64,000 nt of DNA from Thiocapsa rosea. GTDB lineage: Bacteria; Pseudomonadota; Gammaproteobacteria; Chromatiales; Chromatiaceae. The translations under genes were made by a program, and so were the position numbers. Each line of letters begins with the position of its first letter. Positions within the stretch are counted from its first letter, which is position 1. The notes beneath the pieces were generated by a model. It did not search any database, was not told where the DNA came from, and worked only from the letters and a program-made list of their open reading frames with translations. The stretch is taken from assembly GCF_003634315.1 (NCBI RefSeq), contig NZ_RBXL01000001.1, positions 1,844,501-1,908,500 on the forward strand. Direction: 5' to 3'. Shown here piece after piece: positions 1-64,000 of this stretch.

Positions 1-165
1 ATGTTGGTGGCTGAAGACGCCGTCGGATCTGAGCAAGCGCCTCACCGCTGCGTGAGCGGAGCCGCCCGAGTCGGGCGATAAACCAGTGAGTGCGTGAGCG
101 GTGCGACGTGACGAACCGACGTCTTCGACAGGTGTCCGAAACCTGAATCCCGCACCGCACGCGAT

Positions 166-1671
166 TTAGAAGTAGTACCCGAGATTAAGGTTGAAGCGAT
201 AGTTCCATTTGTCGTTTCCGTTCACGCCGAAATCCCCGACGCCGTCGATGCGTCCGTAATCATCCATGCCGCCTCCGGCGGCCTCGTTCCCGACAAAGTA
301 ATTGCCGTTGGAGTAGGCGAGATCACTGTAGATGTACCAGCCACCGCTGGCCCATGCCGCTCCGGCCACCCACATCTGGCTGTCGTTGAACGTGCTTTCG
401 TCCTTCACGATACTGCTGTACTCGATGTAGGGCAGCACGGAGTCGAGCCAGGAGATCTGCGGCGTTTCCACCAAGTAGCTGACGGAGACCGCCGGAATCC
501 ACGCCTTGGTCGCGACCGGCCAAGCAAAGTCATACGCGCCCATCGGGATCAAGGTATCCGTGCCCCAGGGATTGTCGCTATCGATATCGAATTCGTAGCG
601 GGTCAGTTGCGAGGCGAGGGTGAGCGGCCCCATCCGGTTGACCATGTGTGCCGAGGCTGCCCAATGGCTGCCGTCGTCGGTCCGCTGGCCCTTGAGTTGA
701 CCGTATTGGAGCGAGACGCCTAGATCGGTCGGGATCGTGGTGTCGGCGAAGCTGTAGATGGCGCGCAGGTTGAGCTGATTACGCTCGTCGAAGCCGTTGT
801 GCTCGCCGCCGAACGACACATTGCCGTCGCCATCGACCGACTCCTCCCAACGCACCGCGTCGTAGCTGTAGCGGGTGCTGTTGAGGCTACGACCGAAATA
901 GCTGCCTTCGCTCGACGGATAGTAGGCCACGTCCAGCGTCCATTGATCGATGGCGGTGCTGTACTTGATGCCGAGATCCATGTCGTCGGACAGCCCGACA
1001 TAATAGTGCTGATCGAAGAACCAGCTTTGCGAGACGCCGTAGGGTCCGGGGCCGAACGGCACGCGATTGACACCGACCTGGACCTCGCTGTCGTCCGCAA
1101 ACCGATAGCCGAGCCAGCCGGTATGCAGAAAGTTGTAGCTCTTGCCGGTCCCCGCCGCATACCAACGGTACTCGAGCCGACCAATGATGTTTTCATAGTC
1201 GAGCGCGAGATTGATCCGAAAGGTATCCAGCTCGATATTGCCGCCGTTGCCGCCGCGGTTCGGTCCGGCGACGGCCTCCTGCACCTTGTAGCTGCCCAGG
1301 ACATAGTTGACGCGCATGGCGCCGCCCACGGTCAGGGGTCCGATCTTGAGCACCGTGCTTTCCGGGGCGGATTCGTCCAGTGCCGCATCGGTTTCGGCGA
1401 CGACGCCCGGGGCAATCATCTTCTGAGAGACAACCGCCGCGTCGTCTGCTCCGGTATCGAGTGCGCCCGTGCCGATGGGTTCGCCCTTCGCTGCGGCGAG
1501 TGTGCGCCGAGCCTCTTCGAGCTGGCGTGTGAGCTCAGCAACGCGCTGCTCGAGCGCATCGACATCGGCCGAGGCCGCCGCCGGGAGTGCGCACAGCATC
1601 CCGAAGAGGAAGGCCCCGATTGCTCGGGTGAGACCGCGCACGGCGATCTTGACGGATTGTTCTGCGGGCAT
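166..1671 (-). CDS. Outer-membrane porin with N-terminal coiled coil
   Basis: Predicted outer-membrane beta-barrel porin of 501 residues. Residues 1-35 form a signal peptide (basic start, hydrophobic FLFGMLCALPAAASA, cleavage after ASA). Residues 36-61 (DVDALEQRVAELTRQLEEAR) are heptad-like and should form a short coiled coil, as in porins that trimerise through a periplasmic stalk. The rest is rich in alternating aromatic/polar strands and ends in ...LNLGYYF; a C-terminal Phe is the usual outer-membrane assembly signal. I start at the ATG at 1671 because it directly precedes the signal peptide; an upstream in-frame ATG at 1797 would add 42 residues of non-secretory sequence. Substrate cannot be read from the sequence. 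It has no operon partner in the window; the next gene lies on the same strand after a 428-bp gap. Confidence 0.8.
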   Translation of the reverse strand: MPAEQSVKIAVRGLTRAIGAFLFGMLCALPAAASADVDALEQRVAELTRQLEEARRTLAAAKGEPIGTGALDTGADDAAVVSQKMIAPGVVAETDAALDESAPESTVLKIGPLTVGGAMRVNYVLGSYKVQEAVAGPNRGGNGGNIELDTFRINLALDYENIIGRLEYRWYAAGTGKSYNFLHTGWLGYRFADDSEVQVGVNRVPFGPGPYGVSQSWFFDQHYYVGLSDDMDLGIKYSTAIDQWTLDVAYYPSSEGSYFGRSLNSTRYSYDAVRWEESVDGDGNVSFGGEHNGFDERNQLNLRAIYSFADTTIPTDLGVSLQYGQLKGQRTDDGSHWAASAHMVNRMGPLTLASQLTRYEFDIDSDNPWGTDTLIPMGAYDFAWPVATKAWIPAVSVSYLVETPQISWLDSVLPYIEYSSIVKDESTFNDSQMWVAGAAWASGGWYIYSDLAYSNGNYFVGNEAAGGGMDDYGRIDGVGDFGVNGNDKWNYRFNLNLGYYF

Positions 1672-2099
1672 GGCCCTGATGGTCCTGACGGAAGTTTGAT
1701 GTGCGCGGCCGGGGTTGGCCCCGCAACTTGATTTGCGGCAAAAGACGCCGCGTGTCCCGATCGACCGGCAGGGCGAGCCTGAGCATCCGGCGGGCATGGG
1801 GACGATGAATCGCGCCGGATCGTCCAGGTCAAGACCCGAACTCCGACGACAGCTTTTTTACCCTACAGGGCTACGGGTCTGAGTTCAACCCAAGGGCTTG
1901 GCCCTAGTGACGGTTCGTAAACATAGTGTGCAGATGGGTGAGCGCCATCATCTTGATTCACGGTAGACGGTTGGATGGGTTTCGCTGTGTTCTGTTGGTG
2001 CCGGGAGTGGGGGGCGGAGCGGGGGAGGATGGGTTGTTTTTGATCGCTGCTTATCGTTGAGGCGATGGCATGGTTTCCGCCTCGAGCCTGGTGGAGAGT
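1672..2099. other. Intergenic region upstream of the porin
   Basis: No gene is supported here. It must hold the porin promoter (minus strand) and the 3' end of the GGDEF/EAL transcript. A short palindrome CCAAGGGCTTGG lies near 1890. I saw no clear rho-independent terminator, tRNA or repeat. Confidence 0.4.
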
Positions 2100-5000
2100 T
2101 CACCCGCGCGCAGTGGGTCGGAGGAGGGTTTTCGGCGCCTCCAGCGACAAACGCTCCAACGGCTCGGGCCGGCCGAAGAAATAGCCTTGGTATGCATGGC
2201 AACCATGAGCGGCCAGCCAGTCACGCTGCTCCTCGGTCTCCACGCCTTCGGCGATCACCGCCAGCTCCAGCGTTCGGCCGAGTGCGATGATGGTTCGGGC
2301 AATCGCGGCGGCGTTTGTATCGGTCAGGACGTCCAGGACGAAGGAGCGATCGATCTTGAGCTGATCGAAGGGAAGGCGTTTCAGATACGACAGGGATGAG
2401 TAGCCGGTGCCGAAGTCATCCAGCGCGAAACCCACACCTCGGGCCTTTAAAGCCATCATCTTGCCGACCGTGTCTTCGACGTCGTCGAGCAAGAGGCTCT
2501 CGGTGATTTCGAGCTTGAGTCGGTATGGATTCGCGCCCGTGTCTTGGATGCAGGCCAAGACCTGGTCGACGAAATCCGTCCGGCGAAACTGACGTGCGCT
2601 GATGTTCACGGCCAGTGTCAGTTGCGCAGTCTCGCTCCGCTCGGACCAGACCGCCAACTGCGTGCATGCGGTGTGCAGAACCCAGTGCCCGATCGGCAGA
2701 ATCAGCCCGCTCTGCTCGGCGAGCGGGATGAACACCGCCGGCGAGATCAAACCGCCGTGCTCATCCTGCCAGCGCAGCAGACATTCGGCGCCGACGATTG
2801 CGCCGTCGCGATCGACCTGGATCTGGTAGTAAAGCAAGAAGCGCTCGTCACGAAGACCGTAACGCAGCTGTGACTCGAGGGTCGCACGGGCGCTGACCTC
2901 CGACTGCATGCTCGGGTCGAAAAAACGCATGGTATTGCGTCCGGCGGCCTTCGCTCGGTACATCGCCATGTCGCCTTGTTTCATCAACTCTTCAACGCGG
3001 ATCGGCTGCGGATCGAAGAGTGTGATCCCGATGCTGGCTGCGCTGTAGTGGGTCTGGCCGGCCAGGTCGTAGGGCTGGCGCAGCACGCCGAGAAGCCCGT
3101 TGCCGATGATCTCGGCCTGGCTCGCAGCCTCGACCGGGTTCGGGCTCAGGTGCTCCACCATGACCACGAACTCGTCTCCGCCCAGACGCGCCAAGGTGTC
3201 GGACTCGCGGAGGCGTGTCGACAGTCGCCGTGCCACCAGTTGGAGCAGTCGATCGCCTTGATCGTGGCCCAGGGTGTCGTTGAGCGTCTTGAAATCGTCC
3301 AGGTCGATGTAGAAGAGCGCCCCGCAACCGCCTTGGCGGCGACCCGTTGCGAGGGCCTGCTGCAGACGGTCCAGCAATAAGCGGCGATTCGGCAGACGTG
3401 TCAGCGGATCGTAAAAGGCGAGCTCGCGGATCTCGTCTTCGGCGGCTTTGCGTTGGGTAATGTCGGTCATGGTGCCGACATAATGCGTGATCTCGCCGCC
3501 GGGGCCGGGTACGGCCGAGATCGTCAGCCATTGTGGATAGATCTCGCCGCTCTTGCGCCGATTCCAGACCTCGCCTTGCCAGGATCCGGTCTCGAGGATG
3601 CTCGACCACATGGCGACGTAGAAATCGGACTCATGGCGTCCGGATTTGAGCAGTCGGGCGGTCTGACCGATCGCTTCCTCGGCGCGGTAGCCGGTGATCC
3701 GGGTAAAGGTGCCGTTGACCCGCAGGATGACCCCTTCGGTGTCGGTCACCACCATGCCCTCCTGGGCTTCGAATGCGATCGCGGCGATGCGCAGCTGCTC
3801 CCGAGCCTGCTTCTGTTCGGTAATGTCGCGCGCGATTCCCTGGAAGCCGACGACCACGCCGTTTTCGTTGCGAAACGGCATGGCGCTCGAGCCGTGCCAG
3901 CGCCAGGTGCCGTCCCGATGCCGGACGCGATACTCGATATCCCGACGCATCTCCCCGGTCTGAACAACGGCGCTGAAGGCGTCGTCGCAGATGTATAGGT
4001 CGTCAGGATGGACATACACCGAGAAGTGCGTGGCCAGGGTCTCGTCGATCGAATAGCCCATCAGCCGCGACCAGCTCGGCGAGACAAAGATGAAGCTGCC
4101 GTCGGTCGAGAAAAGATAAATGATGTCGTAGCTGTATTCGAGCAGGAACCTGTACTTTTCCTCTGAGCGCTTGATCGCCGCCTCGGCCCCTTTGCGCGCG
4201 CCGATATCGCGCGCCACCATCTGCAGGAGGGTCGAGCCGTCGAGCGGAACCGAGGTGAGCAGGACCTCGACCTCGACCGGATCGCCGGTATCTCGGCGTT
4301 GCAGACACCACTCGAAGCCTCTGTTCTCCCGGGCATGTTCCGCCGGCGGAGCGGGCGCGAGGACATCGGTTGCAATGGGCACGGGCGTCGTCGCGAGGTC
4401 GCTCGGCCGTGCGCCGAGCAGCGCTTCGCGAGTGCAGCCGAGGAGTCCCAGCGCGGCGGGATTGCAGTCGAACAGTCCCCGGTCCCGATCGAACAGCATC
4501 ACCGCATCCGTGGTCGCCTCGAACAGGGTCCGGTACTTCGAGGTCTCAATGCGCTCCAGGTCGGCCTTCGCCTCGCGCAAGGCGGCCTCGCGTTGACCGA
4601 GCGCGTCGGCCATGCGGTTGAAGGAAACAGCCAAGCGGCCGATTTCGTCGTCGCCGGTATCGTCGAGACGTTGATCGAGATCCCCGGCGGCGATCGACCG
4701 CGCGGCGGCATCCAAGTGCCCGAGTCGACGGCCGACCCAGACCGCTAGCGGGATGATCACCAGCAGGAGTCCGAGCAGCCCGATCATGCCGTTGCGCAGA
4801 CTCTGTCGGATCAAGCCCTGCCGCGTTTCGGCGAAGATATCTGTGGAGATACCGACATGGAGAGTGCCGTAGGTTTGGCCGACGAGCTGCAGCGGGATGG
4901 CCGTTTCCCACAGGGCCGCCTCTCCCGAAGCCGAATCATGGTGCCGATCTCCACCGGCGGGAGACGGCGAGTCATGTGGATGGCTGTGCTCGGCGAGGCG

Positions 5001-5288
5001 CCGTCCCCGTACGTCGTCGACCTTGAGATAGCGCACCGCCGGCAGATGGCCGAACCGGTCGAGCGACTCCTGCAGCGCGGCGATGTCGCGCTGCACGAGC
5101 AAAGGGGTCAAGGATTCGCTCAGGAGCGTGGTCAGGACGGTCAGTCGCGTCTCGTGCAGTTGGGTCAGGGCGGCGTTGCTCAGACGCTGGTTGTCGTAGA
5201 CGACCCAGGCGATCAAGGCGGCCTGGGTGATCAGGATCAACACGCCGAACCGCAAGCCGATCGGGACACGCGCGAGAAGGCTCCTCAT
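2100..5288 (-). CDS. Membrane HAMP-PAS-GGDEF-EAL cyclic-di-GMP protein
   Basis: Inner-membrane sensor of 1062 residues predicted to make or break cyclic di-GMP. Order: TM helix about 13-32, periplasmic sensor loop, TM helix about 165-188, HAMP about 190-240, three PAS domains about 247-620 (two followed by typical PAC sequence), GGDEF about 625-790, EAL about 800-1050. The GGDEF motif (about residue 700) is intact and is preceded by an RxxD inhibitory site (RESD) at the normal five-residue spacing, so cyclase activity with product inhibition is expected. The EAL signature reads ECLLR instead of EALLR, but DDFGTGYSSLSYLK and AEGVETEEQ are present, so phosphodiesterase activity is possible. Its ATG overlaps the stop of the upstream binding-protein gene (ATGA), so the two are co-translated and the binding protein probably feeds the periplasmic domain. 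Confidence 0.93.
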   Translation of the reverse strand: MRSLLARVPIGLRFGVLILITQAALIAWVVYDNQRLSNAALTQLHETRLTVLTTLLSESLTPLLVQRDIAALQESLDRFGHLPAVRYLKVDDVRGRRLAEHSHPHDSPSPAGGDRHHDSASGEAALWETAIPLQLVGQTYGTLHVGISTDIFAETRQGLIRQSLRNGMIGLLGLLLVIIPLAVWVGRRLGHLDAAARSIAAGDLDQRLDDTGDDEIGRLAVSFNRMADALGQREAALREAKADLERIETSKYRTLFEATTDAVMLFDRDRGLFDCNPAALGLLGCTREALLGARPSDLATTPVPIATDVLAPAPPAEHARENRGFEWCLQRRDTGDPVEVEVLLTSVPLDGSTLLQMVARDIGARKGAEAAIKRSEEKYRFLLEYSYDIIYLFSTDGSFIFVSPSWSRLMGYSIDETLATHFSVYVHPDDLYICDDAFSAVVQTGEMRRDIEYRVRHRDGTWRWHGSSAMPFRNENGVVVGFQGIARDITEQKQAREQLRIAAIAFEAQEGMVVTDTEGVILRVNGTFTRITGYRAEEAIGQTARLLKSGRHESDFYVAMWSSILETGSWQGEVWNRRKSGEIYPQWLTISAVPGPGGEITHYVGTMTDITQRKAAEDEIRELAFYDPLTRLPNRRLLLDRLQQALATGRRQGGCGALFYIDLDDFKTLNDTLGHDQGDRLLQLVARRLSTRLRESDTLARLGGDEFVVMVEHLSPNPVEAASQAEIIGNGLLGVLRQPYDLAGQTHYSAASIGITLFDPQPIRVEELMKQGDMAMYRAKAAGRNTMRFFDPSMQSEVSARATLESQLRYGLRDERFLLYYQIQVDRDGAIVGAECLLRWQDEHGGLISPAVFIPLAEQSGLILPIGHWVLHTACTQLAVWSERSETAQLTLAVNISARQFRRTDFVDQVLACIQDTGANPYRLKLEITESLLLDDVEDTVGKMMALKARGVGFALDDFGTGYSSLSYLKRLPFDQLKIDRSFVLDVLTDTNAAAIARTIIALGRTLELAVIAEGVETEEQRDWLAAHGCHAYQGYFFGRPEPLERLSLEAPKTLLRPTARG

Positions 5289-6139
5289 GGCGCAGCCAAG
5301 ACCTCTCGTGTTTCCGGAAGGAAGGGGTCGATTGCCTCTCGGTCGGCCTCCGTGGTCTCGCGCAATCCGCCGTGTCCAAGGGTTTGCATCATGGCGCGAC
5401 CTGTCGGAGTGTCGTTGGTGAAGTGCAGGATCTCACGTGTCAAAACGGCGCGGTCCGCAGCCTCGTGGCCGGGGCCGGTCTGATAGACGATCGAGGGAAT
5501 CCCGCCGACATCCGCGCCGTCGGCGAGGATTCGCAAGCGTGCGCGCGTGTCCGCGTCGAGGGTCGTGAAGGCCCGGTTTGAGACGATGGCCGCCAGGATC
5601 GACTGGTCGCCGAGCAACAGCATCAAGGCATTGTTGTGGGTGTCGGCCGTCGACATCTCGACATCCATCGACGGCGTCAGGCCAGCCTCCCTGAGCATTC
5701 GGTGGCCCATCAGGGTGATGAGCGCCAGAGGATCCGGGGTCACGATCCTGGTGCCCCGCAGATCCGCGACCTCGGCAACGGGATCCCCGGCCCGGACAAC
5801 CACCACGGCGTAGAGAGGATTGGTGGTCTGCAGGATCGACCGGTAGCCGGAATCCACCTCCGCGAGTCGTGCCAGATGAGCGGCGTTGAGGACGAGCAGA
5901 TGATTGCCTTGCGACACGTCCGCGACGAAGCGCCGATAATCGGGGGACGTGACGATCCGGACGGGTCGCTCGAGGGTCTCTTGGAGATGTCGGCGCAGCG
6001 GTTCGTAAAGGGTCAGAAGGCGCTCGGTGCTGAGGTAGGGGAGGACAGGGATCTCGATATCGTCCGGGCCGGGAGCGGCGCCGGCCGCTGCAGCGCAGAC
6101 GCAGAGCAAGCAGCCGATACGCTGAATCAATGCCTTCAT
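5285..6139 (-). CDS. PhnD-type periplasmic substrate-binding protein
   Basis: Periplasmic binding protein of 284 residues in the phosphate/phosphite/phosphonate (PhnD) family. Residues 1-22 form a signal peptide (CLLCVCAAAAGAAPG). Family features include YLSTERLLTLYEPLRRHLQ, the VNAAHLARL region and the DLRGTRIVTPDPLALITLMGHRML segment. The start at 6139 has a good Shine-Dalgarno (GGAAGA) about 7 nt upstream; longer forms begin inside a repeat element. No permease or ATPase gene is adjacent. Instead the gene overlaps by 4 nt a transmembrane GGDEF/EAL gene, an arrangement known from other proteobacteria in which a PhnD-like protein acts as the periplasmic ligand sensor for the signalling protein rather than for transport. 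The ligand is unknown. Confidence 0.85.
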   Translation of the reverse strand: MKALIQRIGCLLCVCAAAAGAAPGPDDIEIPVLPYLSTERLLTLYEPLRRHLQETLERPVRIVTSPDYRRFVADVSQGNHLLVLNAAHLARLAEVDSGYRSILQTTNPLYAVVVVRAGDPVAEVADLRGTRIVTPDPLALITLMGHRMLREAGLTPSMDVEMSTADTHNNALMLLLGDQSILAAIVSNRAFTTLDADTRARLRILADGADVGGIPSIVYQTGPGHEAADRAVLTREILHFTNDTPTGRAMMQTLGHGGLRETTEADREAIDPFLPETREVLAAP

Positions 6140-6168
6140 TGGGTTCTTCCGTGCCATCGTCTTCGACC

Positions 6169-6254
6169 TAAACCGCACCCAGCGCGGCATGTGATGTTTT
6201 TGGAAGGGATCGGCCCCGGCAGACTTGACGATTGTTGGAGCTGGTGCGGTTTAA
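6169..6254. repeat. Palindromic repeat, A-type copy 1
   Basis: About 85-bp element beginning TAAACCGCAC and ending GTGCGGTTTA (ends inverted and complementary). The interior matches the other A-type copies (GCGGCATGTGATGTTTTTGG, then GATCGGCCCCGGCAGACTTG). It directly abuts a second A copy. Confidence 0.85.
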
Positions 6255-6337
6255 ACCGCGCCCCACGCCGTATGCGATGTTTGTGGATGGGATCGGCTCC
6301 GGCAGTTTTGACGATCGCTGGAGACGGCGCGGTTTAA
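6252..6337. repeat. Palindromic repeat, A-type copy 2
   Basis: Second A-type copy, sharing its first bases with the end of copy 1 (GCGGTTTAAACCGCG). Ends TAAACCGCGCC / GGCGCGGTTTA... are near-perfect inverted repeats. It is followed by an AT-rich spacer (6338-6358) and then a B-type copy. Confidence 0.85.
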
Positions 6338-6358
6338 GAGATTAAAAAATATATGATC

Positions 6359-6444
6359 TTAAACCGCGTCCCCGCTAAGGGCCGTGGATGCACCAAACCT
6401 CGAACTCACTCGAAAGTGAGCATCTCGCTCTGGACGCGGTTTAA
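6359..6444. repeat. Palindromic repeat, B-type copy 1
   Basis: 86-bp B-type element with perfect 12-bp ends TAAACCGCGTCC / GGACGCGGTTTA and an internal hairpin CTCACTCGAAAGTGAG. A nearly identical copy lies at 43233-43318. Confidence 0.88.
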
Positions 6445-6545
6445 ATCTCCTCATCGGTATCCTTCTCCAGAGCGGAATGCGAAGCGCCCTGACCGGGAAT
6501 CCGCCGGATTCGACGACCGTCGCGTTGCATGCCTCGCAGGTATTC

Positions 6546-6632
6546 TAAACCGCGCCCGGTGCGGTATGCGTTGTTTGTTGGAATGGCTTGGCCGCGCCGG
6601 CTCCGACGACTGTCGGAGCCGGCGCGATTTAA
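6546..6632. repeat. Palindromic repeat, A-prime copy with long hairpin
   Basis: Begins TAAACCGCGCCCGGTGCGG and ends GGCGCGATTTA. It contains a perfect 15-bp hairpin (CGCGCCGGCTCCGAC / GTCGGAGCCGGCGCG, loop GACT). It is followed by a 21-bp AT-rich spacer and a B-prime copy. The whole pair recurs in inverse orientation at 39537-39729. Confidence 0.88.
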
Positions 6633-6653
6633 AATATTAATAAAGATTAAATT

Positions 6654-6739
6654 TTAAACCGCGTCGCGCCGAGATCGAGGAAGCCCCCGACGCTGAACAC
6701 AGCGTGAAAATGACGCATTTCGCTCTGGACGCGGTTTAG
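6654..6739. repeat. Palindromic repeat, B-prime copy
   Basis: Starts TTAAACCGCGTC and ends GACGCGGTTTAG. The interior (ATCGAGGAAGCCCCCGACGC...) matches the reverse complement of 39537-39622. It lies 85 bp before lhr. Confidence 0.85.
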
Positions 6740-6823
6740 TCCGACTGCGAGTCGATCGGGCATCGCGCATGACCTTGCCCTTGCCATGGTCGGCAGCTCG
6801 AAGACCGGACCCATCCCCCCCAT

Positions 6824-9800
6824 GTGTCGGGCATGGATATATTCAGCCCCGCCACCCGCCGCTGGTTCGCGCAGAACTTCGATGCACCGACCGAGGTTCA
6901 GATCCGGGGCTGGGCCGTCATCGCCTCGGGCCGGCATGCCCTGATCACGGCCCCGACCGGCAGCGGCAAGACCTTGGCGGCCTTTCTCTGGGCGATCGAT
7001 CGGCTGATGCAGGGCGGGCCGATCACCGATTCCAAGGCCGCTCCCGCCGGGATCCAAGTCCTCTACGTCTCGCCGCTCAAGGCCCTGGTCTACGACATCG
7101 AGCGCAACCTGCGCGCCCCGCTCGCCGGGATTGCGCGCGCGGCGGAGGCGACGGGCGTGCTGGTGCGTCTGCCGCGGGTCGGCATCCGCACCGGCGACAC
7201 CCCGGCGAAGGAGCGGCAGCAGCAGATTAAGGATCCGCCCGAGATCCTGGTGACCACGCCCGAGTCCCTGTACCTGCTGCTCGGCTCCAAGGCTGCGGCC
7301 AACCTCACACGGGTTCATACACTCATTATCGACGAGGTGCACGCGCTCGCGCCGACCAAGCGGGGTGCGCATCTCGCCCTCTCCCTGGAGCGCCTGGCCG
7401 AGCGCTGCACAAGCGATCCTCAACGCATCGGGCTCTCGGCCACCGTGCGCCCGCTGGCCGAGGCCGCGCTCTATCTCGGGGGCGACCGGCCGGTCGAGAT
7501 CGTCGACGCCGCCGCGCCGCCGAATCTCGATCTGCGCGTTCAGGTGCCGGTGCCCGACATGGAGCGCCCGCCCGAGACCCTCATGCTTCAGCCGGAAGGC
7601 GGATCTATCCTCGGCGAGCTGTATCGCCAAGCGAAGCCTCAGGCCCCCGCCGAGAAAGGACTGTGGTCGGCCATCCATCCGGCGATCCTCGCCGAGATCC
7701 GCGCGCATCGCTCGACCATCGTCTTCGTCAACAGCCGCGGGTTCTGCGAGCGGCTCTGCCAGCGCTTGAACGAGCTGGCCGAGGCGGACCCGGATTCGGA
7801 CTCAGCCCCGGACGTTTTGGCCAAGGCGGACCGTCCCGAGCTGGTCCGCGCCCACCACGGCAGCGTCAGTCTCGAGCAGCGCACCCAGATCGAGGAAGGG
7901 CTCAAGCGCGGCGACCTCAAGGCCATCGTCGCCACCAGCTCGCTTGAGATGGGCATCGACATGGGCGGTGTCGATCAGGTCCTGCTGGTCGAGTCGCCCG
8001 GCTCGGTGGCGCGCGGCCTGCAGCGTGTCGGACGTGCAGGGCACGGGGTCGGGCAGGTCAGCACCGGGCGCATCTTCCCCAAGTTCCGGGGCGATCTTCT
8101 GGAATGCGCGGTGATCGGGGCGCGGATGCTCGCAGGCGAGCTGGAGCCCTTCCGGATGCCGCGCAACGCACTGGACGTGCTGGCCCAGCAGATCGCCGCC
8201 CACTGTGTCGAGACCGAGCGTTCGGTTGCCGACATCCATCGTCTGGCGACCCGTGCCGGTCCCTATCGCGAGCTGTCGCGCTCCGCACTGGAGGCGGTGC
8301 TGGATATGCTCTCGGGCCGCTATCCGTCGAGCGATTTCGCCGACCTCAAGCCTCTTCTGGTGTGGGACAGGACCGCGGATACGCTCGGCGTGCGCAAGGG
8401 CACCGCCATGATCACCCGCCTGAACGCCGGCACCATCCCGGATCGCGGCAACTATGCGGTGCATCTCGGCGAGGAAGGGCCGCGGATCGGCGAGTTGGAC
8501 GAGGAGATGGTCTTCGAGACCAAGGCGGGCGACTGCGTCCTGCTCGGCGCCTCGACCTGGCGGGTCGAGGCCATCACGCGCGACCGGGTGCTGGTCTCGC
8601 CGGCACCGGGCGAGCCCGGCAGGTTGCCCTTCTGGCGCGGCGACGGTCCGGGGCGGCCGGTGGAGCTGGGACGGGCGGTCGGCGCCTTCACGCGAGCGGT
8701 CGCGGCCATCCCGGCGGAGCGTGCCGCCGACTGGATTCGGGAGCAAACGCCGCTGGATGCACTTGCGGCGGCGAACCTGGCGGCCTACATCCTGGATCAG
8801 CGCACCGCGACCGGCCAGGTGCCGAGCGACCGCACCATCCTCATCGAGCGCTTCCGCGACGAACTGGGCGACTGGCGCATCTGCATCCTCACCCCGTTCG
8901 GCGCGCGCATCCACGCCCCCTGGGCCATGGCCCTGCAATGGCATCTGGGGCGCCGCGAGGGCTTCGAGATCCAGATGATGTACACCGACGACGGCATCGT
9001 CTTGCGCCTCGCGGACGGCGAGACGCTGCCGGAGCTGACTGACCTCCTGCCCGCACCCGAGGAGCTGGACGACCGGGCCACCGAGCAGCTCGCCGACACC
9101 GCGCTCTTCGCCTCGCTCTTCCGCGAGAACGCCGCCCGCGCGCTGCTCCTGCCCCGCCGCTCGGCGAAGGGCCGCCAACCGCTCTGGGCGCAACGGCTCA
9201 AGGCGCAGAATCTGCTCGCGGTGGTGCGCCGCTATCCGGCCTTTCCGATCGTGCTCGAGACCTATCGACAGGCGCTCGGCGATGTCTTCGACCTCGCCGG
9301 TCTCAAGGACGTCTTGACCGGGATCCGCAACCGCTCGATCCGCGTCCACGAGGTCGAGACCCGCAGCGCTTCGCCCTTCGCGCGCTCGCTGGTCTTCGCC
9401 TACGTGGCCGCCTACATCTACGAACAGGACGCCCCACTCGCCGAGCGCCGTGCCCAAGCACTCACGCTGGATCGCGGTCTCCTCGCCGAGCTGCTGGGTC
9501 AGGCGGAGCTGCGCGAGCTGATCGATCCGGCGGTGCTCGATGATCTGGAACGGGAGCTTCAACACACGGCCGAGGGCCGCAAGGCGCGGGATGCCGACGA
9601 GCTGCATGACCTGCTGCGCAGGCTCGGCGATCTCTCGTCTGCGGAGCTGGAGGAGCGCACAGAGGGCGATCCCGCGCCCTGGCTCGCGACCTTGGCCGAG
9701 CAGCGCCGGGCGGTCGCGCTGCGGTTCATGGACGGACCCCGTTGGATCGCGGCCGAGGATGCCGGTCTCTATCGCGACGCCTTAGGTCTGGTCCCGCCGC

Positions 9801-11431
9801 CCGGTCTGCCCGATGCCTTCCTGGTCTCCGCGGATGCGCCGTTGGAGCATCTGCTGCACCGCTATGCACGCACGCACGGCCCCTTTCCGACACGCGACCC
9901 GGCCGCACGCTACGGTCTGAGGGCGACCCAGCTCGAACCCGTCCTGCGTCTTCTGGAGACGCGCGAGGAGTTGATCCGCGGCGAGATCCGACCGCTCGGC
10001 AGCGAGCCCGAGTGGTGCGACCCCGAGGTTCTGCGCCGCTTGCGCCGCCGCACCCTGGCCAAGGCGCGCGATGCAGTCGCCCCGGTCGATGCGGCGACCC
10101 TGGGTCGGTTCCTGCCCGCCTGGCATGGGATCGGCGAGGAGATCAAGGGACCGGATCGCCTGATGGAGGCGCTGCTTCAACTGGAGGGACTGAACGTGAC
10201 CTGGTCCCAGCTCGATCGCGTGCTCCTGCCGGCCCGGGTGTCTGGTTACCGTTCGGAGGATCTGGACATGCTCGCCGCTACCGGACAGATCGTCTGGGTC
10301 GGACGCGGAGCGGCAGGCCCGAAGGACGGGCGGGTCGCGCTCTATCGGCGCGGTAGCCCCGATCTGGGTGTCGTCGATAGCGAACCGAGTCACTCGGATC
10401 GGCCAAGTGCTTCCTCGGATGCGGTCGTGGATACGGCAACGCGCGATACCGCCGCGGACGCTCCCGACGTCCGCCGGATCCTGCTCGACCACCTGCGCAC
10501 ACGCGGGGCCTCCTTCCTCATGGAGCTGATGCAGGCCCTCGAACGTGCCGGGCTCAAGCTCGGCAAGGACGCCTTCGAGTCCGCACTCTGGGATTTGGTC
10601 TGGGCCGGCGAGATCACCAACGACACCTTCGCGCCCCTGCGTGCGCTCGGCGGGACACGCGCACCCAAGCGCGGTCGCGGCGTCACCTTGGCTGGCGGGC
10701 GCTGGTCACGCGTGGCCGATCTGCGATGCGATGCGAGCGACACCGAGCGCCTGCTCGCCCGCGCCCGGATCCTGCTCGAACGCTACGGCGTGGTCAGCCG
10801 CGAGGCGGTGCAGGCCGAGGGCATCCCGGGAGGCTTCGGGCCGCTCTATCGGGTCTTCAAACAGATGGAAGAGGGCGGACAGGTCCGCCGGGGTTATTTC
10901 GTCGAGGGGCTATCCGGTGCGCAGTTCGCCCTGAACGGCGCGATCGATCGACTGCGCAGCGCCCGGATCGAGGAGATCCCGATCGAGGGTTTCGGCGCTG
11001 ACGCGGTCCGGATCCTCGCCGCGATCGACCCGGCCAATCCCTTCGGTGCGCTCCTGCCTTGGCCCGACCACGCCGGCGGTCCGCCACCTAAACGCATCAA
11101 CGGCGCCTACCTGATCCTAGTCGCCGGCAAGCCGGTGCTCTATCTCGGCTCGGGCGGGCGCCAATTGACGCGGTTTCCCGGCTCGATCAGCGAAGAAGGC
11201 GGCGAATTGGCCCTTGCGCTCGCGGCCCTGCATCGCGTCCCGCAGCGTGGGCGCAAGCGCCTTGCCATCCAACAGATCGACGGTCTCCCGTCGCTTGAGT
11301 CACCGCTGCGCGAGGCCCTGCTTCATGCCGGCTTCGAATCCGATTACGACGCGCTCGTCCCGGTGCGTGGTTACCCCGCCGGCATCGGCCGGGACCCGAA
11401 CGCCGTGGCCTGCGCGGGACCACGCCGCTGA
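6824..11431 (+). CDS. lhr: Large helicase-related protein Lhr (SF2 helicase)
   Basis: ATP-dependent 3'-5' superfamily 2 helicase of the Lhr type, 1535 residues, about the same length as full-length E. coli Lhr (core plus large C-terminal extension). Helicase motifs are clear: motif I APTGSGKT near residue 45, motif II DEVH near 170, motif III SAT near 205, motif VI QRVGRAGH near 402. The second half (from about residue 870) is the long Lhr C-terminal region found in proteobacterial enzymes and linked to DNA repair. The first codon is GTG at 6824; an ATG three codons later (6833) is equally plausible, and neither has a strong Shine-Dalgarno. It stands alone between repeat elements and a debris region that contains a fragment of a second lhr copy. 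Confidence 0.95.
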   Translation: MSGMDIFSPATRRWFAQNFDAPTEVQIRGWAVIASGRHALITAPTGSGKTLAAFLWAIDRLMQGGPITDSKAAPAGIQVLYVSPLKALVYDIERNLRAPLAGIARAAEATGVLVRLPRVGIRTGDTPAKERQQQIKDPPEILVTTPESLYLLLGSKAAANLTRVHTLIIDEVHALAPTKRGAHLALSLERLAERCTSDPQRIGLSATVRPLAEAALYLGGDRPVEIVDAAAPPNLDLRVQVPVPDMERPPETLMLQPEGGSILGELYRQAKPQAPAEKGLWSAIHPAILAEIRAHRSTIVFVNSRGFCERLCQRLNELAEADPDSDSAPDVLAKADRPELVRAHHGSVSLEQRTQIEEGLKRGDLKAIVATSSLEMGIDMGGVDQVLLVESPGSVARGLQRVGRAGHGVGQVSTGRIFPKFRGDLLECAVIGARMLAGELEPFRMPRNALDVLAQQIAAHCVETERSVADIHRLATRAGPYRELSRSALEAVLDMLSGRYPSSDFADLKPLLVWDRTADTLGVRKGTAMITRLNAGTIPDRGNYAVHLGEEGPRIGELDEEMVFETKAGDCVLLGASTWRVEAITRDRVLVSPAPGEPGRLPFWRGDGPGRPVELGRAVGAFTRAVAAIPAERAADWIREQTPLDALAAANLAAYILDQRTATGQVPSDRTILIERFRDELGDWRICILTPFGARIHAPWAMALQWHLGRREGFEIQMMYTDDGIVLRLADGETLPELTDLLPAPEELDDRATEQLADTALFASLFRENAARALLLPRRSAKGRQPLWAQRLKAQNLLAVVRRYPAFPIVLETYRQALGDVFDLAGLKDVLTGIRNRSIRVHEVETRSASPFARSLVFAYVAAYIYEQDAPLAERRAQALTLDRGLLAELLGQAELRELIDPAVLDDLERELQHTAEGRKARDADELHDLLRRLGDLSSAELEERTEGDPAPWLATLAEQRRAVALRFMDGPRWIAAEDAGLYRDALGLVPPPGLPDAFLVSADAPLEHLLHRYARTHGPFPTRDPAARYGLRATQLEPVLRLLETREELIRGEIRPLGSEPEWCDPEVLRRLRRRTLAKARDAVAPVDAATLGRFLPAWHGIGEEIKGPDRLMEALLQLEGLNVTWSQLDRVLLPARVSGYRSEDLDMLAATGQIVWVGRGAAGPKDGRVALYRRGSPDLGVVDSEPSHSDRPSASSDAVVDTATRDTAADAPDVRRILLDHLRTRGASFLMELMQALERAGLKLGKDAFESALWDLVWAGEITNDTFAPLRALGGTRAPKRGRGVTLAGGRWSRVADLRCDASDTERLLARARILLERYGVVSREAVQAEGIPGGFGPLYRVFKQMEEGGQVRRGYFVEGLSGAQFALNGAIDRLRSARIEEIPIEGFGADAVRILAAIDPANPFGALLPWPDHAGGPPPKRINGAYLILVAGKPVLYLGSGGRQLTRFPGSISEEGGELALALAALHRVPQRGRKRLAIQQIDGLPSLESPLREALLHAGFESDYDALVPVRGYPAGIGRDPNAVACAGPRR

Positions 11432-11553
11432 CGCATGGGCGTCATTTCTTGCCGTCGGTTCGGTCGTGGTCCGGTGCAATCGTCAACAGACGCATGAACT
11501 CGCCATCCCGGTAGGCCGTGGCTCGACGTGACCGAGTCACTCTGAGCGAATAG

Positions 11554-11733
11554 ATGGCAGGCACACCGGATGGTGGACGAACGCTGACGATTTTTCTACT
11601 GGCAACGGTCAATCCGCGGTCGACCTGGCCTACGCGACTGCGACGGCATCTGCGGGAGTTTCCGGAGTTGTCCCGCCTTGGGATCGATCTGCGAGGGTTG
11701 GGTGCACCAGCGGACTGGGAAGATGCCTGGTGA
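11554..11733 (+). pseudogene. Remnant of an Abi-family (Abi_2-like) gene
   Basis: A 59-codon open frame whose C-terminal part reads LLATVNPRSTWPTRLRRHL...GIDLRGLGAPADWEDAW. This resembles the last 45 or so residues of Abi_2-type abortive infection proteins (pattern NP-STW...L...FP...GFP-W followed by a terminal W). The N-terminal RNA-binding part is absent, so this is probably a 3' remnant. The ATG at 11554 is only the first in-frame start. The assignment is from motif memory, not a search. Confidence 0.45.
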
Positions 11734-11768
11734 AAAACTTCAGGATGCCGGAAAGCTGACTTCTATCG

Positions 11769-11848
11769 ACTGAAAAACTGAGAGGAAACAAAAAACCCCT
11801 CAGCGATCTCCCCGCCGGAGCGGCTCGACCGAGAGGGGCCGTGTTGTC
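11769..11848 (-). terminator. Possible minus-strand terminator
   Basis: On the minus strand CCCCTC and GAGGGG can pair across a long loop and are followed by TTTTTTG. The large loop makes this a weak candidate, and no gene that would need it survives upstream. Confidence 0.25.
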
Positions 11849-11896
11849 GATAACGATAGTGTGAAATCGGCACAGAATCAACCACGAGGCTTCGCG

Positions 11897-11993
11897 GAGC
11901 GCCTGATGGATGTGCTCCTCCAGCTCGATGGCCGAACAGTCACCTGATCCCGGCTCAATCCTGTGCTTCTGCCGGCCCGGGTGCCGGGCTACC
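11897..11993 (+). pseudogene. Fragment of a second lhr gene
   Basis: Translation gives RLMDVLLQLDGRTVT, a stop, then SRLNPVLLPARVPGY. This aligns with Lhr residues about 1111-1143 of the intact gene upstream (RLMEALLQLEGLNVTW...VLLPARVSGY), with a TGA replacing the Trp codon. DNA similarity continues only for about 100 bp. It is best read as debris of a duplicated or acquired lhr-like gene. Confidence 0.65.
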
Positions 11994-12188
11994 CAGTTCG
12001 CCCGGAACTTGCGGGACCTTTAAGTTCTGTCCGCGGTTCAGCTCCTGCACACTGACGATGGTGCCGCATTCGACGGGGCCACCTGGCGTGACGAGACGCC
12101 GTCACCTTCGCGTGTCGGCAGCATGCCCTTCCGAACGCATATGGTAATTTGACGCTCGGTCCGCCGCGACAGCCCCGGAGTTGTTTCC

Positions 12189-13766
12189 ATGCGTTTCTTC
12201 AACACCGAAGGCCCGATCAAGCAAGACAAGCATTATTTCCTTCCGCCGCTGGAGCGGTGGGATCTGGCGCAGGTGCTTACGCTCATCGATCAGGAGAAAT
12301 ACTTCCTCCTGCATGCCCCTCGGCAGACCGGCAAGACGACCTGTCTGCTGGCGCTGATGGAGTATCTGAATCGGGAAGGGCGTTATCTGGCGCTCTACGC
12401 CAATATCGAGACGGCGCAGCCCGCGCGCGAGAATGTGGAATTGGCGATGACGGGCATCGTGCAGACGCTGGCGAACAGCGCACACTTCTGGCTCGGCGAC
12501 TCCGCGCCACAAGCTCTGGCGCGCGAGGTGCTCGCCGAGCAGTCGGCTACGGTCGCGCTGGGTCAGTTTCTCGCCCGCTGGTGCGCGCAGTCGCCGCGGC
12601 CGACCGTCCTGCTTCTGGACGAGGTGGATGCGCTGGTCGGCGACACGCTCATCTCGCTGCTGCGCCAGTTGCGTGCGGGCTATTCCCAGCGCCCCACGGG
12701 TTTTCCGCAGACCGTGATCCTCTGCGGGGTGCGGGATCTGCGCGACTATCGCATCCATTCCAGCTCCGAGGCGCCGATCACCGGCGGCAGTGCGTTCAAC
12801 ATCAACATCAAGGCCAAGTCGCTGCGCTTGGGCGATTTCAATGCCGCGGAGGTCAGGGCGCTGTTGCAGGAGCACACCGCCGAGACCGGCCAAGTCTTCG
12901 CGCCCGAGACATTGGATCGGGTGTGGACTCTGACCCAAGGCCAACCCTGGCTGGTCAACGCGCTGGCCTACGAGACCTGTTTCGAGATGCCCGAGGGCCG
13001 TGACCGCAGCCGCCCGATCGGGTTGGAGATGATCGAGCAGGCCAAGGAGAACCTTATCCTGCGCCGGGTCACGCATCTGGATCAGCTGGCCGACAAGCTG
13101 CGCGAGCCGCGTGTGCGCCGGGTCATCGAGCCGATGTTGGCCGGGACCGCCTTGGGCGAGGTGCCCGAGGACGACATCCAATACCTCATCGATCTCGGTC
13201 TCTGCCGGATGGCGCCGGGTCGGGGCCTGACGATCGCCAATCCGATTTACCGCGAGGTCCTGCCCCGAATTTTGACCTTCACACCTCAGGCGTCCCTGCC
13301 GCAGATCGCCCCGACCTGGCTGAATCCGGACGCCAGCCTGAACGCCGACCGTCTCCTGAGCGCCTTCCTGGTCTTCTGGCGCCAACACGGCCAACCTCTC
13401 TTGGGCAGCGCCGCCTACCATGAGATCGCCCCGCATCTGGTTCTCATGGCCTTTCTGCATCGCGTGGCCAACGGCGAGGGCACGTTGGAACGCGAATATG
13501 CAATCGGTTCAGGCCGGATGGATCTGTGCCTGCGTTACGGAGCGGTCACGCTCGGCATCGAGCTGAAGGTCTGGCGCGACGGTGCGCCCGATCCGTTGGC
13601 CGAGGGGTTGGTGCAGTTGGATGGGTATCTCGCCGGTCTCGGGCTCGACGCCGGCTGGCTCGTGATCTTCGACCGCCGCGCCGGCCAACCGCCGATCGCC
13701 GAGCGCACGGGCAGCGTCGAGACGCGCAGCCCGCAGGGCAGACACATCCGCGTGGTGCGGGCTTAA
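12189..13766 (+). CDS. AAA ATPase with PD-(D/E)XK nuclease-like C-terminus
   Basis: Cytoplasmic protein of 525 residues. The N-terminal P-loop ATPase has Walker A APRQTGKTT (residues 43-51) and Walker B TVLLLDEVDAL (about 139-149). The C-terminal part has GRMDLCLRYGAVTLGIELKVW (about 440-460), the D...ExK layout of a PD-(D/E)XK nuclease fold. Proteins of this build are common as single genes in purple sulfur bacteria and cyanobacteria; their role is not established, and defence or mobile-DNA functions are only a guess. The start at 12189 has GGAG about 8 nt upstream. Its stop codon TAA (13764-13766) lies inside the first bases of a palindromic repeat, and the convergent gene nifA ends in the partner repeat. 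Confidence 0.85.
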   Translation: MRFFNTEGPIKQDKHYFLPPLERWDLAQVLTLIDQEKYFLLHAPRQTGKTTCLLALMEYLNREGRYLALYANIETAQPARENVELAMTGIVQTLANSAHFWLGDSAPQALAREVLAEQSATVALGQFLARWCAQSPRPTVLLLDEVDALVGDTLISLLRQLRAGYSQRPTGFPQTVILCGVRDLRDYRIHSSSEAPITGGSAFNINIKAKSLRLGDFNAAEVRALLQEHTAETGQVFAPETLDRVWTLTQGQPWLVNALAYETCFEMPEGRDRSRPIGLEMIEQAKENLILRRVTHLDQLADKLREPRVRRVIEPMLAGTALGEVPEDDIQYLIDLGLCRMAPGRGLTIANPIYREVLPRILTFTPQASLPQIAPTWLNPDASLNADRLLSAFLVFWRQHGQPLLGSAAYHEIAPHLVLMAFLHRVANGEGTLEREYAIGSGRMDLCLRYGAVTLGIELKVWRDGAPDPLAEGLVQLDGYLAGLGLDAGWLVIFDRRAGQPPIAERTGSVETRSPQGRHIRVVRA

Positions 13767-13849
13767 ACCGCGCTCAGTGCGGTATGCGATGCTTCTGGAT
13801 GGGATCGGCCTCGGCAGACTTGACGATCGTTGGAGTTGGCGCGGTTTAA
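13763..13849. repeat. Palindromic repeat, A-type; supplies ATPase stop codon
   Basis: A-type copy with ends TTAAACCGCGC / GCGCGGTTTAA. The TAA at 13764-13766 is the stop of the upstream ATPase gene. A 21-bp AT-rich spacer (13850-13870) separates it from the B-type partner. Confidence 0.88.
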
Positions 13850-13870
13850 GATATTAAAAAATATAGTATT

Positions 13871-13952
13871 TTAAATCGCGTCTCCACAAAGGGATGTGGG
13901 TGCGGCAAACGTCGAACTCACTCGAAGATGAGCATCTCGCTCTGGACGCGGT

Positions 13953-13956
<4 letters not shown>
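13871..13956. repeat. Palindromic repeat, B-type; supplies nifA stop codon
   Basis: B-type copy with ends TTAAATCGCGTC / GGACGCGGTTTAA. The nifA stop (TAA, minus strand 13955-13953) lies in its terminal bases. Read on the minus strand, the hairpin is followed by ATATTTTTTAATA, so it could terminate nifA transcription. Confidence 0.88.
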
Positions 13957-15533
<1,577 letters not shown>

Positions 15534-15549
15534 GAGGGTTCGTGCAAGC

Positions 15550-17190
15550 TCAGTCGTCGTCGGGGACGGCGGTCAGTGACAGGCGAATGCGGCAGCCATC
15601 GGTCATCGTCGGGTCGACCTCGATACTGCCTCCGTGGGCGTTGACGATCTCTTGACTGAGCGCGAGACCCATACCGGCCTTGCCGCGACGGTTGCGCCAA
15701 CCGATGTAGAAGGGCTCGAAGACCTTATAGCGGTCTTCGGCCGGGATCCCCGCGCCGTTGTCTTCGATCTCGACCTCAACGGCCTCGTCGACCCGGCGGG
15801 TGGTCAGGCGCAGCTCGCGGTGCGCGCGGTTGGTCTCGCAGAGTGCCTGAATGGCATTGTCGATCAGGTGCTTGAACAAGGCGCGTAGCTGGTTCTTGTG
15901 GCCAGGCAGCTCGGGTAGAACATGCGCCGGGCGCCAGTCGACCACGATTCCGGTGGCCAAGAGGCGGTCGGTCTCCAGCTCCAGGACCTGGCGCAGGAGT
16001 TCGTTGACGTTGACCATGACCCCGGCCTCGCGCGGCTCCTCGGGCAGTGCCGAGGTCAGGGTCGCGAGTGCTTTGGCGCCGGAGACGCTGATCTGGTCGA
16101 GCATCCCGGCGAGGGTGTCGACGTTGCCGGCACCGCCGCGCACCATGGCCGCAGCGGCGTTGATGACGTTGAGCGGCACCTGAATCTGATAGATGGCCGC
16201 AGCGAGTGCCTCGCGCATCCCGTGCATCAGCTGTTGCTCGGCGAGTCGGGCGCGCAGGTTTTCCAGATGGGCGCGCTCGATCTCGCGCCGCCGTGCGGTG
16301 ACCTCGCTTGCGAGCAGCAACAGGCGCCGGTCACCGGGGACCTGGCGACCGAAATAGGTCCGGGCGCTGGCGTCGCTCTCCTCGACCGGTGTCCCGGAGC
16401 AGGCGAACCAGCGTGGTCCCATTGAACCGGGGATCTCGATGGCGACCTCGACATCCTTGAAGCCGCGCCCCTCCAAACAGGCCGCAAAGGCATCCACGCC
16501 GAGCTGCTCGCTGACCGCCGCGCGAAGGACATCGGCCGGTTCTTTGCCGCGCAGATCCCCGAGCAGCTTTTTGTATTCCTGATTGTCCAGGATGATCCGG
16601 CCCTTGCTGTCGAGCAGGACGACGATCACCGGGGCCGCATCCAGGACGGTCTCGATGCGGGCCTTCTGTTGACGCAGCGCCCCCTCGAGCTCGTGGACCT
16701 TGGTCGCGTCGCGATGCATCCCGAGGAAGTACTGAAGATCCCCGTCGCGATCCAGAACCGGGGAGATGATCAGCTCCGCCAGATAGTCGAGGCCCGCCTT
16801 CGTGCGGTTCACCAGGGTGCCGGTCCAGGTCTCTTTGCGTTGGATGGTTCGCCACAGCTGCTGATAGACGCTCAGCGGCGTCGCGTTGCTCGAGAGGATC
16901 GACTCGTTCTGTCCCAGGACCTCCTCGCGGCTGTATCCCGTCAAGGTTTCGAAGGCATGATTCGCGTAGAGGATCGCCGCCTTGTGGTCCGTGATGGAGA
17001 TGGCCACGGGCGACTGCTCGACCGCTTCGAAGAAGAGTCGAGGAGGCAGCGGATCCAGCGCATTACCCCCCATGAGCGTCAGCGCCTCGACAACCTCGAT
17101 CGGGGTCCCGTCGGGCGGCGAGGCTAAAAACTCGCCGAGCGCGTTGATGACGACCTGCTGGACGGTGCCCGGGGCTTCTCGGACCGGCAC
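15550..17190 (-). CDS. nifL: Redox/nitrogen-responsive anti-activator NifL
   Basis: Flavoprotein that binds and inhibits NifA under oxygen or fixed nitrogen, 546 residues. PAS1 (about 40-150, FAD site in the Azotobacter homologue) is followed by PAS2 (about 165-285), a helical region and a GHKL ATP-binding domain with N box [17 protein letters not shown] and [10 protein letters not shown]. The position of the phospho-His of true kinases reads [11 protein letters not shown], with no His, consistent with a protein that signals by contact rather than phosphotransfer. The start is GTG at 17190 with AGGAG 6 nt upstream. A sigma-54 promoter lies 38 bp farther upstream, suggesting autoactivation by NifA. 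Confidence 0.95.
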
Positions 17191-17227
17191 GGCGCTCTCC
17201 TGAATCCTGTTCGTAAGGAAATTCTAC

Positions 17228-17243
17228 AGCAATTGCGATGCCA
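17228..17243 (-). promoter_or_regulatory. Sigma-54 promoter of nifLA
   Basis: On the minus strand TGGCATCGCAATTGCT has GG and GC elements separated by exactly 10 nt, matching the -24/-12 consensus (TGGCAYG-N4-TTGCW). Transcription would start near 17217, about 26 nt before the nifL GTG. Confidence 0.8.
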
Positions 17244-17343
17244 TCGCCGACAGATGCGGGCCGCTCTAGAGGGACGATCCCGGGTCTGCTCGGACGGCGC
17301 AGCATTCTCGGCGGTGCCGCGCCTTCGCCTCTGTCGATACCCC

Positions 17344-17359
17344 TGTCAGTTTTACGACA
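17344..17359. promoter_or_regulatory. NifA upstream activator site 1
   Basis: TGT-N10-ACA (TGTCAGTTTTACGACA), the NifA binding consensus. It is about 100 bp from the nifLA promoter and about 225 bp from the rnfA promoter. Confidence 0.75.
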
Positions 17360-17386
17360 TTTCCATGCGACTGCAACCGGGATTTC

Positions 17387-17402
17387 TGTTGTCACCGCGA
17401 CA
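17387..17402. promoter_or_regulatory. NifA upstream activator site 2
   Basis: TGT-N10-ACA (TGTTGTCACCGCGACA). Its centre is 43 bp from that of site 1, about four helical turns, so two NifA dimers would sit on the same face of the DNA. Confidence 0.75.
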
Positions 17403-17582
17403 GCCCGGCTTCGAAGGTATCACGCCCGGGAGGACGCCGGCCGCGCCTGCGGGATGTCGACTGTTCCGTTCCACCCGCCTTCCCGGGGACGTCAATCCAT
17501 TGATGATGAGACGATATTTCAGTGTCCGGCAGCTCCTGGAGCGATCGTGGATCGGCCCGGTACGCGCGTCCCATTCGGCAGC

Positions 17583-17598
17583 TGGCACCGCATTTGCT
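17583..17598 (+). promoter_or_regulatory. Sigma-54 promoter of the rnf operon
   Basis: TGGCACCGCATTTGCT has GG and GC separated by 10 nt and fits the -24/-12 consensus almost perfectly. Transcription would start near 17609, about 32 nt before rnfA. Confidence 0.82.
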
Positions 17599-17640
17599 GA
17601 TGCCGTGACATCAAGGTCGCGACGCAAGGGCGTTCACCGT

Positions 17641-18216
17641 ATGGGCGAGTATGTGATGCTGATTCTCGGCACCGCGTTGGTCAACAACGTCGTGCTGGTC
17701 AAGTTCCTGGGGCTCTGCCCCTTCATGGGCGTGTCGAACAAGCTCGACTCCGCCTTGGGGATGGGATTGGCCACCACCTTCGTGCTGACCTTGGCCGCGG
17801 TCGCGAGCTGGCTGCTCGAATGGTTTGTGCTCCAGCCGCTGGATATCGGCTTCCTGCGCATCCTGACCTTCATCCTGGTGATCGCTGCGGTCGTGCAGTT
17901 TACCGAGATGGCCGTGCGCAAGCTCTCGCCCGCGCTCTATCAGGTGCTGGGGATCTTCCTCCCGCTGATCACCACCAACTGCGCCGTACTGGGCGTGGCC
18001 CTGTTGAATGTTCAAGAGGAGCACGGATTCCTCCAAAGCGTTCTCTACGGATTCGGCTCGGCGCTCGGGTTCACCTTGGTGATGTTGCTCTTCGCCGGCA
18101 TGCGCGAGCGACTGGCGCTGGCCCAGGTCCCGGCGGCCTTCAGCGGAACGCCGATCGCGTTTATCGCTGCCGGGCTCTTGTCGCTGGCCTTCATGGGCTT
18201 TGCCGGGCTGGCGTGA
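17641..18216 (+). CDS. rnfA: Rnf complex membrane subunit RnfA
   Basis: Integral membrane subunit of the Rnf ferredoxin:NAD+ oxidoreductase, 191 residues, the usual length (about 193). It opens [32 protein letters not shown], and about six hydrophobic helices follow. The conserved Cys in LGLCPFMG and ITTNCAVLG are kept; in this family they help hold an intramembrane Fe-S centre between RnfA and RnfE. The frame is open upstream to 17233, but the start at 17641 matches the family and lies just after the sigma-54 promoter. It is the first gene of rnfABCDGEH; the complex supplies reduced ferredoxin for nitrogenase at the cost of ion-motive force. Confidence 0.95.
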
Positions 18217-18471
18217 AACTCCGGAACGCGACCGGCGCGACAGGCAAGGATCGAAGACGCGCTTGATCTTTTGTGCGGTCAATGGCCGTCGCAGGACGCG
18301 TTCCGGAGGATGAAAAATCGATGGATGCGGCTCGCTGCTCGGCCACGACGCTGTTCGAGACGGATGCCCACAGGGTTCGGGTCGGGTTTCGGAAGGCATC
18401 GGACCGGCAGCTCCCTGGCCGCGTAGCCGGCCGCCATCGGCATGACGGATTCTTAATCGAGACACACTACG

Positions 18472-19005
18472 ATGATTGCCGCGATCTTCAGCCTTACGAC
18501 TCTCGGTTTGATCTTGGGCTGGCTCCTTGGCCTCGCCGCGCGCTACCTGAAGGTCGAGGGCAATCCACTCGCCGAGCGGGTCGTCGAGCTGCTGCCCGGC
18601 TCCCAGTGCGGTCAATGCGGTTACCCCGGATGTACGCCGGCGGCGGACGCGATCGCCTCGGGTGCAGCCCCCGTAACCATCTGTCCGCCTGGCGGACGCG
18701 CGCTGGCGGAGGAGCTCGCGGGTGTGCTCGGGGTCAGTGTCGACCTGTCCGGCGTTGCCGACAAGGCGCCGGCGATCGCGCACATCCACGAGAACCTCTG
18801 CATCGGCTGCTGCAAGTGCTTCAAGCGCTGCCCGACCGACGCGATCATGGGGGCCAACAACATGATCCACAGCGTCTTCGCCGATGCCTGTACCGGCTGC
18901 GAGCTGTGCTTCGACGTCTGCCCGACCGAATGCATCGAGATGCGTCCGGTCACGCCGACCCTACAGACCTGGTATTGGACGAAGCCGAGCGCGCTGGCGG
19001 CATGA
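18472..19005 (+). CDS. rnfB: Rnf complex Fe-S subunit RnfB
   Basis: Iron-sulfur subunit of Rnf, 177 residues. An N-terminal membrane helix (1-24) anchors it. Residues about 42-75 hold the CxxCxxxxC...C cluster site (CGQCGYPGCT...ICPPGG), and two ferredoxin-type 4Fe-4S motifs follow (CIGCCKCFKRCP and CTGCELCFDVCP). It is the likely entry point for electrons from or to ferredoxin. The 255-bp gap after rnfA is longer than expected within an operon and contains no supported gene. Confidence 0.95.
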   Translation: MIAAIFSLTTLGLILGWLLGLAARYLKVEGNPLAERVVELLPGSQCGQCGYPGCTPAADAIASGAAPVTICPPGGRALAEELAGVLGVSVDLSGVADKAPAIAHIHENLCIGCCKCFKRCPTDAIMGANNMIHSVFADACTGCELCFDVCPTECIEMRPVTPTLQTWYWTKPSALAA

Positions 19006-19030
19006 GGCTGGCCGGGTGAGCCGTTCGACT

Positions 19031-19112
19031 GCCAGCCGCCAGCCGCCAGCCGCCAGCTTCGGTTTAGTCGAAGGCAGGAGGCAGGAGGCAGGAGGCAGGA
19101 GGCCGGAGGCAG
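19031..19112. repeat. Two 7-bp tandem repeat tracts between rnfB and rnfC
   Basis: 19031-19057 is about four copies of GCCAGCC; 19072-19112 is about six copies of AGGCAGG with one variant (GGCCGG). Both have a 7-bp period. They fill half of the 165-bp rnfB-rnfC gap. AG-rich units resemble repeated Shine-Dalgarno sequence but end about 60 bp before rnfC. Confidence 0.85.
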
Positions 19113-19170
19113 GAAGCACTCCCGCGCAACGCCCTAAAGATCGTGACGCAGAGGTAAGAAAGGCCCGACT

Positions 19171-20730
19171 ATGAAACTCTTCAAGATCCGCGGCGGCGTG
19201 CATCCGCATGACAACAAGCACCTCGCGGCCGGTCAGGCGATCGAGAATCTGCCGATGCCGGCGCTGTTGCATATTCCACTGCAACAGCACATCGGCGCGC
19301 CTGCCAAGCCGGCCGTGCAGCGTGGTCAGCAGGTGGCCAAGGGCGAGTTGCTTGCACTCAGCCAGGGCGCCATCTCGGCGCCGGTTCACGCGCCGACCTC
19401 GGGTCGGGTGATGGGGGTCGGCAGCTACCCGGCGCATCATGCCTCGGGGCTCTCGGTACGGACCGTGACCCTGAAGCCCGACGGCGAGGATCGTTGGTCC
19501 GACGAGATTCAAGGTGTTCCCGATCCCTTTGCACTCGCGCCCGAGGAGATCGCTGCGCGGGTCGCGGCGGCCGGCATCGTCGGGATGGGCGGGGCGACCT
19601 TCCCGTCCGCGGTGAAACTCAATCTGCGTACCCGCTACCGTCTGCACACCCTGGTGATCAACGGGGCTGAATGCGAGCCCTATCTGACCTGCGACGATCG
19701 GCTCATGCGCGAGCAAGCCGAGGAGGTCATCGACGGGATCCGCATCATGGCGCACGCCTTGGGGGTCGACCGGATCATCGTCGCCATCGAGAACAACAAG
19801 CCGGAGGCGCAGGCCGCGATGGCGCTGGCCGCCTCGATGGATCCGCGGATCCGCATCGCCCGTCTGCCGACGCGGTATCCGATGGGGTCCGAGAAACATC
19901 TGGTGCAGGCCCTGACCGGTCGCGAGACCCCGGCGCGCGGACTGACCGCCGACATCGGCGTGGTCGTGCACAACGGCGCCACCGCCTTCGCGGTCCACGA
20001 GGCGCTGCGCTTGGGTCGGCCGCTGGTCTCGCGCGTGGTGACCGTCAGCGGCGGTGCTGTCTCGCGCCCGGGTAACCTGCGCGTGCCTCTCGGAGCGCGT
20101 GTGCAGGATCTGCTCGAGCATTGCGGTGGATTCGCCCAGCAGCCGGCACAGCTGATCAGCGGCGGACCCATGATGGGCCAACCGCTGCCGAGCACGCGCG
20201 TCCCCATGGTGAAGGGCAGCAACGGCGTGTTGGCGCTCACGACGGCCGAGGTGGCGCGGCACGAGCCCATGCCCTGTATCCGCTGCGCGACCTGCGTACA
20301 GGCCTGTCCCTGCGGACTGGTCCCGCTCGACATGGCCGCCCACACGCGGGCAGGCGATCTGGACGGTGCCGTGAGCCTCGGCCTGATGGACTGCATCGGC
20401 TGCGGATCCTGCGCCTATGTCTGCCCGGCCCATATCCCGCTGGTGCAGTACTTCAACTATGCCAAGGGCGAGATGGCCGCGCGGGGGCGGGCCAAGCAGA
20501 AGATGACCGAGACCAAGCGGCTGGCCGCGCAGCGCACCGCCCGGATGGAGGCGATCAAGCAGGCCAAGCGCGAGGCGATGGCCAAGCGCAAGCGCGAGGC
20601 GGCGGCCAAAAAGGCTGCCGAGACAGCGGCAGCCGATGCCGCGGTCATGGCACCCGGTGCGGCAGCCGATGCCGCGGTCATGACACCCGGTGCGGCAGCC
20701 GAGCCGCCGGCTACGACGGCGGAGGCCTGA
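19171..20730 (+). CDS. rnfC: Rnf complex NADH/FMN subunit RnfC
   Basis: Peripheral subunit that carries the NAD(H) site, 519 residues. The N-terminal barrel-sandwich part (KLFKIRGGVHPHDNK) is followed by a Rossmann-like NADH/FMN region (GMGGATFPSAVKLN...GAECEPYLTCDDRLM) and two 4Fe-4S motifs (CIRCATCVQACP and CIGCGSCAYVCP). After residue about 435 comes a Lys/Ala-rich helical tail typical of gammaproteobacterial RnfC. The last 35 codons include a tandem duplication of about 33 bp (AADAAVMxPGA twice), so tail length may vary between strains. The stop is one base before rnfD. Confidence 0.95.
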   Translation: MKLFKIRGGVHPHDNKHLAAGQAIENLPMPALLHIPLQQHIGAPAKPAVQRGQQVAKGELLALSQGAISAPVHAPTSGRVMGVGSYPAHHASGLSVRTVTLKPDGEDRWSDEIQGVPDPFALAPEEIAARVAAAGIVGMGGATFPSAVKLNLRTRYRLHTLVINGAECEPYLTCDDRLMREQAEEVIDGIRIMAHALGVDRIIVAIENNKPEAQAAMALAASMDPRIRIARLPTRYPMGSEKHLVQALTGRETPARGLTADIGVVVHNGATAFAVHEALRLGRPLVSRVVTVSGGAVSRPGNLRVPLGARVQDLLEHCGGFAQQPAQLISGGPMMGQPLPSTRVPMVKGSNGVLALTTAEVARHEPMPCIRCATCVQACPCGLVPLDMAAHTRAGDLDGAVSLGLMDCIGCGSCAYVCPAHIPLVQYFNYAKGEMAARGRAKQKMTETKRLAAQRTARMEAIKQAKREAMAKRKREAAAKKAAETAAADAAVMAPGAAADAAVMTPGAAAEPPATTAEA

Positions 20731-20731
20731 G

Positions 20732-21823
20732 ATGCAGATCGAGACACCGGCCTCGAGCGCCGGCCCCTTCGCCCACGAACGCAGCAGCATTCAGCGCACC
20801 ATGGCCCTGGTGATGCTGGCGCTCTTGCCGGCGACCCTCTTCGGCTTCTGGCAGTTCGGCTGGCCGGCGATCTTTCTCTTCTTCGCCACGATCGGGACCG
20901 CGCTTCTTGCCGAGTCGGCTTGTCTGAAGCTCGCCGGCAAGCCCCAGCGCCTTTACCTGCTCGACGGCTCGGCACTGCTCGCAGCCTGGCTGCTTGCGGT
21001 GAGTCTGCCGCCCTGGGCACCCTGGTGGATCGGCGCGATCGGTGCGGTGATCGCGATTGTGGTCGCCAAGCACGTCTTCGGCGGACTGGGTCAAAACCTC
21101 TTTAATCCGGCGATGGTGGCGCGGGTGGCCCTGTTGATCTCCTTTCCCCTGGAGATGACCAACTATGTCCAGCCCATGCCGCTGTTTTCCGCCGATGCAC
21201 CGGGATTGATGCAGAGTGTAGGGATCAGTCTCGGTCAACCGGGCTTCGATGCCGTCTCGGGCGCGACCCTTCTCAGCCATGTCCGCACCGAGCTGAGTCA
21301 GGGCATGAGTCTGTCCGAGATCATCCCCGGCATCGCCCACCTGGTCTCGGGCGCCGTCGGGACCATCGCCGGCAGCATGGGCGAGACCTCGGCCCTGCTC
21401 ATCCTGCTCGGCGGGCTTTTCCTGCTCGCCAAGCGCGTCATCACCTGGCACACGCCGGTGGCCATGATCGGCAGCCTCGCGATCCTCGCCACCCTGATGA
21501 ATCTCTACGACCCCGAGCAATACGCCGGCGCCCTCTATCACATCGTCTCGGGTGCGACGCTGCTGGTGGCCTTCTTTATCGCGACCGACCCGGTCACCTC
21601 GCCCGTCTCCAAGATGGGCCAGATCCTCTTCGGGGCCGGCTGCGGGGTTCTCGTCTATGTCATCCGGACCTGGGCCGGCTACCCGGAGGGTGTGGCCTTC
21701 GCCATTCTCCTCATGAACGCCTGCACGCCGATGATCGACCATTATATTCGGCCGCGTATCTACGGCCGCGATCGCCGCGGCACGCCGATCGAATACGCCG
21801 ACAACGCCGAGATGCGCAAATGA
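20732..21823 (+). CDS. rnfD: Rnf complex flavin subunit RnfD
   Basis: Membrane subunit of 363 residues with about ten hydrophobic helices; related to NqrB. Covalent FMN is carried by a Thr in an SGAT motif, here in FDAVSGATLLSHV. A second SGAT occurs in HIVSGATLLVAF, but the first matches the family position. The ATG at 20732 follows the rnfC stop by one base, and the stop overlaps the rnfG start (ATGA), so rnfC, rnfD and rnfG are translationally coupled. Confidence 0.95.
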   Translation: MQIETPASSAGPFAHERSSIQRTMALVMLALLPATLFGFWQFGWPAIFLFFATIGTALLAESACLKLAGKPQRLYLLDGSALLAAWLLAVSLPPWAPWWIGAIGAVIAIVVAKHVFGGLGQNLFNPAMVARVALLISFPLEMTNYVQPMPLFSADAPGLMQSVGISLGQPGFDAVSGATLLSHVRTELSQGMSLSEIIPGIAHLVSGAVGTIAGSMGETSALLILLGGLFLLAKRVITWHTPVAMIGSLAILATLMNLYDPEQYAGALYHIVSGATLLVAFFIATDPVTSPVSKMGQILFGAGCGVLVYVIRTWAGYPEGVAFAILLMNACTPMIDHYIRPRIYGRDRRGTPIEYADNAEMRK

Positions 21824-22500
21824 CGACCGTCGCCCAACCCAGCTATCGAAAACGCATCGGCTACCAGGCGGGTCTGCTCGGGGGCTTCACCCTGATCGCC
21901 GCGGCTCTTCTGGTGATGGGCGATATCGCCACGCGCGACACCATCGCACTACGCAAGGCCGAGGATCTCAAGGCTTCACTCGCGCAGGTGATCCCGCCCG
22001 CAATCCACGACAACGACCTGCTGGCCGATCCGCTCACGCTGGAAGGTCCTGACGGCGCACCCCTGACCGTGTATCGCGCGCGAGAAGGCCTCCAGGTGAC
22101 GGGTGTCGCCTATCGGGTCACCGGTGTCGGCTATGCCGGAACGATCGAGCTGCTGCTCGGGCTCGACGCCGCCGGGACCGTCTTGGGGACACGGGTCCTC
22201 TCGCATGCGGAGACGCCCGGTCTCGGGGACAAGATGGAAGTCGCCAAAGGCGACTGGATCTTGGCCTTCGACGGGCTGAGTCTCGGCAATCCGCCGGCGG
22301 AGCGCTGGGCGGTGAAGAAGGACGGCGGCGACTTCGACCAGTTCACCGGGGCCACCATCACGCCGCGCGCGATCCTCGGGGCACTGCGCGGCGGACTGGA
22401 GTTTTTCGCCAAACACCGCGACACCCTAACCGCCTCCGCGGTCGTTCAGGTCGACACGCCGGACGCGGCGCGCACCCAAGCCCCTGTGCGGCAGCCCTGA
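21820..22500 (+). CDS. rnfG: Rnf complex flavin subunit RnfG
   Basis: 226-residue subunit with one N-terminal membrane helix (GLLGGFTLIAAALLVMG) and a periplasmic FMN-binding domain; related to NqrC. The covalent FMN attachment Thr lies in FDQFTGATITPRA near residue 176, matching the S/TGAT consensus. It overlaps rnfD by 4 nt. rnfE follows after 52 bp. Confidence 0.95.
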   Translation: MTTVAQPSYRKRIGYQAGLLGGFTLIAAALLVMGDIATRDTIALRKAEDLKASLAQVIPPAIHDNDLLADPLTLEGPDGAPLTVYRAREGLQVTGVAYRVTGVGYAGTIELLLGLDAAGTVLGTRVLSHAETPGLGDKMEVAKGDWILAFDGLSLGNPPAERWAVKKDGGDFDQFTGATITPRAILGALRGGLEFFAKHRDTLTASAVVQVDTPDAARTQAPVRQP

Positions 22501-22552
22501 GTCGGGCGTCGCGCCGTAGAGATCTTTTCGGGACAGATTGCATCGAGGCGAT

Positions 22553-23278
22553 ATGAGCACAGCGACAGCCACGGCGAAAGCCGCACCCACAGGCGAGAAG
22601 AACCGAACCCGATGGGGCCGGATCGCGCGCGACGGATTCTGGGACAACAACGTGGTCTTCGCCCAGTCGCTCGCCCTTTGCCCGCTGCTCGCCGTGACGG
22701 GTACGGCGACCAACGGGCTCGGGATGGGGCTCGCGACCACCGCGGTGATGGTGGCCTCCGGGCTGATCATCTCCACGTTGCGCGGCCTGATCACGCCCGA
22801 GGTGCGGATCCCGGTCTTCGTGCTGATCATTGCCGTCCTGGTCACCCTGGTGGACCTGGGGCTCAACGCCTGGCTGCACGATCTGCACAAGGTCCTGGGT
22901 CTCTTTATCCCCTTGATCGTGACCAACTGCGCGATCCTGGGCCGGGCCGAGTCCTTCGCCTCGCGCAATCCAGCGATGCCGGCGGCCTTCGACGGGCTGA
23001 TGATGGGCGTGGGCTTTACCTTCGTCCTGGTCGTGCTCGGTGCGATCCGCGAGATCATCGGCAGCGGGACGCTGTTCGCCAACGCCGAGCTGCTGCTCGG
23101 GGAAGGGATGGCCTTTCTGGAGCTGACCCTGATTCCGGAATACCGCGGTTTCCTGCTTGCGATCTTGCCGCCCGGCGGATTCCTGGCGCTCGGTTTCATG
23201 CTCGCCGGCAAGCGTCTGATCGACGCCCGAGTCGCCGCAATCAAGCAGCGCGCAACACCTGCCGCTGCGACCGCCTGA
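22553..23278 (+). CDS. rnfE: Rnf complex membrane subunit RnfE
   Basis: Membrane subunit of 241 residues, homologous to RnfA and NqrD, with about six helices. The conserved Cys of ALCPLLAVT and [11 protein letters not shown] are present. The ATG at 22553 has GAGG 5 nt upstream and gives the usual length plus a 25-residue polar N-terminal extension ([16 protein letters not shown]) not needed for the fold. The upstream codon at 22538 is less likely. Confidence 0.95.
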
Positions 23279-23321
23279 GTCGTTTCACCGAACCTCGTCT
23301 GACGTTTTGAGGGTCTGATCC

Positions 23322-23603
23322 ATGCATGTCGGAGTTGCCTACGCGGATAAGTTCAAGCAGACCTGGCTGAAGCTCGATGTCCCGGACGGAAGCACCGCGC
23401 GCGATGCGATCGAGCGCTCGGGCCTGCTCGACCAGTTTCCCGAGATCGATCTGGCGGAAAACAAGGTCGGCATCTTCGGGCGGTTGATCAAGCTCGAGAC
23501 CCGTCTGAGCGATGGTGATCGGGTGGAGATCTACCGGCCGATTACGGCCGACCCGGAGACCGTCGAGCGACGCGACCAGGTCGGCGAGGGCGATGCCGAC
23601 TAA
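23322..23603 (+). CDS. rnfH: RnfH family protein
   Basis: Small 93-residue protein with a ubiquitin-like beta-grasp fold in the RnfH family (VGVAYADKFKQTWLKLDVPDGSTARDAIERSG...VGIFGRL...GDRVEIYRPITADP). It is encoded at the end of rnf operons and needed for full Rnf function or assembly in Rhodobacter; the biochemical role is not settled. Its stop codon TAA (23601-23603) is also the first three bases of a perfect 23-bp palindrome that may end the operon transcript. Confidence 0.92.
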   Translation: MHVGVAYADKFKQTWLKLDVPDGSTARDAIERSGLLDQFPEIDLAENKVGIFGRLIKLETRLSDGDRVEIYRPITADPETVERRDQVGEGDAD

Positions 23604-23623
23604 ACCGCGCCCGGCGCGGTTTA
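23601..23623. repeat. Minimal palindrome (repeat ends only)
   Basis: TAAACCGCGCC, one C, then GGCGCGGTTTA: a perfect palindrome made only of the two ends of an A-type repeat with the 60-bp interior missing. It could be an excision scar or a terminator stem; it begins with the rnfH stop codon. Confidence 0.85.
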
Positions 23624-23734
23624 AACACTGATCGTGCAGGCGGCTCGAGGTGGCCCGTTTGATTCGGTATCCGCCTTCTCGTAGCATCGTGTGCAGGTTT
23701 CTTACCCCGTCCGCCGCCACCTTCGGCCGGCAGA

Positions 23735-24382
23735 ATGGGTTCAACGCAGAGACGCGCGATGCTGTCTGGGCTGACACACTGGATCGAACGGCGACCGGCG
23801 CTGCATCGCGTCGCACTCCGTCTGTGGCGCCTCTTTCCGCCGAGACTGGCTGGCCTGCTCAAGCGTTTCATGGCCCGCGACTGGATCGTCGGCGCGGTCG
23901 GCGTTGTGCTGGATACGAGCCGGTCGCCGCCCGAGGTTCTCCTGATCGAGCACAGTTATCGCCGGCGTGGTGCCTGGGGCCTGCCGGGCGGGTCACTGGA
24001 AGCCATGCCGCAGCGTCCGCGCGACGCCAAGGACACCGGGCTGCCGGACGATGTGCTCGAGCGTACCATGGAGCGCGAGGTCGTCGAGGAGCTCGGCATC
24101 GATGTGACCGGGATCCACTTGCTGCGGGTCGATGCGATGCCGTTCATCGAGGAGGAGCCGGGGTCGAATCGGCTCGATTTCTATTTCGTCTGCCAGCCCG
24201 CGATGGGCTTCGAGGCGCTGCGTCGGCAGATCGATTCGGGTGCCTTTGTTGCACGCTCCCCCGAGGTGACGAGCGCCCGGCTGGTGCCGCTGAGCGAGCT
24301 CGAGCGCTACGATCTCTATTCCCCGCACGCCCGTCTCCTGCGGATCGATCTGCCGCGATTGCGTCCCGAGCTTGCCGCGTAA
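23735..24382 (+). CDS. NUDIX hydrolase with an enlarged Nudix box
   Basis: NUDIX-fold hydrolase of 215 residues, presumably cleaving a nucleoside diphosphate derivative; substrate unknown. The catalytic helix REVVEELGI is intact, preceded by WGLPGGSLEA. Between them is a stretch MPQRPRDAKDTGLPDDV that is about 13 residues longer than the normal GX5EX7 spacing, so the loop of the Nudix box is extended. The N-terminal 45 residues are basic and hydrophobic (LWRLFPPRLAGLLKRF) and may contact membrane. Start could be 23735 or the ATG at 23759; neither has a convincing Shine-Dalgarno. It stands between the rnf operon and convergent glycosyltransferase genes. Confidence 0.82.
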   Translation: MGSTQRRAMLSGLTHWIERRPALHRVALRLWRLFPPRLAGLLKRFMARDWIVGAVGVVLDTSRSPPEVLLIEHSYRRRGAWGLPGGSLEAMPQRPRDAKDTGLPDDVLERTMEREVVEELGIDVTGIHLLRVDAMPFIEEEPGSNRLDFYFVCQPAMGFEALRRQIDSGAFVARSPEVTSARLVPLSELERYDLYSPHARLLRIDLPRLRPELAA

Positions 24383-24433
24383 GTACGCGGATTGCCGGGT
24401 GCCCGTAGGCGGCTCGGTGCGGCGAGGTTGCCC

Positions 24434-25507
24434 TCAGCCTGCAAGCTCCCGATACAGGGCCAGATATTGATCCAGGATCGCATCGCGACTGAAGTCGCGC
24501 TGTACCCGGATATGGCCTCGCTCGGCGAGGCCCGACATGAGTGTCGGGTCGGACACGACCTCGCGAATCCCCTCGGCGAGCCCGGCCGCATCCGCGCAAG
24601 GCACGGTCCACCCGTCCTCGCCATGCCGCACGATCTCCCGCGCCCCCCGAAAGTTGGCGGTTACCAAGGGCTTGCGCCACGCCCAAGCCTCCAGGATGAC
24701 ATTGCCCATCGGCTCCTCGTCCAAGGACGGGAAGACGACGAGATCCGCCATCTGCAGATAGGGCGAGGGATCCTTCTGCCAGCCGGTCCAGAGGATACGC
24801 TTCTCCTGCCCGACCTCGATCGTCTGACGATGCAGCGCCGGCCCCAAGGGTCCGTCGCCGACGATGATCAGACGCAACGGTCGTCCATCGATCGTCTCCG
24901 GGAGCCGGGCCATGGCATCGACGAGGTGCCGGTGTCCCTTGAAGCCGACCAGCCTCCCCAAGGTGACCATCACCCACGCCTCGTCCGGAACGCCATGCCG
25001 AGCGCGTAGCTCGGCCACCTGCTCAGGCGCCACCGGATGCACCGGCTCGGCGAAGTTGTAGATGTGATGGACCCGATCGGCCGGCAGGCCGTTTTGGATC
25101 ATCCAATCGCAGAGCTGCTTGGTGTTGCCGATCCAGCCGTGGGCGTGGCGAAAAGGCCCGAGTGTGTAATAGCCGCCCAGCCGTGCGAGATGAATCGGTC
25201 CTTTCGGTAGGCTCAGGTGCGTGAGCCGTGTAGCCCGCCCCATATAGGTCTGGACGATGTCCGGTTGAACCCGGCCGATGGTGCGCGAGACGGCATCGCG
25301 CGAGAGCGGATCCCAGGTGGTGAGAAAGGGCAGGCGATGGACCTGGAGAGATCCGTAGGCGAGGGCGTCGAGCCCGCTGCCGCGGCGGATCGCCAAGTCG
25401 ACCGGGGCTCCGCGCTCGGCAAGCGCAAGACTGAAGCGGATCGCCCAGCGCTCGGCACCGCCGAGGGCCTTGCTGGCGACCATTTGGAGACTAGATGGAT
25501 CTGACAT
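24434..25507 (-). CDS. GT4-family glycosyltransferase
   Basis: Retaining glycosyltransferase with GT-B fold, 357 residues, likely acting on a lipid-linked or LPS glycan at the inner membrane. The N-terminal part has LQMVASKALGGAERW (Rossmann start with the GGAE motif). The C-terminal domain has VTLGRLVGFKGH, LIIVGDGPLGPALH and the nucleotide-sugar site SLDEEPMGNVILEAWAWRKPLV, where the second acidic residue of EX7E is conserved (E-P-M-G-N-V-I-L-E). I start at the ATG at 25507; the frame is open upstream without a plausible start. It lies 34 bp downstream of another GT4 gene on the same strand, as the last gene of a four-gene polysaccharide operon. Confidence 0.88.
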   Translation of the reverse strand: MSDPSSLQMVASKALGGAERWAIRFSLALAERGAPVDLAIRRGSGLDALAYGSLQVHRLPFLTTWDPLSRDAVSRTIGRVQPDIVQTYMGRATRLTHLSLPKGPIHLARLGGYYTLGPFRHAHGWIGNTKQLCDWMIQNGLPADRVHHIYNFAEPVHPVAPEQVAELRARHGVPDEAWVMVTLGRLVGFKGHRHLVDAMARLPETIDGRPLRLIIVGDGPLGPALHRQTIEVGQEKRILWTGWQKDPSPYLQMADLVVFPSLDEEPMGNVILEAWAWRKPLVTANFRGAREIVRHGEDGWTVPCADAAGLAEGIREVVSDPTLMSGLAERGHIRVQRDFSRDAILDQYLALYRELAG

Positions 25508-25541
25508 AGATAGCTGGAGTCGTTGGTCAAGTCGAAATCCG

Positions 25542-26648
25542 TCACCCCGGCTCGGAGCGCGGTGCCGCTTCACCCAATAGCTCGCGATAGACCGCGAGGT
25601 TGCCCTCCACCATCGCATCGATGGAGAACTCCCGCGCCATCAGGGCCTGTCCGCCTGCGCCGAGTCGTCGGCGACGCTCGGGGTCGGAGAGCAGGGCCTC
25701 GAGTGCGGCCCTCAGCGCCGCGATGTCGCCGGGAGGCACCAGAAGCCCGTTCTCGCCGTCGCGCACCGCCTCCGGGATGCCGCCGACGCGGCTCGCGACG
25801 ATCGGCACGCCCGCGCTGGCGGCTTGGAGCAAGGAGACGCCGAGCCCTTCCATGCGCGCCGGGTGAACAAGCAGATCCAGGCAGGGCATGATCTCGGCGA
25901 GATCGTCCCGGAAGCCGAGGAGCCGAACACGCCCGGTCAGGCCCTTCCGGTTGATCCGTGCTTCGAGCGCATCCGCGAGCGGCCCCTTCCCGAAGAAGCG
26001 CACCTGCAGGCCGGGGTAGCGATCCATCAACGGGGGCAGTGCCTCGACCAGATCGGCGTGCCCCTTGCGCTGAATCAGTTGGGCGACGACGCCGATCAGA
26101 AGCGCGTCCTCGGGCACCCCGAGCCGGGCGGCGATCGAGTCGCGCGCGCAGGGCCGGGCGTAGGCGGCATAGTCGACCGCGCTGCGCACGACCCGCAGCT
26201 TCGCGGCGGGGAGGTCCTCGGCAAGCAGCACATCGCCAATCCCCTCGGAGATGGCCACCACGCGGTCGAAGAGGCGGTACTTGAGCGCGACCAGCCAGCG
26301 CGGCTCGGGGTTGTCGACCCGGCGGGTGTGGATGACCGGCACACCGCTCAGGCGCGCCGCGATGCCGCCCATGACGTCGGCGCCGATGCGACTGTGCAGG
26401 TGTACCAGATCCGGTCGGCTCGCACGGATCAGGCGTCGCAGACGCATGACCATCGGCAGGTCCAGATCGCCGCGCATCCGAAGGCCATAGACCTGCGCAA
26501 CGGGCGCAGCGGCCTCGGCCAGGGCACATCCGGCGGGGCAGGCGAGCAGATTCTCATGACTGCGCGCGTCGAGTCCACGCAACAGGTGCAGCACCTGATA
26601 GGCCCCGCCGTAGAGATGGCGTCCGCCTTCGACATGGAGGATCCTCAC
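25542..26648 (-). CDS. GT4-family glycosyltransferase
   Basis: GT-B glycosyltransferase of 368 residues. It opens VRILHVEGGRHLYGGAYQVLHLLRGL, and the C-terminal domain contains IGVVAQLIQRKGHADLVEALP, VRFFGKGPLADALE and the donor site HPARMEGLGVSLLQAASAGVPIVASRVGGIPEAV. The start is the GTG at 26648 that overlaps the stop of the upstream heptosyltransferase-like gene (GTGA), so translation is coupled. The sequence LVHLHSRIGADVMGGIAA and the HTRRVDNP segment resemble LPS-type transferases of purple sulfur bacteria. Acceptor and donor sugars are unknown. Confidence 0.88.
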   Translation of the reverse strand: MRILHVEGGRHLYGGAYQVLHLLRGLDARSHENLLACPAGCALAEAAAPVAQVYGLRMRGDLDLPMVMRLRRLIRASRPDLVHLHSRIGADVMGGIAARLSGVPVIHTRRVDNPEPRWLVALKYRLFDRVVAISEGIGDVLLAEDLPAAKLRVVRSAVDYAAYARPCARDSIAARLGVPEDALLIGVVAQLIQRKGHADLVEALPPLMDRYPGLQVRFFGKGPLADALEARINRKGLTGRVRLLGFRDDLAEIMPCLDLLVHPARMEGLGVSLLQAASAGVPIVASRVGGIPEAVRDGENGLLVPPGDIAALRAALEALLSDPERRRRLGAGGQALMAREFSIDAMVEGNLAVYRELLGEAAPRSEPG

Positions 26649-27682
26649 GGCGCAGCCCCGAGCACGCCGCGGGCTGCGTCCAGGATCTCCTCGACCGTGA
26701 TCAGGCGCATGCAGGTGAAGGCACCGTCGCAGGTCGGGCGCCGTTTGCAGGGCGAGCAATCGAGCCTGTGATACAGCACCCGGGCGTTTCCGCGCGTGGT
26801 GTCGCGATAAGGACAGGTCGAGCCGAAGAGGAGCAGGCTCGGTGTGGCGAAGGCGATGCCCATATGGCCCAGACCGGTATCCACACCGATCAGGAGCGAG
26901 GCGCGCTCGATCAGGGCCGCGGCCTCGATGAGGCTGGTGCGGCCCGTTAGGTCGACCAAGGGGGTGTCGGCGGCATCGGCGATCCGTGTCGCCGCCTCGC
27001 GGTCCGCCGGACCGCCGAGCAGGACCGGCGTCAGGCCGAGATCCGCCTGGATGCGCGCCGCCAGCGGTGCCCAACGCTCCTCGATCCAGTGTTTTTGCGG
27101 ACGCGTCGTGAAGGGGCAGAGCACCGCATAGCCGTCGCTCAGATCATGCTCGGCGATGACCCGCTCTGCGAAGTCCGCCTCCGCCTCGCCGTAATACACG
27201 GCCATCGCGAAGTCATCCGCCGGCAGACCCAAGGTCTGTGCCAGATAGAGATACTCCGAGCCGATACGCCGGGGATCTCCGCCGCGCTGAACGGTGCGGG
27301 TCATCAGCCATTGGCTGCCCTCGCGCGAGCCCAGACCGATCCGCTCGCGAGCACCCGAGAGCCGGGTCAAGGCGCCGCTTTTCAGCAATCCCTGCAGATC
27401 GATGGCGAGGTCGAAGCGACGCTCGCGCAGAGTCGTCCGCAGCGCCGCAATCCCAGACATCAGCTCGCGCAGACGCCGCTCGCGCCACAGGCGTCGCCAG
27501 TGACGGAGCGGACAGACGATGACCTCGTCCAGATCCGGGTGTCGGTCCAGCAGCGAGCGATACTCGGGCTGTACCAGCCAGGCGATGTGCGCCTGCGGAT
27601 GGGCGCGTCGCAGGGCCGCGATCAGGGGCGAGGCGAAGACGATGTCGCCGATCGCGGAGAGCCTGACGATGAGGATCTTCAT
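26645..27682 (-). CDS. Glycosyltransferase family 9 (heptosyltransferase-like)
   Basis: 345-residue GT9 protein resembling heptosyltransferase I/WaaC. Key features: MKILIVRLSAIGDIVFASPLIAALR at the start, FDLAIDLQGLLKSG, FTTRPQKHWIEERW, and GVDTGLGHMGIAFATPSLLLFGST with the DTGLGHM donor-binding motif. A Cys cluster near the end (CSPCKRRPTCDGAFTCM) is found in many GT9 proteins. It likely adds heptose to the LPS inner core. The ATG at 27682 overlaps the stop of the O-antigen ligase gene (ATGA), and its own stop overlaps the next GTG. Confidence 0.9.
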   Translation of the reverse strand: MKILIVRLSAIGDIVFASPLIAALRRAHPQAHIAWLVQPEYRSLLDRHPDLDEVIVCPLRHWRRLWRERRLRELMSGIAALRTTLRERRFDLAIDLQGLLKSGALTRLSGARERIGLGSREGSQWLMTRTVQRGGDPRRIGSEYLYLAQTLGLPADDFAMAVYYGEAEADFAERVIAEHDLSDGYAVLCPFTTRPQKHWIEERWAPLAARIQADLGLTPVLLGGPADREAATRIADAADTPLVDLTGRTSLIEAAALIERASLLIGVDTGLGHMGIAFATPSLLLFGSTCPYRDTTRGNARVLYHRLDCSPCKRRPTCDGAFTCMRLITVEEILDAARGVLGAAP

Positions 27683-28995
27683 CCGCGGCCGTCTCCCGGC
27701 GGCTCCGTCAGCCGCGCGAGACGGAAGCTGTAGGCGGACCCTGCGAGCAGGATCCAGAAGACCATCCAGTCGCTGCGCACCACGCGATAGTTGAACAGAT
27801 TCCAGATGAGCACGAACACGAGCGTCATCAGGAAAAGTCGGCAGAGGTCGGCGGGGAGGCGTCCGGCGCGACATTCGTCGCCGGTCGCACGCACCAGCGC
27901 CCAGACCAGCGCCACCGCCAGCAGCAGACCGATTGAGCCGAATTGAAACAAGGTCTCGGCATAGGCGTTGTGCAGATGCGGCAGCCAATTGACGTTGTCC
28001 AGGAGGGTGTCCGTGCGCCCGCTTGTTGCGATCCACTCGCGGCTGGTGCCCGCACCCCAGCCGAACCAAGGGCGTTCGCGCCATTTCTCAACGGTGAAGA
28101 GCAGGGCGTTCACGCGCAGGCCGACCGGATCGGAGGTCACCTCGGTCACATCGCCGCTCATCACCTGTTGCAAGGTTTCGGTCTGGTCCGTAAGCCGCAT
28201 CCCGATGGTCTGATACTGGGTCGACAGGATGACCCCGAGGACGGCGACGACCAGCAGGATCGCCGCCCAACGTCGGCGTGTCGGTGTTGCCGTCGTCACC
28301 TGTCGCGCCCGCCATTCCAGCAGCATCAAGACCGTCAGACCGCCGAGAAAGCCGAGCCAGGAGCCGCGCGACTGCGACAGGAGCAGGCCCTCCAACAGGA
28401 TCAGCAGCCAGACGGCCCAGAGCGTGATCGCGAGCCAACGCTGCCAGGGCCGATCCCGCACCGCCCAGAAGGCGCGCCGCGTCGCGAGGAGCCCAAGTGC
28501 GCCGAGCCCGGCGAACATCCCGAATGCGATCGCCGGCAGGTAGGACTCGAACCGAGTCGAGAAGAAGGCGGCGTCGAGGCTCGCCCAGTCGATCTTGCGA
28601 AAGGTCGCGAGGGTGAAGCCCGCGAGCCCGAGCAGCAGGACCAGACGCACCCGGTCCGGGCGTCCTGCGACCCAGTAGGCGAGCGGGATGAAGAGCAGCA
28701 GCTTCAGCCAGTCCGATCCGTTCTCGACAACCGCTTGTGCGAGCGCCGGGGTCGGCTGTAGGACATAGGCAATGGCGCTGTGCACGGCGACATAGAGGCC
28801 GAAGGCCAGGGCCGTCAGGGCGACCGGATCCCGTGCGAGCCGCCGCCAGGCGTCGAATCGGATCAGGAAGGCGAGCGTCAGCAGGACCAGACCGACGGTG
28901 GCCGGCGTGATCCCGAGCAGCCCGAAGAAGGCAAAGACATAGAGTCCGACGAGACCGGCGCGTGACCAACCGTCGGTGGGCACGATGCTCGGCAT
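27679..28995 (-). CDS. O-antigen ligase family membrane protein
   Basis: Polytopic inner-membrane protein of 438 residues with about 11-12 hydrophobic helices, in the Wzy_C/O-antigen ligase family (WaaL- or Wzy-like). The signature loop is the long periplasmic segment with RPWFGWGAGTSREW...LPHLHNAYAETLFQFGSIGLLL, where GWG and HNxYxE-type residues are the family hallmarks. It would join O-antigen or another polymer to lipid A-core, or polymerise it. The start chosen is the ATG at 28995, giving a short polar N-terminus before the first helix; longer in-frame sequence upstream is not protein-like. It is the first gene of the minus-strand operon. Confidence 0.88.
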   Translation of the reverse strand: MPSIVPTDGWSRAGLVGLYVFAFFGLLGITPATVGLVLLTLAFLIRFDAWRRLARDPVALTALAFGLYVAVHSAIAYVLQPTPALAQAVVENGSDWLKLLLFIPLAYWVAGRPDRVRLVLLLGLAGFTLATFRKIDWASLDAAFFSTRFESYLPAIAFGMFAGLGALGLLATRRAFWAVRDRPWQRWLAITLWAVWLLILLEGLLLSQSRGSWLGFLGGLTVLMLLEWRARQVTTATPTRRRWAAILLVVAVLGVILSTQYQTIGMRLTDQTETLQQVMSGDVTEVTSDPVGLRVNALLFTVEKWRERPWFGWGAGTSREWIATSGRTDTLLDNVNWLPHLHNAYAETLFQFGSIGLLLAVALVWALVRATGDECRAGRLPADLCRLFLMTLVFVLIWNLFNYRVVRSDWMVFWILLAGSAYSFRLARLTEPPGDGRG

Positions 28996-29144
28996 AAGGC
29001 GGGGCGTCTCGGGCAAGGGCTGCGTCTCGAAGGGTTCTCGGGTGAGGATGTCGGCTCGGGACAGGTATGATACGCGCGATCGCGGACCCGGGTGCACCGA
29101 GGCGCGGGCCTCGATGGATGTTTCGGTCCGTTCGCACCCGGAAT

Positions 29145-29176
29145 CTCGGAAGCTCGGAAGCACGGAAGCTCGGAAG
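29145..29176. repeat. 8-bp tandem repeat in divergent promoter region
   Basis: Four copies of C(T/A)CGGAAG in the 278-bp region between the divergent starts of the O-antigen ligase (28995) and a glycosyltransferase (29274). Copy number could change by slippage and alter promoter spacing. Confidence 0.75.
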
Positions 29177-29273
29177 CATCGATCTGCGCTCGGTGCTCCG
29201 GCTGCAACGCCTGAAAAATTCGATATCCACCACAAGACTCGGCACGGTGCGACCGCCGTGTCGAGGACGATCA

Positions 29274-30443
29274 ATGCCCGTCATCCCCCCGCCGGATCAA
29301 CCCATCGCCGAAACCGTGCCGAATTCGGCATCGCGCCCGGTCTGCCTCTTCATCCCGAGCTTCGGCGATGGCGGGGTGGAGCGCATGATGGTCAACATCG
29401 CCCGCGGGATTGCCGATCAGGGTGTGCCGGTCGACTTCGTGGTCGGCCGTCGCGAGGCGCCCTTTCTGGACAGTCTGCCTGCTACCGTGACCATCCATGC
29501 ACTCGGGCACGTTCGGCCGCGAGAGCGACAGTGCTTCCTCGCCGAGTATGTCGAGCGCAGCCGTCCGGCCGTCGTGCTGTCGGCCAAGACCGAGGATGAC
29601 CGCATCGCGCTCGCCGTCAAAGCGCGCTCTTCCACCGACACGCGCTACTTCCTGCGCCCCGGCACCACCATGTCCGAGCGCTGGCGTGCGCGCGGGAAGA
29701 ATCGGCTCAAACGCTGGTGGGAGCAGCGCGAGCTGCGGAGCCTTTTTCAGCGGGCCGACGGGGTCGTCACCGTGTCCGACGGGGTCGCGGCCGACATCGC
29801 CGAGGTCACGGGCATCCCCCCGAGCCGCATCCGCGTAGTGCGCAACCCCAACATCACGCCCGAGTTTTACGCGCAGGCCCGGGAGCCGCTCGATCATCCC
29901 TGGTTCGGCACCGACCAGCCCCCGGTCATCATGGGCGTCGGCGGCCTGCGCACCCAAAAGGACTTCGCGACCCTGATCAAGGCGTTTGCCCTGCTCCATG
30001 CGCGTTTGCCCTGTCGGCTAATGATCCTCGGGCAGGGCCGCCAGCAGGGGCGCCTCCAGCGCCTCGCAGGGGATCTGGGCGTTGCAGAGGACGTCGCCCT
30101 GCCCGGTTTCGAGCCCAATCCCTACCGCTTTCTGGCGCGCGCCAAGCTCTTCGCCCTCTCCTCGCTCTGGGAAGGCTCGCCCAATGTCCTGACCGAGGCG
30201 CTCGCGCTGGGGACACCCGTGGTCTCGACCGATTGTCGCAGCGGACCGCGGGAGATCACCCGCGACGGCGCGTTCGGCGCCTTGGTGCCGGTCGGCGATG
30301 TCGCGGCATTGGCCGCCGCCATGGAAGAGACCCTGCGCAATCCGCCGTCGCCCGATGTCTTGAAGCAAGCGGTGCAGGAGTATCGGATGGACATCAGCGC
30401 ACGGCGTTATCTCGCGGCCTTCGGGTTGATGGCCGAGGGTTGA
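29274..30443 (+). CDS. GT4-family glycosyltransferase
   Basis: GT-B glycosyltransferase of 389 residues. It opens PVCLFIPSFGDGGVERMMVNIARGIADQ, and the C-terminal domain carries IMGVGGLRTQKDFATLIKAF, LMILGQGRQQGRLQRLA and ALSSLWEGSPNVLTEALALGTPVVSTDCRSGPREI with the EX7E-type donor site. It is close in plan to the gene at 34178-35299. The last 25 codons (QAVQEYRMDISARRYLAAFGLMAEG) recur almost unchanged at 34073-34150, after the toxin-antitoxin island. The start at 29274 is the first ATG followed by family-like sequence; the open frame upstream covers the tandem repeat. Confidence 0.88.
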   Translation: MPVIPPPDQPIAETVPNSASRPVCLFIPSFGDGGVERMMVNIARGIADQGVPVDFVVGRREAPFLDSLPATVTIHALGHVRPRERQCFLAEYVERSRPAVVLSAKTEDDRIALAVKARSSTDTRYFLRPGTTMSERWRARGKNRLKRWWEQRELRSLFQRADGVVTVSDGVAADIAEVTGIPPSRIRVVRNPNITPEFYAQAREPLDHPWFGTDQPPVIMGVGGLRTQKDFATLIKAFALLHARLPCRLMILGQGRQQGRLQRLAGDLGVAEDVALPGFEPNPYRFLARAKLFALSSLWEGSPNVLTEALALGTPVVSTDCRSGPREITRDGAFGALVPVGDVAALAAAMEETLRNPPSPDVLKQAVQEYRMDISARRYLAAFGLMAEG

Positions 30444-30529
30444 TCGTATAAGCCGGTCGGTACCCGTCGCGGGCCGTTTCCGGCCCGGCCAAGAGAGAGC
30501 AGTGCCAGTCGGCGTCGATCCGTGCTAGC

Positions 30530-30548
30530 TTTGGCAAAGGCTGCCAAA
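30530..30548. promoter_or_regulatory. Candidate ParD operator
   Basis: Perfect inverted repeat TTTGGCA-AAGGC-TGCCAAA ending 17 bp before the parD start. Ribbon-helix-helix antitoxins bind such sites to repress their own operon. Confidence 0.55.
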
Positions 30549-30564
30549 CTGCGGAGCGCCGACC

Positions 30565-30804
30565 ATGGCCACGATGAACATCTCCCTGCCCGAAGACTTG
30601 CGCGACTTCGTGAATCGAAAGGTCGCCGCGCAGAGCTACTCCAGCACGAGCGAATATCTGCGCGAGCTGATTCGGCGCGAGCGCGATATCGAGATGCTGC
30701 GCGAGCGGTTGCTGGCGGGGCGCGACTCCGGACCGGCGGAGCCGATCGACGACGCCTGGCTCGCCAGGTTGCGGGCACGGGCCGCCGGCGAGATCGCCGA
30801 GTGA
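30565..30804 (+). CDS. ParD-like ribbon-helix-helix antitoxin
   Basis: 79-residue antitoxin. The N-terminus (MATMNISLPEDLRDFVNRKVAAQSYSSTSEYLRELIRRE) is a typical CopG/ParD ribbon-helix-helix DNA-binding domain. The C-terminal tail (PAEPIDDAWLARLRARA) would wrap the toxin. Its stop TGA overlaps the GTG start of the parE-like gene, as is usual for this system. An inverted repeat just upstream is a probable autoregulatory operator. Confidence 0.9.
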   Translation: MATMNISLPEDLRDFVNRKVAAQSYSSTSEYLRELIRRERDIEMLRERLLAGRDSGPAEPIDDAWLARLRARAAGEIAE

Positions 30805-31175
30805 TCGGCAAGCGTCTGCTTCTCCGACCGCTCGCACAAGCGGACATCGATGCGATCGTGGCTTACTGCCGCGCCGAAGGCGGAGCAAGCCTGGCAACGC
30901 AGTTTGCCGACCGACTTGAACATACGCTGCGTACCCTCGCCACGCATTCGGCCATTGGCTCTGGCCGCTACGCGGATCTGCTGGGGATCCCGGGCCTGCG
31001 CAGTTGGCCGATCAAACAGTCGGCGTATCTGATCTTCTACGTCGACGACGCCGGACAGATTGACATTTGGCGCGTCTTGCATGGTCGACGCGATATCTCG
31101 GCGTTGCTGGGCGAAAGCGATCCTGGAGAGGGCGACCATGACGGGCTGCTCGCCGACGGTGCCGGCGGGGCATGA
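30801..31175 (+). CDS. ParE-family toxin
   Basis: 124-residue toxin of the RelE/ParE superfamily; ParE members poison DNA gyrase. Sequence features: LRPLAQADIDAIVAYCRAEGGASLATQFADRLEHTLRTLA, GLRSWPIKQSAYLIFYVDD and IDIWRVLHGRRDISALL, the standard ParE C-terminal strand. The start is GTG at 30801, overlapping the parD stop by 4 nt. About 20 residues at the C-terminus (DPGEGDHDGLLADGAGGA) extend beyond the usual family length of about 100. Confidence 0.9.
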   Translation: MIGKRLLLRPLAQADIDAIVAYCRAEGGASLATQFADRLEHTLRTLATHSAIGSGRYADLLGIPGLRSWPIKQSAYLIFYVDDAGQIDIWRVLHGRRDISALLGESDPGEGDHDGLLADGAGGA

Positions 31176-31341
31176 GTTCGTGGGGATACCTCAGGGTCGG
31201 AGCCCTTTCTCGCCTGTCCGGGTCTTGAGGAAGGCGCGCAGCATGGAATGGGGATCTCGACGCGGCGAGCCAACCGCGGGGCTAAGGTCGCCTGAGGTCG
31301 ACGCTGTATTCGCTCCAGATGGCATCGGCGGAGACCGCCAT

Positions 31342-31656
31342 CTAACCCTCGGTGCGTGCCTGAGCAATGATCAATCGGTCGAAGGGGTCTTCGTGAAAGC
31401 CGGGGAGGCTTCCCGTCTCGATGACATGCGCATCGTTGATCATCAACAACGAAGCACCGGCGTCAAGACTTTGATCGCGGAAGGTGGCGGGGTCAACCGA
31501 GAGCTTCCCCAAGCGGTGTTTGATCGCCACTTCCCAAACGCTGGCCACGGAAACCAGGCAAGCCGTTGTCGTCATGAACTCGCGCGTCTGCTGTCGCAAC
31601 CGCGAATCGCCCAGCAGTCATCACGGCATGATCTGGGTGTCGAGCAGCAGTTTCAT
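31342..31656 (-). pseudogene. VapC-type PIN toxin with two in-frame stops
   Basis: Read through, this would be a 104-codon PIN-domain toxin: MKLLLDTQIMP, two stops, then LLGDSRLRQQTREFM...VSVASVWEVAIKHRLGKL...DPFDRLIIAQARTEG. Relatives have LWW at the break, so the two TGA codons most simply come from TGG TGG. Acidic residues Asp6, Glu of SVWE and Asp of DPFDR remain. The downstream part could be reinitiated at the ATG at 31599 but would lack the first catalytic Asp. The gene starts in an ATGA overlap with the truncated antitoxin upstream. Confidence 0.75.
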
Positions 31657-31850
31657 GCGTCGTCGAAGAGCTTGCCGACGTCGGCGTCCGCCTGCTCGCC
31701 AAAAGCTGCATCCACGTCCGCGAATTTCCCGGACAAGGCCCCCCAATGGCGCAAACCGGGCGAGGCCACGCATGGAACCAGCCGGACCTGGGCCTGGCCA
31801 TGGCTCGCGATGATGACCTCCTCACCGGAAACGGCTGCCTTCAGGCGAGT
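31653..31850 (-). pseudogene. Phd/YefM-type antitoxin lacking its N-terminus
   Basis: The frame ending at 31653 reads TRLKAAVSGEEVIIASHGQAQVRLVP...LSGKFADVDAAFGEQADADVGKLFDDA. This is the middle and end of a Phd/YefM antitoxin (GEEVxIaxxGxpxaRLVP) followed by the toxin-binding tail. The first 15-20 codons, including the start, are replaced by the end of mazF, whose stop lies at 31841. With its vapC partner also broken, the module looks dead. Confidence 0.65.
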
Positions 31851-32218
31851 TGTAAGATCTGGTTGAGAACGTCCAGCACCTCGGCAAAGCGGGCATCGGG
31901 GATGCGTTTCATCGGATGTGGTGTGCCGCTGCGCAGACGCCAGTCGAAGGATTTGGGCTGGTGGCAGAGAACGTAGCTGGTTTGCCCGGCCTTGCGCCCC
32001 CCGGCCGCACCGACCGCTACGGCAAAGGGGTTGTCGGCGTTATAGGCTGCGGTGGTCATGGGCAGGCCGATGACCAGCGAGGTCCGTTCGTTGAAGACTT
32101 TGGGCGAGAGCACCAGAAAGGGATGAACATCCCGCATTTCTTGCCCGCGCTGGGGATTGCAGTCGATCCAGATGACGTCCTGCCGGTTCGGCGCCCAGGC
32201 TTTGACTGCTTTCACCAT
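31841..32218 (-). CDS. MazF/PemK-family toxin
   Basis: 125-residue endoribonuclease toxin of the MazF/PemK fold: RQDVIWIDCNPQRGQEMRDVHPFLVLSPKVFNERTSLVIGLPMTT, then QTSYVLCHQPKSFDWRLR and a C-terminal helix. The residues corresponding to catalytic Arg and Thr of MazF are present in HPFLVLSP/PMTT. Its start lies inside the end of the mazE-like gene (7-nt overlap), the standard antitoxin-toxin order. Its 3' end overlaps the remnant of the decayed phd gene, which suggests that insertion of mazEF truncated that gene. Confidence 0.9.
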   Translation of the reverse strand: MVKAVKAWAPNRQDVIWIDCNPQRGQEMRDVHPFLVLSPKVFNERTSLVIGLPMTTAAYNADNPFAVAVGAAGGRKAGQTSYVLCHQPKSFDWRLRSGTPHPMKRIPDARFAEVLDVLNQILQLA

Positions 32219-32466
32219 TGTTCGGCGCCAAGAGTCTTCTCGGCGGGCATCGCTTCGCTGCCGTGGCGTTCGGGATCGAAGCGGGCCAAGCGTTGTTCCA
32301 GAGTCAGTCGTTCGTCGCGGATCGGCGTGATGATGACCCGTTCGCCCTCCACGGTGATGTTGACACGCTGGTCGGCGTGCAGATGGGCCGCCCGGGCAAT
32401 GGTGGCGGGCAAGCGCACACCGAGGTTATTGCCCCAGTGTTTGATGTCGAGAACGATTGAGGTCAC
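32212..32466 (-). CDS. MazE-like AbrB-fold antitoxin
   Basis: 84-residue antitoxin with a SpoVT-AbrB swapped-hairpin DNA-binding domain: IKHWGNNLGVRLPATIARAAHLHADQRVNITVEGERVIITPI is the MazE signature. The acidic C-terminal tail (PERHGSEAMPAEKTLG) would bind MazF. The start is GTG at 32466, chosen because the domain begins directly after it. An imperfect inverted repeat 19 bp upstream may be its operator. Confidence 0.88.
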   Translation of the reverse strand: MTSIVLDIKHWGNNLGVRLPATIARAAHLHADQRVNITVEGERVIITPIRDERLTLEQRLARFDPERHGSEAMPAEKTLGAEQW

Positions 32467-32484
32467 GGCTCGGCTCCGGCAAAT

Positions 32485-32503
32485 GTTTATACATAGTCTA
32501 AAC
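32485..32503 (-). promoter_or_regulatory. Candidate MazE operator
   Basis: Imperfect inverted repeat GTTTATAC-ATA-GTCTAAAC (7 of 8 positions symmetric), 19 bp upstream of the mazE start in an otherwise GC-rich area; it may also include a -10 sequence. Confidence 0.4.
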
Positions 32504-32514
32504 GTGCTGTGCCC

Positions 32515-32554
32515 GACACGCAAGGGTGGGGTTCGACACGCAAGGGTGGGGTTC
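32515..32554. repeat. 20-bp direct repeat upstream of mazE
   Basis: Two perfect head-to-tail copies of GACACGCAAGGGTGGGGTTC. Confidence 0.9.
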
Positions 32555-32721
32555 CGGGGTCGGGTCTTTCCTTTTGCCTCCAGGACCGCAGGCTGAAGTG
32601 AGGAACGAACCCCGGCATCTTCGGCGCCGCGGTCAAGCCGGTTCGCGCGGCTCATCCCGGCCTTCGGACTCACACCATTCGGTTATCATCACTCCATGGT
32701 TGGCTAGCGTAGGCACCGCGT

Positions 32722-33159
32722 ATGAGCAATGCGTATGAGCAAGATTTCTTCTCTTGGACCCGGGAGCAGGCCGCGGCGGTGCGCGAAGGGAATCTCGGGC
32801 GTATGGATCGCGAGCATCTAGCCGGAGAGATCGAAGAGATGGGACGCTCCGAGCAACGCGCGCTGGCTGCACGCATGGCGGTCATCGTCGCGCACCTCCT
32901 GAAGTTGGAGGTGCAAACCGAGCGAACGTCGACCAACGAGAAAAGTTGGCGCAACTCCGTTGCAACCCAACGTCGCCAAATTGAGCGTCTCCTCGGAAAG
33001 AATCCGGGGCTTCGCAATCCGGCCATCCTGGCCGAGGCGCTGGAATCGGCATGGGACGATGGCCGCGATTGGGCAATTCGCGAGACCGGGTTGGATCCGG
33101 AGCAGTTCCCAAGCGAGCCGATCTATGATCTGTCCGGGATTCTCGGCGAGTATCGCTGA
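32722..33159 (+). CDS. DUF29 domain protein
   Basis: 145-residue protein with the DUF29 pattern: YEQDFFSWTREQAAAVREGNLGRMDREHLAGEIEEMGRSEQRAL...LLKLEVQ...SWRNSVATQRRQIERLLGKNPGLR, ending YDLSGIL. DUF29 proteins are abundant, often multi-copy, in cyanobacteria and purple sulfur bacteria and often sit among mobile or toxin-antitoxin genes; no function is established. It stands alone between mazEF and vapBC in the island. Confidence 0.88.
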   Translation: MSNAYEQDFFSWTREQAAAVREGNLGRMDREHLAGEIEEMGRSEQRALAARMAVIVAHLLKLEVQTERTSTNEKSWRNSVATQRRQIERLLGKNPGLRNPAILAEALESAWDDGRDWAIRETGLDPEQFPSEPIYDLSGILGEYR

Positions 33160-33191
33160 TTCGCGACCAAGGTCCAGTGCTCTTCCTGCAA

Positions 33192-33623
33192 TTATGGGCG
33201 TGCCCGTTGGCCTGATGCCTCTCCGATGCGTGTCCAATCCCAGACCTCGAGTTGATGTCCAGCAGCCTTGGCGAGATGTTTGTCGTTGGTAAAAAACTGC
33301 TCGCATTCGGATGTCAGTGCCGCGGCCAGGTGGAGTGCATCAGGTGTCTTGATCCCGTGATCGATACGGAGGCGACTCGCGAGATCGAACAGCGAACGTT
33401 CGAAAGGGACGAGCAGGCAGCTGTCAAAATAGCTGTCGTAGATGTTGAGCAAGTCGTCTCGTTGATCACGAACCGCTTGTAGCCTGGATTCCATGCGAAC
33501 GAGCTCGCTGCCGAAGACTTCCTTGCCGGCGATCAGCGCCTTGAGTTTGTCCTGCTGCTCCGGGGTGCCTTCGACCAAATCGATCACGATACAGGTGTCG
33601 AGGAAGATGCGAGTCATCGTCAT
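33192..33623 (-). CDS. PIN-domain toxin (VapC-like)
   Basis: 143-residue PIN-domain ribonuclease: TRIFLDTCIVIDLVEG carries the first catalytic Asp, ELVRMES the conserved Glu, IKTPDALHLAAAL and FFTNDKHL the later acidic residues. All four acidic positions of an active site are present, so it is probably functional. The start at 33623 forms an ATGA overlap with the stop of the small upstream gene, which is the likely antitoxin; MTRIF at 33617 is an alternative. Confidence 0.88.
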   Translation of the reverse strand: MTMTRIFLDTCIVIDLVEGTPEQQDKLKALIAGKEVFGSELVRMESRLQAVRDQRDDLLNIYDSYFDSCLLVPFERSLFDLASRLRIDHGIKTPDALHLAAALTSECEQFFTNDKHLAKAAGHQLEVWDWTRIGEASGQRARP

Positions 33624-33871
33624 TTCCAACTCGCACGCTCGGCTTCGACTTGGGCAGCAATCGATCGGTGATCTCGCCCGGGTGAGTTTTTGGGAAGTGT
33701 CTCGAGGAAAGCGTCGAGATTCCCTCGCACGGCTGCGATGTCGGCCTGCGTACTCTCCTCGGTTTCGTACAGGACGATGACACGCGCGCGGCCTGTGCGC
33801 GCCTCGCTTGGGAGATTAAGGTGGATTGAGCGGTCTGCCGTGATTTCGATGTCCAACTCGATGGCGTTCAT
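33620..33871 (-). CDS. Probable antitoxin of the PIN toxin
   Basis: 83-residue protein beginning MNAIELDIEITADRSIHLNLPSEARTGRARVIVLYETEE. The N-terminal beta-rich part resembles small VapB-type antitoxins paired with this PIN subfamily. The C-terminal half (AVRGNLDAFLETLPKNSPGRDHRSIAAQVEAERASWK) is helical and would bind the toxin. The start at 33871 is chosen by homology of the first strand; the ATGA overlap with the toxin supports the pairing. Confidence 0.75.
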   Translation of the reverse strand: MNAIELDIEITADRSIHLNLPSEARTGRARVIVLYETEESTQADIAAVRGNLDAFLETLPKNSPGRDHRSIAAQVEAERASWK

Positions 33872-34009
33872 GACAATCTCGTTTCTTGAGGTTGCGGGTC
33901 TTGGTTGTTGCGTGGATTTTCTTCCGGTCATGTGTTCGTCCTCTCTCGGCCGACAATTGGGGTTAGGTCGACGTATCCCTAATGCATCCAAAAACTACTG
34001 TTTTTTAAG

Positions 34010-34070
34010 TTAAACCGCGCCCGGTGCGGTATGCGATGTTTTTGGATGGGGTCGGCCCCGGCAGACTTGA
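34010..34070. repeat. Truncated A-type palindromic repeat
   Basis: Starts TTAAACCGCGCCCGGTGCGG and matches A-type copies for about 60 bp up to GGCAGACTTGA, then switches abruptly into a glycosyltransferase gene fragment. The right end is missing. Confidence 0.85.
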
Positions 34071-34150
34071 GGAACGCGGTACAGGAATATCGGATGGAGA
34101 TCAGCGCACAGCCCTACTTCGCGGCCTTTGGTTTGATTGCCGAGGGTTGA
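34071..34150 (+). pseudogene. 3' fragment of a glycosyltransferase gene
   Basis: Translation NAVQEYRMEISAQPYFAAFGLIAEG, then a stop, matches the last 25 residues of the glycosyltransferase ending at 30443 (QAVQEYRMDISARRYLAAFGLMAEG), also at DNA level. It is preceded directly by the truncated repeat. With 30369-30443 it brackets the toxin-antitoxin island as direct repeats. Confidence 0.85.
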
Positions 34151-34177
34151 TCGGCATTCGGAAAGAAACCGTCGTTA

Positions 34178-35299
34178 CTACCTCGCCCACCGCGGCAGTC
34201 GCATGGCATCCAAATAGGCATCGGTGCTCGCCTCGATCTCGTAGGGGCTGGCGGCGTCCCGAAGGAGCGCCTCGGGTGGCGGTGCGTCCAGGGTCTGCAT
34301 CATGGCCGCAGCCAAGGCGACAGCGTCGCCGACCGGCACCAAGGGGCCGATGCGTCCGTCCTGCAGGATCTCGCGCGGGCCGCTCGGGCAATCGGTGGCC
34401 ACCACGGGTGTGCCGACCGCGAGTGCCTCGATGATGACGAAGCCGAGTCCCTCCCAGCGCGAGGTGAAGGCGAAGAGATCGGCATGGGCCATGAAGGCGT
34501 AGGGCTCGGGGACGAAGCCGGGGAGGGCGACATCTTCGGCCACGCCCAGCTCGGCGGCGAGCGCGAGCAGGCGCTCGCGTGCGCGGCCCTCGCCCAGGAT
34601 CATGAGGCGGCAGGGGCGCTCTGCCCGCACGCGCGCGAAGGCACGCAGCAAGGTCTCGAAGTCCTTCCGTCCGCACAGCTCGCCCGCGCCCAGGATGAGA
34701 GGAATGTCGGACCGGCCGAGCCAGGGGTGATCCGGGCGCGCCAAGGCATCCGTGAAGAGCGACGCCGGCACCACGGGCGAGGGCACCACACGGATGCGCT
34801 CGCGCGCCAAGCCGGTGTAGCGCGCCATGTCTTCGGCCACGCCGGCACTGGTTACGATCACCTGATCGGCGAAGGGATAGAGTCGGCCCATGGAGGTGCG
34901 CTGGACCCAGCGCTCGAGCGCGCCGCGGGTCGCCAGATCGATCGAGATGGTCGTCCCCGAGCTGAAGACCAGGCGCGTGGGTACGCGGGCGAGCCAGCCG
35001 GCAAGCAGTGCGGTGCGATTCACCCGATCCTTGTCCGAGAGCATCACGGCCGGGCGCTCCCGGCGCAGATAGCGCACCAGCGCCGGCACGCAGGCGTAGG
35101 TATGCCGCGAGCCCAAATCGACCACCGAGACCCCGTCCGGGATCGCGTCCAGGTGCGGCCCATGCCGACGGACCTTGAGCAGATCCACCCGATAGCCCCG
35201 ACGCGCCAGGGCCGGGATCAGGTGCTTGGCCGCGCGGTCGACCCCGCTGTGACCGGAGGTCGAGAAGAAGCAAGCAATCCGCGGGGCGGTCGTCGCCAT
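34178..35299 (-). CDS. GT4-family glycosyltransferase
   Basis: GT-B glycosyltransferase of 373 residues, opening RIACFFSTSGHSGVDRAAKHLIPALARRGYRVDLLKV. The C-terminal domain has ILGAGELCGRKDFETLLRAFARV, LMILGEGRARERLLALAAELGVAEDVALPGF and the donor site FTSRWEGLGFVIIEALAVGTPVVATDCPSGPREI (EX7E). It is similar in plan to the gene at 29274-30443, so the two are probably old duplicates. It starts 2 bp after the stop of the asparagine-synthase-like gene and is co-transcribed with it. Confidence 0.9.
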   Translation of the reverse strand: MATTAPRIACFFSTSGHSGVDRAAKHLIPALARRGYRVDLLKVRRHGPHLDAIPDGVSVVDLGSRHTYACVPALVRYLRRERPAVMLSDKDRVNRTALLAGWLARVPTRLVFSSGTTISIDLATRGALERWVQRTSMGRLYPFADQVIVTSAGVAEDMARYTGLARERIRVVPSPVVPASLFTDALARPDHPWLGRSDIPLILGAGELCGRKDFETLLRAFARVRAERPCRLMILGEGRARERLLALAAELGVAEDVALPGFVPEPYAFMAHADLFAFTSRWEGLGFVIIEALAVGTPVVATDCPSGPREILQDGRIGPLVPVGDAVALAAAMMQTLDAPPPEALLRDAASPYEIEASTDAYLDAMRLPRWAR

Positions 35300-35301
35300 G
35301 G

Positions 35302-37131
35302 TCAGGTGCGGCTCGCGATCCAATCCAAGGGATCTTCGTCGGGCGAGGGTGCGAGCCCGGGCTGCTCGATGAAGAGCCGATGCCAGATCGCGAACTGCAT
35401 GAGACCGAACAGCTCGCGACTGCCGCCCTTGGCGGCCTGACGGGCGGCGACCAGATCGGGGATGGACTCGACGCGGAACCACTCGCGGATGCCACGGCTC
35501 CGTGCCAGGCGCTCGCCGACACGAGCCGCGACCTCGCCGGTCAGCCAGTCGCCGACCGGGACATGGAAACCACGCTTGGGACGCGCCAGGTGTCCCGGCG
35601 GCAACATAGGCTCGGCCCAGCGCTTGAGCAGCCATTTGCCCTGATGACCCTTGACCTTGAGCGCATCGGGCAGCGACAAGCCGAATTCGACGAGGCGATG
35701 GTCGAGGAAGGGCACCCGTCCCTCCAACCCGAAGCCCATCAGCATGCGGTCGGTTTTCACCAGCAGGTTGTCCGGGAGGGCGGTGACCAGGTCGGTGTAT
35801 TGGCGCCGCTGCAGGTCGGACCAGCGCTTGGGCGTCGACCGCCAGGCCTGAAGAAAGGGCGCGCGATCCGGCTCCTTGATCGACCCGAGCGCCGACCCGA
35901 GCAGCCGTCGCGACCAGTGCCCCGACCACTGACCGCGGGTCCGGAAACCGCCGCTACCCGGACTCAGCAAACCCTTGATCCAGCGCTCGGCCGGCGGCGG
36001 GCGATACCGGCCGTAGCCGGCGAAGACCTCGTCGCCGCCCTCGCCCGAGAAGACCACCTTGAGATCGGCCGCAGCGGTCTCGGCCAGGATCGAGGTCGGC
36101 AGGTTGGCATAGTCGCGCATCAGCTCGTCGGCCGCCCAGACGGTATGCGGGATACGTGCGAAGACCTGATCGAGCTCGAGTGCCAGGGGACGGTGATCCA
36201 GTCCGAAATGCGCGGCGACCCGTGCCGCCTCGTCCAGCTCGTGCGCCATCGCGGTGCCGCGATAGCCGACCGAGAAGCTCTTGATGCGACCGGCCCCGTG
36301 GGTGTGCAGAAGCGCGGCCAGCACGGCGGAGTCCACCCCGCCCGAGAGGAAGAGCCCGAAGGGGACGTCCGAGCGCATGTGCTCGCGCATAGACGCGTGC
36401 ATGAGCGCGTTCAGCTCGGCTTGCGCCTCCTCGAGGCCGATTGCGCGAGGCGCGATGTCGAGCGCCGACCAGTAGCGCCGTTGCTCGATGCGCAGATCCC
36501 GATCGATGATCAGGATCTCGCCGGGCGGCACCCGTCGGATGCCCTCCAGGATCGTCTCCTCGCCGCTCGCGAACTGATTCTGCAGGAATTGCCGCAAGGC
36601 GACCGGATTCACGCGGGGCTGCCCCGGCAGGATCGGCAGGAGCGCCTTGATCTCGGAGGCGAAGGCGATGCGGTCCGGCAGACGCACGTAGAAGAGCGGC
36701 TTGATCCCGAGCCGGTCGCGTCCGAGGATCAGCCGCTCGGCCTGCGCATCGTGGAGCGCGAAGCCGAACATGCCGCGTAGCTCGACGGGGAAATCCAGGC
36801 CGTGCACGGCATAGGCGTGCAGGATGGTCTCGGAGTCCGAGTCGGTCCGCGGCTCGCGACCCTGCGTGCGCAACGCTGCATTCAGCTCGATATAGTTGTA
36901 GACCTCGCCGTTGGCCGCCAGCGCGAGCTGTCCGTCTGCCGAGACCATCGGCTGATGCCCGGTGGCGAGTCCGATGATCGACAGCCGCGTCTGCGCTAGC
37001 CCGACCGGGCCGTTGCAATGGATGCCGTGATCGTCCGGGCCGCGGTGAGCCAGGGCCGCGGCCATCCTTCCCAGCTCTTCAGGGTTGGGGCGCGACCCCT
37101 CGCGCAGCATGAAGCCTGCGATCCCGCACAT
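35302..37131 (-). CDS. asnB: Asparagine synthase (glutamine-hydrolysing)-like amidotransferase
   Basis: 609-residue enzyme with an N-terminal class II glutaminase domain and C-terminal AMP-forming synthetase domain. The start must be 37131, because this places the catalytic Cys at position 2 (MCGIAGF). The glutaminase has RGPDDHG, the Arg of RLSI and NGEVYNY; the synthetase has the PP-loop LSGGVDSAVLAALL, the SEIKALL region, GEGGDEVFAGYGRY and the tail FHVPVGDWL. It converts aspartate or a related carboxylate to the amide. Because it sits in a polysaccharide cluster directly upstream of a glycosyltransferase, it may amidate a sugar acid rather than only aspartate; this is inference. Confidence 0.92.
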   Translation of the reverse strand: MCGIAGFMLREGSRPNPEELGRMAAALAHRGPDDHGIHCNGPVGLAQTRLSIIGLATGHQPMVSADGQLALAANGEVYNYIELNAALRTQGREPRTDSDSETILHAYAVHGLDFPVELRGMFGFALHDAQAERLILGRDRLGIKPLFYVRLPDRIAFASEIKALLPILPGQPRVNPVALRQFLQNQFASGEETILEGIRRVPPGEILIIDRDLRIEQRRYWSALDIAPRAIGLEEAQAELNALMHASMREHMRSDVPFGLFLSGGVDSAVLAALLHTHGAGRIKSFSVGYRGTAMAHELDEAARVAAHFGLDHRPLALELDQVFARIPHTVWAADELMRDYANLPTSILAETAAADLKVVFSGEGGDEVFAGYGRYRPPPAERWIKGLLSPGSGGFRTRGQWSGHWSRRLLGSALGSIKEPDRAPFLQAWRSTPKRWSDLQRRQYTDLVTALPDNLLVKTDRMLMGFGLEGRVPFLDHRLVEFGLSLPDALKVKGHQGKWLLKRWAEPMLPPGHLARPKRGFHVPVGDWLTGEVAARVGERLARSRGIREWFRVESIPDLVAARQAAKGGSRELFGLMQFAIWHRLFIEQPGLAPSPDEDPLDWIASRT

Positions 37132-37684
37132 CAGCGGATCCACCTCTGGTCTTGGTCTCGCGTCGCGATCGGCGGCATCGGATGGCTCAATGGGGCCTGA
37201 ATCATGGCCCGGGGGCAGGTGCGGGGTGCGATCTCCGCGGCGTGTCGAGGCATTGTCGACCGACTCGATCGACTATGACAAGCCGGGTGCGTCAGCGAGC
37301 CCGATACATTCTGTCCTCGGGTGCGGATTGATGGAGCGGTTGCACGATCATCCCGCCCGATCAGCAAAGAAATTGCAAGCACTGCACTTTGGCACTTTGC
37401 GGCACAATGTGCGGGGGCGCCTGAGGTGCTCGCCGATTCGTTTCTCGGGATATGCTGCCGGCGCAGTATCAGTGGACCCGGCAAAGCAGGACGCCGCAGT
37501 GCTGGCGTTCCGCGATGATGGCGACGACTTCCTGGGACGCCTGCTGGGTGCCGGCTTTGCGTCGGCTCAATTCCTGACCCCGGAACATCCCGTCCCTCGG
37601 GCTTCACCCGCTCGCTGGTGGTTGCCCGCAAGGCGGGGGCCTGGCGTGACTGATTCGTCCCTCTGAAAGCACAGATCCCAATCG
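37132..37684. other. Intergenic region between divergent asnB and CPBP genes
   Basis: 553 bp without a supported gene. It must contain both divergent promoters. A stretch 37485-37670 has an open, somewhat protein-like frame (AVLAFRDDGDDFLGRLLGAG...), but no homologue is recognised and no start is evident; it may be gene debris. No palindromic repeat of the local family is present here. Confidence 0.35.
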
Positions 37685-38560
37685 ATGCGCATTACCGCAC
37701 TCTTTTTCGCCTATCTCTTCGTCTGCCTCCTGCTGGGGGCGCTTCTGACCTATCCCGTGATGGCGACCGGCTGGCTCGACGAGGACCCGCAGCGGGTCAT
37801 GGGTCGGTTGGCGCAGATCTTCATCCTGCTTGGGCTCTGGCCCTTTCTCAAGCGCCTGCAACTCGCGGATCGGACCGCGTTGGGTTACGGCATTCCAAAG
37901 CCGGTCTTCCGACGTGCGCTCGCTCTAGGTTGGGTCGAAGGGGTGGCGATCCTCGCCGTGCTCGCGGCGATGCTCGTCGCGTTGGAGATTCGGCTGCCCG
38001 ACGCGGATCTGGAACTCTGGCCCTACCTGGCAAAGAAGGCACTCCAGGCCCTGATCGGCGGGCTCTTGATCGGGGTGCTCGAGGAGACCTTCTTCCGCGG
38101 TGCGCTCTACACGGCGATCCGTCGGCGCAACGGCGCGGCCTCGGCCGTGGTCTGGACCGCGTTTCTGTACATGCTGGTCCACTTCATGAAGCCGAGCGCC
38201 TTGCCGGAGGGTGTGCTTTTCGATTGGGCGGGCGCGTTGCAGATGTTCGGCGCCGTCTTCATCGACGTCTTTCAGTGGAAACATCTGAGCTCGATGGCGG
38301 CGCTCTTCATGGTCGGTGTCTTTCTGGCCCTGGTGCGCGAGCACACCGGCCACATTGCATGGGGCATCGGGTTGCACGCGGGCTGGGTCTTCGTGATTCA
38401 GGTGACGCGGCGGATGACCGACGGCAACCCCGAGGCCCCGGCCGCCTTTCTGGTCGGCAGCTACGACGGCGTCATCGGCTGGCTGGCTGCGGCATGGATC
38501 GGCCTGCTGGCGTTTCTGTTTTGGGGATGGACGCGCCGCTCGCGATCCGAGGGTGCGTGA
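37685..38560 (+). CDS. CPBP-family intramembrane protease
   Basis: 291-residue membrane protein with about eight hydrophobic helices in the CPBP (CAAX protease and bacteriocin-processing) family. The family's catalytic motif EExxxR is present as LEETFFRGALY near residue 137, and a later His in helix ends (FLYMLVHFMKP and HIAWGIGLHAGW) completes the metal-independent glutamic active site. Its substrate is unknown. It is convergent with the LytTR regulator downstream (33-bp gap). The start at 37685 directly precedes the first helix. Confidence 0.87.
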   Translation: MRITALFFAYLFVCLLLGALLTYPVMATGWLDEDPQRVMGRLAQIFILLGLWPFLKRLQLADRTALGYGIPKPVFRRALALGWVEGVAILAVLAAMLVALEIRLPDADLELWPYLAKKALQALIGGLLIGVLEETFFRGALYTAIRRRNGAASAVVWTAFLYMLVHFMKPSALPEGVLFDWAGALQMFGAVFIDVFQWKHLSSMAALFMVGVFLALVREHTGHIAWGIGLHAGWVFVIQVTRRMTDGNPEAPAAFLVGSYDGVIGWLAAAWIGLLAFLFWGWTRRSRSEGA

Positions 38561-38592
38561 GTCGAGTATGTGGGTCATGGGGCGGCAAGGGA

Positions 38593-39366
38593 TCAGCCGG
38601 GCATCCGCCGATCGGCATTGTCTCCCTGGACCCACCGGCGAACCTCGGGCAGGTGCCTGCGGCTCACCTGGAGCCGCTCCGCACAATCGCGCAGCCGGAT
38701 GTAGGCACCTCCGTCCGCGCTTTTCTCCAATCCGCAGACCTGCCCGCGCGCGACCAGCGCATTCCGGTGAATGCGCAGGAACATCTCGGTGAACTCCTGC
38801 TCCAAGACACGCAGCGACTCGTCGATCAAAAGCTCGCCATCGAGGTGACGCACCGTGACGTATTTGTGCTCGGCGCGCAGATAGATGACGTCCTCGATCT
38901 GCACGGTGCGCAGCCCGCCACGGTAATGGGCACTGATCTGGCGCCGGGGGGCGATTCGAGGTGGATCTGAATCGGGGGATCCGGCCCGCCCGACGCACTG
39001 AATCGACGTCGGATTCTGCACGCGCAACAGGGCCTCGAAGAGGCGCTCGCGACACACCGGCTTCACCAAATAACCGGCGAGTCGGTTTGCGAATGCAAAT
39101 ACGGTCTCGTGCTCGAAGGCCGTCACCAGGATGACCGCCGGGGCGGGGTCCAGCGCGGCCAGTGCTCGCGCCGCCTCCAGCCCGTTCATGCCGGGAATCT
39201 GCACATCCAGCAACACCAGATCGATCCGCTGCGACCTGCAGATCTCGATCGCCTGACGTCCGTCGGTCGCCTCGCCGGCCAGGGCGTACCGCCCGTCGGC
39301 GTCGGCCAGCAGCCTCCGAAGCCGTTCGCGTGCCTGTGCTTCATCGTCGACGACCAGGATGTTCAT
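38593..39366 (-). CDS. LytTR-family response regulator (AlgR-like)
   Basis: 257-residue response regulator. The receiver domain has the acidic pair VVDDE (Asp7-Asp8-Glu9), the phospho-acceptor Asp in LVLLDVQIPGMNG near residue 54, and Lys in YLVKPV. The C-terminal LytTR DNA-binding domain has VIYLRAEHKYVTVRHLDGELLIDESLRVLEQEF and FLRIHRNALVA. No histidine kinase gene is next to it. I start at the ATG at 39366; an ATG four codons upstream (39378) has no Shine-Dalgarno, whereas GGA within those codons can serve the second ATG. Confidence 0.9.
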   Translation of the reverse strand: MNILVVDDEAQARERLRRLLADADGRYALAGEATDGRQAIEICRSQRIDLVLLDVQIPGMNGLEAARALAALDPAPAVILVTAFEHETVFAFANRLAGYLVKPVCRERLFEALLRVQNPTSIQCVGRAGSPDSDPPRIAPRRQISAHYRGGLRTVQIEDVIYLRAEHKYVTVRHLDGELLIDESLRVLEQEFTEMFLRIHRNALVARGQVCGLEKSADGGAYIRLRDCAERLQVSRRHLPEVRRWVQGDNADRRMPG

Positions 39367-39536
39367 AACCTTTTCCATGGATCAGGTCTGGGCCGGGCTG
39401 ACAATGGTGCTTCGTCGGTCGAACGGAAAGTGTGCCCTGATGGGCATGCCAAGCCTGGCGAAGCGCATGTTCAGGCTGTCCTTCCACCGCCGCGGACTCT
39501 TCGCGTCAAAGATAGCTCACGATCATTTTACTCAGG

Positions 39537-39622
39537 TTAAACCGCGTCCAGAGCGACATGCGTAGTTTTCATGTTGTGTTCAGCGTCGGGGGCCTCCTCG
39601 ATCTTGCCGAGACGCGGTTTAA
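39537..39622. repeat. Palindromic repeat, B-prime type (inverted copy)
   Basis: Reverse complement of the element at 6654-6739 with few differences. Followed by a 20-bp AT-rich spacer and the inverted A-prime copy. Confidence 0.87.
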
Positions 39623-39642
39623 AATTTAATTTTATTAATAAC

Positions 39643-39729
39643 TTAAACCGCGCCGGCTCCGGCAGTCGTCGGAGCCGGCGCGGCCAAGCCATTCCAACGA
39701 ATTACGCATACCGCACCGGGCGCGGTTTA
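39643..39729. repeat. Palindromic repeat, A-prime type (inverted copy)
   Basis: Reverse complement of 6546-6632, including the 15-bp internal hairpin CGCCGGCTCCGGCAGTCGTC... The right end lies 34 bp before argH. Confidence 0.87.
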
Positions 39730-39763
39730 GAATCCTCGGATCGCACCACTTCGGATCCCGCAG

Positions 39764-41179
39764 ATGCACCAGCCAAGCCCTTCCGCCAAACCCTGGGCCG
39801 GGCGCTTCAACGCGCCCACCGACGCCTTCGTCGAGGCATTCACCGCCTCGGTCGACTTCGACCGCCGCCTCTATCGCTACGACATCCGGGGCTCGATCGC
39901 CCACGCCACGATGCTGGCCCGTCAAGGCATCCTCAGCGATGCAGAGCGCGACGCCATCGTCTCCGGACTGGAGAGCGTGCGGGAGCGGATCGATGCCGGC
40001 GCCTTCGAGTGGTCGATCCCGCTCGAGGATGTCCATATGAACGTGGAGTCCGCCCTGACCGAGCTGATCGGCGATGCCGGCAAAAAGCTGCACACAGGGC
40101 GCTCGCGCAACGATCAGGTCGCGACCGATGTGCGGCTGTGGTTGCGCGACGAGATCGATCTGATCCGCAAGGCCATCGCACGCCTTCAAGCCGCCTTGCT
40201 GGATCTCGCCGAGCGCGAGGCCGAGACCATCATGCCCGGCTTCACCCACCTGCAGGTCGCCCAACCCGTCACCTTCGGCCATCACATGCTGGCCTGGTTC
40301 GAGATGCTGGATCGCGATCGCGAGCGCCTGGCCGATTGTCGGCGGCGCATGAACGTGATGCCGCTCGGGGCCGCCGCGCTGGCCGGCACCACCTATCCGA
40401 TCGATCGGGCCTACACAGCGGAGCTGCTCGGTTTCGATCGGCCGGCGGAGAATTCGCTCGATGCCGTCTCGGACCGCGATTTCGCGATCGAATTCACGGC
40501 GGGCGCGGCCATCCTCATGATGCACCTGTCGCGCTTCTCCGAAGAGCTGATCCTCTGGTCGTCGAGTCAGTTCGGCTTCATCGAGCTCTCCGACAGCTTC
40601 TGCACCGGCTCCTCGATCATGCCGCAGAAGAAGAACCCGGACGTGCCCGAGCTGGTGCGCGGCAAGAGCGGGCGCATCTTCGGTCATCTGATGGGCCTCT
40701 TGACCCTGATGAAGGCCCAGCCCCTGGCTTACAACAAGGACAACCAAGAGGACAAGGAGCCGCTGTTCGACACGGTCGATAATCTGAAGGGCTCGCTCAA
40801 GGTCTATGCCGAGATGATGCGCGAGGTCACCTGCAATCGTGAGCGGATGCGTTCCGCCGCCGCGCAAGGCTTCAGCACCGCCACCGATCTCGCGGATTAT
40901 CTGGTGCGCAAAGGCATCGCTTTCCGCGATGCGCACGAGATCGTCGGCAAGGCGGTCGGGCTCGGTGTGCGCGAAGGTCGGGATCTTGCCGAGCTGACGT
41001 TGGAGGAGCTGCGCGGATTCTCGGACGCGATTCAGGCCGATGTCTTTGCCGTGCTGACGCTGGATGGCTCGGTTGCCGCACGTGATCACCTCGGCGGCAC
41101 GGCCCCGGCCCAAGTGCGCGCTGCGATCGTCAGGGCACGTGGGCGCTTGGCCGATGTGGGCACAAGCGATGCCGGATAG
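39764..41179 (+). CDS. argH: Argininosuccinate lyase
   Basis: Last enzyme of arginine synthesis: argininosuccinate to arginine and fumarate; 471 residues, the usual length. The superfamily signature [12 protein letters not shown] is intact (with the catalytic Ser in the flexible loop), as are [13 protein letters not shown] and TVGHH-like [11 protein letters not shown] carrying the conserved His. It overlaps the following MazG-like gene by 11 nt. argE lies 2 kb downstream on the other strand. Confidence 0.97.
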
Positions 41180-41552
41180 CCTTGATCAGCTCAACGCCCG
41201 TCTACTCGCCTTCGCCCGCGAGCGCGACTGGGAGCAGTTCCACTCGCCCAAGAACCTCGCTATGGCCTTGGCGGGTGAGGCCGGCGAGCTGCTCGAGCAC
41301 TTCCAATGGCTCACCGAGCAACAGAGTGCCGAGCTGAGTGCCGAGAAGAAACGGCAGGTCGCACACGAACTCGCCGACATCCTCAACTATCTGGTCCGCC
41401 TGGCCGAGCGGCTGGACATCGACCTGCTGGCCGCTGCCGACGAGAAGATCGCCATCAACGCGGCGCGTTATCCGGCCGACAAGGTACGCGGGGACGCGCG
41501 TCGGGCGAGCGAGTATGGAGACGAGGATGGAAGACGGGACGGTTCTGTGTGA
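41169..41552 (+). CDS. MazG-like nucleotide pyrophosphohydrolase
   Basis: 127-residue all-alpha NTP pyrophosphohydrolase of the MazG/dCTPase (XTP3TPA-like) group. Active-site residues: [11 protein letters not shown] gives the ExxE pair, and [19 protein letters not shown] gives the ExxD motif that binds Mg2+. It probably removes non-canonical or excess dNTPs. It starts within the last codons of argH (ATG at 41169), so it is coupled to it. Confidence 0.88.
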
Positions 41553-41811
41553 TGGCGCGTTTGAAACTGAGCGTCTGCTGTTGCCGGATGATGTACGGGA
41601 GGAGTTGCTGGCGCACGCTAAACTCCTCCAGCGCTGCGGGCCTAGCCCCCGTCGGCCTGCGGTCGAGACGCGCAAGGGGTCACGCTACGCGAAGTTTCGA
41701 GCTTCCGCGCGTTGCGCGACCCTAGATCCATGGCGCGACGCGAGCATGCTTCCCACTGTCTGTCCTTTCAGCGAGGCGGAGCTGTTGGATGACGACTATT
41801 GGCCGGAATAG
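41527..41811 (+). CDS. Small open frame of unknown function
   Basis: Possible 94-residue protein beginning [34 protein letters not shown], with an acidic end SEAELLDDDYWPE. GAGACGAGG precedes the ATG. It overlaps the MazG-like gene by 26 nt and the next gene by 23 nt. The middle part (LQRCGPSPRRPAVETRKGSRYAK) has a low-information look and may be an intergenic sequence read by chance. No family is recognised. Confidence 0.3.
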   Translation: MEDGTVLCDGAFETERLLLPDDVREELLAHAKLLQRCGPSPRRPAVETRKGSRYAKFRASARCATLDPWRDASMLPTVCPFSEAELLDDDYWPE

Positions 41812-42517
41812 CGACAAGGCAATCGGGTTCGACAAGACCAACAGACGTACCGCTCATGCCCCGGAGGAGGGACAAGGATGGCGCCGCGACGCGATCGCCC
41901 TGACGCCTTGGGGCCCGCCCCTGCTGAGTACGGTCTTGGAAGCCCGAAATCAGGCGCGCACGACGGAGGTCGCGGCCCTGGAGGCGGCGCTGACCCTCGA
42001 TTGGCTGCTCGATCCCATCGCGGCTTTCGAGGATTGGAGCCGCTCCATCCGTTCCGTGTTGCCGGAATGGCAAAAGGATTTGGATCCCCCGGAAGCAGAC
42101 GTTCAGCCGGGAGCGCACCAGTTCAAGGTATCGCTCGGGGCGCGCTGCTGGCGCCGGATCCGCTGCGGGGTCGAGACCAGCTTCGCCGTGCTGGCCTCGA
42201 CGATTCTCGACGCCTTCGATTTCGATCACGACCATCTCTATCGCTTCAGCTACCAGAACCGTTATGGCCAGATGATCGAAATCGACCACTTCGCTCTGGT
42301 GGGAGAGACGGACAACGCGGTGGCCGACGAGGTGCTTATCGGCGATCTCTCTCTGTCCGAGGGTCAGCGCATCGAGTTCCTGTTCGGCCTCGGCGACGCT
42401 TGGACATTCGGGATCCTTGTCGAGCGCCCCGAGGCCGGGCCCGTCCGCCCGGCACCGCTCATCCTGGAAAGCTATGGCGAGGCACCGGCGCAATACGGGG
42501 ATGAATGGGACGACTAA
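41789..42517 (+). CDS. pRiA4b ORF-3-like protein
   Basis: 242-residue cytoplasmic protein. Residues about 110-240 match the plasmid pRiA4b ORF-3 (IS1096 passenger-like) domain: HQFKVSLGARCWRRIRCGVETSFAVLASTILDAFDFDHDHLYRF, then IEFLFGLGDAWTFGILVER and the ending LILESYGEAPAQYGDEWDD. The first 110 residues are not recognised and may be partly artefact, but no later ATG precedes the domain. The family is common on plasmids and genomic islands; function unknown. Its stop is 2 bp before a partial palindromic repeat. Confidence 0.75.
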   Translation: MTTIGRNSDKAIGFDKTNRRTAHAPEEGQGWRRDAIALTPWGPPLLSTVLEARNQARTTEVAALEAALTLDWLLDPIAAFEDWSRSIRSVLPEWQKDLDPPEADVQPGAHQFKVSLGARCWRRIRCGVETSFAVLASTILDAFDFDHDHLYRFSYQNRYGQMIEIDHFALVGETDNAVADEVLIGDLSLSEGQRIEFLFGLGDAWTFGILVERPEAGPVRPAPLILESYGEAPAQYGDEWDD

Positions 42518-42519
42518 CC

Positions 42520-42550
42520 TAAACCGCAGCCAGTGCGACACGCGCATTCT
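42520..42550. repeat. Partial palindromic repeat (left end only)
   Basis: TAAACCGCAGCCAGTGCGAC resembles the first third of an A-type copy; no matching right end follows. Confidence 0.5.
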
Positions 42551-42585
42551 ATACTTTCTCGGACGTCTTCCAATCGGTATCCGCC

Positions 42586-43179
42586 ATGCCTCTCCTCCAA
42601 CCCGATCATCGGCACTACACCTACGCGGACTATTCGACCTGGCCCGATGACGTGCGCTATGAGCTGATCGACGGCGTTGCATTCCTGATATCGCCCGCAC
42701 CGACGCTCGATCATCAGGATGTGGTCGGCGAGATCTACTACCAGCTTCGGCAGGCACTCGGGGACCAACCCTGCCGCGCCTACGTCTCCCCGGTGGACGT
42801 GCGGGTTCCCCGCACCGACGAGGACGACGCGGACATCGACACCGTCGTTCAGCCGGACGTGCTGGTGATCTGCGATCGCGAGAAGACCGACCGTCGCGGG
42901 GTGCGCGGCGGTCCGGATTTCGTCGTGGAAGTGCTCTCGCCCGGCACCGCGAGCCATGACCATGTGCGCAAGCGCCGGGTCTACGAGCGCGCCGGCGTGC
43001 GTGAATACTGGTTGGTCCATCCGATCGACCGCACCCTCACCACCTACCGGTTGGAGCAGGGCCGGTTCGGCGGGGCCGAGGTGACGGAGCTGGCGGGTGA
43101 GACCCCGGTCGGCATCCTCCCGGGCGTGGTGATCGCTTGGGATGCACTGGTCGAGCGTCTTGCACCGCCGGAGGACTGA
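42586..43179 (+). CDS. Uma2-family (DUF820) putative endonuclease
   Basis: 197-residue protein of the Uma2 family, a restriction-endonuclease-like (PD-(D/E)XK) fold. Signatures: YTYADYSTWPDDVRYELIDGVAFLI, DTVVQPDVLVICD (catalytic Asp), FVVEVLSPGTASHD (ExL/ExV) and RKRRVYERAGVREYWLVHP. These proteins are numerous in cyanobacteria, Chloroflexi and purple sulfur bacteria; no cellular role is demonstrated. The promoter region contains part of a palindromic repeat. Confidence 0.88.
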   Translation: MPLLQPDHRHYTYADYSTWPDDVRYELIDGVAFLISPAPTLDHQDVVGEIYYQLRQALGDQPCRAYVSPVDVRVPRTDEDDADIDTVVQPDVLVICDREKTDRRGVRGGPDFVVEVLSPGTASHDHVRKRRVYERAGVREYWLVHPIDRTLTTYRLEQGRFGGAEVTELAGETPVGILPGVVIAWDALVERLAPPED

Positions 43180-43232
43180 CCGGCACCGCGGCCGGTCCCG
43201 GCGCAAGGACCTCGGGCCGGCAATCATCGGTG

Positions 43233-43318
43233 TTGAACCGCGTCCCCGCTAAGGGCCGTGGATGCACCAAACGCCGAACTCACTCGAAAGTGAGCATCTC
43301 GCTCTGGGCGCGGTTTAA
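43233..43318. repeat. Palindromic repeat, B-type; supplies argE stop codon
   Basis: Nearly identical to 6359-6444 with the hairpin CTCACTCGAAAGTGAG. The argE stop (TAA on the minus strand, 43317-43315) lies in its right end. Confidence 0.88.
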
Positions 43319-44469
43319 CGTAGACAGAAACGCTGGATCAAGGCCCGCAACAGGTCGAGCGTCGGTCTGATCCGATCCAGCTCAAGATACTCGTCCGGTT
43401 GATGGGCTTGAGCGATATCACCCGGCCCGAGCACGATCGTCTCCATCCCGAGCTGGTTGAGGAAGGGCGCCTCGGTGCCGAAATTCACGGCCTCGGCGGT
43501 GTGGCCGGTCAGTCCTTCGGCCACGCGCACGATTGCCGAGCCGGCGGGTGTCTCGGCCGGCGGGATGGCCTCGAACAGGGGCTCGACGAACCAGGCTAGG
43601 CCGCGTCGGTCGGCGACGGTCGCGACCCGGCGGCTGAGCTCGGCGCGCACGTCGGTCGCACTCAGGCCGGGCAGCAGACGCATGTCGACATGCAGCTCGC
43701 ATTCCCCGCAGATCCGATTCGGGTTGTCGCCGCCGTGGATGTGGCCGAGGTTCAGCGTTGGATGCGGGATCTTGAAGTCCGGGTGTCGATGGCTGTCGGC
43801 GAGCTCGGAGCGCCAGGCCATCAGGGCGCCCATGACCTCGTACATGCCGTCCAAGGCGTTGTTGCCGAGGGCCGGGTCGCTCGCATGGCCGCTGCGGCCG
43901 ACCAATCGAATCGATTCGCCCATCACGCCTTTGTGCAGGCGCACCGGCCGCAGGCCGGTCGGCTCGCCGATCACCGCATAGCGCCCGAGCGGCCGTCCGG
44001 CCTCGACCAGGGCGCGTGCGCCGTGCATCGCGGACTCCTCGTCCGCGGTCGCCAGGATCATCAGAGGCTGCGCGAGATCGGTCGCGGTCAAGCCGCGTGC
44101 GGCCTCGATCGCCAGCGCCAGGAAGGACTTCATGTCCGAGGTGCCGAGCCCGTAGAGGCGCCCCTGGGCTTCGGTCAGCTTGAGTGGGTCGTGGGTCCAG
44201 AGATGGGCATCGAACGGAACCGTATCGGTATGTCCCGACAGCACCAGACCGCCGGGGCCGCTGCCGAGCGTGGCCAGCAGATTGGCCTTGTCCGGTTGTC
44301 CGGGAAGCGCGAGGATCTCGACCCGGAAGCCGGCCGACTCCAACCAGGAGGCCAACAGATCGATCACCGCCCGGTTGCTGTGATCGAAGGCGGGCGTGAC
44401 GCTGCTGACCGACAGGGTGCCGATCAGGCCTTCGAGCATGGTGGTCAGGGTCGGGGCCTGGCTGGGCAT
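43315..44469 (-). CDS. argE: Acetylornithine deacetylase
   Basis: M20-family zinc peptidase, 384 residues, converting N-acetylornithine to ornithine. Metal ligands: HTDTVPFD (His and Asp), GTSDMKSF (bridging Asp), TADEESAMHGA (Glu pair, general base and ligand), GEPTGLRP and the late His in GPGDIAQAHQPDEYL. The dimerisation domain lies between about 180 and 290. The ATG at 44469 has GGAG 6 nt upstream. It is divergent from the GNAT-peptidase gene, and its stop is inside a palindromic repeat. Without a search, a succinyl-diaminopimelate desuccinylase cannot be wholly excluded, but residues and length favour ArgE. Confidence 0.9.
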   Translation of the reverse strand: MPSQAPTLTTMLEGLIGTLSVSSVTPAFDHSNRAVIDLLASWLESAGFRVEILALPGQPDKANLLATLGSGPGGLVLSGHTDTVPFDAHLWTHDPLKLTEAQGRLYGLGTSDMKSFLALAIEAARGLTATDLAQPLMILATADEESAMHGARALVEAGRPLGRYAVIGEPTGLRPVRLHKGVMGESIRLVGRSGHASDPALGNNALDGMYEVMGALMAWRSELADSHRHPDFKIPHPTLNLGHIHGGDNPNRICGECELHVDMRLLPGLSATDVRAELSRRVATVADRRGLAWFVEPLFEAIPPAETPAGSAIVRVAEGLTGHTAEAVNFGTEAPFLNQLGMETIVLGPGDIAQAHQPDEYLELDRIRPTLDLLRALIQRFCLR

Positions 44470-44644
44470 GGCGTGCTCCGCTGTATTGAGACTGAGGCTC
44501 GGGTCCGCCGCCCGAGGAGGATGTTGATTCGATCCGATGGCGCCGGCCTCGGACGCCTTGCATTTTCCTGCGTGACCTGTAGATTTCGCCGACTCTATCC
44601 CGCCTTTCCGGCTCCTGCCAGTCCCCGCGCCGATACCGAGCTCA

Positions 44645-45778
44645 GTGCCCACCCATTCGCCCAGCGACATCGCTCACCCGCCCCCGCGCCTGCGCCCTGC
44701 TGCGCTTGCGGATATGGGTGCCCTTCTTCGACTCGAGGGTGCGAGCTTCCAGAGTGACCGGCTGACCCGTCGCCAGTTCCGCTACATGCTGACCCGTGCG
44801 CAGGCGCGCACGCTGGTCGCCGAGGATGCCGAGGGTGCCTTGCTGGGGTACGTCATGGTGCTCTTCAGCCGGGCCACCTCGGTCGCGCGGCTCTATTCGA
44901 TCGCGGTCGCGGCACAGACGCGTGGCCGAGGGGTCGGCCGCGCCCTCGTCAACGCGGCGGAGGAGGCGGCCTGGGAGCAGGAGCGCGCCTACATGCGCCT
45001 TGAGATCCGGCGCGACAATCTTGCCTCGCAGGCGCTGTTCGAGAACGCGGGTTATCGGCGCTTCGGCGTACTCTCGGACTATTACGAAGACCACATGGAG
45101 GCGCTGCGCTACGAGAAGACACTCTCTCCAGGTCTCAAGCCTGAGCTCACGCGCGTGCCCTTTTACGAGCAGACCCTCGATTTCACCTGCGGCTCGTCGT
45201 CGCTGATGATGGCGATGCAGGCGCTGCGCCCGAGTCTCGAGCTCAATCGAACCTTGGAGCTGCGGATCTGGCGCGAGTCCACCACCATCTTCATGACCTC
45301 CGGGCACGGGGGCTGCGGGCCCCTGGGTCTGGCGCTGTCCGCGCAGGCCCGCGGCTTCGCCGTGGAGGTCTTCGTGAACGATCCGGGCGTGCCGCTGGTC
45401 GACTCGGTGCGCAGCCCGGAGAAGAAGGAGGTCATGCGCCTCGTCCACGAGGACATGCTGGCCGAGGCGCAGCGCTTGGGCATCCCGGTCCACCAGGGCA
45501 CGCTCAGCGTCGACGATCTCCAGCAACGCTGGGACGCGGGCTCGGTGCCCCTGGTGTTGATCAGTTCCTACCGCATCTACCGCGAGAAATTCCCGCATTG
45601 GGTCGTGATCACCGGCTTCGACGAGCACTTCATCTATGTCCACGACCCCTACGTCGACTATGCCAACGGAGAGACCACGCTGGACTCGATCGATATGCCG
45701 ATTCGCCGCGACGAGTTCAGCCGGATGGCCCGGTATGGTCGGGTTGGGTTGCAAGCGGTGGTCCTCGTCTCCTGCTGA
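44645..45778 (+). CDS. GNAT acetyltransferase-C39 peptidase fusion
   Basis: 377-residue two-domain protein. Residues 1-155 are a RimI-like GNAT acetyltransferase (acetyl-CoA loop QTRGRGVGRAL at 91-101, ENAGYRRFGVL). Residues 165-377 form a C39-like cysteine peptidase domain: DFTCGSSSLMMAM carries the nucleophile Cys182, HWVVITGF the His near 318 and HDPYVDY the Asp near 337. It precedes a RimK-family ATP-grasp ligase on the same strand, a pairing seen in many proteobacteria and thought to be a peptide-modifying system; the substrate is unknown. The start is GTG at 44645. Its stop TGA lies inside the end of a palindromic repeat. Confidence 0.88.
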   Translation: MPTHSPSDIAHPPPRLRPAALADMGALLRLEGASFQSDRLTRRQFRYMLTRAQARTLVAEDAEGALLGYVMVLFSRATSVARLYSIAVAAQTRGRGVGRALVNAAEEAAWEQERAYMRLEIRRDNLASQALFENAGYRRFGVLSDYYEDHMEALRYEKTLSPGLKPELTRVPFYEQTLDFTCGSSSLMMAMQALRPSLELNRTLELRIWRESTTIFMTSGHGGCGPLGLALSAQARGFAVEVFVNDPGVPLVDSVRSPEKKEVMRLVHEDMLAEAQRLGIPVHQGTLSVDDLQQRWDAGSVPLVLISSYRIYREKFPHWVVITGFDEHFIYVHDPYVDYANGETTLDSIDMPIRRDEFSRMARYGRVGLQAVVLVSC

Positions 45779-45861
45779 ATCGCGTCAGGCGCGACATGCA
45801 TCGTTCACGTATGGATCGGAACGACCCGGCAGCGACCACCGTCGTCACTGACGCGATTCAG
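45775..45861. repeat. Palindromic repeat variant; contains a stop codon
   Basis: Perfect 14-bp ends CTGAATCGCGTCAG / CTGACGCGATTCAG, different in sequence from the A and B copies but equally symmetric. The TGA at 45776-45778 ends the GNAT-C39 gene. It is followed by a T-rich spacer (GATTTTTATTTTTTATGC), so it looks like a terminator on the plus strand. Confidence 0.85.
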
Positions 45862-45879
45862 GATTTTTATTTTTTATGC

Positions 45880-45973
45880 TTTAAATCGCGCCTGTGCCGA
45901 GGCGCGTTGGTATGGATCAACCCGGAATCAAAATGCAACGCGACATAGACCCCACGAACGAGCGCGATTTAAA
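45880..45973. repeat. Palindromic repeat variant abutting the rimK-like start
   Basis: Perfect 12-bp ends TTTAAATCGCGC / GCGCGATTTAAA. The final A is the first base of the ATG of the RimK-family gene. Confidence 0.85.
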
Positions 45974-47454
45974 TGGCTGAGCATTTGTTGTTGGTGGAGC
46001 AGCAAGGCGACTGGAAGCCGGGTTTTCCGCGTCTGCCCGTCGTGACCGCGCGCGACTATCTCGCGGGCGGCGAGCTGGCGTCCAAGCGCGACCTGCGCGT
46101 GATCAACCTGTGCCGCAGCTATCGCTATCTCTCGGTGGGCTATTATTGCTCCCTGCTTGCCGAGGCGCGCGGGCACAAGGTCATCCCGAGCGTTCGGACC
46201 ATCCAGGAGCTCTCCAGCCGCGAGCTCTACAGCCTGGCCACCGAAGAGCTCGACGGGCTGGTGCAGCGTCTGCTCGGGCGTCGCAAGACCTCGGCACTTG
46301 CCCCGACCGCCTACGAGCTGACCATCTGTTTCGGCCAGTGCGACGTGAAGGAGCTGCAGCCGCTCGCGCGCGAGATCTTCGAGACCTTCCGCTGCCCGAT
46401 CCTGCGCGTGGAGTTTCGCCGCCAAGGCACCTGGCGCATCGGGGCCATCAAGGCCCTGCCGCTGGCCGCCGTCACGGCGGACGGGGAGGGGCCTTTGTTT
46501 GCGGCGCTGGAGGGTTATCTCTCGCAGCGTTGGCGCCAGCCGCGCGCCCGCCTGTCCTATCGCTACGACCTCGCCGTGCTGCACGACCCGGCCGAGGAGT
46601 TGCCGCCCTCCGACGGCAAGGCCCTGCAACGCTTCGTGAAGGCCGGCAAGTCGCTCGGCGTCAACGTCGAGCTGATCCAGCGCAAGGACTACAGCCGGCT
46701 TGCCGAGTACGACGCCCTGTTCATCCGCGAGACCACGCGTATCGGTCACCATACCTTCCGCTTCGCCAAGAAGGCCGACAGCGAGGGCATGGTCGTGATC
46801 GACGACCCGGACTCCATCCTGCGCTGCACCAACAAGGTCTATCTCGCCGAGCTGCTCGCGGCGCATCGCATCCCGCGGCCCAAGACACTGGTGCTGCGCA
46901 AGGAGAATCTGATGGAGGCCGAGCAGCTGATCGGCTATCCGATCGTGCTCAAGATCCCGGAGGGGTCCTTCTCGCGCGGCGTCTTCCGGGCGGAGGATCG
47001 CGCCGGGTTGACGCGGATCGCCGGCAAGCTTTTTAAAGAGTCCGATCTCATCCTGGCGCAGGAGTATCTCTACACGGCCTTCGACTGGCGTATCGGCATC
47101 CTGGGTCGCCAGCCCTTCTATGCCTGCAAATATCTGATGAGCCGCGATCATTGGCAGATCGTCAAGCACGAGACCGACGGTCGTCACGAGCAGGGCGGGT
47201 TCGAGACCCTGCCGGTCGAGGCGGTCCCGCCTGCCGTGATGAAGACGGCGCTCAAGGCGGCCGACCTGATCGGCGACGGGCTCTACGGGGTCGATCTCAA
47301 AGAGACCTCGGCCGGGCCGGTCGTGATCGAGGTCAACGACAACCCGAGCCTGGACGCGGGGGTCGAGGACCTGGTGCTCGGCGACCAGCTTTATGCCCGC
47401 TTGATCGGCGAATTCGTGGCACGACTCGACCGCCGGCGCTCCGGCAAACGCTGA
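45973..47454 (+). CDS. RimK-family ATP-grasp ligase
   Basis: 493-residue protein with an N-terminal RimK-like N-domain (about 40-190: DLRVINLCRSYRYLSVGYYCSLLAEARGH) and a C-terminal ATP-grasp domain (about 285-490): DDPDSILRCTNKVYLAELLAAHRIPRPKT, YPIVLKIPEGSFSRGVFR, ILAQEYLYTAFDWRIGIL, and the Mg-binding VIEVNDNPSLDAGVED. The family forms amide bonds between a carboxylate and an amino group. With the GNAT-C39 protein upstream it forms a conserved gene pair. No Shine-Dalgarno is visible, because the palindromic repeat extends to the start codon; an internal GTG or leader-dependent initiation is possible. Confidence 0.9.
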   Translation: MAEHLLLVEQQGDWKPGFPRLPVVTARDYLAGGELASKRDLRVINLCRSYRYLSVGYYCSLLAEARGHKVIPSVRTIQELSSRELYSLATEELDGLVQRLLGRRKTSALAPTAYELTICFGQCDVKELQPLAREIFETFRCPILRVEFRRQGTWRIGAIKALPLAAVTADGEGPLFAALEGYLSQRWRQPRARLSYRYDLAVLHDPAEELPPSDGKALQRFVKAGKSLGVNVELIQRKDYSRLAEYDALFIRETTRIGHHTFRFAKKADSEGMVVIDDPDSILRCTNKVYLAELLAAHRIPRPKTLVLRKENLMEAEQLIGYPIVLKIPEGSFSRGVFRAEDRAGLTRIAGKLFKESDLILAQEYLYTAFDWRIGILGRQPFYACKYLMSRDHWQIVKHETDGRHEQGGFETLPVEAVPPAVMKTALKAADLIGDGLYGVDLKETSAGPVVIEVNDNPSLDAGVEDLVLGDQLYARLIGEFVARLDRRRSGKR

Positions 47455-47464
47455 CTGGAATACG

Positions 47465-48949
47465 ATGACTCTATCCACTGAAACGCCCCCGCAGCGCGTG
47501 CGTCTCTCGCGCTCGCAGGCGACCGCGCTCATTACACCCGAACAGATCGCCGCCTCGCCCTTGGCCCGTTATCGCACCCTGGTCGACGATTGGGACGCCT
47601 TCGCCGCGGCGCTCGGTCGGCCGCTGCCGCCCTGCATCTGGGCCAACCCGACGCGGATCTCGGTCGCCGAATTGGCGGACCTGCTGGCCGAGCAGGGTTT
47701 GGATGCGCAACCGGTGCCCGGCCTGCCCGCTGCCTTGCGACTCCCCGAGGAGACCAAGGCGGGCCGCAACTGGTGGTACTGCGCCGGCTTGGCCCACGCA
47801 CAAGAGGAGGTCTCGCAACTGCCCGCGATGTTGATGGACCTGGCACCCGGTCAGCGGGTGTTGGATCTTTGCGCCGCACCCGGCGGCAAGACCGCGCAGA
47901 TCGCCTTCGCCCTGGGCAATCGCGGGACGCTCGTCGCCAACGACATCGCTCACGCGCGGATCAAGGCGCTCCAAGGCAATCTCGACCGGCTCGGCGTGGT
48001 CAACGTCACCACGACCTGTAGCGACGGCGCCAACTGGCCGAGTGCGAGCGGTCAGTTCGACCGCATTCTGGTCGACGCACCCTGCTCGAGCGAGGGCACG
48101 CTGCGGCGTACGCCGTCCTTGCTGCCCCGGCTCGATCCGGACAGCGGGCTTCGCTTGGGACCGCGCCAGCGGGCATTGCTGCGCAAGGCGGTACAGCGCT
48201 GTCGCCCGGGCGGGCGCATCCTCTATTCCACCTGCACCTTCGCCCCGGAGGAGAACGAGCTGGTGGTGGCCGACATCCTCGCCGAGCATCCGGGAATGCT
48301 GCGCCTGGTCCCGGCAGCGGTTCCGGGTTTCGTCGCGATGCCGGGCGTCACCCATTGGAACGGACGGGAGCTTCCGCCCGAGCTGGCGCACTGTCTGAGG
48401 ATCTGGCCCCATCATCGCGACACCGGCGGCTTTTTTATGGCGATCTTGGAGAAGGATGCCGGCTGCCCCGCCGAGCCGACGCCTGAGCCGGCGCATCTGG
48501 ACGACACGGATTCCGTCGAATGGCTCGCCGGTCTCAACGACAAATACGGCCTGAGCGGCGATTACTGGACCGGTTACCGCGCCAACCGCCAGACTCGACG
48601 TGGGTTGCACCTGATGGCCGCCGACCATGCGCCGCCCGCGGTGCCGTTGGCCGAGTCGAGCGGTTTGTTCTTCCACCGCACCAATGTGCGACCGCCCAAG
48701 CCCAGCACCGGCGGTGCGTTGCTCTTCGGGCGCGATATCACGCGCTTCGGTGTCTCGTTGAATACCCAGCAGCGCGATCGTTACCTGCGCCGTGAGACCT
48801 TCGACCCGACACCCGAGCAGCGAGCCGCGACGCCGACGGGACAGATCATCCTGAGCTATCGTGGTCATGTGCTGGGTGTGGGTGTGCTGCATCGCTCCGG
48901 GGTGATCGAGAGTTTGTTTCCGAGCCGTTGGAGCGGCTGCGCTGCTTAA
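47465..48949 (+). CDS. RsmB/RsmF-type rRNA cytosine-C5 methyltransferase
   Basis: 494-residue SAM-dependent m5C RNA methyltransferase of the NOL1/NOP2/Sun group. Motif I LDLCAAPGGKTAQIA, motif IV DAPCSSEG (Cys near 209) and motif VI YSTCTFAPEENE (catalytic Cys near 255) are intact. The C-terminal 170 residues form the extra domain of RsmF-like enzymes, so it probably acts on 16S rRNA; the exact position is not deducible. It follows the RimK-like gene by 10 bp. The stop TAA is inside a palindromic repeat. Confidence 0.9.
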   Translation: MTLSTETPPQRVRLSRSQATALITPEQIAASPLARYRTLVDDWDAFAAALGRPLPPCIWANPTRISVAELADLLAEQGLDAQPVPGLPAALRLPEETKAGRNWWYCAGLAHAQEEVSQLPAMLMDLAPGQRVLDLCAAPGGKTAQIAFALGNRGTLVANDIAHARIKALQGNLDRLGVVNVTTTCSDGANWPSASGQFDRILVDAPCSSEGTLRRTPSLLPRLDPDSGLRLGPRQRALLRKAVQRCRPGGRILYSTCTFAPEENELVVADILAEHPGMLRLVPAAVPGFVAMPGVTHWNGRELPPELAHCLRIWPHHRDTGGFFMAILEKDAGCPAEPTPEPAHLDDTDSVEWLAGLNDKYGLSGDYWTGYRANRQTRRGLHLMAADHAPPAVPLAESSGLFFHRTNVRPPKPSTGGALLFGRDITRFGVSLNTQQRDRYLRRETFDPTPEQRAATPTGQIILSYRGHVLGVGVLHRSGVIESLFPSRWSGCAA

Positions 48950-49036
48950 AACGCGCCCCGCGATGGTTCATGCGATGTTTTGGTGTGGGTCACGCTTGAC
49001 CCCTGTCCGCTCGGTTTGGAGCAGACGCGTTTTAAG
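48945..49036. repeat. Palindromic repeat variant; contains a stop codon
   Basis: 92-bp copy with ends CTTAAAACGCG / CGCGTTTTAAG. TAA at 48947-48949 ends the methyltransferase gene. The interior keeps the TGCGATGTTTTGG segment of A-type copies. Confidence 0.82.
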
Positions 49037-49171
49037 GTGATCAGGAAACGGGTCTATCGAGGGTAGGGGCGACTTCAGTCGCCCGTAAAGAAATTCTACC
49101 CATACGCGTTCGGGACGTTAATTCCCGGTCATCGCCTAAAGAAGTGTCAATTTTGAGGAGGGCTCTGAGTG

Positions 49172-49906
49172 ATGCGGCAACGCGAGAAGAGGTTTGAGGT
49201 TGCGGTGATTTTGGCTTGTCTCGGCTCGGGGGCTGCATTCGCGCAAGAGCCGGTCGGGCAGGAGGCGCAGGCCCCGACGCCTGTCGCTCAACCGACCGTC
49301 GAGTGGGCGATTGCGCCGGAAGGCAGGACTTTGCCCGGCGGTATCGTGCTCGAGGAGGGCATGGTGTTGCCTCCGGGGACCGTGCTTCCCGGCGGGGCGA
49401 TTTTGCCGGCGGCGCCTGCTGTTGCGGAGCCGAGTACGGCACCGGTCCCTCCTGTCGTTCCCGTCCCGACTCCCGAGCAGTTGCCTGCGCCAGTGCCGGA
49501 GCCATTGCAGGAGCCGGCGCAGGAGCCGCTGACTGCGCCGTCGCCCGAGCCCGCTCCGGAGCGACGTCTGCCCGGCCAGTCGACCCTCGGGGTTCCGCAC
49601 ATCAGCGGCGGGATCGGCTCCTCCGAGCGCGAAGCGATGGAGCAGGTCAAGTCTCAGTACAACCTGCGGCTCTTGTTCGCCGTCGCCGGCTCCGGGGCCT
49701 ATCTGTCCAACATCCGCGTGCAAATCCAGGATACCGCCGGGCCGACCCTGCTCAGCACCGTGACCATCGGCCCCTGGCTGTACGCCAATCTTGCGCCCGG
49801 CGACTATGTCCTGACCGTCGAGCATGCCGGACAGGCACAAAGCCGCAACGTGACGATTGCGGCGACCGGGGCCGTGGCCGAATCCTTCTACTGGCCCGCA
49901 CCATGA
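49172..49906 (+). CDS. Secreted proline-rich protein of unknown function
   Basis: 244-residue periplasmic or outer-membrane-associated protein. Residues 1-24 form a signal peptide (VAVILACLGSGAAFAQ). Residues about 75-140 are Pro/Glu/Ala-rich (PVPEPLQEPAQEP), a likely extended spacer. Residues 150-244 look like a beta-sandwich (LRLLFAVAGSGAYLSNIRVQIQD...GPWLYANLAPGDYVLTVEHAG), reminiscent of carboxypeptidase-regulatory-like domains. The ATG at 49172 has GAGGAGGG at the right distance. Its stop overlaps the lpxD start (ATGA), so it is coupled to lipid A synthesis; no named family is recognised. Confidence 0.75.
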   Translation: MRQREKRFEVAVILACLGSGAAFAQEPVGQEAQAPTPVAQPTVEWAIAPEGRTLPGGIVLEEGMVLPPGTVLPGGAILPAAPAVAEPSTAPVPPVVPVPTPEQLPAPVPEPLQEPAQEPLTAPSPEPAPERRLPGQSTLGVPHISGGIGSSEREAMEQVKSQYNLRLLFAVAGSGAYLSNIRVQIQDTAGPTLLSTVTIGPWLYANLAPGDYVLTVEHAGQAQSRNVTIAATGAVAESFYWPAP

Positions 49907-51024
49907 CGCTCTCCATTCAGGACCTCTACGACCGGCTGCAACTCGTCCTTGCAGACCCCGACGATGCCTGGATCCACGGCGTCAATACGCTGGAGCAGGC
50001 CGGAGCGCAGGATCTGTGTTTCGCCGAGGACGCGAGCCAAGCGGCTGCCGTGGCGAGCAGTGCTGCGGCGCTCGTCTTGGTCGGCGAGGCGTTTCCGGAG
50101 GTCGTCGGCAAGCGGCTGCTGCGCGTGGCCGAGCCGCGCAATCTCTTCTTCGAGATCGCGGTTTGGTTTGCACCGGTTGCGGCGAGCCAGGGCATCCATC
50201 CGAGCGCATCGGTGCACCCCACGGCACAGCTCGGGGAGGATGTGGAGGTTGGTGCCGGCGCGGTCGTCGATGGGGAGACCTGTGTCGGCTCGGGCTCGCG
50301 CATCGGTCCGGGGTCTTATCTCGGCATCGGGGTGCGGATCGGCAACGACTGTTTGATCGGGCCCAACGTCAGTATCCTGCGCGACTCGACCTTGGGTGAT
50401 CGCTGCATCCTGCATCCGGGTGTGCGCATCGGCGGCGACGGGTTCGGCTTCCGCTGGGACGGGACCGGACACCGTAAGGTGCCGCAGCTCGGGCGGGTGG
50501 TGATCGAGGACGACGTTGAAATCGGCTGCAACAGCTGTGTCGACCGGGCCACGCTGGGCATGACGCGAATCGGGCGTGGCACCAAGATCGATAACCTCGT
50601 TCAGGTCGGCCACAACGTCGATATCGGTCCGCACAGTATTCTGGTCAGCCAATCCGGCGTTGCGGGCAGCTCCAAGCTCGGACAAGGCGTCGTGGTGGCT
50701 GGGCAGGTCGCGATCTCGGACCATGTGACGGTCGGCGACGGCGCACGCATCGGCGGTCAAGCCGGGGTCGTCAAGGATATTCCCGCCGGGGTGGCCGTCT
50801 TCGGGACCCCCGCGCGTCCGGTGAAACAAGCCCTTCGCGAAAGCGCAGCACTGATTCGCCTTCCCGCGTTGCTCAAACAGGTCGAGCGCCAGCAACAGAC
50901 GATCGATCGCTTGGAGCGCCGGCTGTCGGAACTGGATGGAGGCTCCTCGAGCGCCTCATCCGGACCCGCATCGTCTCCGGACGCGCTCTCTCCCGGTTTT
51001 GGGTCGGGTGACGAGATCGATTGA
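49903..51024 (+). CDS. lpxD: UDP-3-O-acylglucosamine N-acyltransferase LpxD
   Basis: Third step of lipid A synthesis; 373 residues (typical about 340 plus a Ser/Gly-rich tail). The N-terminal uridine-binding domain is followed from about residue 100 by left-handed beta-helix hexapeptide repeats (IHPSASVHPTAQLGEDVEVGAGAVVDG...). The catalytic His lies in QVGHNVDIG. The C-terminal helices (LPALLKQVERQQQTIDRLERRL) trimerise. It is not next to lpxA, fabZ or bamA, so it is either an extra copy or a rearranged locus. It overlaps the upstream gene by 4 nt. Confidence 0.93.
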   Translation: MTLSIQDLYDRLQLVLADPDDAWIHGVNTLEQAGAQDLCFAEDASQAAAVASSAAALVLVGEAFPEVVGKRLLRVAEPRNLFFEIAVWFAPVAASQGIHPSASVHPTAQLGEDVEVGAGAVVDGETCVGSGSRIGPGSYLGIGVRIGNDCLIGPNVSILRDSTLGDRCILHPGVRIGGDGFGFRWDGTGHRKVPQLGRVVIEDDVEIGCNSCVDRATLGMTRIGRGTKIDNLVQVGHNVDIGPHSILVSQSGVAGSSKLGQGVVVAGQVAISDHVTVGDGARIGGQAGVVKDIPAGVAVFGTPARPVKQALRESAALIRLPALLKQVERQQQTIDRLERRLSELDGGSSSASSGPASSPDALSPGFGSGDEID

Positions 51025-51139
51025 TATCAATGGTTTGTATGTGACAGCTCAATGACGGTCGAATCGCTTTTCCGGCCGATATTTGCTATAAACCTTGCGG
51101 TTTTATCACCAAAACGACCGAATGAACTGAGGAGATCCA

Positions 51140-53146
51140 ATGTCCTTCAACGCGTTGATCCCGCTGCTGCTCGGCATTTTCGGGCTATGGGCGGCCCACT
51201 ATATTTACAAGCTGGTCTTGGCCTATCCCGAAGGGGAAGACAAGGTCAAAGCGATCGCCGACGAGATCCATCTCGGCGCCATGGTGTTCATGAAGCGCGA
51301 GCTGACGCTGTTGGGCATCTTCTGCGTCGTGGTGCTCGTGCTGCTGATCTGGTTCTTGGGATGGAAGACGGGGCTGGCCTTCGTCATCGGCGCTGCTGCA
51401 TCCGCAAGTGCCGGTTTTCTCGGGATGTTTTCGGCAACCCGGGCCAATGTGCGCACCACTACGGCTGCCCACACGCTCGGCGCGCCTGCGGCACTGACGG
51501 TCGCCTTCTACGGCGGCTCGGTCATGGGTCTCTTGGTCGCTTCGCTGGGCCTCTTGGGCCTGGGTTTCCTCTATTTGCTCTTCGGCGGTAATCCTGAGGC
51601 ATCCCATGCGATCCACGGCTTCGGCGTCGGTGCCTCTTCGGTCGCACTCTTCTATCGTGTCGGCGGCGGTATCTTCACCAAGAGCGCGGACGTCGGCGCT
51701 GACCTGGTCGGCAAGATCGAGGCCGGCATCCCCGAAGACGATCCACGCAACCCCGGCGTCATCGCCGACAATGTCGGCGACAACGTCGGCGACGTCGCCG
51801 GTATGGGCTCGGATATCTTCGAGTCCTATTGCGGCGCGCAGATCGCCACTATCGCGATCGCCGCGACCATGTCGGCCACGACCCTGGCCGTGCTGGGCAC
51901 GCAATCATCGCTGATGTTCCTGCCCCTGGCTCTGGCCTCGGCCGGTCTGCTCTGCTCCATCGCGGGTATCTTTCTCGTCAAGTCCGTCTCGGCCAACAAG
52001 CCCGCCACCGCGCTGCGCACGGGCACCATCGGGGCCACGCTGCTCTTCATCCTGGTCTCTTTCCTGGTCGTCTGGATGATCGATGTCTCCAACCACATCT
52101 GGTGGTCGGTTCTTGCCGGTGCGGTCGGCGGCATCATCATCGGTCTGGTGACCGAGTACTACACCTCCGCCGCGCCGGTGCGCCGCATCGCCAAGTCGGG
52201 CGAGACGGGTCCCGCCACCGTTATGATCTCCGGCTTGGCCGTCGGCATGCAGTCGGTCGTCATCCCGGTGCTGACCATCGCCCTGATCATCTATGTGTCC
52301 AGCCATATGGCCGGTCTCTATGGTGTGGGTATCGCTGCGGTCGGCATGCTGGCCACGGTGGGCATCACCATGGCGATCGACGCCTACGGTCCGGTCGCCG
52401 ACAACGCCGGCGGCATCGCCGAGATGGGCGGTCTGGGCTCGGAGACGCGCAAGATCACCGACTCGCTCGACGAGCTGGGCAACACCACGGCGGCTATCGG
52501 CAAGGGCTTCGCGATCGGTGCCGCGGCACTGGCCGCCTTGACCATCATCGCCGCCTACATCGAGACGCTGCATGTCCTGATTCCGGACTTCGCCTTGAGC
52601 ATGGGTGATCCGGACGTCTTGATGGGCATGCTGATCGGCGGTGCGATTCCCTTCCTGATCGCTGCGATCACCATGACCGCGGTCGGCGACGCCGCCTTCG
52701 AGATGATCAACGAGATCCGTCGGCAGTTCCACGAGATTCCGGGCCTTCTGGAAGGCACGGCCAAGCCGGATACGGCCCGCTGCGTCGACATCGCCACCAC
52801 GGCGGCGATCAAGAAGATGATCCTGCCCGGCGTCATCGCCGTCAGCGCCCCAGCGGTTGTCGGCTTCGGCATCGGTCCGGAGGCATTGGGCGGCATGCTC
52901 GGCGGCGCCTTGCTCGCAGGTGTTCTGCTCGCCCTCATGATGGCCAACGCCGGCGGCGCTTGGGACAACGCCAAGAAGTTCGTCGAAAAGGGTAACCTCG
53001 GCGGCAAGGGCTCGACCGTGCACTCGGCCACCGTTGTGGGCGACACCGTCGGCGATCCCTTCAAAGACACCTCCGGCCCCTCGATGAACATCCTTATCAA
53101 CGTCATGGCCATCGTCAGTCTGACGATTGCACCGCTGCTGGGCTGA
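51140..53146 (+). CDS. hppA: Membrane-bound ion-translocating pyrophosphatase
   Basis: Integral-membrane pyrophosphatase, 668 residues with about 16 helices, using PPi hydrolysis to pump H+ or Na+ (or the reverse). Conserved PPi/Mg sites: [38 protein letters not shown] and, near the C-terminus, [12 protein letters not shown] with [17 protein letters not shown]. The motif [10 protein letters not shown] has Ala and Gly at the two positions that in K+-independent enzymes are Lys and Thr, so this copy belongs to the K+-dependent group; ion choice (H+ or Na+) needs direct tests. It is a single-gene unit with a Shine-Dalgarno AGGAG and a strong terminator. Confidence 0.95.
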
Positions 53147-53170
53147 TCGCGTCCGGTTCGGTGTTTGAAT

Positions 53171-53194
53171 AAGGGGCCGTGAGGCCCCTTTTTT
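53171..53194 (+). terminator. Rho-independent terminator of hppA
   Basis: AAGGGGCC-GTGA-GGCCCCTT stem-loop followed by TTTT, 25 bp after the hppA stop. Confidence 0.92.
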
Positions 53195-53347
53195 GTGTGT
53201 TGCGGGTACGTTCGCGCTCGCTCATGCTCGTGCGAATAAACTCGCACCTACGAATGCGTTTCGGTGCCGTGTACCATCTCGGCTAACGATCAAGCTTTAG
53301 GTGCGAATCGAGGCGGCATTTCTCCGGCACGGGACCGCGGGACCGAA

Positions 53348-53560
53348 AAGTGCTTGAAAACCGTCAGATTGAACTCCGTCGCCTTCGAGTAGATCGAGGT
53401 GTTCTGCAACCGCAAGCGTCGGCATTCCACCCTCGGTTACACTTCCTCGATGCAGTTTCTGAAGGACTGGACTAACCCTGGAAAGAGAGAAAGCTGGTCG
53501 CATGAACCCGTGCGATGCCCTTGGAAGACGAAAAACCGAGGGGATCTCATGAGGGCCGTG
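53348..53560 (+). pseudogene. IS3-family transposase (OrfB) 3' remnant
   Basis: Translation KCLKTVRLNSVAFE, a stop, then IEVFCNRKRRHSTLGYTSSMQFLKDW matches the conserved C-terminal end of IS3-family OrfB (FxxLK...YIxxFYNxxRRHSxLGYxSP). The rest of the element and its DDE residues D, D are missing. A short deletion and a stop codon mark it as dead. Confidence 0.85.
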
Positions 53561-53596
53561 ACTTGGAAATCACGTCAATCAACCAGGAGCCACGCC

Positions 53597-53824
53597 GTGC
53601 ACAACACTTGTCTTGACCCGACCACAACCGCTCGCCTCCACGCCCTGGCCACGCTGACCGGACGCCCGGAAGCCGATCTTCTCCGTGAAGCGGTGGCGGC
53701 GTACCTGGAGGATGTGGAGGACATTCGTGCGGCCGAGGAATCCCTGCGCGAGATCGAGAGCGGGGGCAAGCCGCTGACATTGGAAGAGCTGGACGCGTAC
53801 CTCGATCGTGACCTGGCGCGTTGA
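53597..53824 (+). CDS. Ribbon-helix-helix antitoxin (RelB-like)
   Basis: 75-residue antitoxin: LDPTTTARLHALATLTGRPEADLLREAVAAYLEDVED is a ribbon-helix-helix-type domain and RAAEESLREIESGGKPLTLEELDAYLDRDLA the toxin-binding helices, as in RelB/StbD-like proteins paired with RelE toxins. The start is GTG at 53597 with AGGAG 7 nt upstream. It overlaps the start of the relE-like toxin by 17 nt. Because the toxin is interrupted, the antitoxin is now an orphan. Confidence 0.8.
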   Translation: MHNTCLDPTTTARLHALATLTGRPEADLLREAVAAYLEDVEDIRAAEESLREIESGGKPLTLEELDAYLDRDLAR

Positions 53825-54342
53825 AGTCGCCCCGCGAGCGGTCCGCACCCTAGTACCCCGTTCCACCCTATTTTGCATGCTCAGAGCCCCCCAAAGGCGC
53901 CAGGGCAAGGCACAGGCCGCGGGGAATAGTGGATCCTATTTCCAAGGGCTGTAACGCCGCCCTGGCGCCTTTGGGGGGCTCCCGAAGGGCGAGGCGAGAA
54001 GCGTTCGGCGCCGTTGTTGCGCGAGCTTGAAAGAGGACCACTCTTCCTTCACTCGCGCGCCTAGCCGCCGAACGCTTCTCGCCTCGCTGAGCACGCAAAA
54101 TAGGGTGGAACGGGGTACTAGTCGGGCTGGACCGGGCGGCACGCACCCGAGTTCGACGCTTCCTGTCCGAACGCCTGGAGACCGAAGCCGACCCGCGACA
54201 CCTCGGTCGGCCATTGAGCGGTCCCTTGGTCGGGCTGTGGCGCTACCGCGTCGGCGATTACCGGCTGATCTGTCGCATCGAAGACGGCCGTTGTGTGGTC
54301 CTGGTCTTGGAGATCGGGCATCGGCGCGAGGTTTACCGATGA
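53808..54342 (+). pseudogene. RelE-like toxin interrupted by a MITE
   Basis: Joining 53808-53853 to 54122-54342 gives an uninterrupted 88-residue RelE-family toxin: VTWRVEVAPRAVRTL, then VGLDRAARTRVRRFL...PLVGLWRYRVGDYRLICRIEDG and LEIGHRREVYR. Arg and Tyr residues of RelE toxins (YRVGDYRLI) are present. The 264-bp element plus one CTAG copy splits it after codon 15. The restored frame shows the insertion is recent and that the toxin was intact before. Confidence 0.88.
53850..54121. mobile_element. MITE with 27-bp inverted ends and CTAG flanks
   Basis: Element of 264 bp (53854-54117) flanked by CTAG on both sides. The ends are perfect inverted repeats beginning CTAGTACCCCGTTCCACCC; including the palindromic CTAG they extend 27 bp (53850-53876 and 54095-54121). 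Inside are two further 22-bp perfect inverted repeats: 53885-53906 with 53959-53980, and 53989-54010 with 54066-54087. There is no transposase gene. A CTAG target duplication fits mobilisation by an IS5-group transposase (YTAR targets). Confidence 0.88.
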
Positions 54343-54624
54343 GCCGGGCGCCGTCTTGGCCTGCGCGACGCTTGATTGACTTAACCGAGAAAGCCTAGTT
54401 CGGCCAACCGAAAAGGCGTCAACCTTCAGGCCGTGGCTTCGTCTCCTTCGAAGGTCTGCGAAAGAGGGAGGGTTCGCGAAGATGCCGAGACCGCACAACT
54501 GCGGCACCTGCCTGTATGTGCATGACGGACGCTACCCCATCTTTAACACGGTCGGGGCCGATTTCGTGCCCGCAGGCGATCTATACCATTGATTCATATG
54601 TACACGGCCGCACAAATCTGAAAA
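54343..54624. other. Intergenic sequence before the IS1634-type element
   Basis: About 280 bp without a supported gene. A 36-codon frame (54482-54592, MPRPHNCGTCLYVHDGRYPIF...) ends in the AT-rich patch before the IS; it has CxxC but no recognised relative. Confidence 0.35.
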
Positions 54625-56570
54625 GTAGTGCCATATTATTTCGGCCTGCCCCTAGGCGCCCGGCAGCGCATGGGCTAGCGTACGGGCATGTACATCCGTC
54701 GCACCCACACCCGCAACAGCGCCACCGGCGAGCGCTACCACACTCACCGGTTGGTGCGCTCCACGCGGGTCGGCGGCAAGGTCCGGCAGATCACGCTGCT
54801 GAACCTGGGGCGCCATTTCGCGGTGCCGCCGGCCGAGTGGCCGACGCTGTGCGTGCGCCTGGAGGAGTTGCTCGGCGGGCAGGGCGTGCTGCTGAAGGTC
54901 GAGATCTCGGCGGAATTGGAGCGCACGGCGCAACGCCTGGGCGCCCAACTGTTGGCGCGGCAGCCGGTCACGACCCCCGCGCCGTCCCCGACACCCGAAG
55001 CGCCGACACCGGACGCGGCGCCGACTCCGGCGGCACCGCCCGAGCTCGACACCATCGAGGTGGACTCGCTGATCTTCAGCCGTCCGCGCTCGGTCGGGGT
55101 GGAGTCGGTGGGGCTGTGGGCGATGGCGCAGCTGGAGTTCGCCACCCTGCTGGAGACCTTGGGCCTGAACGCGCCCGATCGCACGGCGATCCTCGGGGCG
55201 ATCATCGCCCGGATGGCCGCGCCGGGCTCCGAGCGGGCCACCCGGCGCTGGTTGGTCGAGACCAGCGGGTTGGGCGAACTGCTGGACGTCGACTTCGAGG
55301 CCATGAACCTGATGCGCTTCTACCGCGCTTCCGATGCCCTGCTGCGCCACCGCGCCACCATCGAGAAGACGCTGTTCGCCCGGGTCAGTGAATTCTTCGG
55401 GCTGGATTGGACGGTCACGCTCTACGATCTGACCAACACCTTCTTCGAAGGCGAAGCGGCGGCCAATCCACGGGCCAAGCACGGCCATTCCAAGGAGAAA
55501 CGCAGCGACTGCCCGCTGGTGACCCTGGGATTGGTACTCGACAGCAGCGGCTTTGTGCGCCGCTCCGAGGTCTTCGACGGCAACGTGGTCGAGGGCACGA
55601 CCTTGGAGGGCATGCTCGCCGGGTTGGGCGCCCCCGCCGGCGCCCTGGTGGTGATGGATCGCGGCATCGCCACCGAGGAGAACGTGGTGTGGCTGCGCGC
55701 GCAGGGGTATCGCTATCTGGTGGTGAGCCGGGAGCGGCAGCGCCAATTCGATGCGGACGCGGCGATCTCGATCCAGACCGCCGGCGGGGATCCCGTCGCC
55801 GTGCAGCGTGTCCTCGACGCCGAGGGCGAGGAGGTTCGCCTCTACTGCTATTCCGAGCGCCGGGCGCACAAGGAAGAAGGCATCGCCGAGCGGTTTTGCA
55901 CGCGCTTCGAGGCGGCCCTGCAGGCCCTGCACGAGGGACTGGCCCGCCCGCGCACCACCAAGCGCATCACCAAGCTGTGGGAGCGCATCGGGCGGTTGAA
56001 GGAGAAGAGTCACGGCGTCGGGCAGCACTACAGCATCACCGTCGAGCCGGATGCCGGCGGGGTCAACGCCCAAGCCATCCGCTGGGAGCGCCGGCCGGTC
56101 GACGGCACCTTGGTCACGCACCCCGGGGTCTATTGCCTGCGCACCAACGAGCTGACGTGGGATTCGGAGCAGCTGTGGCGGACCTACGTCATGCTCACCG
56201 ACCTGGAGGCGGTGTTCCGCTCCTTAAAATCGGAGCTGGGTCTGCGCCCGGTCTATCACCGGACGGCGGAGCGCGCCGAGGGACACCTGTTCATCACCGT
56301 GCTCGCCTACCAGTTCGTCCAGATCATCCGGCGGCGCCTGCAGGCGCACGGCATCACCGACCGGTGGTCCACCCTGCGCGCGATCCTCGCCGGTCAATGC
56401 CGGGTGACCGCCACCTTCCGCCGTCCCGACGGGCGTGCCCTGCATGTGCGCAAGGCCACCCAGCCCGAACCGGCGCAGCTGGCGATCATCCGGGCACTCG
56501 GCAGCGACCCCGTCCCGGGAGGTGTGCACAAAATGATTGTCTGAACCCTCATCCCGAAGAATGGCATGTT
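54625..56570 (+). mobile_element. IS1634-family insertion sequence (ends approximate)
   Basis: The transposase gene defines the element. The left end is placed at GTAGTGCCATATTATTTCGG, and the right end near AATGGCATGTTTG, which is only a partial inverted match, so the boundaries are estimates. No target duplication could be confirmed. Confidence 0.6.
54688..56544 (+). CDS. IS1634-family transposase
   Basis: 618-residue DDE transposase of the IS1634 (IS4-superfamily) type. Catalytic residues are seen in TVTLYDLTNTFFEG (first Asp), GALVVMDRGIATEENV (second Asp, DRGI) and DLEAVFRSLKSELGLRPVYHRTAERAEGHL (the Y-(2)-R-(3)-E-(6)-K region, with ExxxxxH-type ending). The N-terminus MYIRRTHTRNSATGERYHTHRLVRS is the usual start of the family. 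The Pro-rich segment 95-120 is a linker. The frame is intact, so the element may be active. Confidence 0.92.
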   Translation: MYIRRTHTRNSATGERYHTHRLVRSTRVGGKVRQITLLNLGRHFAVPPAEWPTLCVRLEELLGGQGVLLKVEISAELERTAQRLGAQLLARQPVTTPAPSPTPEAPTPDAAPTPAAPPELDTIEVDSLIFSRPRSVGVESVGLWAMAQLEFATLLETLGLNAPDRTAILGAIIARMAAPGSERATRRWLVETSGLGELLDVDFEAMNLMRFYRASDALLRHRATIEKTLFARVSEFFGLDWTVTLYDLTNTFFEGEAAANPRAKHGHSKEKRSDCPLVTLGLVLDSSGFVRRSEVFDGNVVEGTTLEGMLAGLGAPAGALVVMDRGIATEENVVWLRAQGYRYLVVSRERQRQFDADAAISIQTAGGDPVAVQRVLDAEGEEVRLYCYSERRAHKEEGIAERFCTRFEAALQALHEGLARPRTTKRITKLWERIGRLKEKSHGVGQHYSITVEPDAGGVNAQAIRWERRPVDGTLVTHPGVYCLRTNELTWDSEQLWRTYVMLTDLEAVFRSLKSELGLRPVYHRTAERAEGHLFITVLAYQFVQIIRRRLQAHGITDRWSTLRAILAGQCRVTATFRRPDGRALHVRKATQPEPAQLAIIRALGSDPVPGGVHKMIV

Positions 56571-56762
56571 TGTAGTGCCACTCGCCCACTTCGTTTGGCG
56601 TAAGCCAATGAAAGACAAGGGCGCTTTGGATGGGGTGTTAAACTTAGGCTACGCTTTCTATGGCCGGGATCCAAAGGGAAGGCCGGGGCGCTATGCCGAG
56701 CAGCCACGCTGAGCGCATCACTGCACAGTATTTCTGAGGGTTGTTCTAGCGGCTGATTTATA

Positions 56763-56838
<76 letters not shown>

Positions 56839-57039
56839 GTTTTGAATTTCGCCCCCGTTGCGGGTAGCGAAGCCGCATATTAAAGCCGAAAGACGGCAAG
56901 TCGTCAAGACTTACGATCGAGCGATCAAACAAGTCCGGCTCCAAGGTGGAGCCCGCCGTGCCGCGCGGCGTTCCCGAAAGTTCCTCGTCTCGCGCGCCTG
57001 TGCTATGTTGCGCGGCTTGTCAATCAAGCTGGATCGGTC

Positions 57040-57327
57040 ATGTCATTGGATGCTTCGGACATCGAGAAGATCGCCCACCTGGCACGGCTCGAGATCGCAC
57101 CCGAGTCGATCGAGCGCTATGCCGCGGATCTCTCCAACATCCTCGACCTGGTTGCGCAGATGGACGCGGTCGACACCACGGACGTCGAGCCGATGGCGCA
57201 CCCGCTGCACATGAGCCAACGTGTGCGTCCGGATCGCGTGTCGGAGCAGGATCAACGCGAGCTGTTCCAGGCGATCGCCCCCTTGACAGAGGGTGGGCTG
57301 TATCTGGTTCCCAAGGTCATCGACTGA
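57040..57327 (+). CDS. gatC: Asp-tRNA(Asn)/Glu-tRNA(Gln) amidotransferase subunit C
   Basis: 95-residue GatC, which clamps GatA and GatB together: [56 protein letters not shown] is typical. First gene of the gatCAB set that converts misacylated Glu-tRNA(Gln) (and Asp-tRNA(Asn)) to the amide forms. gatA follows after 12 bp. Confidence 0.96.
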
Positions 57328-57339
57328 CGGCGAGTACTC

Positions 57340-58794
57340 ATGCAGAACAAATCGATCGCCCAAATGGCCGCGGAGCTGAGGCTGCGCACCTACTCGAGCG
57401 TAGAGCTCACCCGTCACTATCTGGAGCGTATCGCGCGTCTGGATCCGCGCCTGAACAGCTTCATCAGCGTCGCAAGCGAATCCGCCTTGGCGGCGGCCGA
57501 GCGTGCCGATCGCGCGATTGCCTCGGGCGATGCCGGGCCGCTCGCCGGCATCCCGATCGCGCACAAGGACATCTTCTGCACGGCGGGGATCAAGACCAGT
57601 TGCGGCTCGCGGATGCTCGACAACTTCGTCGCTCCGTACAATGCGACGGTCGTCGAGCGTCTGGCCGCAGCCGGGGCGGTGGTCTTGGGCAAGACGAACA
57701 TGGACGAGTTCGCCATGGGCTCCTCGAACGAGACGAGCTATTACGGGCCTGTTCATAACCCTTGGGACGCGGATCGCGTGCCGGGCGGCTCCTCCGGCGG
57801 ATCCGCCGCGGCGGTCGCGGCACGGCTCTGCGCGGCGGCCACCGGGACGGATACGGGTGGATCGATCCGCCAGCCTGCGGCGCTCTGCGGCATCACCGGC
57901 ATCAAGCCGACCTACGGGCGCTGCTCGCGCTGGGGCATGATCGCCTTCGCCTCCTCGCTGGATCAGGCCGGTGTGCTGGCCCGCTCGGCGGCGGATGCGG
58001 CCTGTTTGCTCGACGAGATGGCCGGGTTCGACCCGCACGATTCCACCAGCGCCGACGTGGCCGTGCCGGACTATGTCGATGCGCTCGACGACGACATCGC
58101 GGGTCTGCGCATCGGTTTGCCGAAGGAGTATTTCGGCGAGGGGCTCGATCCGCGCGTGGCGGCCTCGGTGCAGGACGCGATCAAGGAATACGAGCGGCTC
58201 GGTGCCAAGGTCAAGGAGATCAGCCTGCCGAACAGTCCGCTCTCGGTGCCGGTCTATTACGTGGTTGCACCGGCCGAATGCTCGTCCAACCTGGCGCGTT
58301 TCGACGGGGTGCGCTACGGCCATCGCTGCGAGAATCCAAAGGATCTCGACGATCTCTACAAGCGCAGTCGCGCCGAGGGCTTCGGTGACGAGGTGCAGCG
58401 ACGCATCATGATCGGGACCTATGTGCTGTCGGCGGGCTATTACGATGCCTACTATCTGAAGGCACAGAAGATCCGCCATCTCATCGCCGACGACTTCGCG
58501 CGTGCCTTCGAGGAGGTCGACGTCATCATGGGTCCGACCGCACCGACGACCGCCTTCCCGCTCGGGGCCAAGACGGACGATCCGGTGGCCATGTATCTCA
58601 ACGACATTTATACCATTGCGACCAACCTCGCGGGCCTGCCCGGGATGTCGATCCCGATCGAGCCGGTCGATGGGCTGCCGGTCGGCTTGCAGATCATCGG
58701 CAACGCGTTTCAGGAGGCACGCCTGCTCAATGTCGCGCATCGCTTTCAGCATGTGACGCATTGGCATCAGGGCGCGCCTTCCGGGTTCGAGTGA
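57340..58794 (+). CDS. gatA: Asp-tRNA(Asn)/Glu-tRNA(Gln) amidotransferase subunit A
   Basis: 484-residue glutaminase subunit of the amidase-signature family. The Ser-cisSer-Lys triad is visible: Lys in [10 protein letters not shown], Ser in [16 protein letters not shown], Ser in [15 protein letters not shown]. It releases ammonia from glutamine for GatB. The normal order gatCAB is broken because an HNH endonuclease gene lies between gatA and gatB. Confidence 0.97.
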
Positions 58795-58837
58795 TCGGCG
58801 AGCTCGTCGCCTGGCGCGCCCTGAAAGTCTTAATAAA

Positions 58838-59686
58838 GTGGGTCACTTCGACTGGCGAAAAGAAGTCACTCAATGGGTCCAGTCGCGAAGACCAATCCGA
58901 GATTCGGTCGATGAGTTTATCGCGTTTTTTGAGCGGGCCTTTGAGAACACATTGAGGCCAGATAAGTCGTGGTTTGGGACGAGCAAGAGTAGCATTAGTA
59001 TTGTTGTAGGTAATATTTATCTCTGCTCCTATGTCTCGACTGGAGTCGATCTAGGCATATGGATGCTGGTCGATTCTTGCCCCGGCGGAAAACCGGGCTT
59101 CGACTACTCGCCTGTAAGGTCGACGTTAAGCAGCGCTCATCCGTTGACGTGGATGCATTCTTCGTCGGTTAGTCGCTTGGGAGAGATCATTTCCGACACC
59201 GAGATCTGGCGTGGTTACAGGACGGCTTCTCTGAGGATTCTGGATTTTCGAAGAGTTGCTGCCGACCGAGATGCTCAGCAGATCGAGAGGAATAAGCAGC
59301 TGATCGTCTCGTTTTGGAATAGCAGCCATAGCTTGCTTGCCGCGAGCGACTATTCGAGGGAGTTTGGCAACGAGGTGACGCAGTCGCTGAGTCTCAGTCA
59401 AGCCGAGCGTCGCTTGCGACTCGAAGCCGCGCCGAAGACGCCTCCCGTCGTTACAGTCGTATCGAAAGCATTCAGGCGGAATCCTGACGTAGTCGCTGAA
59501 GTTCTGCAAAACGCCGCTGGCTACTGTGAATCGTGTCGGAGCAAGGCGCCGTTTCATCGATCTTCCGACGGGTCGCCGTATTTAGAGATTCACCACAGGA
59601 TACCTTTAGCCGAAGGCGGAGATGACACAGTCGACAACAGCGTTGCCTTATGTCCAAACTGTCATCGGAAGGCGCATTTTGGTTAG
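58838..59686 (+). CDS. HNH endonuclease inserted in the gat operon
   Basis: 282-residue protein. The C-terminal 55 residues form an HNH nuclease: YCESCRSKAPF...PYLEIHHRIPLAEGGDDTVDNSVALCPNCHRKAHF, with two CxxC zinc sites, the catalytic His pair and Asn. The N-terminal 200 residues (SWFGTSKSSISIVVGNIYLCSYVSTGVDLGIWMLVD...) form an unrecognised, probably DNA-recognition domain, as in some MrcB/McrA-type restriction proteins. The start is a GTG at 58838. Base composition is clearly more AT-rich and codon choice less biased than in gatA and gatB, so it was probably acquired. It may restrict modified DNA; no methylase is nearby. Confidence 0.82.
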   Translation: MGHFDWRKEVTQWVQSRRPIRDSVDEFIAFFERAFENTLRPDKSWFGTSKSSISIVVGNIYLCSYVSTGVDLGIWMLVDSCPGGKPGFDYSPVRSTLSSAHPLTWMHSSSVSRLGEIISDTEIWRGYRTASLRILDFRRVAADRDAQQIERNKQLIVSFWNSSHSLLAASDYSREFGNEVTQSLSLSQAERRLRLEAAPKTPPVVTVVSKAFRRNPDVVAEVLQNAAGYCESCRSKAPFHRSSDGSPYLEIHHRIPLAEGGDDTVDNSVALCPNCHRKAHFG

Positions 59687-59763
59687 CTTCTCGATTTCGG
59701 TTAGGACGTTCGACACGAGACGTCAGGTTTGCCGAAAGTACGAACGCGACATAGGTTAGACAC

Positions 59764-61209
59764 ATGCAATGGGAAACCGTGATCGGGCTCGAGATCCACA
59801 CTCAGCTCGCGACCCAATCGAAGATCTTCTCGGGTGCATCGACCGCCTTCGGCGCGTCGCCCAACACGCAGGCCTGCGCCATTGATCTGGGTTTGCCCGG
59901 CGTGCTGCCGGTGCTCAATGCCGAGGCGGTACGTCTGGCCGTGCGTTTCGGCAAAGCGATCGGTGCCGAGGTGGCGCCGCGCTCGGTGTTCGCCCGTAAG
60001 AATTACTTCTATCCGGATCTTCCGAAGGGCTACCAGATCAGTCAGTACGAGCTGCCGATCGTCGGCGAGGGACGCGTGGAGATCGTGCTCGGCGACGGTG
60101 CGGTGAAGTCGATCGGGGTGACGCGTGCGCATCTCGAAGAAGACGCCGGCAAGTCGTTGCACGAGGAGACCCTCGCGGGCGGCGGCTACACGGGCATCGA
60201 TCTCAACCGGGCCGGCACGCCCTTGCTCGAGATCGTCTCCGATCCGGACATGCGCACCCCGCAGGAGGCCGTGGCCTACGCGCGCAAGATCCATCAACTG
60301 GTGCGCTGGATCGGCATCAGCGACGGAAACATGCAGGAAGGCTCCTTCCGGGTCGACGCCAATGTCTCCGTGCGCCCGCTCGGTCAGACGCGCTTCGGCA
60401 CCCGGACCGAGATCAAGAATCTCAACTCCTTTCGGTTCATCGAGCGCGCGATCCAGTTCGAGGTCGAGCGCCAGATCGACGTGATCGAAGGCGGCGGGAC
60501 GGTGGTGCAGGAGACCCGGCTCTATGATCCCGAGCGCGACGAGACCCGTCCCATGCGCTCCAAGGAAGAGGCCAACGACTACCGCTACTTCCCGGATCCG
60601 GATTTGCTCCCGGTCGAGATCGATGTCGCCTTCATCGTCGATGCGGTCGCGGATCTCCCCGAGCTGCCGGACAGCATGCGCGAGCGCTTCCACACCCAAT
60701 ACGGACTCGGCGAGTACGACGCCAGCCTGCTGACCGCCGGGCGTGAGCTTGCCCAGTATTTCGAGGCGGTGGTGCAGGCCACCGCCGAGCCCAAGCTGGC
60801 CGCCAACTGGGTCAACGGCGAGCTGGCCGCCGCGCTGAATCGCTCCGAGATCGAGATCGCACAGAGCCCGGTCTCCGCGGCCATGCTTGCCGGCCTCATC
60901 CATCGTATCCAGGACGGGACAGTGTCCGGGAAGCTCGCCAAACAGGTCTTCGAGGCGATGTGGGGCGGCGAGGGCGATGCCGACAGCGTCATTCAGGCAC
61001 GCGGGCTGCGACAGATCACCGACAGCGGCGAGCTCGAGGCCATGATCGCGGCGATCGTCGCGGCCAACCCCGGTCAGGTCGAGCAATACCGCGCCGGCAA
61101 GGACAAGGTCTTCGGCTTCTTCGTCGGTCAGGTGATGAAGGAGAGCAAAGGCAAGGCCAATCCGCAGCAGGTCAACGAGATCCTGATGCGCGTCCTCGCA
61201 AGCGACTGA
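59764..61209 (+). CDS. gatB: Asp-tRNA(Asn)/Glu-tRNA(Gln) amidotransferase subunit B
   Basis: 481-residue kinase/amidotransferase subunit that activates the misacylated tRNA with ATP and transfers ammonia. Opening [52 protein letters not shown] and [19 protein letters not shown] are the signatures; the C-terminal YqeY-like tail (residues 330-481) binds tRNA. It is separated from gatA by a 0.97-kb insertion, so it may have its own promoter. Confidence 0.97.
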
Positions 61210-61276
61210 TCCCGACTCCCCGGCGACGGGGTCGGTCAGTCGCGGGTTTCAGGTTCGATGGAGCGATATCCTCGCT

Positions 61277-62863
61277 ATGGATCCCTTCATCACGCGAATT
61301 GCCCCGATCGATCTCGCGATCATCGGCCTCTATTTCCTGATCGTTTTTGCGATCGGCGCCTATCTCGCGCGCCGAACCCACGATGCGGACGATCTTTTCC
61401 TGGCCGGGCGCCGGCTCGGCTGGCTGCCGGTCGGGCTGTCGCTGTTTGCCTCCAACATCTCCTCAACGACCCTGATCGGGCTCATGGGCGCGGCCTACAC
61501 CTGGGGGATCGCGGTCGCCAACTACGAGTGGATGGCCGCGCCGCTGCTGGTCGTCTTCGTCATCATCTTGATTCCGCTTTATCTGCGCGCCCGTGTCGGA
61601 ACCGTGCCTGAGTATCTGGAGCGGCGGTTCGACGGACGCGCGCGGCGTTATTTCTCCGCCTTGACTCTCGTTTCGAACATCCTGGTCGATACCTCAGGCA
61701 CGCTCTTCGCCGGTGCGATCGTTCTCAGCGCCTTCATCCCGGGCCTGGATCTGTTCACGGCTGCGCTGATCCTGGCCGCAGTCGCGGGGATCTACACCGC
61801 TGCCGGCGGGCTGGCGGCAGTGGTCTATACGGATGTTCTCCAGGCGGTGATCCTGCTCATCGGGGCGTCGCTGGTCACCTACTTCAGTTTCCAGGCAATC
61901 GATTTCGACTGGGGGCGGGTGGTCGAGGCGACGGACCCGCAGCAGTTGAGTCTGTTTCTCCCGATGAGCGACCCTAACCTGCCTTGGCTCGGCGTGGTGG
62001 TCGGCGTGCCCGTCTTGGGTTTCTACTTCTGGTGTACCAATCAGTTTGTCGTCCAGCGCGTGCTGGGTGCTCGGGACATCGAGAACGCCCGATGGGGGGC
62101 ACTGCTGGCCGGATTCCTGAAGCTCTCGGTGATCTTCATCATGGTCATCCCCGGCGTCATCGCGATTCAGATCATTCCGGGCCTCGAACAGGCGGATCAG
62201 GTCTTCCCGTCGCTGATCGCCGAGCTGCTGCCGGTCGGATTGCGCGGGCTCGTGCTCGCGGCCTTGGTCGCGGCCCTAATGTCGAGCGTCGACTCGACGC
62301 TGAACTCGGCCGCGACACTCCTCACGCTCGACTTCATCAAGCCGCTGCGCCCGAACCTGACCTCCCGCCAGACGGCCTGGATCGGGCGCATCGCGATCCT
62401 GTTCTTCATGTTGATCTCGGCCGCTGTCGCGCCCTGGATCGGCGGCTTCGAGGGGCTGTTCCACTATCTGCAGGCCGCGCTCTCCTATCTGGTCCCGCCG
62501 GTTGCGGCGCTCTTTCTGCTGGGCGCGCTTTGGGCGCGACCGGGTCCGAGGGCGGCGCTCGCGACGTTGCTCGGCGGTCACGCCGTGTCTGCCATGCTCT
62601 TCGCCCTGACGGTCGGAGGGGTGCTGGATCTGCACTTCACCTTGGTTGCGGGGATCCTCTTTGCCCTGAGCGCGTTGATCTTCGTCGTCGTCGGTTTGCT
62701 TGAGCCGCGTCCCTCGGCTGCGCGTGCGATGGCGAGCGGCGAGATGGTCTGGCGTCCCGCGCTGGCGCGCCCGACGCGCTCGGGTGCCTGGTGGTCGGAC
62801 TATCGGCTCCAGTCCGCGGTCTTGCTGGCGCTGACCGCGGCCTTGGCGATCGGCTTCGGGTAG
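61277..62863 (+). CDS. Sodium:solute symporter (SSS family)
   Basis: 528-residue inner-membrane transporter with about 13-14 helices of the SSS/SGLT family. Family marks: DDLFLAGRRLGWLPVGLSLFASNISSTTLIGLMGAAYTWG (Na2 site helix), GTVPEYLERRF, and AALMSSVDSTLNSAATLLTLDF with the conserved Ser pair. SGLT-like members carry sugars, inositol or similar solutes with Na+; the substrate here is not deducible. It is 67 bp after gatB and 8 bp before the next transporter gene. Confidence 0.9.
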   Translation: MDPFITRIAPIDLAIIGLYFLIVFAIGAYLARRTHDADDLFLAGRRLGWLPVGLSLFASNISSTTLIGLMGAAYTWGIAVANYEWMAAPLLVVFVIILIPLYLRARVGTVPEYLERRFDGRARRYFSALTLVSNILVDTSGTLFAGAIVLSAFIPGLDLFTAALILAAVAGIYTAAGGLAAVVYTDVLQAVILLIGASLVTYFSFQAIDFDWGRVVEATDPQQLSLFLPMSDPNLPWLGVVVGVPVLGFYFWCTNQFVVQRVLGARDIENARWGALLAGFLKLSVIFIMVIPGVIAIQIIPGLEQADQVFPSLIAELLPVGLRGLVLAALVAALMSSVDSTLNSAATLLTLDFIKPLRPNLTSRQTAWIGRIAILFFMLISAAVAPWIGGFEGLFHYLQAALSYLVPPVAALFLLGALWARPGPRAALATLLGGHAVSAMLFALTVGGVLDLHFTLVAGILFALSALIFVVVGLLEPRPSAARAMASGEMVWRPALARPTRSGAWWSDYRLQSAVLLALTAALAIGFG

Positions 62864-62871
62864 AGCAGCAC

Positions 62872-63756
62872 ATGCCCCAAGACGCGACGCCGCCGCGGGC
62901 ATCCCGGCCGCTTGCCCTCGCGGCCGCCTGGATGGGGGTTGCGCTGACCTCCTTCGCACTGCTTGCCGTCTCCGCGCGCGAGCTGCTGGACACCATGGAG
63001 CCGGTGCAGTTTCTCTTTCTGCGCACTGCACTTGGCCTGCCGCTCTTGGTGCCGCTGGCGCTGTGGTTGGCCCCTGGCTTTCATCGCACCGAACGGCTTC
63101 CGCTGCACCTGCTGCGCAACCTTTTTCACTACGGCGGGCAGGTCTGCTGGATCACCGCCATCGGCATGTTGCCGCTCGCGTTGGTCTTCGCGCTTGAATT
63201 CACGACGCCTGTCTGGGCGGCCGTGTTGGCGCTGTTCTTTCTCGGCGAGCGATTGAATCGAGGACGTGTCGTGGCGCTTGTGTTGGGCGTGGCGGGCGTG
63301 CTCGTCATCACGCGGCCCGGTGTGCAGCCACTCGATCTCGGTGTCCTGATCGGGCTGGCCGCCGCGGTCGGTTTTGCCGTGAGCCTGACGGCGACCAAGG
63401 GACTCACGCGCTATGACGGTGTCTTCACCATCCTCTTCTGGATGCTGGTGATGCAGCTCCTGATCGGTCTCGTCCCCGCGCTGCTGGTCTGGCAACCGGT
63501 CGACTGGACGGATGCGCCCTGGCTGCTCGTGGCCGCGGTCACCGGGATCAGCGCACATCTCGGCATTGCCAAGGCGTTTCAGCACGCCGATGCAACGGTC
63601 GTGCTGCCGATGGATTTTCTGCGCCTGCCGCTCATCGCGCTAATCGGGGCGGTTTTCTATGGCGAGGGCCTCGACCCCTGGGTCATCGGCGGGGCGACGT
63701 TGATCTTCGTCGGAAACGAGTACAGCTTGCGGCGCGAGAGGCGGGGTTTGGCCTAA
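62872..63756 (+). CDS. EamA-type DMT superfamily transporter
   Basis: 294-residue membrane protein with ten hydrophobic helices as two EamA repeats (FLFLRTALGLPLLVPLALWL..., ALEFTTPVWAAVLALFFLGERLNRGR, and the second repeat AFQHADATVVLPMDFLRLPLIALIGAVFYGEGLDPWVIGGA). It resembles S-adenosylmethionine or metabolite exporters of the family, but the substrate cannot be inferred. The start at 62872 follows the symporter stop by 8 bp. Confidence 0.88.
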   Translation: MPQDATPPRASRPLALAAAWMGVALTSFALLAVSARELLDTMEPVQFLFLRTALGLPLLVPLALWLAPGFHRTERLPLHLLRNLFHYGGQVCWITAIGMLPLALVFALEFTTPVWAAVLALFFLGERLNRGRVVALVLGVAGVLVITRPGVQPLDLGVLIGLAAAVGFAVSLTATKGLTRYDGVFTILFWMLVMQLLIGLVPALLVWQPVDWTDAPWLLVAAVTGISAHLGIAKAFQHADATVVLPMDFLRLPLIALIGAVFYGEGLDPWVIGGATLIFVGNEYSLRRERRGLA

Positions 63757-63773
63757 CCGGTCGGGTCTTCTCA

Positions 63774-64000
63774 TTAACCCGGCCCCGTCGCGGATGGATG
63801 GCCGGTCTCGCTCGGGACGCCATGCTCGCACTGTCTCGGGCGTTCGTAGGTCTCGACAAGATAGAGCGGCCGGCCTTTGGTCTCGTTGAACATCCGTCCG
63901 AGATACTCGCCCAAGACGCCGATGGCGGCGAGTTGGACGCCGCCGAGAAAGAGGACTACAACCATCAGGGACGGATATCCGGCGACGGGGTCTCCGTAAC
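63774..64000 (-). CDS. Glycosyltransferase family 2, C-terminal part (cut by window edge)
   Basis: The 3' end of a gene entering from the right edge. It encodes [54 protein letters not shown], the second membrane helix and end of a GtrB/ArnC-like (DPM1-type) polyprenyl-phosphate glycosyltransferase. It would transfer a sugar to a lipid carrier. The catalytic N-terminal domain is outside the window. Confidence 0.85.

What the first reader, a model, noticed from the sequence alone, without database searches (positions are those of the whole stretch)
6169..49036. Family of about 16 palindromic repeats with compensatory changes in their ends
Copies at 6169, 6252, 6359, 6546, 6654, 13763, 13871, 23601, 34010, 39537, 39643, 42520, 43233, 45775, 45880 and 48945 are mostly 85-92 bp and flanked by inverted ends of 11-14 bp. 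The ends differ between copies (TAAACCGCGCC, TAAACCGCGTCC, TTTAAATCGCGC, CTGAATCGCGTCAG, CTTAAAACGCG), yet within a copy left and right ends stay complementary. Such paired change suggests selection for the hairpin itself (RNA terminator, mRNA 3' stabiliser or protein site) or frequent end correction, rather than passive decay of a transposon. I do not recognise this family.
Basis: seen in the sequence. Interest (0 to 1): 0.75.

Follow-up and report, generated by a model that had tools for sequence, protein, structure and literature searches.

The report
Stop-codon hairpin repeats in purple bacteria
A purple sulfur bacterium and its relatives carry many copies of a small mobile DNA hairpin that often lands in gene stop signals without destroying them, and whose two ends tend to stay matched to each other as they evolve.

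Summary
13 of the 16 listed copies are complete hairpin units of 84-94 bp; 23601 is a 25-bp mini-palindrome, 34010 and 42520 are left ends only. The genome (genus of Thiocapsa) has 589 copies with perfect ends (reversed-pattern control 0). Empty sites in relatives show insertion at a 2-bp, TA-like target. In 75 of 199 gene 3' ends facing an element (five genomes), its first triplet is the stop codon. Paired end changes are real: 84 within-unit end mismatches against 165 after shuffling, and at one orthologous site (window 45775) 4 of 12 pairs covary across 8 genomes with every cell paired. Stems diverge about 5 times more slowly than interiors (8/252 against 133/788). RNA function is not shown: stem mismatches are G.U on the sense strand 17 times, A.C 14 times; T-runs follow only 8 of 188 outer ends. 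Best reading: an undescribed TA-type palindromic miniature element (MITE), a new variant of a known kind, whose hairpin is under constraint after insertion. No transposase was found.

The parts
6169..6253 (.). hairpin unit, ends TAAACCGCACC/GGTGCGGTTTA (both ends share the G-to-A change)
6252..6444 (+). doublet: unit A 6252-6337, AT-rich spacer, unit B 6359-6444
   Evidence: no element here in 4 of 4 relatives
6546..6739 (+). doublet: units 6546-6632 and 6654-6739; the orthologous site in 4 of 4 relatives is a bare TA in ..TATTC-TA-GTCC..
13763..13957 (+). doublet: units 13763-13849 and 13871-13956; full in G125 and G129, A absent in G117, B absent in G147, an insertion in the spacer in G105; called stop codons at both outer ends
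23601..23625 (.). 25-bp mini-palindrome TAAACCGCGCCCGGCGCGGTTTAAA; bare TAAA in G117
34010..34070 (+). truncated unit, left end and part of the interior only (right limit approximate)
39537..39731 (-). doublet in the opposite orientation: units 39538-39622 and 39643-39730
42520..42555 (+). decayed left end; G125 has a full doublet here, G075 has none
43233..43318 (+). single B-type unit; its right end is the stop codon of the - strand gene 43315-44670 (peptidase M20)
45775..45861 (+). first unit of a diverged doublet, ends CTGAATCGCGTC/GACGCGATTCAG; bases 45776-45778 are the TGA stop of the GNAT/DUF3335 gene
45880..45973 (+). second unit of that doublet, ends TTTAAATCGCGC/GCGCGATTTAAA; its right end touches the ATG at 45973 of the RimK-like gene
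48945..49036 (+). single unit, ends CTTAAAACGCG/CGCGTTTTAAG; TAA stop of the RsmF-like gene at 48947-48949; recognisable at the same place in G075 (one end mismatch), G079 and G125

Best explanation
A non-autonomous palindromic mobile element (MITE). The form that moves is usually a 193-bp doublet: two ~86-bp hairpins, A and B, head to head around an AT-rich spacer of about 23 bp, each with 9-12 bp terminal stems TAAACCGCG..CGCGGTTTA. It inserts at TA-like dinucleotides (shown by empty sites; strict TA not shown), often the TA of a stop codon. Because the element itself begins TAA, the host gene keeps its stop and its full protein (position shown; tolerance by selection inferred). Unidentified transposition proteins supplied in trans probably recognise the paired end and its CGCG core (inferred). 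After insertion, recombination between the repeated ends trims some doublets to single units (A alone and B alone seen at one locus; mechanism inferred). The stems are then held by purifying selection while interiors drift, and paired substitutions change the outer bases but keep the CGCG core (shown at one locus and across paralogues). I think the surviving old copies act as hairpins between a stop codon and the next gene or at the mRNA 3' end; whether the DNA or the RNA hairpin matters is not settled.
For: Copy number, doublet form, spacing mode 23. Empty sites: 11 tight comparisons out of 190 clusters tested, 9 with a 2-bp remainder; looser flanks, 22 comparisons with at most 12 bp left, 12 of them 2 bp; 6546-6739 empty in 4 of 4 relatives; own 1684457 empty in G117, G147 and G129, filled by three differently composed doublets in this genome, G079 and G105. 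Stop codon: 75 of 199 facing 3' ends over five genomes, 33 of 93 in this one (orthologous copies counted more than once); in the first gene set 32 of 92 versus 90 of 675 intergenic YTAR sites, p 2e-6. Stem versus interior divergence against G117, loci inside called genes dropped: 11 loci, 8/252 versus 133/788, ratio CI 0.05-0.39; before the drop 13 loci, 9/288 versus 152/913; reciprocal 8/270 versus 142/843. Covariation at 45775: 8 genomes, 96 of 96 cells paired, 4 of 12 pairs changed on both sides, 0 of 500 shuffles reach the covariation score. Matched-variant ends in 8 of 17 old clusters and 1 of 16 young, p 0.017.
Against: The 2-bp remainder is TA in only 3 of 9 tight cases (GA 2, TG 2, AA 1, TC 1) and 4 of 12 loose ones, so a TA duplication is not proven; 30 further comparisons had other lengths and stay unresolved. 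No transposase found: 7 DDE_3 and 9 Y1 loci lack these ends close by, and the 10 pairs of unpaired ends 400-4000 bp apart in 2.57 Mb enclose ordinary genes or no Pfam match (10 frames scanned). In-place two-sided change in the comparison lies at one locus only (45775), and at own 1925417 G125 and G117 have unpaired stem bases. One of five measures (further pair types, 5 versus 6.2 shuffled) did not exceed the shuffles, and that control ignores relatedness. Stop-codon placement is equal in old (6/17) and young (6/16) copies, so it reflects insertion or early filtering, not later benefit. Choosing near-consensus ends lowers apparent stem divergence; even half the interior rate is rejected (p 6e-4), but that p ignores linkage within loci. 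Against G125 the ratio is not clearly below 1 (3 loci, CI 0.22-1.31).
Confidence: 0.62

Rival explanations
1. The stems are matched mainly by mutation, not selection: template switching during replication copies one arm onto the other, homogenising the inverted ends.
For: Gives matched changes without function; such homogenisation of arms is reported (PMC8794818 and PMC8604942, abstract starts seen in the listing). At 45775 several nearby pairs changed together.
Against: Neutral correction should not slow the stem, yet stems diverge about 5 times less than interiors. One-sided changes outnumber two-sided ones over short times: 8 versus 0 in this genome against G117.
Confidence: 0.18
2. An RNA device: intrinsic terminator, attenuator or mRNA 3' stabiliser selected on the transcribed strand.
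For: Stop codon at the hairpin base in 75 of 199 facing 3' ends; some diverged copies are followed by T-runs, as at 45775; outer ends with a T-run of 5 or more in 16 nt are 8/188 versus 23/4000 intergenic positions.
Against: Only 4% have such a run. Stem mismatches in co-directional contexts are G.U on the sense strand 17 times, A.C 14 times, other 19; G.U versus A.C p 0.72. Terminator-like sites in window 34000-50000 are 9 versus 7.2 in shuffles; one overlaps the 42520 remnant and one lies inside the 45880 unit. No Rfam family at gathering score but a tRNA.
Confidence: 0.25
3. A REPIN moved by a REP-associated tyrosine transposase (RAYT).
For: Inverted ends, hairpin doublets, hundreds of copies; compensatory changes are stated to be common in REPINs (PMC3116915, passages). 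RAYT-family hits at E 0.001 in 18 of 18 repeat-bearing genomes of the draw.
Against: RAYT hits are also in 112 of the 129 genomes without the repeat pattern (130 of 147 in all, 93 over the curated cut-off). Of 9 PF01797 loci of this genome, one (L212) has a paired unit, about 1.3 kb from the hit, and two (L216, L217) a lone end; NF047646 gives 13 hits here, so some were not examined. The 86-bp units lack the short self-palindromic 16-mer REP.
Confidence: 0.15
4. Passive decay of an ordinary transposon family with no constraint on copies in place.
For: Truncated copies at 34010 and 42520; many one-sided mismatches.
Against: Stem conservation and covariation at orthologous loci.
Confidence: 0.06

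Closest known systems
TA-flanked bacterial MITEs: ERIC/RU-1, RUP, Correia/NEMIS (properties from PMC2229807 passages)
   Same: Under 200 bp, no protein, terminal inverted repeats, 5'-TA-3' at the termini, stable stem-loops
   Different: Doublet of two separate hairpins; stop codon often formed by the element; covariation at an orthologous locus; no partner insertion sequence found, unlike RUP with IS630-Spn1. Sequences were not compared
REPINs (PMC3116915 passages)
   Same: Inverted ends with a variable spacer forming a hairpin; doublets over-represented; compensatory changes on both sides
   Different: No short self-palindromic REP; TA-like dinucleotide at the insertion point; no RAYT link found
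CIR elements of Caulobacter/Brucella (PMC2229807 passages)
   Same: Two stem-loop arms joined by a linker
   Different: No terminal inverted repeats listed for CIR; CIR has a GANTC motif; sequences not compared here

Membership tests
MITE (TA-type) | terminal inverted repeats on a short non-coding element | tested here: met
   86-bp units and 193-bp doublets with 9-12 bp inverted ends; 589 perfect matches, control 0
MITE (TA-type) | insertion with target duplication (TA) | tested here: inconclusive
   2-bp remainder in 9 of 11 tight empty-site comparisons; TA in 3 of 9
MITE (TA-type) | autonomous relative with the same ends | tested here: inconclusive
   none at 7 DDE_3 and 9 Y1 loci nor between 10 pairs of unpaired ends in 2.57 Mb; the whole genome was not scanned for it
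REPIN | RAYT gene flanked by the repeat | tested here: inconclusive
   9 Y1 loci examined, one with a unit about 1.3 kb away; 13 RAYT-family hits in this genome
REPIN | two inverted REPs, each with a short palindromic core | tested here: not met
   ends TAAACCGCG are not self-palindromes beyond CGCG
Intrinsic terminator | GC-rich hairpin directly followed by a T-run | tested here: not met
   T-run at 8 of 188 outer ends; scan near chance; a few copies may still qualify
Described RNA family (Rfam) | covariance-model match | tested here: not met
   only a tRNA in the window at gathering scores
ERIC / RUP / Correia / CIR by sequence | sequence similarity to the named family | not tested
   no reference sequences were compared

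The most novel reading that the evidence does not exclude
A mobile element that provides its own stop codon, so it can enter gene ends harmlessly, and whose old doublets have become a conserved two-hairpin module filling the gap from one gene's stop to the next gene's ATG (window 45775-45973, own 1925417 and 1931866), uncoupling or processing neighbouring genes of an operon, with selection on the hairpin rather than its sequence.
Probability: 0.25. Interest if true: 0.7.

Novelty: new variant of a known kind. Interest (0 to 1): 0.5.

Why it matters
Units cover about 2% of the sampled 624 kb, and no paper describing the family turned up in searches (open-licence PMC papers only). The element shows how a mobile sequence can use stop codons as safe landing sites. 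With many copies of known age class in several sequenced relatives, it makes one open question testable: do matched hairpin arms persist by selection, or by replication copying one arm onto the other?

Tried and rejected
RNA terminator: rejected as the general function. RNA-strand selection: the G.U/A.C test showed no asymmetry. Autonomous partner: none seen at the DDE_3 or Y1 loci; the 10 pairs of unpaired ends 400-4000 bp apart enclose ordinary genes (TraB, MlaA, YicC, BCCT and others) or frames without a Pfam match (10 of the longer frames were scanned). RAYT co-distribution: uninformative, RAYTs are nearly everywhere. Pairing across a doublet instead of within units: within-unit mismatches 27 and 28 over 92 doublets, between-unit 48 to 57, so units pair within themselves. 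A Galliscardovia hit (L081) shows no right end in the 140 bases read and has lower G+C; taken as chance. Window 26173-26269 (own 1870673) passed the unit filter but is probably a chance inverted repeat in a gene; it is in the counts. It and four other clusters inside called genes were dropped in the recount, two or three of which have perfect ends and may be real. Missteps: one search printed nothing and was rerun; one search used wrong coordinates and is not used; one search was meant for own 1664481 but took 1684000-1684500, which proved useful.
Full report
What is there. The 16 positions were read directly. Thirteen are complete inverted-end units of 84-94 bp, one is a 25-bp mini-palindrome (23601), and two are left ends only (34010, 42520). 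The window lies in a 6.1 Mb genome (G000:C1:1844501-1908500). The pattern TAAACCGCGN{60,85}CGCGGTTTA has 589 perfect matches there and none when read backwards. In a contiguous 624-kb sample 150 units pass my filter, in 94 clusters (48 doublets, 42 singles, 4 triples), with the gap between units peaking at 23 bp; without clusters inside called genes, 145 units in 89 clusters. Scaling by perfect ends gives about 1,100 units in the genome. The doublet is unit A, an AT-rich spacer, then unit B.

Where it occurs. An exact degenerate end pattern is found in 18 of 147 genomes of the order, in 8 of 48 genera, and in all 9 genus members of that draw at very different counts, from 1 to 421. The species of the window's own genome was not established.

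It is mobile. Syntenic relatives lack many copies. At window 6546-6739 all 4 relatives have a bare TA where this genome has the doublet. With strict flanks 11 comparisons qualified out of 190 clusters tested: 9 leave 2 bp, one 1 bp, one 8 bp; the 2 bp are TA 3, GA 2, TG 2, AA 1, TC 1. With looser flanks (94 clusters of this genome) 22 comparisons leave at most 12 bp, 12 of them 2 bp (TA 4), 27 have an ortholog, 1 other sequence and 30 other lengths. So a 2-bp target is well supported and TA is favoured but not proven. At own 1684457 one site is empty in G117, G147 and G129, holds doublets of different composition in this genome, G079 and G105, and a different inverted-repeat element in G125. 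At window 13763 one unit is missing in G117 and the other in G147, so doublets can lose a unit. Young clusters are mostly doublets (13 of 16), old ones less often (7 of 17; p 0.03).

Stop codons. With a simple codon-usage gene caller, 32 of 92 gene 3' ends facing an element have their stop codon exactly at the element's first three bases; between -40 and +15 no other offset has more than 3, and 38 are farther. Intergenic YTAR sites, those at element ends included, are stop codons in 90 of 675 cases. A second calling over five genomes gives 75 of 199 (33 of 93 in this genome). The share is alike in old (6/17) and young (6/16) clusters, so it arises at insertion or soon after. Of 56 element ends with a gene reading away, 40 have a downstream in-frame ATG within 90 nt and 8 have it within 2 nt, including window 45973, own 1925417 and own 1931866.

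Paired ends. In five genomes, 262 units near the consensus show 84 within-unit end mismatches; shuffled partners give 165, minimum 150. At window 45775 the first unit is present in 8 genomes with outer bases TGAATC, TAAATC, TAGACC, TAAACC or TAAGCC; every right end matches at these bases, and the first triplet is a stop codon word in each. In G117 a further TAGACCGCG end lies just outside the unit, so unit replacement may contribute there. The pair count gives 96 of 96 cells paired, 4 of 12 pairs changed on both sides, covariation score 0.265 against 0.142 in shuffles, none of 500 as high; slid structures pair 29-39% of cells; further pair types (5) did not exceed the shuffles (6.2). At own 1931866 both units' 9-bp stems are identical in 8 genomes while interiors vary. 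At own 1925417 two of the five genomes readable across the site have broken stem pairs, so pairing can be lost.

Selection or correction. Against G117, with loci inside called genes dropped, stem positions 1-9 differ at 8 of 252 sites over 11 loci and interiors at 133 of 788, ratio CI 0.05-0.39. Before the drop it was 9 of 288 and 152 of 913 over 13 loci, with 15-nt flanks at 37 of 388; the reciprocal comparison agrees. Against G075 it is 10/180 and 118/569 (6 loci); against G125 the ratio is not clearly below 1 (3 loci, CI 0.22-1.31). Slow stems argue for purifying selection, not correction alone. The strand test is negative: in co-directional contexts 17 mismatches are G.U on the sense strand, 14 are A.C and 19 other. 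So the hairpin matters, but whether as RNA or as DNA is open.

Comparison. TA termini, inverted repeats, size and stem-loops match bacterial MITEs reviewed in PMC2229807 (passages); compensatory change is also reported for REPINs (PMC3116915, passages). The preference of IS630 for CTAG with TA duplication is recalled, not looked up. No insertion sequence or RAYT carrying these ends was found in what I examined. Searches showed no description of this family; I saw listings, and passages of four papers.

Noticed in passing
L383 (G125), site orthologous to own 1684457: A different element of about 242 bp with inverted ends TAAACCTAGATCCGGCAGTTGA..TCAACTGCCGGATCTAGGTTAA sits at the same TA that other species fill with the doublet: a shared insertion hot spot.
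   Followed up: no
L231 (G105), in the doublet orthologous to window 13763-13957: An insertion of about 1.1 kb lies in the AT-rich spacer with an apparent 8-bp duplication TATTATTT; an IS1595-like element from recall only.
   Followed up: no
window 20626-20691: Two tandem 33-bp repeats, 97% alike, in a long open frame.
   Followed up: no
L354 (G117) and L356 (G129), own 1925417 site: About 170 extra bases lie between the two units in these genomes.
   Followed up: no
window 39537-39731: Relative to G075 this doublet replaces about 100 bp of intergenic sequence, hinting at a deletion beside the insertion.
   Followed up: partly
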